Origin: a virus
Virus record (IMG/VR): IMGVR_UViG_3300034198_025876
Location: 1 to 23,942 of that record
Direction: 5' to 3' (one strand)
DNA length: 23,942 nt
A program made the translations under genes and the position numbers. Below the pieces are notes generated by a model that did no database searches, had not been told where the DNA came from, and worked only from the letters and a program-made list of their open reading frames with translations. Numbering within the stretch: the stretch's first letter is position 1; each line of letters begins with the position of its first letter. Positions 1 through 23,942 of this stretch are shown here, one piece after another.

Positions 1-1
1 A

Positions 2-85
2 TTAGCATTTGGTTGTTTAGGTTTATCATCTGTTGATAAATTTACAGCTATCAAAAAACAAGATGAAATAGGGCCTACCCAATAA
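2..85 (+). CDS. 3' end of an unidentified gene (partial)
   Basis: The window opens inside a reading frame that stays open from base 2 to a TAA at 83-85; the other two plus-strand frames hit stops within the first 36 bases. The 27 visible residues end in KKQDEIGPTQ and begin with a short hydrophobic Gly/Cys/Leu stretch. Nothing in this fragment identifies a family. It is on the same strand as all its neighbours, which fits the tail end of a gene upstream of the window. A chance open frame of this length is possible in such AT-rich DNA. Confidence 0.4.
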   Translation, partial: LAFGCLGLSSVDKFTAIKKQDEIGPTQ

Positions 86-138
86 ATCACTTATTTGGTT
101 TTTAAAATATTTTATTATATATTAAATATAATAATGAT

Positions 139-561
139 ATGGAAATAAATGTAGATAAAATATTTTCAGCATTTGATGATGAAAACGTTGAAGATTTAAA
201 GGTAGAGTTTTTAAACGATTATTTACGTAAAAATATACGTTGTTATAATAATTATATTTTAAATTTTGATGATATAAGAATTCATTTAAATATATCTATT
301 AAAATATTAAATCCTGAAAGTAATATATCTTTTGATAAAGAAAATCAAAAATTTATTTTTTATATGAGATCATTTAATCATTTAAAAAAAATTGATGAAT
401 TATTTAATATAAAATCAAGAGATAAAAATATATTGAACTCATTTCTTAATCCAGAATTTTTTCAAGCTAGTAAATTATTATTAGAATATTTTGAAAAACA
501 AGAATTATATGAAAATTGTTATATAATCAAAACATATTTAGATCTAGAAAAACTTTCTTAA
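139..561 (+). CDS. Hypothetical protein, 140 aa
   Basis: I do not recognise this protein. It is acidic and Asn/Ile/Lys-rich with no transmembrane segment, signal peptide or metal-binding motif. The C-terminal third (about residues 95-138) looks helical and contains regularly spaced Leu/Tyr residues. The ATG at 139 is chosen because the 53 bases before it are noncoding and very AT-rich. No Shine-Dalgarno sequence precedes it, as for other genes here. It stands apart from the gene cluster that starts at 701, with a 139-base gap, so it may belong to a different transcript. Its codon use matches its neighbours, so the gene is probably real. Confidence 0.7.
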   Translation: MEINVDKIFSAFDDENVEDLKVEFLNDYLRKNIRCYNNYILNFDDIRIHLNISIKILNPESNISFDKENQKFIFYMRSFNHLKKIDELFNIKSRDKNILNSFLNPEFFQASKLLLEYFEKQELYENCYIIKTYLDLEKLS

Positions 562-700
562 AATAAAACTTGGTTATATGAAATGCTGTTTGTATATTTC
601 AACCACGGGTTTTGGGGATTGAAGTAGGATATGAAGATGAAGATGAAGATGAATAGGATATAAAGATGAGAAACAGAATTAACATAAATAAATAATACAT
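562..700 (+). other. Noncoding gap with possible RNA fold and GAAGAT repeat
   Basis: No open frame of meaningful length crosses this gap. Bases 566-612 can fold into a broken stem: AAAC (566-569) with GTTT (609-612), GGTT (572-575) with AACC (601-604), and GAAAT (580-584) with ATTTC (596-600) around an 11-base loop. There is no T-run after it, so it is not a standard terminator, and it lacks tRNA landmarks. Three exact GAAGAT units follow at 633-650, flanked by two copies of TAGGATAT (625-632 and 654-661). Function unknown; it may be a 5' leader or regulatory region for the cluster that starts at 701. Confidence 0.3.
683..690 (+). promoter_or_regulatory. Possible late-promoter-like element CATAAATA
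   Basis: CATAAATA matches the NATAAATA form of the T4-type late promoter and ends 10 bases before the ATG at 701, in a noncoding gap where a promoter for the 701-3044 cluster would be expected. The match is short and the DNA is very AT-rich, so chance is a serious alternative. Confidence 0.25.
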
Positions 701-883
701 ATGAAAAACAAAGAATACGCATTTCAAAAACTTAGAAAATTAGAGGGAATACTTAAAACCATCAGCGTAATGATGACGCGCCCTACTACAATAGAAAAAA
801 TTCAAGATAAAATTAAAGAATCAGAATCTATCTTAGAAGATCTTACATCAGTTATTGATAGAGAACCTAATGAATTTAATTAA
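701..883 (+). CDS. Small coiled-coil protein, 60 aa
   Basis: This small protein is almost wholly helical, with charged heptad-like patterns at about residues 5-22 and 30-55 (KIQDKIKESESILEDLTSV). It has no membrane segment or known catalytic motif. The likely role is an oligomerising accessory protein, but I cannot assign a function. It opens a compact cluster: the next gene's preferred ATG (885) begins one base after its stop, giving a TAATATG junction. The same junction occurs at 3042-3048, which supports both boundaries. Confidence 0.65.
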   Translation: MKNKEYAFQKLRKLEGILKTISVMMTRPTTIEKIQDKIKESESILEDLTSVIDREPNEFN

Positions 884-884
884 T

Positions 885-1664
885 ATGGAATTAACAGCAG
901 AACAAATCCAACAAAATTGGATAGACTTAGAAGAAACAATCAAATTATATATATCAGAACCAAGACGTTCTAAATTATTAACTTTCTATTCTAAATATTC
1001 AGAACGTCTTATCATGATGCCTGCAGCTCATAAGAAAGAATATCATAATGCATTTCCCGGTGGATATATAGATCATGTATTACGTGTTATAGATTGTGCT
1101 CTTAAATTAAATGATGTTTGGGTTTCTATGGGAGTTGATTCTTCTACATATACTAAAGAAGAATTAGTATTTTCAGCATTAAATCATGATTTAGGAAAAA
1201 TGGGAGATGAAGAAAACGAATCCTATATTCCTCAAACAGATCAATGGAGAAAAGAAAAATTAGGAGAAGATTATATGTTTAATACTAAAGTACAATTTGC
1301 ATCTGTTCCAGATAGAGGATTATATTTACTTCAATCTCATGATATTAAATATACATTTAATGAAATGATTACTATTCAAACCCACGATGGATTATATGAT
1401 GAAGCTAATAAGAAATACCTATGTACTTTTATGCCAGAACAAAAATTAAGAACATCATTACCTTATATAATTCATCAAGCCGATCTAATGGCTGCTCGAA
1501 TTGAATTTGAAAAAGAATGGTTACCTAAACTTAATAATAATCAATCTAAAAATTTTAATATATCTAAATCTCCAAAAATTGAAGGGAAAAAAGTAGCTAC
1601 CAAAACAAAAGCATTAAATAGTATTAAATCAGAAGGACTTAAAAATTTATTAAATAATATATGA
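885..1664 (+). CDS. HD-domain phosphohydrolase
   Basis: Predicted metal-dependent phosphohydrolase of the HD superfamily, 259 aa from the ATG at 885. Numbered from that start, the metal-binding set is visible: H64 in GGYIDHVLRV, the H101-D102 pair in LNHDLGK, and D200 in IHQADLMAA near the end of the domain. This order (H...HD...D) is the family hallmark. Members cut phosphomonoester or phosphodiester bonds in nucleotides or RNA; the sequence does not show which substrate applies. Closest in feel are HD proteins of T4-like marine phages and the YhaM-like exonuclease fold. The frame also stays open upstream (TTG at 855, ATG at 870), but those overlap the previous gene; 885 gives a clean TAATATG junction. 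The stop overlaps the next start (ATGA). The C-terminal 45 residues are Lys/Asn-rich and probably disordered. Confidence 0.85.
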   Translation: MELTAEQIQQNWIDLEETIKLYISEPRRSKLLTFYSKYSERLIMMPAAHKKEYHNAFPGGYIDHVLRVIDCALKLNDVWVSMGVDSSTYTKEELVFSALNHDLGKMGDEENESYIPQTDQWRKEKLGEDYMFNTKVQFASVPDRGLYLLQSHDIKYTFNEMITIQTHDGLYDEANKKYLCTFMPEQKLRTSLPYIIHQADLMAARIEFEKEWLPKLNNNQSKNFNISKSPKIEGKKVATKTKALNSIKSEGLKNLLNNI

Positions 1665-1930
1665 TTATCATAATTGCCCTATTAAGTAGTATACTAATAC
1701 TTAGTATATATGCTTGTTATAATTTGATGAGAAAAAATGAAAAATTAGAAGAAATAGTTATTTCACAAAAAGATTATACAACTAAACTTTCAAATCAAAT
1801 TGAAATAATGGATAAAAAAATTAAAGTTATAGATTCTAGAGGAACATTTACATCAGATGATGAAATAGGGTGGTTTTTTAAAGAAATTAAATCTTTACAA
1901 GAACAATTAAATCAATTTAAATTAAGATAA
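1661..1930 (+). CDS. Membrane-anchored coiled-coil protein, 89 aa
   Basis: The N-terminus is one hydrophobic helix (residues 1-18, MIIIIALLSSILILSIYA), followed at once by basic residues and a long charged helix to the C-terminus. This predicts a bitopic inner-membrane protein with a mostly cytoplasmic coiled coil, since positive charges follow the membrane segment. It resembles small membrane proteins beside late-gene regulators in related phages, but its role is unknown. A single-span spanin or holin accessory is possible; however, no lysis gene is visible nearby and the second member of a spanin pair is absent. The start overlaps the HD gene stop (ATGA) and the stop overlaps the next start (TAATG), so translation is probably coupled. 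Confidence 0.7.
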   Translation: MIIIIALLSSILILSIYACYNLMRKNEKLEEIVISQKDYTTKLSNQIEIMDKKIKVIDSRGTFTSDDEIGWFFKEIKSLQEQLNQFKLR

Positions 1931-2703
1931 TGGGGAGAAAGAAAAAAAATAAAAATTACTTCACTGAAGAAACAGAAGAAGCTATATTATTATATAATAG
2001 TAGTATTAATGATTATGAATTTAGGGATAGATTATATAATGAAAAAATACATTATGCTTTTTTAAAGTTAACAGAAAATATTATTCATACATTTAAATTT
2101 TATCACACAGAAGTAAATGATTTAAAAGATTTACAATATGAAGTAATTTCATTTCTTTTAAGTAAATTACATTTATATAGTCAAGAAAAAGGAAAAGCAT
2201 ACTCATATTTTGGAACTATAGCCAAAAGATATCTTATTCTTTCAAATAAAAAAAATTACAAGAAAAAATTAGAATTAATTTCTTTAGAAGATACAGATTT
2301 TGATGATGATATTAGTGATGATAATCTATTAAATCCCAATACTTTTTTAACACCAGAAGAATTTATTGAAGAACCATCATATATAAATGATATCTCAGGT
2401 CCTAAAACTAAATATGATGATTTATCTGATTTTATAGATATATATATTGAATATTGTACTAATAATTTATATGTTTTATTTCCTAAAGAAAATGATGCTA
2501 AAATAGCTGATGCTGTATTAGAAATTTTTAGGAAAAGAGATAATATAAATATTTTCAATAAAAAAGCACTTTACATTTATATTAAAGAAATGATTGATGC
2601 TAAAACCCCAAAAATAACCAAAATATCCGATAAGTTATATAATTTATTTAAAATTAAATATCTTTTTTACATAGAAAATGGATATTTTAATATTTATAAA
2701 TAA
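1930..2703 (+). CDS. Late sigma factor, T4 gp55-like (candidate)
   Basis: Candidate RNA polymerase sigma factor for late transcription, 257 aa, acting with host core polymerase. After a basic N-terminus (GRKKKNKN), residues 38-110 resemble sigma region 2: helices of alternating hydrophobic residues, then the block KGKAYSYFGTIAKRYLI. A similar Tyr/Phe-rich segment followed by a Lys-rich helix occurs in T4 gp55 and its phage relatives. An acidic stretch follows (EDTDFDDDISDD). There is no clear region 4, as is usual for gp55. In T4, gp55 recognises a promoter reduced to TATAAATA, and TATAAATA-like elements precede several genes here, which supports the call. T4 gp55 is about 185 aa; the extra C-terminal 100 residues are unexplained. 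The assignment is by pattern, not alignment. Both ends form TAATG overlaps. Confidence 0.55.
   Translation: MGRKKKNKNYFTEETEEAILLYNSSINDYEFRDRLYNEKIHYAFLKLTENIIHTFKFYHTEVNDLKDLQYEVISFLLSKLHLYSQEKGKAYSYFGTIAKRYLILSNKKNYKKKLELISLEDTDFDDDISDDNLLNPNTFLTPEEFIEEPSYINDISGPKTKYDDLSDFIDIYIEYCTNNLYVLFPKENDAKIADAVLEIFRKRDNINIFNKKALYIYIKEMIDAKTPKITKISDKLYNLFKIKYLFYIENGYFNIYK
2690..2702 (+). promoter_or_regulatory. Promoter-like ATATTTATAA/TATAAATA before 2703
   Basis: ATATTTATAA (2690-2699) runs into a full TATAAATA (2695-2702), an exact match to the T4 late promoter consensus. It lies inside the end of the sigma-like gene and touches the next ATG, so an RNA starting downstream would begin within that gene. 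It may instead be chance or a translation element. Confidence 0.25.
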
Positions 2704-3044
2704 TGAGCGCATTAGATGAAACTATATTTGGAAAAAAAACATTTTCTTCTATATTAGAAGAAATATATGATAACCAAAAGAAAAAAGAAAAACAAATTTC
2801 TACTTTAATATCAGAATTAAAACCTCTAATAAGTGATATTGGTGATGCAACTTTAATTGTTCCATTGATAAAAGAATATATGGAAATAGGTGTAAAAAAT
2901 GATGAACAATTAATTAAAATGGCTACTATTATTCAAAGAATCCTACAAAAATCATCAGGAGATGATAATAGTATGATATTAAGTGAGGCTGAAAAGCAAC
3001 AATTATTGAAAGAAATAGATAATATCTCTCAAAAAGAAAAATAA
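2703..3044 (+). CDS. Hypothetical helical protein, 113 aa
   Basis: The protein is short, soluble and largely helical: residues 15-50 form a charged coiled-coil-like segment (EIYDNQKKKEKQIS) and residues 85-113 form another. No catalytic motif is visible. It sits between the late sigma-like gene and the baseplate spike-like gene, joined by TAATG at its start and a TAATATG junction at its end. Position suggests a baseplate assembly or tail-completion helper, but I cannot name a T4 counterpart. Confidence 0.7.
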   Translation: MSALDETIFGKKTFSSILEEIYDNQKKKEKQISTLISELKPLISDIGDATLIVPLIKEYMEIGVKNDEQLIKMATIIQRILQKSSGDDNSMILSEAEKQQLLKEIDNISQKEK

Positions 3045-3045
3045 T

Positions 3046-4329
3046 ATGAGTACAGGTATTAAATTTGGATCAGATGCTAATACATCTAATTTATTCTCAT
3101 TTTTACATAAGCATAAATTAAAAACTAAACTTAAATTAGTAAGAACAAGAGCTATTATACTTAATGAAAATAGTTGTCCTAATATTTGGAAAGAATATGG
3201 AGAATACGCTTCTATAGGTAGTATAATATTTGAACTCCCAGAATTCCCAATTCCATCAGAAACATCAATCTCAAGCCCTAAATTTGATATATCAAATATA
3301 AAAGTAGCTAAACCTATATTTCCTAACATAAAACACTATCCATTAATAAATGAATTAGTATATATTATAGAATTAGCAGGTTTAAATATTAATATTGATC
3401 CTGATGATACTGATTACTATTATTTCCCCCCATTAAATATATATAATAACAACCATCATAATGCTTTACCTAATGAGGCTTTTGGTAATTCATTACCTCT
3501 ATCACAAGAAAAAGATTACCAACAAGTTGAAGGGGGGAGTGTTCAAAAAGTAACAGATAAAAATATAGATATTTATTTAGGAAAAACATTTCAAGAAAAA
3601 TTTAATATCCAACCACTCCAACCATATGAAGGAGATATATTATATGAGGGAAGATGGGGACAAGCCCTACGATTTGGATCAACAATAATAAATTCAGATT
3701 CACCTTGGTCAGAATTACCATCATCAGGTGATCCTATAACTATATTAAGTAATGGAATATATAATAATGGAAAAGATCCTTGGATTCCAACACTTGAAGA
3801 TATAAATAAAACTCCATCTAGTATATGGTTAAGTACAACTCAAAAATTACCTATATTAGTATCAAGTACATTATATAAATCCTATAAACCTATTAATTCT
3901 CCATTAAAACCAGAATTATATAATGGAGGAGAACAAATAATCATCAATTCAGGTAGAGTAATTATTAACTCTAAAACAGACCACACTTTAATTTCATCAA
4001 AAAAATCAGTAGGATTAAATTCTGATAATAGTGTTAATATAGATGCTAGAGATGAAACCTCAATAAGTTCTCCCTCAATTATTTTAGGGAATGGTGATAG
4101 AAAAAAAGCAGAACCTTTATTAAAAGGAGATATAACGCATGATGTATTAGTTGATATAATAGAAGCATTACTAGAAATAACTAGTGAATTATCAGTACTC
4201 TCAGGACAACCTATAGATGTACCATTTTTAAATCTAAATGTTACAGCTGATAATATTAATAGAAATTTATATAATATGTTATCAACAAAATTAACTAAAA
4301 TAAGATCAAATATTAGTAAAACTGAATAA
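3046..4329 (+). CDS. Baseplate hub/spike protein, gp5-like (candidate)
   Basis: Likely a virion protein at the centre of the baseplate. The N-terminus (about residues 30-65) reads like a small beta-barrel (TRAIILNENSCPNIW...IGSIIFELP), as in the OB-fold of gp5/gpV spike proteins. Residues 196-213 contain GDILYEGRWGQALRFGS, a beta-rich block typical of this group. Residues 296-349 are short repeated beta strands with Ile/Val alternating with Asn/Ser/Asp (IIINSGRVIINSK, SVNIDARDETSISSPS), as expected for a beta-helical spike. A helical end follows (HDVLVDIIEALLEI). There is no lysozyme domain like that of T4 gp5. Context supports the role: it starts the block that leads to gp25 and gp6. The stop overlaps the next ATG (TAATG). 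Function is inferred from pattern and context. Confidence 0.6.
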   Translation: MSTGIKFGSDANTSNLFSFLHKHKLKTKLKLVRTRAIILNENSCPNIWKEYGEYASIGSIIFELPEFPIPSETSISSPKFDISNIKVAKPIFPNIKHYPLINELVYIIELAGLNINIDPDDTDYYYFPPLNIYNNNHHNALPNEAFGNSLPLSQEKDYQQVEGGSVQKVTDKNIDIYLGKTFQEKFNIQPLQPYEGDILYEGRWGQALRFGSTIINSDSPWSELPSSGDPITILSNGIYNNGKDPWIPTLEDINKTPSSIWLSTTQKLPILVSSTLYKSYKPINSPLKPELYNGGEQIIINSGRVIINSKTDHTLISSKKSVGLNSDNSVNIDARDETSISSPSIILGNGDRKKAEPLLKGDITHDVLVDIIEALLEITSELSVLSGQPIDVPFLNLNVTADNINRNLYNMLSTKLTKIRSNISKTE

Positions 4330-5945
4330 TGGCTATTGATAGTAATAATATTATAAATCAAATATCAGGTTCAACTCAAAAAGTTCAAGAATCTGTTGAT
4401 AATACTATTAATTCTTTTATTGAAAGATCTAATAATACTCAAGAACAAATAAATAAATATACTGATTTATTAGCTAAAAATCAAAAAATATTAGATGATG
4501 CTCTTTTAATAAGGAACTTATATCGAAAATATAAGGAAGATCAAGAAAAAGATAAAATTAATAAAATCCAAAAGAAAAAACGTAAATTACCAAAGGGAAT
4601 TGGAGGAATTATTTTATCATTATTAAAGCAATCTTCAACAGTTAATGATAGATTTAATAAAAGTTTAGAAACTATATTAAACCAATTATCAGAATCTTGT
4701 CCCTCTGAAGAAGTTTTAAAAAAACTTATCAAAGAAAAAAATAATTTATCTAATGCTTTAAATCAAACATTACCTTATTTACAACAAGCAGAAAAAGTAG
4801 GTAATACTCTTACACCAGTTTTAACAGCATTAAGGATAATAATTCAAATATTAAAAAATTTACCACTACCAACAGCAGTACCCCCAGGAGTGGGAATTCC
4901 AGTTAATGTAATAAATAAATTTTCAGATATACTTGTAAAATCAGATAAAAAAATTGATAAAACTAGTGCTATAATTAATCAAATAACATCAGCAATATCT
5001 ATTATAAAATCATTAATAGAAGAAACTTTACAAACAATTACAGTATTAGATAGTTTATTAGAGGTTTGTTTTCAACAAATAACTCAAAATATGTCTGAAG
5101 AAGAAAAAAATAAATTTAAAAATGAAATAACACCAGACGATAATATATTTATATTCCCAGGATTATATAAAGAATTTATTTATGATAAAGAATATGTAAA
5201 TGTAACTTCTGCACTTACCGGATTAGAAAATAATATGATTAGATTATATGCTAATAAATCAACATCTAATGGTAATATACGATTAGAAGGTAATTTATTT
5301 TTTACACCAAATAATCTACAATTAATTAATGATATTAAAATAGTAATTGATAACTATTTAAACCCAAAAACAGTAACAACAACAGGTAATTATAGAGGGT
5401 TTACTTATAATATTGAAACTAATAAAAATAATAAACTTCAAATACCACAAAGAAGAGCAATAGGAATAAAAAATAATATTAAATTATCAACAGAATATTC
5501 ATTTACCCCAAATACTCAAATTCTAATAGAGGAATTAAAATTTATAATAGATAATTATTTAGATAAAAATATAACCACAAATGTTGTGGATTATTTAAAT
5601 AATATCCCCACAATCCAAGAACCTAATTTAGAAGAAATTTTTTCATCCCAAATATCTGATATCACAACCTCAGCATATAAATACGTTGATTATAATATAA
5701 TAGATAGTTATTATAATGATATAAAAATTAAATTAAATAATGGAACCTTATCCATGAATGAAAAAATATTTAATGAATTAAAAAATTATGAATATGTAAT
5801 AAAATATTTTAATGAAAACGGAACAGAAAAAACCCAACGAATAACATTTAATAATTTTTCATTTAAAATCAAAGCAATTAAAGATTCTATAGATAAAAAT
5901 ACTATAAAAACCACTACATCAATAACAATAGTTAAAGAATACTAA
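4329..5945 (+). CDS. Tail/baseplate protein with long coiled coils, 538 aa
   Basis: Unrecognised structural protein. Residues 1-75 and about 95-165 are Gln/Asn/Lys-rich helices with coiled-coil character. A hydrophobic, Pro-rich loop follows at about residues 178-195 (LPLPTAVPPGVGIPVNVI), then another long helical segment to about 265. The C-terminal half is beta-rich and holds two similar blocks about 66 residues apart, at roughly 321-345 (FFTPNNLQLINDIKIVIDNYL) and 387-413 (SFTPNTQILIEELKFIIDNYLD), so it probably contains a duplicated domain. Its place between the spike-like protein and gp25 suggests a baseplate or tail-tip component. At 538 residues and in this position it is unlikely to be the tape measure. 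It is coupled to the gene before it by TAATG; a 20-base gap follows. Confidence 0.65.
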   Translation: MAIDSNNIINQISGSTQKVQESVDNTINSFIERSNNTQEQINKYTDLLAKNQKILDDALLIRNLYRKYKEDQEKDKINKIQKKKRKLPKGIGGIILSLLKQSSTVNDRFNKSLETILNQLSESCPSEEVLKKLIKEKNNLSNALNQTLPYLQQAEKVGNTLTPVLTALRIIIQILKNLPLPTAVPPGVGIPVNVINKFSDILVKSDKKIDKTSAIINQITSAISIIKSLIEETLQTITVLDSLLEVCFQQITQNMSEEEKNKFKNEITPDDNIFIFPGLYKEFIYDKEYVNVTSALTGLENNMIRLYANKSTSNGNIRLEGNLFFTPNNLQLINDIKIVIDNYLNPKTVTTTGNYRGFTYNIETNKNNKLQIPQRRAIGIKNNIKLSTEYSFTPNTQILIEELKFIIDNYLDKNITTNVVDYLNNIPTIQEPNLEEIFSSQISDITTSAYKYVDYNIIDSYYNDIKIKLNNGTLSMNEKIFNELKNYEYVIKYFNENGTEKTQRITFNNFSFKIKAIKDSIDKNTIKTTTSITIVKEY

Positions 5946-5946
5946 A

Positions 5947-5961
5947 CATAAATATTTATAA
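5947..5961 (+). promoter_or_regulatory. Late-promoter-like element before 5966
   Basis: CATAAATA (5947-5954) overlaps ATATTTATAA (5952-5961) in the 20-base gap before the ATG at 5966. Both words recur before other starts in the window. The distance to the start codon (4 bases) is shorter than at 8621, 15392, 18565 and 20626 (12-15 bases), so this copy could serve translation or a transcript that starts inside the coding region. Confidence 0.3.
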
Positions 5962-5965
5962 AAAA

Positions 5966-6319
5966 ATGACAACAACAAGTAAACTCAAATCAATAATTAA
6001 AGATTCAGTACGTGAAGTATTTCAAGAAGAAATTAAATCAATTTTAATAGAAGCATTAAAAACACCAGAAAGCAAAAAAGATATAAAAGAAAATATTGAT
6101 TATTCTAAAAATTTGTTAGATAAAAAACAAATGTATAAAAGTATTTTAAATGAAATGGGTCAAGGTAATGATACTTTTTCATTTAATTCTTCTGATGTAT
6201 CTAAAATGTCTAATCAATCTCAATACAACCCTCCCCCCGTTAATACCCTTGGAGAAGGAACTAGATTACCTGACGGGGAAGTAGGATTAGATCAAATTAT
6301 GGGTTTATTAAATAAATAA
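5966..6319 (+). CDS. Small virion-type protein with helical leader, 117 aa
   Basis: The N-terminus is an amphipathic helix (SKLKSIIKDSVREVFQEE), closely like the leader of the 88-aa protein at 18587. It is followed by L27-I28-E29|A30, a match to the T4 prohead protease recognition rule (Leu/Ile-x-Glu before Ala/Gly/Ser). The middle is charged and helical; the C-terminal part is Pro/Gly/Asn-rich and looks disordered (YNPPPVNTLGEGTRLPDG), ending in a short hydrophobic tail. Such leaders occur in small proteins of marine T4-like phages; in T4 itself they target internal proteins into the capsid. Lying just before gp25, it could equally be a baseplate accessory. Function unknown. Six bases separate it from the gp25 gene. 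Confidence 0.65.
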   Translation: MTTTSKLKSIIKDSVREVFQEEIKSILIEALKTPESKKDIKENIDYSKNLLDKKQMYKSILNEMGQGNDTFSFNSSDVSKMSNQSQYNPPPVNTLGEGTRLPDGEVGLDQIMGLLNK

Positions 6320-6324
6320 TTAAA

Positions 6325-6738
6325 ATGGCTATAATTTTAAAAAATAAATTTGTATTAGATAATTATTCTAATTCTAAACAAATTGGATTTAAATTTCCAT
6401 TAAATGCTCCTGCTGTATTTAACCCAACATATGATGTAAAAGATCAATTAAATGCTAATATAACTAATTTTTTAATGACTAATCAAAATGAAAGAGTATT
6501 TAATACTAAATTTGGATTACCATTAAGAAAATATGTTTTTGAAGCTATGACAGATCAAAATTTTGAAACTTTAAAAATGTTCTTAAAATCTAGTGTATCA
6601 AGAGCTTTTCCTAATATCCAAATTTATAAAATAGATTTTCTCCAATCCCAAACTAAAGAAAATGTTTTAATGATTGATATGTATTATAACATTCTAAACT
6701 TCGGCTCCAATTCAGTTAAAATAGTTTTACAAAACTAA
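6325..6738 (+). CDS. 25: Baseplate wedge protein gp25-like
   Basis: Baseplate wedge subunit of the GPW/gp25 family, 137 aa (T4 gp25 is 132 aa). The family signature is visible: NERVFNTKFG (residues 55-64), then LPLRKYVFEAM (65-75), matching the E-R...P-x-F-G...VFE core. C-terminal strands follow (RAFPNIQIYKIDFL, NVLMIDMYYNI). Family members resemble a lysozyme fold, but their established role in contractile tails is structural: joining gp6 and the sheath initiator at the inner baseplate. It sits directly before gp6, as in T4. The ATG is preceded by AATTAAA with no Shine-Dalgarno sequence. This is one of the two most secure calls in the window. Confidence 0.92.
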   Translation: MAIILKNKFVLDNYSNSKQIGFKFPLNAPAVFNPTYDVKDQLNANITNFLMTNQNERVFNTKFGLPLRKYVFEAMTDQNFETLKMFLKSSVSRAFPNIQIYKIDFLQSQTKENVLMIDMYYNILNFGSNSVKIVLQN

Positions 6739-6742
6739 TACT

Positions 6743-6750
6743 TATAAAAT
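6743..6750 (+). promoter_or_regulatory. Possible promoter-like TATAAAAT before gp6
   Basis: TATAAAAT lies in the 14-base gap between gp25 and gp6, ending 2 bases before the ATG at 6753. It resembles the TATAA core of the other candidates but lacks the ATATTT part. Weak. Confidence 0.15.
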
Positions 6751-6752
6751 AA

Positions 6753-8612
6753 ATGACAATAAACAGAAATATAACATATACTAATAGAGATTTTTCCGAT
6801 TTAAAACAATCTTTAACAGATTTCTCAAAAACGTATTTTCCAAATACATATAATGATTTTTCACCATCATCAACTGGAATGTTATTCATGGAAATGGCAT
6901 CATATGTTGGAGATGTATTATCATTTTATTTAGATAATCAAATACAAGAAACATATTTACAATACGCTAGACAAACAGAAAATTTATTTGCTTTAGCATA
7001 TACATTAGGATATAGTCCTAAAGTAACATCTGTAGCTACAACCAATATTGATGTTTATCAAAGAGTTCCATCCAAATTAAGTGGAAGTGTAAATATACCA
7101 GATTTTAATTATGCTATTATAGTTCCAGAAAATACAAGTGTAGGATCTAATATTGGAACAAGTAATGTTAATTTTTTAATACAAGATAAAATAGATTTTT
7201 CTTATAGTAGTTCTACAGACCCAACAGAAATATCAGTATATTCTATTTCATCAGGGAATCCTACAGAATTTTTATTAAAGAAAACACGCAAAGCTATATC
7301 AGCTAATATAAATTCAATAAATTTTAGTTTTGGTTCTCCTGAAGAATTTCCTACAATAACATTAAATGATGCTAATATAATTAGTATTTTAGATGTTTTT
7401 GATTCTGATGGAAATCAATGGTATGAAGTACCTAATTTAGCTCAGGAAACAATATATGATACTATAAAAAATACAAATACTAACGATCCTAATTTTTCTA
7501 TAGATAATGAAATCCCATATTTATTAAAATTAAAAAAAGTAGCCAGAAGATTTGCTACTAGATTTTTATCATTATCATCTTTACAAATACAATTTGGTTC
7601 AGGTACTAATGAAGATGTTACTGAAAATATAGTTCCAAATCCAAATAATGTAGGATTAGGATTACCATACGAACAAATAAAATTAACAACAGCATTTTCT
7701 CCAACAAATTTTATATTTACAAACACATATGGGATAGCTCCATCAAATACTACTTTAACAATTAGATATTTAAAGGGTGGTGGGATAGAATCTAATGTAC
7801 CTGCAAATAATATTAATACTATAGATAAAACAAATATAATATTTATTAATAGTAATATTACAGGAAATACAGCTAATTATTATTTTGATAGTGTTAGAGC
7901 TAATAATCCATCAGCAGCTGATGGTGGTGGAGGAGCTGATTCTGATGAAGAAATTAAACAAAATGCTTTAGGAACTTTTCAAACACAATTAAGATCTGTT
8001 ACTCAAGATGATTATTTAATAAGAGCTTTAAGTTTACCATCAAGATATGGTACAATATTTAAAGCATATGCATCTGTAGAAAAAATATCTAATTTAAATA
8101 TTGGAGAAGTAACACCATCATTAGGGTTATATATTTTAAGTCAAAACAGTAATAATAATTTAAAATATGCATCATTAGCTTTAAAACAAAACTTAAAAAC
8201 ATACCTTTCTCAATATAAAATAATTAATGATGTTATTAAAATTAAAGACGCTTTTATAATCAATATTGGCGTTGATTTTGATATTATAACTTTACCAAAT
8301 TTTAATAATAATGAAGTTCTATTAAATTGTGTTAATGCTTTAAGTGGATATTTTGATATAAACAAATGGCAGATAAACCAACCAATATTATTAAGAGATT
8401 TATATACTTTATTAGATAAAATTGAAGGTGTTCAAACTGTTAAAAATTTAAATATTTATAATAAAACAGGAATAGCTAATGGTTATAGCGATTTTGCTTA
8501 TGATATTTTAGGAGCTACAATAAATAATATAATCTACCCATCAATTGATCCAATGATTTTCGAGGTGAAATTCCCACAAACAGATATTAGTGGAAGAGTA
8601 TGTAGTTTTTAA
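6753..8612 (+). CDS. 6: Baseplate wedge protein gp6 (baseplate J-like)
   Basis: Baseplate wedge subunit of the gp6/gpJ family, 619 aa (T4 gp6 is 660 aa). In T4, gp6 forms the ring that holds the inner baseplate together and changes shape on contraction. The N-terminus carries the family's strong signature: TYTNRDFSDLKQSL (residues 9-22), then a segment with FSPSSTGMLFMEMASYVGD and a long helix to about residue 95 (QIQETYLQYARQTENLFALAYTLGY). The central part is beta-rich; the C-terminal domain contains DDYLIRALSLPSRYG, as in baseplate J proteins, followed by alpha/beta repeats (FIINIGVDFDIITLP). It directly follows gp25, the T4 order. The 31-base gap behind it holds a promoter-like element. 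Confidence 0.92.
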   Translation: MTINRNITYTNRDFSDLKQSLTDFSKTYFPNTYNDFSPSSTGMLFMEMASYVGDVLSFYLDNQIQETYLQYARQTENLFALAYTLGYSPKVTSVATTNIDVYQRVPSKLSGSVNIPDFNYAIIVPENTSVGSNIGTSNVNFLIQDKIDFSYSSSTDPTEISVYSISSGNPTEFLLKKTRKAISANINSINFSFGSPEEFPTITLNDANIISILDVFDSDGNQWYEVPNLAQETIYDTIKNTNTNDPNFSIDNEIPYLLKLKKVARRFATRFLSLSSLQIQFGSGTNEDVTENIVPNPNNVGLGLPYEQIKLTTAFSPTNFIFTNTYGIAPSNTTLTIRYLKGGGIESNVPANNINTIDKTNIIFINSNITGNTANYYFDSVRANNPSAADGGGGADSDEEIKQNALGTFQTQLRSVTQDDYLIRALSLPSRYGTIFKAYASVEKISNLNIGEVTPSLGLYILSQNSNNNLKYASLALKQNLKTYLSQYKIINDVIKIKDAFIINIGVDFDIITLPNFNNNEVLLNCVNALSGYFDINKWQINQPILLRDLYTLLDKIEGVQTVKNLNIYNKTGIANGYSDFAYDILGATINNIIYPSIDPMIFEVKFPQTDISGRVCSF

Positions 8613-8620
8613 TTTTTTTT

Positions 8621-8633
8621 ATATTTATAATAA
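8621..8633 (+). promoter_or_regulatory. Late-promoter-like ATATTTATAA before 8644
   Basis: ATATTTATAA (8621-8630) plus TAA lies between the gp6 stop and the ATG at 8644, ending 13 bases before the start. Its surroundings match those at 15392 closely: both read ATATTTATAA, then AAATTAATTTAAA with small indels, directly before an ATGG start. This shared block of about 30 bases in separate noncoding gaps argues for a conserved signal. Confidence 0.45.
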
Positions 8634-8643
8634 ATTAATTTAA

Positions 8644-9804
8644 ATGGCTGTATATAAAATATTTCCTACAAAGGATGCTACTTTATACTCATTATATCCT
8701 GAAATGAACACAGGATTAGATGAAATAATAGAAGCTACAACTACTACTTTTAGTCCATTTGGAGATGCAAATCCTCAAGTAAGTAGATATTTAATTTCAT
8801 TCGACCAAAGTGAAATCGAAAATATTATCAACACTAAAATATCAGGAAGTTGGGAAACTAGATTAAGAATATTCCATGCTAACTTCTCAGGATTATATAC
8901 AACAAGTACTTTAGAATGCTACCCAATATCAGGTTCTTGGTACATGGGAACAGGACATTATTTAGACTCTCCAGAAGTTACAAATGGAACTAGTTGGAAT
9001 TGGTTAAATTATAAAGATTCTGAACAATGGGCTACATCAAATTTTTCACAATATGTAACAGCATCATATAGTGGTAGTACATCTAGTGGAGGAGGAACAT
9101 GGTATACAGGATCAAATTACCCATCATTAAATATAATTCAATCTCAATCATTTAATTATCAAGATTCTTTTGATTTAAATTTAAATGTTACAGATACTAT
9201 TAAAGTTTGGTATAGCAGTAGTAATAATTTAGGGAATTATACTAACATAATAAATAATGGTTTTATTATAAAACAACCAATAAATAAGGAATTTATAAAC
9301 TCATCGGACTCAGAAACCGAATTTAAATTCTTTTCAGCAGATACTCATACTATATATCCACCACAATTAGAATTTAGATGGGATGATTATAAATATAATA
9401 CTGGTTCATCTTCATTTCCAATAATAACCGATTCTAATGCTTCTATATCATCTCCTAATAATATAGGAGTTTTTTATAATCAAAGTGTTCAAAGATTTAG
9501 ATTAGATGTAAGACCTCAATACCCTATTAGAGTATACCAAACAGCATCTATTTATATAAATAATTACTATTTACCCCCAACAGTATCTTTATATGCTATT
9601 AAAGATTTAGATACTAATGAATATGTAATAGATTTTAATAACACTTATACAAAAATAAGTGCTGATTCTCAAAGTAATTATTTTGACATATATATGAATG
9701 GATTGCAACCTGAAAGGTATTATACCATTCTAATCCAAACAACAATTGATGGTTCAACATTAGTTATTGATCAAAACATAGTATTTAAAGTTATTAATGG
9801 ATAA
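8644..9804 (+). CDS. Fibrous tail/baseplate protein, DNRLRE-like, 386 aa
   Basis: Likely virion surface protein. The N-terminus (residues 1-75) follows the pattern of DNRLRE-type beta-sandwich modules, namely aspartate near the start (FPTKDATLYSLYPEMNTG) and a strand ending in SRYLISFD, and continues with a beta-rich, Trp/Ser/Gly-rich region (WETRLRIF, GSWYMGTGHYLD). Such modules occur in extracellular and phage adhesion proteins. The last 100 residues are beta strands with a fibronectin-like feel (PPTVSLYAIKDLDTNEYVIDF, YYTILIQTTIDG). No enzyme motif is visible. Its place right behind gp6 is where T4 keeps gp7 and gp8, but I see no clear similarity to either. The stop overlaps the next start (TAATG), so the two products are probably made together. 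Confidence 0.6.
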   Translation: MAVYKIFPTKDATLYSLYPEMNTGLDEIIEATTTTFSPFGDANPQVSRYLISFDQSEIENIINTKISGSWETRLRIFHANFSGLYTTSTLECYPISGSWYMGTGHYLDSPEVTNGTSWNWLNYKDSEQWATSNFSQYVTASYSGSTSSGGGTWYTGSNYPSLNIIQSQSFNYQDSFDLNLNVTDTIKVWYSSSNNLGNYTNIINNGFIIKQPINKEFINSSDSETEFKFFSADTHTIYPPQLEFRWDDYKYNTGSSSFPIITDSNASISSPNNIGVFYNQSVQRFRLDVRPQYPIRVYQTASIYINNYYLPPTVSLYAIKDLDTNEYVIDFNNTYTKISADSQSNYFDIYMNGLQPERYYTILIQTTIDGSTLVIDQNIVFKVING

Positions 9805-10256
9805 TGGCTACAATTGAATTAAATAAACAAGTATTTGATAGAAATGAGTTGGATAAAACTATTAATATTAATTTTACTCAACTAATTACACCATCTTCTT
9901 CCCCCACTGGTTCTCAAATAACTATAGAAGAATTTTTTAATAATTATGAAACTTTATTTTATCAAATTCCAAAAAATGGAGTAAATTATTCCCATGAATA
10001 CTTAGTAAAACAAAGTGGAACTTATATAGGTCAAGATTTGATAAATGATACAATACAAGCATTACTTGAAGAAATTCAATCATTAAGGGAAGAAAATATA
10101 ATTCTATTAAACCAATCTACATCACAAAATAACACATCTACTACAACTACCTCACCACAAAATACTAATAAAATATTTGGTACCCCATCCCAAGATAATA
10201 TAACAGTAACTGTAGGTGAATTTGTAGTCCCTGAGGGTGTTGTTATTATAAAATAA
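9804..10256 (+). CDS. Small tail protein with coiled coil, 150 aa
   Basis: Unrecognised protein, translationally coupled to the 386-aa gene. Residues 78-104 form a short coiled coil with heptad Leu/Ile (TIQALLEEIQSLREEN). A Ser/Thr/Gln/Asn-rich linker follows (105-128, poly-Thr TSTTTTSPQ), then a C-terminal beta segment (NITVTVGEFVVPEGVVIIK). This layout of globular head, trimer-type coil, flexible linker and sticky end fits a fibre or fibre-connector subunit. The function is inferred only from shape and neighbours. Confidence 0.6.
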   Translation: MATIELNKQVFDRNELDKTININFTQLITPSSSPTGSQITIEEFFNNYETLFYQIPKNGVNYSHEYLVKQSGTYIGQDLINDTIQALLEEIQSLREENIILLNQSTSQNNTSTTTTSPQNTNKIFGTPSQDNITVTVGEFVVPEGVVIIK

Positions 10257-10269
10257 TAATCCAAAATAA

Positions 10270-13200
10270 ATGAGTACTCCAATAATAACTAATATAAATC
10301 CTAGAACATTAGAAACAAGTGTTTTTAGTACTCAAGACTCTACTCTTATAACATCTTACATATTAAATAGTACATTTAATTCTTCTACAGATTTTATAGA
10401 ATATTATATATTTGATTCTAAAAACAATGTAATAAATCAAAACACAAATTCAACTAATTATAATTTAGAATCAATTATCCCCGGTAGTGCTAATTCAACT
10501 ACTATAACTCTTACCCCAGAAAATGATCTAATAAATTCAGGTTATGCTAGAGGGATTTATAAAATATTATATAATTTTTTATCACCAAAATTAGGTTCTA
10601 TACCTTTTTTTATAAAAGAAATATCACCAGATAGAACAGAAATAAGATTACAAAATAATTCTTATTCTAATGTTCAATTAGAAACTTTATTTAATTTATT
10701 TAAAGATGAATTATTTAATACTATATATTTTGATGAATTTTATTTAAATTTTGGTAATAATAATTTATATATAGGAGTTAATGCTGTATTAGATACAAGT
10801 ACTTCTGATTATACAATTTTAATAAAATTATATCAACCTCTACCTACAACATTTACTGTTAAGGATACATTAAATATAACAACTAAAGTTGTAGAATCTG
10901 TAGCTTATTCTATATTATTTCCTGAAGAAATTATAGAAAGTGATAATAGAATATTTTTACAAGGTCCTAATATTAATATTCCTACAAATAATAAAGTAGG
11001 AATATCATCAAATTACTATAACCAAAATCAATTATTATCATCCCCATTATCAAGTTCATATAACCAATTACAAAGTATTTTAGCTGAAAAAAGCGTTGAA
11101 TTAAATATTGATTATACAGAATATTCAAATTTTATTTACTTTAGTTCTATATATCAAAGAATAATTAATTTTTATGAAAAAGCTAGTAATCTTGAAAATT
11201 ATAAAAATGATTTAACAGTATTAAATAATATTACTGGTTCTACATCTTCTTCATTAAGTGTTTTATCTAGTAAAGCTTTAATTAATAATGAAGTAACAAA
11301 TATTATTAAAAATTTTGATGGGTATGAATATTTTCTATATTTTGAATCAAGTTCATTTGCTTGGCCAAAATCAAATTCCCAATACCCATATACATTATAT
11401 AATACTGGAAGTTCTCAAGTTTTAAATTGGTTAGGAAGTACTAATATAGGATCAGCTTATTATGGTGGTCAATTATTATCGGCTTCATTATATGATAATG
11501 AAAATCAAAATAACTTAACATATACTATACCTGAATTTATAAGAGAAGACTCAAATAATAACCAATATTTACTATTTGTTGAAATGATGGGTCAATTTTT
11601 TGATAATTTATGGTTATATACTAAAGCTATAACAGATAAAATGAATGCTGATAACCGAATTAATTATGGTATTTCAGCAGATTTAGTATCAGAAGTATTA
11701 CAATCATTTGGTCAAAAAATATATACTAACCAATTTTCATTAAATGATTTATACTCTTCACTTTTAGGATCCACTCCATCAGGAAGTACAAATTTATTTT
11801 ACGGAACAACAGGCTCATTACCTACACCATCAGGTTTAGAATATATTAGTAATTATATTACTGCTTCTAATAGTATAATCCCATTAGATGAAGCTAATAA
11901 AAGATTATATAAAAGATTATATCATAATTTACCTTATTTGCTTAAGAAAAAAGGTACTATTGAAGGAATAAGAAGTATAGGAAATATATATGGTATTCCA
12001 GATACTATTTTAAGAATAAATGAATTTGGAGGAAAAAATAAAGATAATTCAAATGATTGGGATCAATGGCAATCCACATTTAATTATGCTTATAGAACCT
12101 TAGGTCAACAAGGTACAATATCAATTCCATGGAAACCACTATCTACAACAAATAAATACCCCCAATCTATAGAATTTAGATTTAAAACAGTAAATGCTAA
12201 ATTAGCAAAATCATACCCAAGCCAATCAGTTTTAATATTATCAGACCCATCAATTTCATTGGGTTTTAGTGGAATAGCATTATTATTAGAATATACAGGT
12301 TCAGGATATACTAGTGGTTCATATTCCGGTTCAATAACTAATCCTTATTACCAATATGGAACATTAAAAATGTATGGTAATAATACATCTGCTAGTGTAT
12401 ATTTACCATTCTTTAATGATGGTTGGTGGTCAGTTTTAATGACTTTTGACAGTGGTAGTTCTACATTATACTCTAAAAACAATATATATAATGGATTTGA
12501 TGGTAATACTATAGGATTTGAAGCATCATCAACAGCTAATATTCCTTCTTCTTCACTAGATTTTTCTAATGTTGCATATCTTGGAGGTATTAGTTCCTCT
12601 GCTCCTCCACAAACTAATATAGCCGGTAAAAATTATGTTGCATTTACAGGTTCATTTCAAGAATTTAGATATTATTCTAATAAATTAAATGAAAATAAAT
12701 TTAATAATTATGTATTAAACCCACTATCAATAGAAGGAAATTCAAATGCAGAATCAGCATATAATACTTTATTATTTAGAGCTCCTTTAGGTTCTTTATT
12801 AAACAAAGTATCAAATGCATCATTACAAACATCTATCCACCCTTCTATCACCGGTTCATACCCAATAACTCAATCATTTAATGATGGGACTAGTACTTAT
12901 GGTCCTTTATTTAATGACCAAACCCCACTATGGTATAATAATTATGAAACTATGTTTCTAGATTCTCCTAGCGCTGGTTTAGATAATATAGTTAATAATA
13001 AAATACAAATAGTAGATAGTAGTAGTTTATATGGTAATGTATTATCCAAATATATAACATTAGAACAAAACCCAGAAACTAATCAAACATATAGTCCTAA
13101 TGTTAATTTATTAGAAGTTGTTTTTTCCCCACAAAACGAATTAAATACTGATATAATTAATAGTTTAGGATTTAATAGTATAAGTGATGCTATTTCTGAT

Positions 13201-15363
13201 CCAAGACAAATATCAGAATCAAATAATAGATACCCAGATTTAGATTTATTAGCATCAGATTACTTTAAAAAATATAATTCATCATATGATATATATGATT
13301 ATTTAAGACTTATAAAATATTTTGATAATTCATTATTTAAACTAATAAAAGATTACACACCAGTTAGAACAAAACTAAGTACTGGAACATTAATAAAACC
13401 TCACCTATTAGAAAGAAATAGATATAGACCCCCTCAAATAACAATAACCGAAAATTATAATAGCTTTACAGGTTCAATCCCACACAAATCAGGTTCAAAT
13501 ACTATATATATATTTGATGGTGGTGCTGGAGGTTCTGTTAATAAATTTAATTCAATAACTCCATCACTTGGGGTTATTCAAAGTTATACTGAAAGTATAG
13601 AAACCCCTGTAGGAAAATTAACTTACATAAATGATTCCCAATACGAATTTTATAATGGAGAATATAGTGGTAGTAATATAATAGTTTCTACTCAAAGTTT
13701 AAACCCAGATAATATATTTTTACATACACCTGTTTCTGATATTAGTACTAATATATCCAATTCTTTTTATAATAGTGCATTTAATCCTATAATTAATAAT
13801 GTTTCTATTAACAGGACAAATAATTTTCAACTTCAACTTGATTACAACCCAGAAACAGGAAGTATATCTCCCTCAAATCTATCCGTTATAAAATATTTTA
13901 ATGCAAGTGGTGGTAATGATACAAGTAGTGTTTTAATAAGTAATTTAAATGATACTCAAGAAAGTAATTACTCATCAAAATACTTCATTAACCCAAGATA
14001 TGAAGGAAGTAAATTATATAGTGCAGATTATAATAATTATACAACATCTTCCCCATCAGCTTCTTTTATAGATGGAACTACTGGAAGTTGGGGTGGGGAT
14101 AAATCATATGGTAAAACAGCTGTTATAGATAGTTATCCTCAATATATAGCTCATTTTTCAACAGCATATGAAAGTAAAGAATTATTAAATACTTATACAT
14201 TTGTTTTAGATAAATTAATTTATATACCTAACAGAGAATTAACAAATAATGAAAAAAATAATCCAAACGTATTAGCTAATAATGATATACTTTTAAATGC
14301 TCCATTAGATTATACTGATACTGCATTTAATTTTAAACATAACAGAAATTGTAAAGTGTATTGGAATTCACCATTTTCAATAATCACAAGCTCAGTAGCA
14401 GGGATTGCATCAAGTTATGTATATAATTTTGATTTATCTTCAATAAACGGAAATAAGTTTAATATTTTTGAGGGAGGAATGGAATTTAAAACATTAATGA
14501 CTACTACTATTCTTCCTACTAATGATAAAAATACTGGATATTCGACTTCATCATTATTCCAAAACACGGCTAATACAAACTTAATACAACAAAATAATCC
14601 TTCTTTCCCTATATCATCATTTATGATAACATCCTCAGGATATTTTAAATTATCTGGTTCAGAAGCTAGTATAAGATTTTACCAAGGAAATACTGCAACC
14701 ACATCAGATGACGCTTATATAACCGGTCCTGGTTTGGCTCTTATTAATACTTATAATAGATTATTATATAACCAAGAATTCGGAAATATTGTTGTTTATG
14801 ATAAATCAGGATGTGGAAGTGGTCCCGTTCCCTCTAATAATATAAAAGTAGGAACACAAGATTCTAATAATCCTAAAAATTATTTTAGATTCCAACCTAA
14901 TAGTGGCTCTAATACCCCAGCTTATAAAAATTTTGACATACCATTTTTACCTCAAAGAGGAGATGAAATAACAATAGTATATTCCGCTACATCAAATGGG
15001 ATTAGTATAGTAAGTCAAGACTTCTATATTACAGATATAGGAATTAGTGATTATAGGTGTGAAGTAAAAACTCCTTTCCAATTTTGTTCCTCATCTTGTC
15101 AACTTGATTATGATCCATCAAATGTTTATGATAGAATATATGTCTATCCTGATCCTTCAACATTGGCTAACCCAATCCCTAATGGCCAAGTTACTAATTT
15201 TGTAATTAGAAGAAGAACAGATAATAATAGATCAGTAGTATTAAATATAATACCACCAATAAACAGTAATGGGATATTAACTCCAACAGGAGATGGATAT
15301 TTAATACCAACAGACCTAAGCGAAATACAGAGTAAAAATTTAATTGCTCGAATAGGGGTTTAA
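10270..15363 (+). CDS. Giant tail/baseplate protein with LamG-like domain, 1697 aa
   Basis: The largest gene in the window. Residues 1-200 are beta strands. Residues about 545-590 read KRLYHNLPYLLKKKGT...IRSIGNIYGIPDTILRI, the pattern of phage tail protein I (P2 gpI) and equivalent wedge proteins: a helix, LP, a KGT turn and a Gly-Ile-Pro end. Residues about 630-815 look like a concanavalin-A/LamG sandwich (SIEFRFKT, GWWSVLMTFDSG, FTGSFQEFRYYSNKL), which usually binds sugars. Later parts repeat short beta units rich in Thr, Ser and Gly. The end (about 1510-1697) holds several Cys (SGCGSG, CSSSC) and many Pro. Being downstream of gp6, it may replace T4 gp7, the large wedge protein, while also carrying a receptor-facing domain. 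That is inference. The frame is unbroken throughout. Confidence 0.65.
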   Translation: MSTPIITNINPRTLETSVFSTQDSTLITSYILNSTFNSSTDFIEYYIFDSKNNVINQNTNSTNYNLESIIPGSANSTTITLTPENDLINSGYARGIYKILYNFLSPKLGSIPFFIKEISPDRTEIRLQNNSYSNVQLETLFNLFKDELFNTIYFDEFYLNFGNNNLYIGVNAVLDTSTSDYTILIKLYQPLPTTFTVKDTLNITTKVVESVAYSILFPEEIIESDNRIFLQGPNINIPTNNKVGISSNYYNQNQLLSSPLSSSYNQLQSILAEKSVELNIDYTEYSNFIYFSSIYQRIINFYEKASNLENYKNDLTVLNNITGSTSSSLSVLSSKALINNEVTNIIKNFDGYEYFLYFESSSFAWPKSNSQYPYTLYNTGSSQVLNWLGSTNIGSAYYGGQLLSASLYDNENQNNLTYTIPEFIREDSNNNQYLLFVEMMGQFFDNLWLYTKAITDKMNADNRINYGISADLVSEVLQSFGQKIYTNQFSLNDLYSSLLGSTPSGSTNLFYGTTGSLPTPSGLEYISNYITASNSIIPLDEANKRLYKRLYHNLPYLLKKKGTIEGIRSIGNIYGIPDTILRINEFGGKNKDNSNDWDQWQSTFNYAYRTLGQQGTISIPWKPLSTTNKYPQSIEFRFKTVNAKLAKSYPSQSVLILSDPSISLGFSGIALLLEYTGSGYTSGSYSGSITNPYYQYGTLKMYGNNTSASVYLPFFNDGWWSVLMTFDSGSSTLYSKNNIYNGFDGNTIGFEASSTANIPSSSLDFSNVAYLGGISSSAPPQTNIAGKNYVAFTGSFQEFRYYSNKLNENKFNNYVLNPLSIEGNSNAESAYNTLLFRAPLGSLLNKVSNASLQTSIHPSITGSYPITQSFNDGTSTYGPLFNDQTPLWYNNYETMFLDSPSAGLDNIVNNKIQIVDSSSLYGNVLSKYITLEQNPETNQTYSPNVNLLEVVFSPQNELNTDIINSLGFNSISDAISDPRQISESNNRYPDLDLLASDYFKKYNSSYDIYDYLRLIKYFDNSLFKLIKDYTPVRTKLSTGTLIKPHLLERNRYRPPQITITENYNSFTGSIPHKSGSNTIYIFDGGAGGSVNKFNSITPSLGVIQSYTESIETPVGKLTYINDSQYEFYNGEYSGSNIIVSTQSLNPDNIFLHTPVSDISTNISNSFYNSAFNPIINNVSINRTNNFQLQLDYNPETGSISPSNLSVIKYFNASGGNDTSSVLISNLNDTQESNYSSKYFINPRYEGSKLYSADYNNYTTSSPSASFIDGTTGSWGGDKSYGKTAVIDSYPQYIAHFSTAYESKELLNTYTFVLDKLIYIPNRELTNNEKNNPNVLANNDILLNAPLDYTDTAFNFKHNRNCKVYWNSPFSIITSSVAGIASSYVYNFDLSSINGNKFNIFEGGMEFKTLMTTTILPTNDKNTGYSTSSLFQNTANTNLIQQNNPSFPISSFMITSSGYFKLSGSEASIRFYQGNTATTSDDAYITGPGLALINTYNRLLYNQEFGNIVVYDKSGCGSGPVPSNNIKVGTQDSNNPKNYFRFQPNSGSNTPAYKNFDIPFLPQRGDEITIVYSATSNGISIVSQDFYITDIGISDYRCEVKTPFQFCSSSCQLDYDPSNVYDRIYVYPDPSTLANPIPNGQVTNFVIRRRTDNNRSVVLNIIPPINSNGILTPTGDGYLIPTDLSEIQSKNLIARIGV

Positions 15364-15391
15364 TAAAAAATAATAATTCTTAATCTTTTAT

Positions 15392-15404
15392 ATATTTATA
15401 AATA
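15392..15404 (+). promoter_or_regulatory. Late-promoter-like ATATTTATAAATA before 15417
   Basis: ATATTTATAA (15392-15401) overlaps a perfect TATAAATA (15397-15404) in the 53-base gap after the giant tail gene. It ends 12-15 bases before the ATG at 15417 and shares its flanks with the element at 8621. It is the best promoter candidate in the window because it lies in a true gap and matches the T4 late consensus exactly. Confidence 0.5.
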
Positions 15405-15416
15405 AATTAATTTAAA

Positions 15417-16061
15417 ATGGGATACTTAAATTCTCAAATCATTAGCGTAGACGCTATATTAACTACCAAAGGTAGACAATTACTTTCTCAAGGTAATTTT
15501 AATATTACACAATTTGCATTATCAGATGATGAGATTGATTATACATTATATAATCCAAATCATCCATCAGGTTCATCTTATTATGGTGAAGCCATAGAAA
15601 ATATGCCTTTATTAGAAGCTTTTCCTGATGATAGTCAAATCATGAAATATAAATTAATTACTTTACCTAGGGGTACAGCTAAAATACCTATTTTAGATTT
15701 AGGAACTACTAACATTATATTAAAACAAGGAGCTTCATATACTATAAAACCTCAAACATTAAATTATTTAGGTGGAAGTAATCAAGAACAAAATGGATAT
15801 ACTGCTACTATAAATGATATTAGATTAATGAGCACATTTTTAGGAGTAGGTATTAATACTCCAAATGCTCAAGCTTTAAATTCATCTCCAACAATAGGAA
15901 CAAGCGTATCTAAAACAGTAATTGGAACTACAATTAGTTTAACAGCAACTACACTCAATACATTATTTGGTACAAGAACCCAAATTCAATCAAACATAGT
16001 AATTGAAGGTAGAGACAGTGGAGCACGATTAACAATTCCTGTAACTATAACTAAAATATAA
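15417..16061 (+). CDS. Tail structural protein, 214 aa
   Basis: Probable virion protein of a type common in T4-like phages of aquatic bacteria. The N-terminus has a recognisable opening, YLNSQIISVDAILTTKGRQL, then ITQFALSDDEIDYTLYNPNHPSGS. A middle beta domain and a Thr-rich beta-sandwich end follow (TVIGTTISLTATTLNTLFGTRTQ), resembling an Ig-like fold. No catalytic motif. Being first after a strong promoter-like element and before the fibre paralogs, it may be a connector that mounts fibres on the baseplate. I know of no characterised homolog, so the exact role is open. Confidence 0.6.
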   Translation: MGYLNSQIISVDAILTTKGRQLLSQGNFNITQFALSDDEIDYTLYNPNHPSGSSYYGEAIENMPLLEAFPDDSQIMKYKLITLPRGTAKIPILDLGTTNIILKQGASYTIKPQTLNYLGGSNQEQNGYTATINDIRLMSTFLGVGINTPNAQALNSSPTIGTSVSKTVIGTTISLTATTLNTLFGTRTQIQSNIVIEGRDSGARLTIPVTITKI

Positions 16062-16078
16062 TATATTAAAATAATAAA

Positions 16079-17113
16079 ATGGGATTTCAAAGATTAGACC
16101 CTCAAGATATAATTGTAAGTATTGAATCAGCAACAGCAGCTGCTTGGAGTAATTCATTACCTACATTAACTACATTTTTTACATCTTCTGCTCAAGAAGG
16201 AAATACGACTGGTAATTATTATTTAGATGTTTATCAAACATCTTCTTCAGATACCTCAGCAGCCATTCAATTCTCAATAGCATATGCTGATTTAGATGGT
16301 AGTGGAAGTACTTTATATAATGCTTTAATAACTGGTTCATCCCCAACTAGAACTTTATACGGGCAGTATAGAAATTTAGTTTTAGGGAGTGAATATTCTA
16401 GTTTTGTATTTGGTAATGTTACAAGTTCTTATTTCCATGCTATATCAATTGAAAGAGCAAGATATAAAGAACATTTATTACCAGGAACTATGACCTTATT
16501 AATAAGTGGTTCATTAGGAACTATTTCTCTTACTGATGATAGTTATCTTGGTGTAACAAACTATGTTGATGCAGGAAGAGTATATAATCTGATATCAGGT
16601 TCTGCTGGAGTTAAAACTTCATCTACAACACTTTCACCCCTTGGATGGACGAAAGAAAGTGGTTCTTATGGATGGTTCTTACCTGATGTAGGATTAATTT
16701 TATTAAATGGCTTGGCTATGTCTGGAAGTACTTTTGCGGCTAATGGTTCCCCTAGTGTTCCTATTAATAGAAGTTTTAACTCAAACGGGTTAAATAATAG
16801 AAAAATGTTCCAAGCATTAAGTGGTAGTACTAGTAAGAGTTGGTTATTAAATAGTCAAGAAACATTATCATCTGATTATGCTTTTATAAGGGCAAGAAGT
16901 GGAGAATTTAATTATACTGAAAATCCAAGTTATATTTCTAGTAGTACAGGTGAAATAGTTTATTCTTCATTTATTAATAACCCAGTTACTTACGTTACTA
17001 CTATTGGATTATATAATAATAATAATGATTTACTAGCAGTAGCTAAATTATCAAGACCTTTACAAAAAGATTTTACCAAGGAACTTTTAGTGAGAGTGCG
17101 CCTAGATTTTTAA
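16079..17113 (+). CDS. Fibre-like tail protein A, 344 aa
   Basis: Likely tail-fibre or baseplate decoration protein, rich in Ser, Gly and Thr. The body is beta strands (YYLDVYQTSSS, FQRLDPQDIIVSIESATAAAW), with a middle motif ERARYKEHLLPGTMTLLISG and a strand YGWFLPDVGLILLNG. The C-terminus (about 282-344) reads NPSYISSSTGEIVYSSF, then TTIGLYNNNNDLLAVAKL, then RPLQKDFTKELLVRVRLDF. The same body plan and tail recur in the next gene, so the two are paralogs. The conserved C-terminus is probably the attachment or trimerisation part, while the bodies have diverged, as expected when receptor contacts change. No enzyme motif. Confidence 0.65.
   Translation: MGFQRLDPQDIIVSIESATAAAWSNSLPTLTTFFTSSAQEGNTTGNYYLDVYQTSSSDTSAAIQFSIAYADLDGSGSTLYNALITGSSPTRTLYGQYRNLVLGSEYSSFVFGNVTSSYFHAISIERARYKEHLLPGTMTLLISGSLGTISLTDDSYLGVTNYVDAGRVYNLISGSAGVKTSSTTLSPLGWTKESGSYGWFLPDVGLILLNGLAMSGSTFAANGSPSVPINRSFNSNGLNNRKMFQALSGSTSKSWLLNSQETLSSDYAFIRARSGEFNYTENPSYISSSTGEIVYSSFINNPVTYVTTIGLYNNNNDLLAVAKLSRPLQKDFTKELLVRVRLDF
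17001..17050 (+). repeat. 50-base direct repeat, copy 1
   Basis: Bases 17001-17050 recur at 17981-18030 with one mismatch in 50 (A versus G at the eighteenth base). Both copies encode the GLYN(N/D)NNDLLAVAKL segment of the fibre paralogs in the same frame. The rest of the two genes is far less similar. Confidence 0.9.
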
Positions 17114-17121
17114 TATAATAA

Positions 17122-18093
17122 ATGAGAGTATATAAACAATTCACAACAGATGAAGTTATATCACAACCCTTTATAGCCAATAAATTATTTAATATAACAG
17201 GAAGTGCAATAACTGGATCTAATATTGGAATCGATATATTCTCAGGTTTAAATCTCCCATCAACATTACTATTTTCTACTAGTTCTGATCCAACAACTGG
17301 ATTAATAGATACTAAATATAAAAGATTAGTATATGATAATATAAGAGAATTATATTATTCTAATAATGTAAACTATTATGCTGATTTGGCCCCTCCTAAC
17401 TTATATGATAACTACAATAATTCTATAATACAATCATATACAGGTTCAATCTCATCATCCTTCGGAAGGTTTTATAATTATCCTCAAACAGATTTATATT
17501 ACCCAAAGTATTTTCCAACATCTTCCCAAAATATAAATGATAGTGGAAGTATAACTGTAATTTCTATCCCATCTAAAATATTTGGCAATCATATAGTACC
17601 TAATACTTTTAGATTAAATTGTGGTGCTTATTCCATTATGGATGATGGTGAAGGAAATTTAGTAACATCACCATCAACGTATGGGGTTGGAACATATGGA
17701 TATAGTCTATATTTAAATGAAAATTCAGTAGGTAATATAATTTATCAACACGGAATAGCCATTATTACCCAAGGTCCATCATCAAGTTTAGCTGATAATT
17801 TAAATATAAATAATTTAAACATATCTTTTTCTTCATCAATTAATATTTACGAAAATAGATGGAATTGTACTTTAAAAGATAATGAATCTACTTTCTCCCA
17901 AAACCCATCAATAGTATCAAGTAGTAATGGGGAATTATACGGGTTTGCTACTAGTTCATATTTTAATCCTTATATAACAACTATTGGATTATATAATGAT
18001 AATAATGATTTACTAGCAGTAGCTAAATTAGCTAAACCATTACAAATTTCAAATGTCACAGATATGAATATCTATGTTAGTATAGATATGTAA
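17122..18093 (+). CDS. Fibre-like tail protein B, 323 aa (paralog of A)
   Basis: Second fibre-like protein, related over its full length to the gene at 16079. Equivalent parts are recognisable: ISIPSKIFGNHIVPNTFRL here against SIERARYKEHLLPGTMTLL there; VGNIIYQHGIAIITQG against YGWFLPDVGLILLNGL; and a C-terminal TTIGLYNDNNDLLAVAKL followed by KPLQ. The N-terminal half (VYKQFTTDEVISQPFIANKLFNITGS) is its own. It is rich in Tyr, Asn and Ser and probably forms a beta-structured fibre. The gap to gene A is 8 bases and to the GIY-YIG gene 7 bases. Likely partners: gene A's product and the 214-aa protein. Confidence 0.65.
   Translation: MRVYKQFTTDEVISQPFIANKLFNITGSAITGSNIGIDIFSGLNLPSTLLFSTSSDPTTGLIDTKYKRLVYDNIRELYYSNNVNYYADLAPPNLYDNYNNSIIQSYTGSISSSFGRFYNYPQTDLYYPKYFPTSSQNINDSGSITVISIPSKIFGNHIVPNTFRLNCGAYSIMDDGEGNLVTSPSTYGVGTYGYSLYLNENSVGNIIYQHGIAIITQGPSSSLADNLNINNLNISFSSSINIYENRWNCTLKDNESTFSQNPSIVSSSNGELYGFATSSYFNPYITTIGLYNDNNDLLAVAKLAKPLQISNVTDMNIYVSIDM
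17981..18030 (+). repeat. 50-base direct repeat, copy 2
   Basis: Second copy of the 17001-17050 repeat, 980 bases downstream, inside the C-terminal end of fibre-like gene B. Synonymous positions are also conserved, which suggests recent duplication or gene conversion rather than protein-level constraint alone. Confidence 0.9.
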
Positions 18094-18100
18094 TAAAAAT

Positions 18101-18544
18101 ATGAAAAACTGGTTATATAACGATAATAAAATATCTTCACTGGAAGATATGCCTTCAAATGTTTATGGATTTATATACATTACTACTTACCTTCCTAGTG
18201 GTAAAAAATATATAGGTAAAAAATCTATATACCATAATGTTAAACATAAACTTACTAAAAAACAATTAGCAGAACAAACCGGCAGAGGAAGAAAATCTAT
18301 ACATGAAACTATTCAAAAAGAATCGGATTGGAAAACATATTATGGTTCTGAAGAATTTATAAAACAAAAAATTAAAGAAAATAAACATGAAGAATTTACA
18401 CGTGAAATAATACAGTTTGTATTTAATAAAAAGTTACTTACATATTATGAATGTAAATATTTATTTATAAACGGTGTATTAGAATCTGAAGACTGGTTAA
18501 ATAGCAATATTTTAGGAAAGTTTTACAAAACAGATTTCAAATAG
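18101..18544 (+). CDS. GIY-YIG endonuclease-like protein, 147 aa
   Basis: Predicted DNA endonuclease of the GIY-YIG type, as in T4 Seg homing enzymes. The two halves of the motif are visible: G23-F24-I25-Y26 and, ten residues on, Y37-I38-G39 in YITTYLPSGKKYIGKKS. An E117 in TYYECKYL is a plausible catalytic glutamate. A basic middle (residues 40-70) would fit DNA contact, and WKTYYGSEEFI (77-87) is shared with many phage copies. The first motif is GFIY, not GIY, which many active members also show. It stands directly behind two duplicated fibre genes, where free-standing homing genes often settle. Whether it is active or homing is not shown by the sequence. Confidence 0.7.
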   Translation: MKNWLYNDNKISSLEDMPSNVYGFIYITTYLPSGKKYIGKKSIYHNVKHKLTKKQLAEQTGRGRKSIHETIQKESDWKTYYGSEEFIKQKIKENKHEEFTREIIQFVFNKKLLTYYECKYLFINGVLESEDWLNSNILGKFYKTDFK

Positions 18545-18564
18545 GTATTTTTTAATTTTTTTAC

Positions 18565-18574
18565 ATATTTATAA
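18565..18574 (+). promoter_or_regulatory. Late-promoter-like ATATTTATAA before 18587
   Basis: ATATTTATAA lies in the 42-base gap between the endonuclease stop and the ATG at 18587, ending 12 bases before the start, the same spacing class as at 8621, 15392 and 20626. T-rich DNA precedes it, as at 8621. Confidence 0.45.
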
Positions 18575-18586
18575 CAAATTAAACAA

Positions 18587-18853
18587 ATGAAAAAATCAGA
18601 ATTAAAACAAATTATTAAAGAAGAAATTTCTAAAGTACTTAGCGAACAATCCCCAAATTTTAAATCTATAAAAGATATAAGTAATTATCTTGTAAAAGGT
18701 GATTATGATGAATTGGATGGTTATGAAAAAAAAGAATTTTTAATTATTATGAAACATATTCAAAGTGATATATTAGATAAAGGAAAAGAATTAACACCAA
18801 CAAAATTAAATGCGCTCATAGTTAAATTAGAAGATAAATATGGTTGGTATTAA
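18587..18853 (+). CDS. Small protein with helical leader, 88 aa
   Basis: The N-terminus, MKKSELKQIIKEEISKVLSE, is an amphipathic Lys/Glu/Ile helix seen at the start of many small proteins in T4-like phages of aquatic bacteria and resembles the one at 5966. It ends in L18-S19-E20 before Q21, a partial match to the T4 prohead protease rule (the next residue should be Ala, Gly or Ser). The rest (IKDISNYLVKGDYDELDGYEKKEFLIIM) looks like a compact helical domain. It has its own promoter-like element upstream and a strong terminator downstream, so it may be made from a short transcript as well as by read-through. A virion or internal head protein is possible. Confidence 0.65.
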   Translation: MKKSELKQIIKEEISKVLSEQSPNFKSIKDISNYLVKGDYDELDGYEKKEFLIIMKHIQSDILDKGKELTPTKLNALIVKLEDKYGWY

Positions 18854-18878
18854 TACAAAATAAATAGTATTTTAAATT

Positions 18879-18903
18879 AAGCTTGGTTTCCCAAGCTTTT
18901 TTT
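18879..18903 (+). terminator. Intrinsic terminator
   Basis: A perfect 8-bp stem AAGCTTGG (18879-18886) with CCAAGCTT (18891-18898), a TTTC loop, and a run of seven T (18897-18903). It lies 25 bases after the stop of the 88-aa gene, in the only place where the tail/fibre block gives way to replication-type genes. It is the one clear terminator in the window and marks a transcript boundary on the plus strand. Confidence 0.88.
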
Positions 18904-18918
18904 ATTATATTATAATCA

Positions 18919-19854
18919 TTGGTAAATCAACTACTTATATCATTAGCTAATTCTGTTTTAGGAACGGGTAAATCTACAAGTAAAGGCAACTATGCTTATT
19001 ACTGTCCTTTTTGTTCTCATAAAAAAAGAAAATTAGAAATCAACTTTACTGAAAATAAAGAAGGGGAAAATAGATGGCAATGTTGGGTGTGCCTAAATAA
19101 GGGAAAAAAATTAATAAATTTATTTAAAAAATTAAATGTTTCCCCTGAAATTTTATCCGAAGTTAAATCTTTAACTAAAACTAATTTAACAATTAATGAT
19201 GCATCATTAGATTATAAAAAATTAGAATTACCTAAAGAATTTAAATCATTAATAGATCCCCCAATAAATAATATTATAGCAAAACATGCTATAAAATATA
19301 TAAAACAAAGAAACCTAACAAAAGATGATATCATTAAATATAATATAGGTTACTGTGAGGGTGGAGAATATAAAAACATGATAATTATTCCTTCTTATGA
19401 TGCTAATTGTAATTTAAATTATTTTGTTAGTAGATCCTTTAAAAAAGATGATTTTATTAAATACAGAAACCCAGATACATCTCGCGATATTATACCTTTT
19501 GAAATATTTATAAATTGGGATTTACCTATAATTTTATGTGAAGGTGTTTTTGATGCTTTTGCTATAAAGCGTAACGTAATTCCTTTATTAGGGAAAAATA
19601 TTCAAAATAAGTTAATGAAAAAATTAATCAGTTCTAATGTTAAAAAAATATACATAGCATTAGATAAAGATGCCCAAAAACAATCATTAAACATATGTGA
19701 ACAATTTATGAATGAAGATAAAGAAGTTTACTTAGTTGATTTAGATGATAAAGATCCCAGTGAAATGAGATTTGAAAACTTTACTAACTTAATTCAAACC
19801 GTTCAACCACTAACATTTTCAAATTTATTTGAAAAAAAACTAAAATTAATATGA
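18919..19854 (+). CDS. DNA primase, zinc ribbon plus Toprim
   Basis: Predicted primase that makes RNA primers for lagging-strand synthesis at the phage fork, 311 aa (T4 gp61 is 342 aa). A zinc ribbon is visible: C29-P-F-C32 and C55-W-V-C58. The Toprim domain follows: E208 in ILCEGVFDAFAIKR and the D249-K-D251 pair in IALDKDAQ, the acidic metal-binding set. The region between holds PPINNIIAKHAIKYIKQRNL...YNIGYCEGGEYKNMIIIP, as in phage primases. The start is unusual: there is no ATG before the zinc ribbon, an in-frame stop lies at 18913, and TTG at 18919 is the first usable codon. The stop overlaps the nuclease start (ATGA). It is the first gene after the terminator, so it probably starts a new transcript. 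Confidence 0.85.
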   Translation: MVNQLLISLANSVLGTGKSTSKGNYAYYCPFCSHKKRKLEINFTENKEGENRWQCWVCLNKGKKLINLFKKLNVSPEILSEVKSLTKTNLTINDASLDYKKLELPKEFKSLIDPPINNIIAKHAIKYIKQRNLTKDDIIKYNIGYCEGGEYKNMIIIPSYDANCNLNYFVSRSFKKDDFIKYRNPDTSRDIIPFEIFINWDLPIILCEGVFDAFAIKRNVIPLLGKNIQNKLMKKLISSNVKKIYIALDKDAQKQSLNICEQFMNEDKEVYLVDLDDKDPSEMRFENFTNLIQTVQPLTFSNLFEKKLKLI

Positions 19855-20651
19855 TCGAAAAAAATGTTTATGTTTATAAAAAAAGTGTACATCGTATACT
19901 AGATATAGACCCAACCTCTAAAAGAGTAAATATAATGGATAATCGTTTCTATAGTAGAAACAATGATTATTACCCATCAGTTACAAGTATCTTACAATTT
20001 ATGCCTAAAGGTAAATTCTTTGAGACATGGTTAAAAGATGTAGGACATAACTCAGATATTATAGCTAGAAAAGCAGCTGATGAAGGAACACAAGTCCATA
20101 ATGCTATTGAAAAATATTTATTAGGAGAAAAAATTCAATGGTTAGATGAAAATAATCATTCTAATTATTCTTTGGATGTTTGGAAATTAATTCTAAAATT
20201 CCATGACTTTTGGACAGCAGTTAAACCTGTTTTAATTGAAAGTGAAATACATTTATTTTCTGATAAATACAAATATGCTGGTACCTGTGATTTAGTAGTA
20301 GAAATAGATGGAGTAAGATGGTTATTAGATATTAAAACTTCAAATGCAATACATACAGCTATGGATTTACAATTAGCTGCATACGCTCAAGCATGGAATG
20401 AAACTTTTGAAGAAAAAATTGAAAAAACAGGTATTATTTGGTTAAAATCATCTAAACGTAAAGAAGGAAAATTACAAGGTAAAGGATGGGAAATATATAA
20501 ATCACCCCGTACATTTGAAGAAAATTTAAAATTATTTAATTTGATACATGATTTATTTAAATTAGAAAACCCTAACACAAGACCATCTCAAGAATCATTC
20601 CCTATTGAAATTCAGATAGACCACAATATTTATAATAAAACTGAAGAATGA
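19851..20651 (+). CDS. PD-(D/E)XK nuclease, RecB/Cas4-like
   Basis: Predicted exonuclease of the RecB-like PD-(D/E)XK family, 266 aa. Motifs in order: a T-S-I-L-Q-F segment near residues 45-50; EGTQVHNAIEKYL (78-90) with H83, the conserved N-terminal helix; E132 in ESEIHL; GTCDLVVE with D147; LLDIKTS with D160 and K162, the core metal-binding set; and QLAAYAQAW (174-182), the Q-x-x-x-Y motif of this family. It lacks the four-cysteine cluster of iron-sulphur Cas4 enzymes. The role is probably DNA end processing in recombination, repair or host DNA breakdown. It is coupled by ATGA both to the primase before it and the nucleotidyltransferase after it, so the three are one expression unit. Confidence 0.85.
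   Translation: MIEKNVYVYKKSVHRILDIDPTSKRVNIMDNRFYSRNNDYYPSVTSILQFMPKGKFFETWLKDVGHNSDIIARKAADEGTQVHNAIEKYLLGEKIQWLDENNHSNYSLDVWKLILKFHDFWTAVKPVLIESEIHLFSDKYKYAGTCDLVVEIDGVRWLLDIKTSNAIHTAMDLQLAAYAQAWNETFEEKIEKTGIIWLKSSKRKEGKLQGKGWEIYKSPRTFEENLKLFNLIHDLFKLENPNTRPSQESFPIEIQIDHNIYNKTEE
20626..20635 (+). promoter_or_regulatory. Late-promoter-like ATATTTATAA before 20648
   Basis: ATATTTATAA lies inside the end of the nuclease gene, 12 bases before the ATG at 20648, with the same spacing as the elements at 8621, 15392 and 18565. If real, it would let the two right-hand nucleotidyltransferase genes be switched on late, separately from the primase and nuclease. Being in coding DNA (codons for NIYNK), chance is a stronger alternative. 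Confidence 0.35.
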
Positions 20652-21562
20652 TAAAACTTATTAATTTATTACGTGAGACTCTTATCAAAGAAGGAGGAAA
20701 TGTATTTTCAAATACAGAATACAATGCTCAGGGTATATTATTAGCAAATATTGGTCCTACACTTAAAAAATTTGTTGAGGATTTAAGTAAAATTTTTCCT
20801 AATAAAAAATCAACTTTTTCATCATTAAATGATAAAAGTAATTGGTTAGGATCCACAGGTAAAAAACCTCAATCTGGAGATGTAGATATAGCATATTCTG
20901 CAGAACATTTTTTTAAAAATGGAAAAATAGATATTGATGGTTGGGGTGTTGATGAAAATGAATATAATACTTTATATGAGAAATTTAAAAAAACATCTCG
21001 TTCTGCTTCTGATGAACAAATTCAAATTAGAGCATTACTAGAATTAATAATAAATAAAATTAATACTACTGGTGGAGATATGTTTGCTAGCAATAAAGCC
21101 ACTAATGGTGGTACAATACATTTTTCCTACCCCCAATATACCTCATCAGGAGAAAAATTAGATTCAAGGACCCAATTAGATCTAGACTCAGGAGATATGG
21201 ATTGGTTAAAATTTAGATATAATTCTGAATTATCTAAAGAAGATCCACAAATTAAAGGTTTACATAGAGGACAATTAATGTTAGCTATGTTTGCGGCTTT
21301 AGGTTATACTTTTAAAAATGGTAAAGGATTTATTCGTAAAGAAACAGGCGAAATAATAGCTGATAAACCACAAGGTACTATAGAGTTTTTTAATAAAGAA
21401 TATAATCCAAAACAACCACTTACTTTAGAAATAATTAATAATTATAATAAATTAATGGAATATATTAAAAATAATCTTAAACTTGAAGATCAATCTAAAA
21501 TATTAGATATGTTTAAAGAAGCTTTAAGAAGAGCAGGGGCATATATACCTAATAATATTTAA
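20648..21562 (+). CDS. Pol-beta-type nucleotidyltransferase, possible virion enzyme
   Basis: Predicted nucleotidyltransferase of the DNA polymerase beta fold, 304 aa. The active-site pattern is clear: G68-S69 in WLGSTGKKP, D78 and D80 in SGDVDIAY, and a third carboxylate in QLDLDSGDMDW (D178 or D180). Such enzymes add nucleotides to RNA, proteins or small molecules; the target cannot be told. The start MIKLINLLRETLIKEGG is an amphipathic helix ending in I13-K14-E15|G16, which fits the rule for T4 prohead protease cleavage and looks like a capsid-targeting leader. The enzyme may therefore ride inside the head and be injected. A block YKNGKGFIRKETGEI-like near residues 225-245 is unusual for the family. 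ATGA-coupled to the nuclease; the next gene is five bases away and begins with a related domain. Confidence 0.65.
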   Translation: MIKLINLLRETLIKEGGNVFSNTEYNAQGILLANIGPTLKKFVEDLSKIFPNKKSTFSSLNDKSNWLGSTGKKPQSGDVDIAYSAEHFFKNGKIDIDGWGVDENEYNTLYEKFKKTSRSASDEQIQIRALLELIINKINTTGGDMFASNKATNGGTIHFSYPQYTSSGEKLDSRTQLDLDSGDMDWLKFRYNSELSKEDPQIKGLHRGQLMLAMFAALGYTFKNGKGFIRKETGEIIADKPQGTIEFFNKEYNPKQPLTLEIINNYNKLMEYIKNNLKLEDQSKILDMFKEALRRAGAYIPNNI

Positions 21563-21567
21563 TCAAC

Positions 21568-23942
21568 ATGAGTGGAGCAGCCGGTGGATCACGTATAAAT
21601 AAAGAAGATTTAAAAGCAACAATCCGCGACTATAGAGATAATATCTTAAAACCATTAGGTTTAGATAAGTCTTATAGTATCACGGGTGTTCGCTCTAGAC
21701 CTGAAAAAACTATATTCGGAGATATAGATATTGTTGTATCTTTTCCTGAAGGTGGTGATAAAAAAGAACTAAAACAAGAATTAGCTAGTTTTTTATCTCA
21801 AACAGATAAAATTCCCACTATACCTCATAAAAAAAATAATAAATACTTTATTCATGGTAATATAGTATCTACTTTATATCCAATAATTGGAAAAGAAGGT
21901 GAATATGTTCAAATAGATAATATTATAACAGTATCAAAAGAAGAAGGTCAATTTACATATAATATGCTTGACCTACCAGCCCAAGAACAAACATTAGCAA
22001 TAGGTTTAGCTAAAACCATCTTTACAGAACTAGATAAAAAACAAGTAGAAAAATTATTTAAAGAATTAGGAATTATTAATCCTGAAAAACCAGGTGAAGG
22101 TGAAGAATATGATTTCAATTTAAACCCATCAGAACTATCTTTAATAATTGTTCCTATAGGTCAAAATAATGGTAGAGAAATATGGAAATCAAACAAATTT
22201 GATGATATTAAAAAATTAACATTATCATTAGGAATTGATATTAAAAAAGATAAATTTGATGATATTATTTCTAAAATTAAAAAATTTAAAAATAGAAGAT
22301 CAATAGATCGTCTTAAAGGAATGTTTGCTAAAAACATACGTGTTGGAGATGCTGAAAAAGGGATTGAAAAAGGTATTAAAAAACAACAAGCCTTAGATAC
22401 AGTAGCTGCTTTAGAAAATAAATATAATCCATTAGTAATGGGTTTAATTAAACCTTTTATATTAGAAGAAACTACTCCATCACAAACCATAGCTTTAATG
22501 CCAGGTGCTTTTAAACCACCTCATAGAGACCATTTAAGAAGAATAAATGCTGCTGCTAAAAACTCAGATAAAGCTATTATTTTAATTTCCCCATTAGATA
22601 GAATAAAAGAAGGTGAAATACCTATTTCAGCAAAACAATCTTTAGCAATTTGGCAATTATATAAAGATAAAGGTGTATTAGCACCAAATGTTGAGTTTTT
22701 TATTTCTCAAGATAATGCTCCTGTAAAAACAGCTTATGATATTGCTTCTGCTAATCCAAATAATCAATATATTGGTGTATATGGAAAAGATGATGTTGCT
22801 AGATGGAAAAATTTACCTAATGAAAAATATCCAAACTTAACAGCTAGTGATTTTAATATTATAGCTGATTTAAGTGCTAGTGATTTAAGGCGCACTTTAC
22901 TTAATGGGGGTGACATTACTCCATTTTTACCTAATGGTATTACACCTGAAGAATATAAACAAGCATTAGGTATAAAACCCCCAAATATATCAGAAGCAAA
23001 ATCAAATAATGATGATAATTATAAAAAAATATTACTTTATATTGATAAAATACTAAATTATTGCTGTGAAGATTTACAAATTAAACGACCAAAAGTTATC
23101 ATAATAAATAATGATAAATATACTCAAGAAAATCACAGTTTTGGTGGATATATGCCTGGTATGAATGAAATTTATTTAGTAATTAATAATAGAAATCTTC
23201 GAGATATTTGTGTTACATTAAGTCATGAATGTTTCCACTCATTTCAGGATAAAAATAATCTTCTAAAACCTGGAGATGGAAAGGATGGGGATAATATAGA
23301 AAATGATGCTAATGCATATGCTGGAAAAACAATGAGGAAATTTGGAAGGGAAAATCCAGAAATATTTAAATTAATTATGACTAAAAATAAATATGGAGAA
23401 GAAAATGAATTAAAAAGTAATAAACTTAGAGAAGAATATACACAATACGCTTTAAATGAGTTATTTGAAAAAGATTTACCCAACATAGAAAAACTAAATG
23501 AACTTGAATATTTAGTGGGAAATGGGATTGATATAGAAGCAAAATATTATTTTAGAGCAGAAAGTTTAAGTACAGGTTGGTGGTCAATTCATTGGAATTT
23601 CACAAAAAATAACATCAATACCTCTCAAGAAGCGTGGAAACAAGTAACAGCTACTTCTTATAAAATTATACAAGATTTTATAAAAACTAAAAAACCATCA
23701 AAAATAGAAATTTCAGGAAACACCCCAGAAAAAACAAACATATATAAATCAAAATCATATCTGGAAAAATTAGAAAATATATTTAATAATCAATATTCAC
23801 TAAATATTTCAAAATACAAAGTTGATATGGAATTAATTGAAATATTAGCTAAAAATAATATTAAAAAAAGAATAGAAACTTTAAATGAAACATATGATCA
23901 AGCTTTAAATTATTGGCAAAATGGAGATTTAAATTCAAATAG
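21568..23942 (+). CDS. Multidomain protein: nucleotidyltransferase, NMNAT-like, zincin (partial)
   Basis: An unbroken frame runs from ATG 21568 to the window end (791 codons), so the gene is incomplete at the 3' end. Domain 1 (about 1-290) is a Pol-beta-type nucleotidyltransferase: ITGVRSRP...FGDIDIVV with D52 and D54, and a later EYVQIDNI strand; it resembles the gene just upstream. Domain 2 (about 308-465) is a nucleotidylyltransferase of the NMNAT/cytidylyl type: PGAFKPPHRDHL (312-323, H319 and H322), a YGKDD block, and LSASDLRR (435-442), like the ISSTxxR end motif. Domain 3 (about 480-600) is a zinc peptidase: H553-E-x-x-H557 and E578 in ENDANAYA as third ligand. A Lys/Asn-rich helical part follows. 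The linker holds I474-S475-E476|A477, a possible prohead protease site. A virion-borne polyvalent effector is likely, but inferred. Confidence 0.75.
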   Translation, partial: MSGAAGGSRINKEDLKATIRDYRDNILKPLGLDKSYSITGVRSRPEKTIFGDIDIVVSFPEGGDKKELKQELASFLSQTDKIPTIPHKKNNKYFIHGNIVSTLYPIIGKEGEYVQIDNIITVSKEEGQFTYNMLDLPAQEQTLAIGLAKTIFTELDKKQVEKLFKELGIINPEKPGEGEEYDFNLNPSELSLIIVPIGQNNGREIWKSNKFDDIKKLTLSLGIDIKKDKFDDIISKIKKFKNRRSIDRLKGMFAKNIRVGDAEKGIEKGIKKQQALDTVAALENKYNPLVMGLIKPFILEETTPSQTIALMPGAFKPPHRDHLRRINAAAKNSDKAIILISPLDRIKEGEIPISAKQSLAIWQLYKDKGVLAPNVEFFISQDNAPVKTAYDIASANPNNQYIGVYGKDDVARWKNLPNEKYPNLTASDFNIIADLSASDLRRTLLNGGDITPFLPNGITPEEYKQALGIKPPNISEAKSNNDDNYKKILLYIDKILNYCCEDLQIKRPKVIIINNDKYTQENHSFGGYMPGMNEIYLVINNRNLRDICVTLSHECFHSFQDKNNLLKPGDGKDGDNIENDANAYAGKTMRKFGRENPEIFKLIMTKNKYGEENELKSNKLREEYTQYALNELFEKDLPNIEKLNELEYLVGNGIDIEAKYYFRAESLSTGWWSIHWNFTKNNINTSQEAWKQVTATSYKIIQDFIKTKKPSKIEISGNTPEKTNIYKSKSYLEKLENIFNNQYSLNISKYKVDMELIEILAKNNIKKRIETLNETYDQALNYWQNGDLNSN

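Follow-up and report, generated by a model that had tools for sequence, protein, structure and literature searches.

The late promoter of phage T4, TATAAATA, is an eight-base, -10-like element that lies before structural genes, has no -35 element and is served by a phage sigma factor of the region-2 kind, gp55. A similar word, TATTTATA, recurs in the 23,942-nucleotide stretch of viral DNA analysed here (hereafter the window, in which genes are named by the coordinate at which they start). It shares six of its eight bases with TATAAATA in the same orientation, with TT at positions 4-5 where T4 has AA. The system further differs from that of T4 in that the elements often lie just 3-20 nt from the ATG and in that the sigma factor encoded here carries an extra C-terminal domain that gp55 lacks. 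The initial annotation noted that several copies run into the T4 late promoter; the conserved word is instead TATTTATA, and since the test for TATAAATA itself was negative, the element falls outside the strictly defined T4 consensus class. It is very probably a T4-late-promoter-like element, a two-base variant with a gp55-like sigma factor as its reader, in T4-like phages of Bacteroidota.

Two other phages bear comparison. Flavobacterium phage vB_FspM_immuto (Immutovirus) is a cultured relative of 160 kb with gp20, gp23, tail sheath, family A DNA polymerase, DnaB and DnaG. It infects Flavobacterium sp. LMO8, shares the late block and encodes an orthologous sigma factor (gp118) that is 39% identical; TATTTATA likewise stands before its portal, sheath, tube and tape-measure genes. 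It differs in G+C content (34.5% vs 25.6% here) and in its tail genes. The open-access literature that we searched held no promoter description for immuto and, judged by title, no description of TATTTATA as a phage promoter. In the Far-T4 phage RM378 of Rhodothermus, a Bacteroidetes-type T4-like phage examined over 1-50 kb (locus L483), a similar word, TATTTAAA/TTATTTAA, shows the strongest enrichment of all AT words in upstream regions (8 observed vs 0.1 expected) and departs from TATTTATA at its 3' end. Words resembling TATTTAA stand before the RM378 sheath, tube and portal genes and may be a late promoter close to TATTTATA.

The sigma-A promoter of Bacteroidota (TAnnTTTG, at -12 to -5) also begins with TA, and its position relative to the transcription start would be similar. 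However, TATTTATA ends in TATA and not in TTTG, and we rejected the sigma-A -7 box as its identity because bases 6 and 8 differ. The host is probably a member of the Flavobacteriales (Bacteroidota), as far as the binning of phage contigs, which can mislead, allows: four contigs from metagenome-assembled genomes encode a sigma factor 52-58% identical to that of gene 1930 and are assigned to Flavobacteriaceae, Flavobacteriales, Winogradskyella and 'bacterium', and no Shine-Dalgarno sites were seen by eye in the upstream regions.

Copies of the word in the window

The eight forward copies of the longer word ATATTTATAA reported initially (2690, 5952, 8452, 8621, 15392, 18565, 19504 and 20626) are all present, six of them ending 3-15 bases 5' of an ATG (2703, 5966, 8644, 15417, 18587 and 20648), and the minus strand has a ninth at 9387-9396. 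Nine copies on both strands compare with 2.7 expected, a count matched by one of 100 dinucleotide shuffles of the window. As the core for all further counts we used TATTTATA, because it is the longest part common to the window and its relatives. There are 11 forward copies of this core; six lie 4-16 nt 5' of a start codon, and the remaining five fall within genes and far from any start. Since the zone 3-30 nt before starts makes up only 2.7% of window positions, the binomial probability of finding at least six of 11 copies there is 1.6e-7. The six sites and the two ATATTTATAA copies that lie deep in coding sequence are as follows.

2691..2698, + strand: TATTTATA, predicted late-promoter element; ATG 2703 is 4 nt on; overlaps the 3' end of the sigma gene
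5953..5960, + strand: TATTTATA, predicted late-promoter element; ATG 5966 is 5 nt on; motif in 25/25 orthologs
8622..8629, + strand: TATTTATA, predicted late-promoter element; ATG 8644 is 14 nt on; motif in 8/41 orthologs
15393..15400, + strand: TATTTATA, predicted late-promoter element; ATG 15417 is 16 nt on; motif in 39/39 orthologs
18566..18573, + strand: TATTTATA, predicted late-promoter element; ATG 18587 is 13 nt on
20627..20634, + strand: TATTTATA, probable late element; ATG 20648 is 13 nt on; within the 3' end of the exonuclease gene
8452..8461, + strand: ATATTTATAA in the gp6-like gene; next start 183 nt away
19504..19513, + strand: ATATTTATAA in the primase gene; next start 338 nt away

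Chance probably accounts for the two copies at 8452 and 19504, which are inside coding sequence and not near a start. The sites at 8621, 15392 and 18565 have T-rich flanks in common and AAATTAA downstream, a look-alike of about 40 bp. The initial statement that several copies run into TATAAATA holds for two forward sites (2695 and 15397) and fails for the rest; with 20 copies of TATAAATA in the window against 18 expected, this overlap is incidental.

Conservation in non-redundant orthologs separates these sites. The four unit starts proposed at the outset fared unequally: 15417 is certain by conservation, with a motif-to-start distance of 7-29 nt among orthologs; 18587 stands, with the motif in both of the only two relatives that have a detectable ortholog; 8644 is, on ortholog comparison, a lineage-specific unit start; and 20648 holds in part, since the same junction carries a TATTTATA/T copy in 2/2 relatives at a different distance and with a host-type box adjoining, so that the element at 20627..20634 is weaker than the other five. 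In those two relatives (L139 and L171) the 20648-21562 junction has, besides the TATTTATA/T copy, a TAnCTTTAGG box of host type, which suggests a dual promoter there. Two starts that had been left off that list, 2703 (TATTTATW upstream in 31/37 orthologs) and 5966, are among the best conserved. At 5966 the start codon is backed by conserved N-termini among orthologs, and the very short spacings at this gene are therefore not start-codon errors.

Enrichment and gene context in related phages

With two window proteins (1930 and 16079) we gathered 160 IMG/VR loci. The word was counted in a non-redundant set of 2,368 upstream regions from related phages, the expectation being taken from same-strand coding DNA. 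In the test zone TATTTATA occurs 284 times against 6.9 expected, a 41-fold enrichment. The sequence is strict: 22 of its 24 single-base variants drop to 0.3-5.2-fold. The exception is TATGTATA, with 18 copies and 17-fold enrichment over a tiny expectation, and TATTTATT (6.9-fold) and TATTTAAA (5.2-fold) are partly tolerated. Most sites lie 3-25 nt before the ATG within a full spread of 3-30 nt, and there is a sharp floor at 3: spacings of 3, 4 and 5 nt have 16, 28 and 14 sites, and those from -1 to 2 only three together. An A occupies core position +12 in 90% of sites. Among 187 sites nothing exceeds 0.16 bits from -50 to -2 of the core, and so there is no sign of a -35 element; T4 late promoters likewise show no -35 conservation (PMC2988020).

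We also ranked 256 AT words upstream of genes, using the same pipeline in T4 and in the relatives. TATTTATA ranks 1 in immuto and in G001, 3 in G003 and G004 and 5 in G002, and the words above it mostly overlap either TATTTATA or the host-type box. TATAAATA ranks 1 in T4 and 18-156 in the relatives; by ranks and counts it is weak and secondary to TATTTATA and was rejected as the conserved word. Raw whole-genome counts of 8-mers are uninformative because AT-rich coding DNA swamps the signal; in counts of the word against controls run on whole genomes of relatives, as the initial annotation had proposed, the enrichment held.

The genes that carry the motif form a definite set. The window includes the following units, each with the motif before its first gene.

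2703..5945, + strand: first late unit in the window, genes 2703 (113 aa), 3046 and 4329; motif before 2703 only
5966..8612, + strand: late unit with the gp25-like gene 6325 and the gp6-like gene 6753, baseplate wedge genes by PHROG matches; motif before 5966
15417..18544, + strand: late unit of genes 15417, 16079 and 17122, with the GIY-YIG-like 18101; motif at 15417

Within units most or all orthologs lack it: 0/3 at 3046, 0/13 at 6325, 0/43 at 6753, 0/33 at 16079, 0/15 at 17122 and 4/35 at 18101. The motif is likewise found in none or one of the orthologs of 855, 1930, 9804, 10270, the primase 18919 (0/27) and the exonuclease 19851. A clear intrinsic terminator, AAGCTTGGTTTCCCAAGCTTTTTTT, lies at 18879-18903 between 18587 and the primase gene 18919, which is without the late motif. 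Across immuto and four large contigs, the sheath gene has the motif upstream in 6/6 cases, tube in 4/5 and portal in 3/5; hub, phoH, terL and the gene that follows portal have it to a variable extent, and replication and nucleotide genes almost never. A prediction for sheath and recA was fixed beforehand and run on fresh loci, portal being added in the same run: the motif stands before sheath in 8/12, before portal in 36/36 and before recA in 0/20. As in T4, the motif precedes late (structural) transcription units. Starts that bear it follow a gap of at least 20 nt in 122/156 cases (78%), compared with 226/773 (29%) for starts with neither motif, and the association with terminators at gaps of at least 40 nt is mild (22/61 vs 40/189). 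This pattern of gaps and genes argues for promoters at operon heads and not for a translation signal.

A translation-initiation signal of Bacteroidota-type mRNAs would account for the closeness of the word to start codons, and F. johnsoniae is reported to lack Shine-Dalgarno sequences, with initiation tuned by upstream bases (PMC6847099). This is nevertheless very improbable, given that the distance to the ATG varies over 3-30 nt, and over 7-29 nt even among orthologs, that operon-internal structural genes such as gp6 (0/43) are translated without the word, and that the word comes after gaps and sometimes terminators. Base composition is harder still to credit as the cause of the repetition. 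AT pairs make up about 75% of the window, and genes contain some of the copies, but the controls refute this origin (placement P ~2e-7 in the window, 41-fold enrichment, ortholog conservation).

Recognition by a host sigma factor, either sigma-A at TAnnTTTG or one of ECF type, would fit the overlap of TATATTTA with the TAnnTTTR pattern in many copies, yet the TAnnTTT pattern is broken at the many late sites whose sequence is CTATTTATA. Moreover, none of the promoter motifs described for F. psychrophilum, which has six sigma motifs (those described are TAnnTTTG variants, sigma-54, TAnnTTGY and a CGT box), is TATTTATA (PMC9723704), and in a Flavobacteriales genome bin TATTTATA has five copies, within the range of 0-7 for permuted words. 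Immuto also has host-type boxes of its own: at 68-74 kb (L170, 18000-24000) most genes in a run of small genes of unknown function are preceded, at exactly 28 nt from the ATG, by a TAnnTTTR box. These boxes, mainly outside the structural block, unlike TATTTATA, are probably a separate class of early promoter. We thus regard a host sigma promoter as most unlikely, and return to a phage-encoded reader of a late promoter.

The candidate sigma factor of gene 1930

The claim that TATTTATA acts as a late promoter is supported by its placement, its gene set and its conservation in relatives. The candidate reader lies at the end of a short operon.

593..600, + strand: TATATTTC, candidate host sigma-A type -7 box (TAnnTTTG-like), a single site read from the sequence
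1930..2703, + strand: gp55-like late sigma factor, 257 aa, with sigma region 2 and an extra C-terminal helical domain (about residues 160-257)

TATATTTC lies 5' of the operon 701-855-1661-1930, of which the sigma gene is the last. The assignment of 1930 as a gp55-like sigma factor, made in the initial annotation, is upheld by its family. As a single sequence the window protein gave no matches, while 38 of 44 homologs match Pfam Sigma70_r2 (best 9.2e-5) and 30 of 44 match PHROG 234, late sigma transcription factor (best 4.6e-4). When the family AlphaFold model (pLDDT 73; pTM 0.40 for the full-length model) is compared by VIA-align, T4 gp55 from the gp55-RNAP open complex comes out on top (7d7c_F, Z 10.2, 103 residues, 2.6 A), and numerous further sigma factors rank after it. 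Foldseek E-values for the model are weak and an hhalign comparison of the family with T4 gp55 by itself was not significant; by profile and model the match of region 2 to gp55 is thus a remote one, the likeness of the family to sigma region 2 in sequence and fold being plain.

The C-terminal domain has 23 invariant columns in 42 sequences and, modelled alone, a pLDDT of 87. Sigma region 4 was considered for it and rejected. Its best matches reach a Z of only 5.6 (winged helix) and 4.7 (TFIIB), too low to assign a fold. Sigma factors of the gp55 family have a hydrophobic/acidic C-terminal tail that binds the sliding clamp; the present family ends in ...FYLENGYxKF and T4 gp55 in SLDFLYEAND, and the two ends do not clearly correspond.

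In T4 gp55, pockets hold A-12 by Y97, A-9 by N13/H95 and A-8 by T99 (PMC7892883). TATTTATA retains A-12 and A-8 and has T at -9. In an alignment made by eye, Y97 corresponds to the invariant Y93, N13 and H95 to T12 and Y91, and T99 to G95; on this weak alignment the residue changes fit a specificity shift at -9.

In each of five relatives whose genomes are complete or nearly so, PHROG 234 is matched exactly once, and in all five the region-2 sigma gene adjoins the late block. This adjacency counts against the reading of TATTTATA by some other phage factor, such as an unrecognised activator or polymerase, as does the word itself, which is two bases from the T4 late element and without a -35 element, as expected of gp55-type recognition. 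Given that the tie between the 1930 protein and the word is a predicted one and that many immuto genes are of unknown function, another reader has some room, but we consider it unlikely. Sigma homologs only 28-30% identical (L214 and L215) have TATTTATA/T before the next gene. The L215 sigma relative (2293-2952), with TATTTATA-bearing neighbours, is filed under a Prochlorococcus single-cell genome, and the origin of the contig is doubtful. A point against the pairing of sigma factor and word is Microcystis phage Mel-JY01 (L208), which has a 35%-identical sigma relative and a related structural block without clear TATTTATA; upstream of its primase gene lies TATATTTG, a Bacteroidota-type box that is odd for a cyanophage.

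A proposed scheme for late transcription

Taking these data together, we consider it highly likely that TATTTATA is the -10-like element of a late promoter, read by the 1930 sigma factor with the host RNA polymerase, in this phage and its relatives, among them immuto and numerous uncultivated T4-like phages of Bacteroidota. The order of events that we infer is as follows. The sigma operon would probably be transcribed first, from host-type (TAnnTTTG-like) promoters. The 1930 protein would then bind host RNA polymerase, its region-2 domain would recognise melted TATTTATA, and transcription would begin about 4-6 nt 3' of it. The late mRNAs would be very short-leadered or leaderless, as befits hosts in which Shine-Dalgarno sequences play no part. 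If TATTTATA occupies -12 to -5, as does the sigma-A box in F. psychrophilum (PMC9723704), then at a spacing of 4 nt the A of the ATG would be +1 and the mRNA leaderless, the common A at core position +12 being this +1. Were the T4 spacing exact, some sites at 3-4 nt would start at the ATG or one base inside it, which counts against the scheme.

Searches with PF02916 (gp45) and PF16805 (gp33) matched T4 and found none in immuto and four large relatives. Since both were unmatched, and immuto has a family A polymerase and DnaB/DnaG, late transcription in the relatives may possibly be clamp-free or rely on a host clamp; it is also possible that these five relatives have remote forms of gp45 and gp33. 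One may tentatively speculate, at the risk of being wrong, that the C-terminal domain of the gp55-like sigma factor replaces the gp33/gp45 clamp coupling while the protein reads TATTTATA, with many late mRNAs leaderless or starting a few bases before the ATG.

Within the literature searched here, TATTTATA offers a first sequence-level handle on the late-gene switch in common aquatic T4-like phages of Bacteroidota, whose promoters are unusual and which make no use of Shine-Dalgarno sites. With it, late units can be predicted in uncultivated genomes; it also provides a test case for a specificity change in sigma region 2 (AA to TT at two positions) and for the question of whether T4-like phages in general couple late transcription to a clamp. 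In a large family of T4-like phages of Flavobacteria-type bacteria, TATTTATA stands before the late genes and is very probably the late switch, read by a phage-encoded sigma factor.
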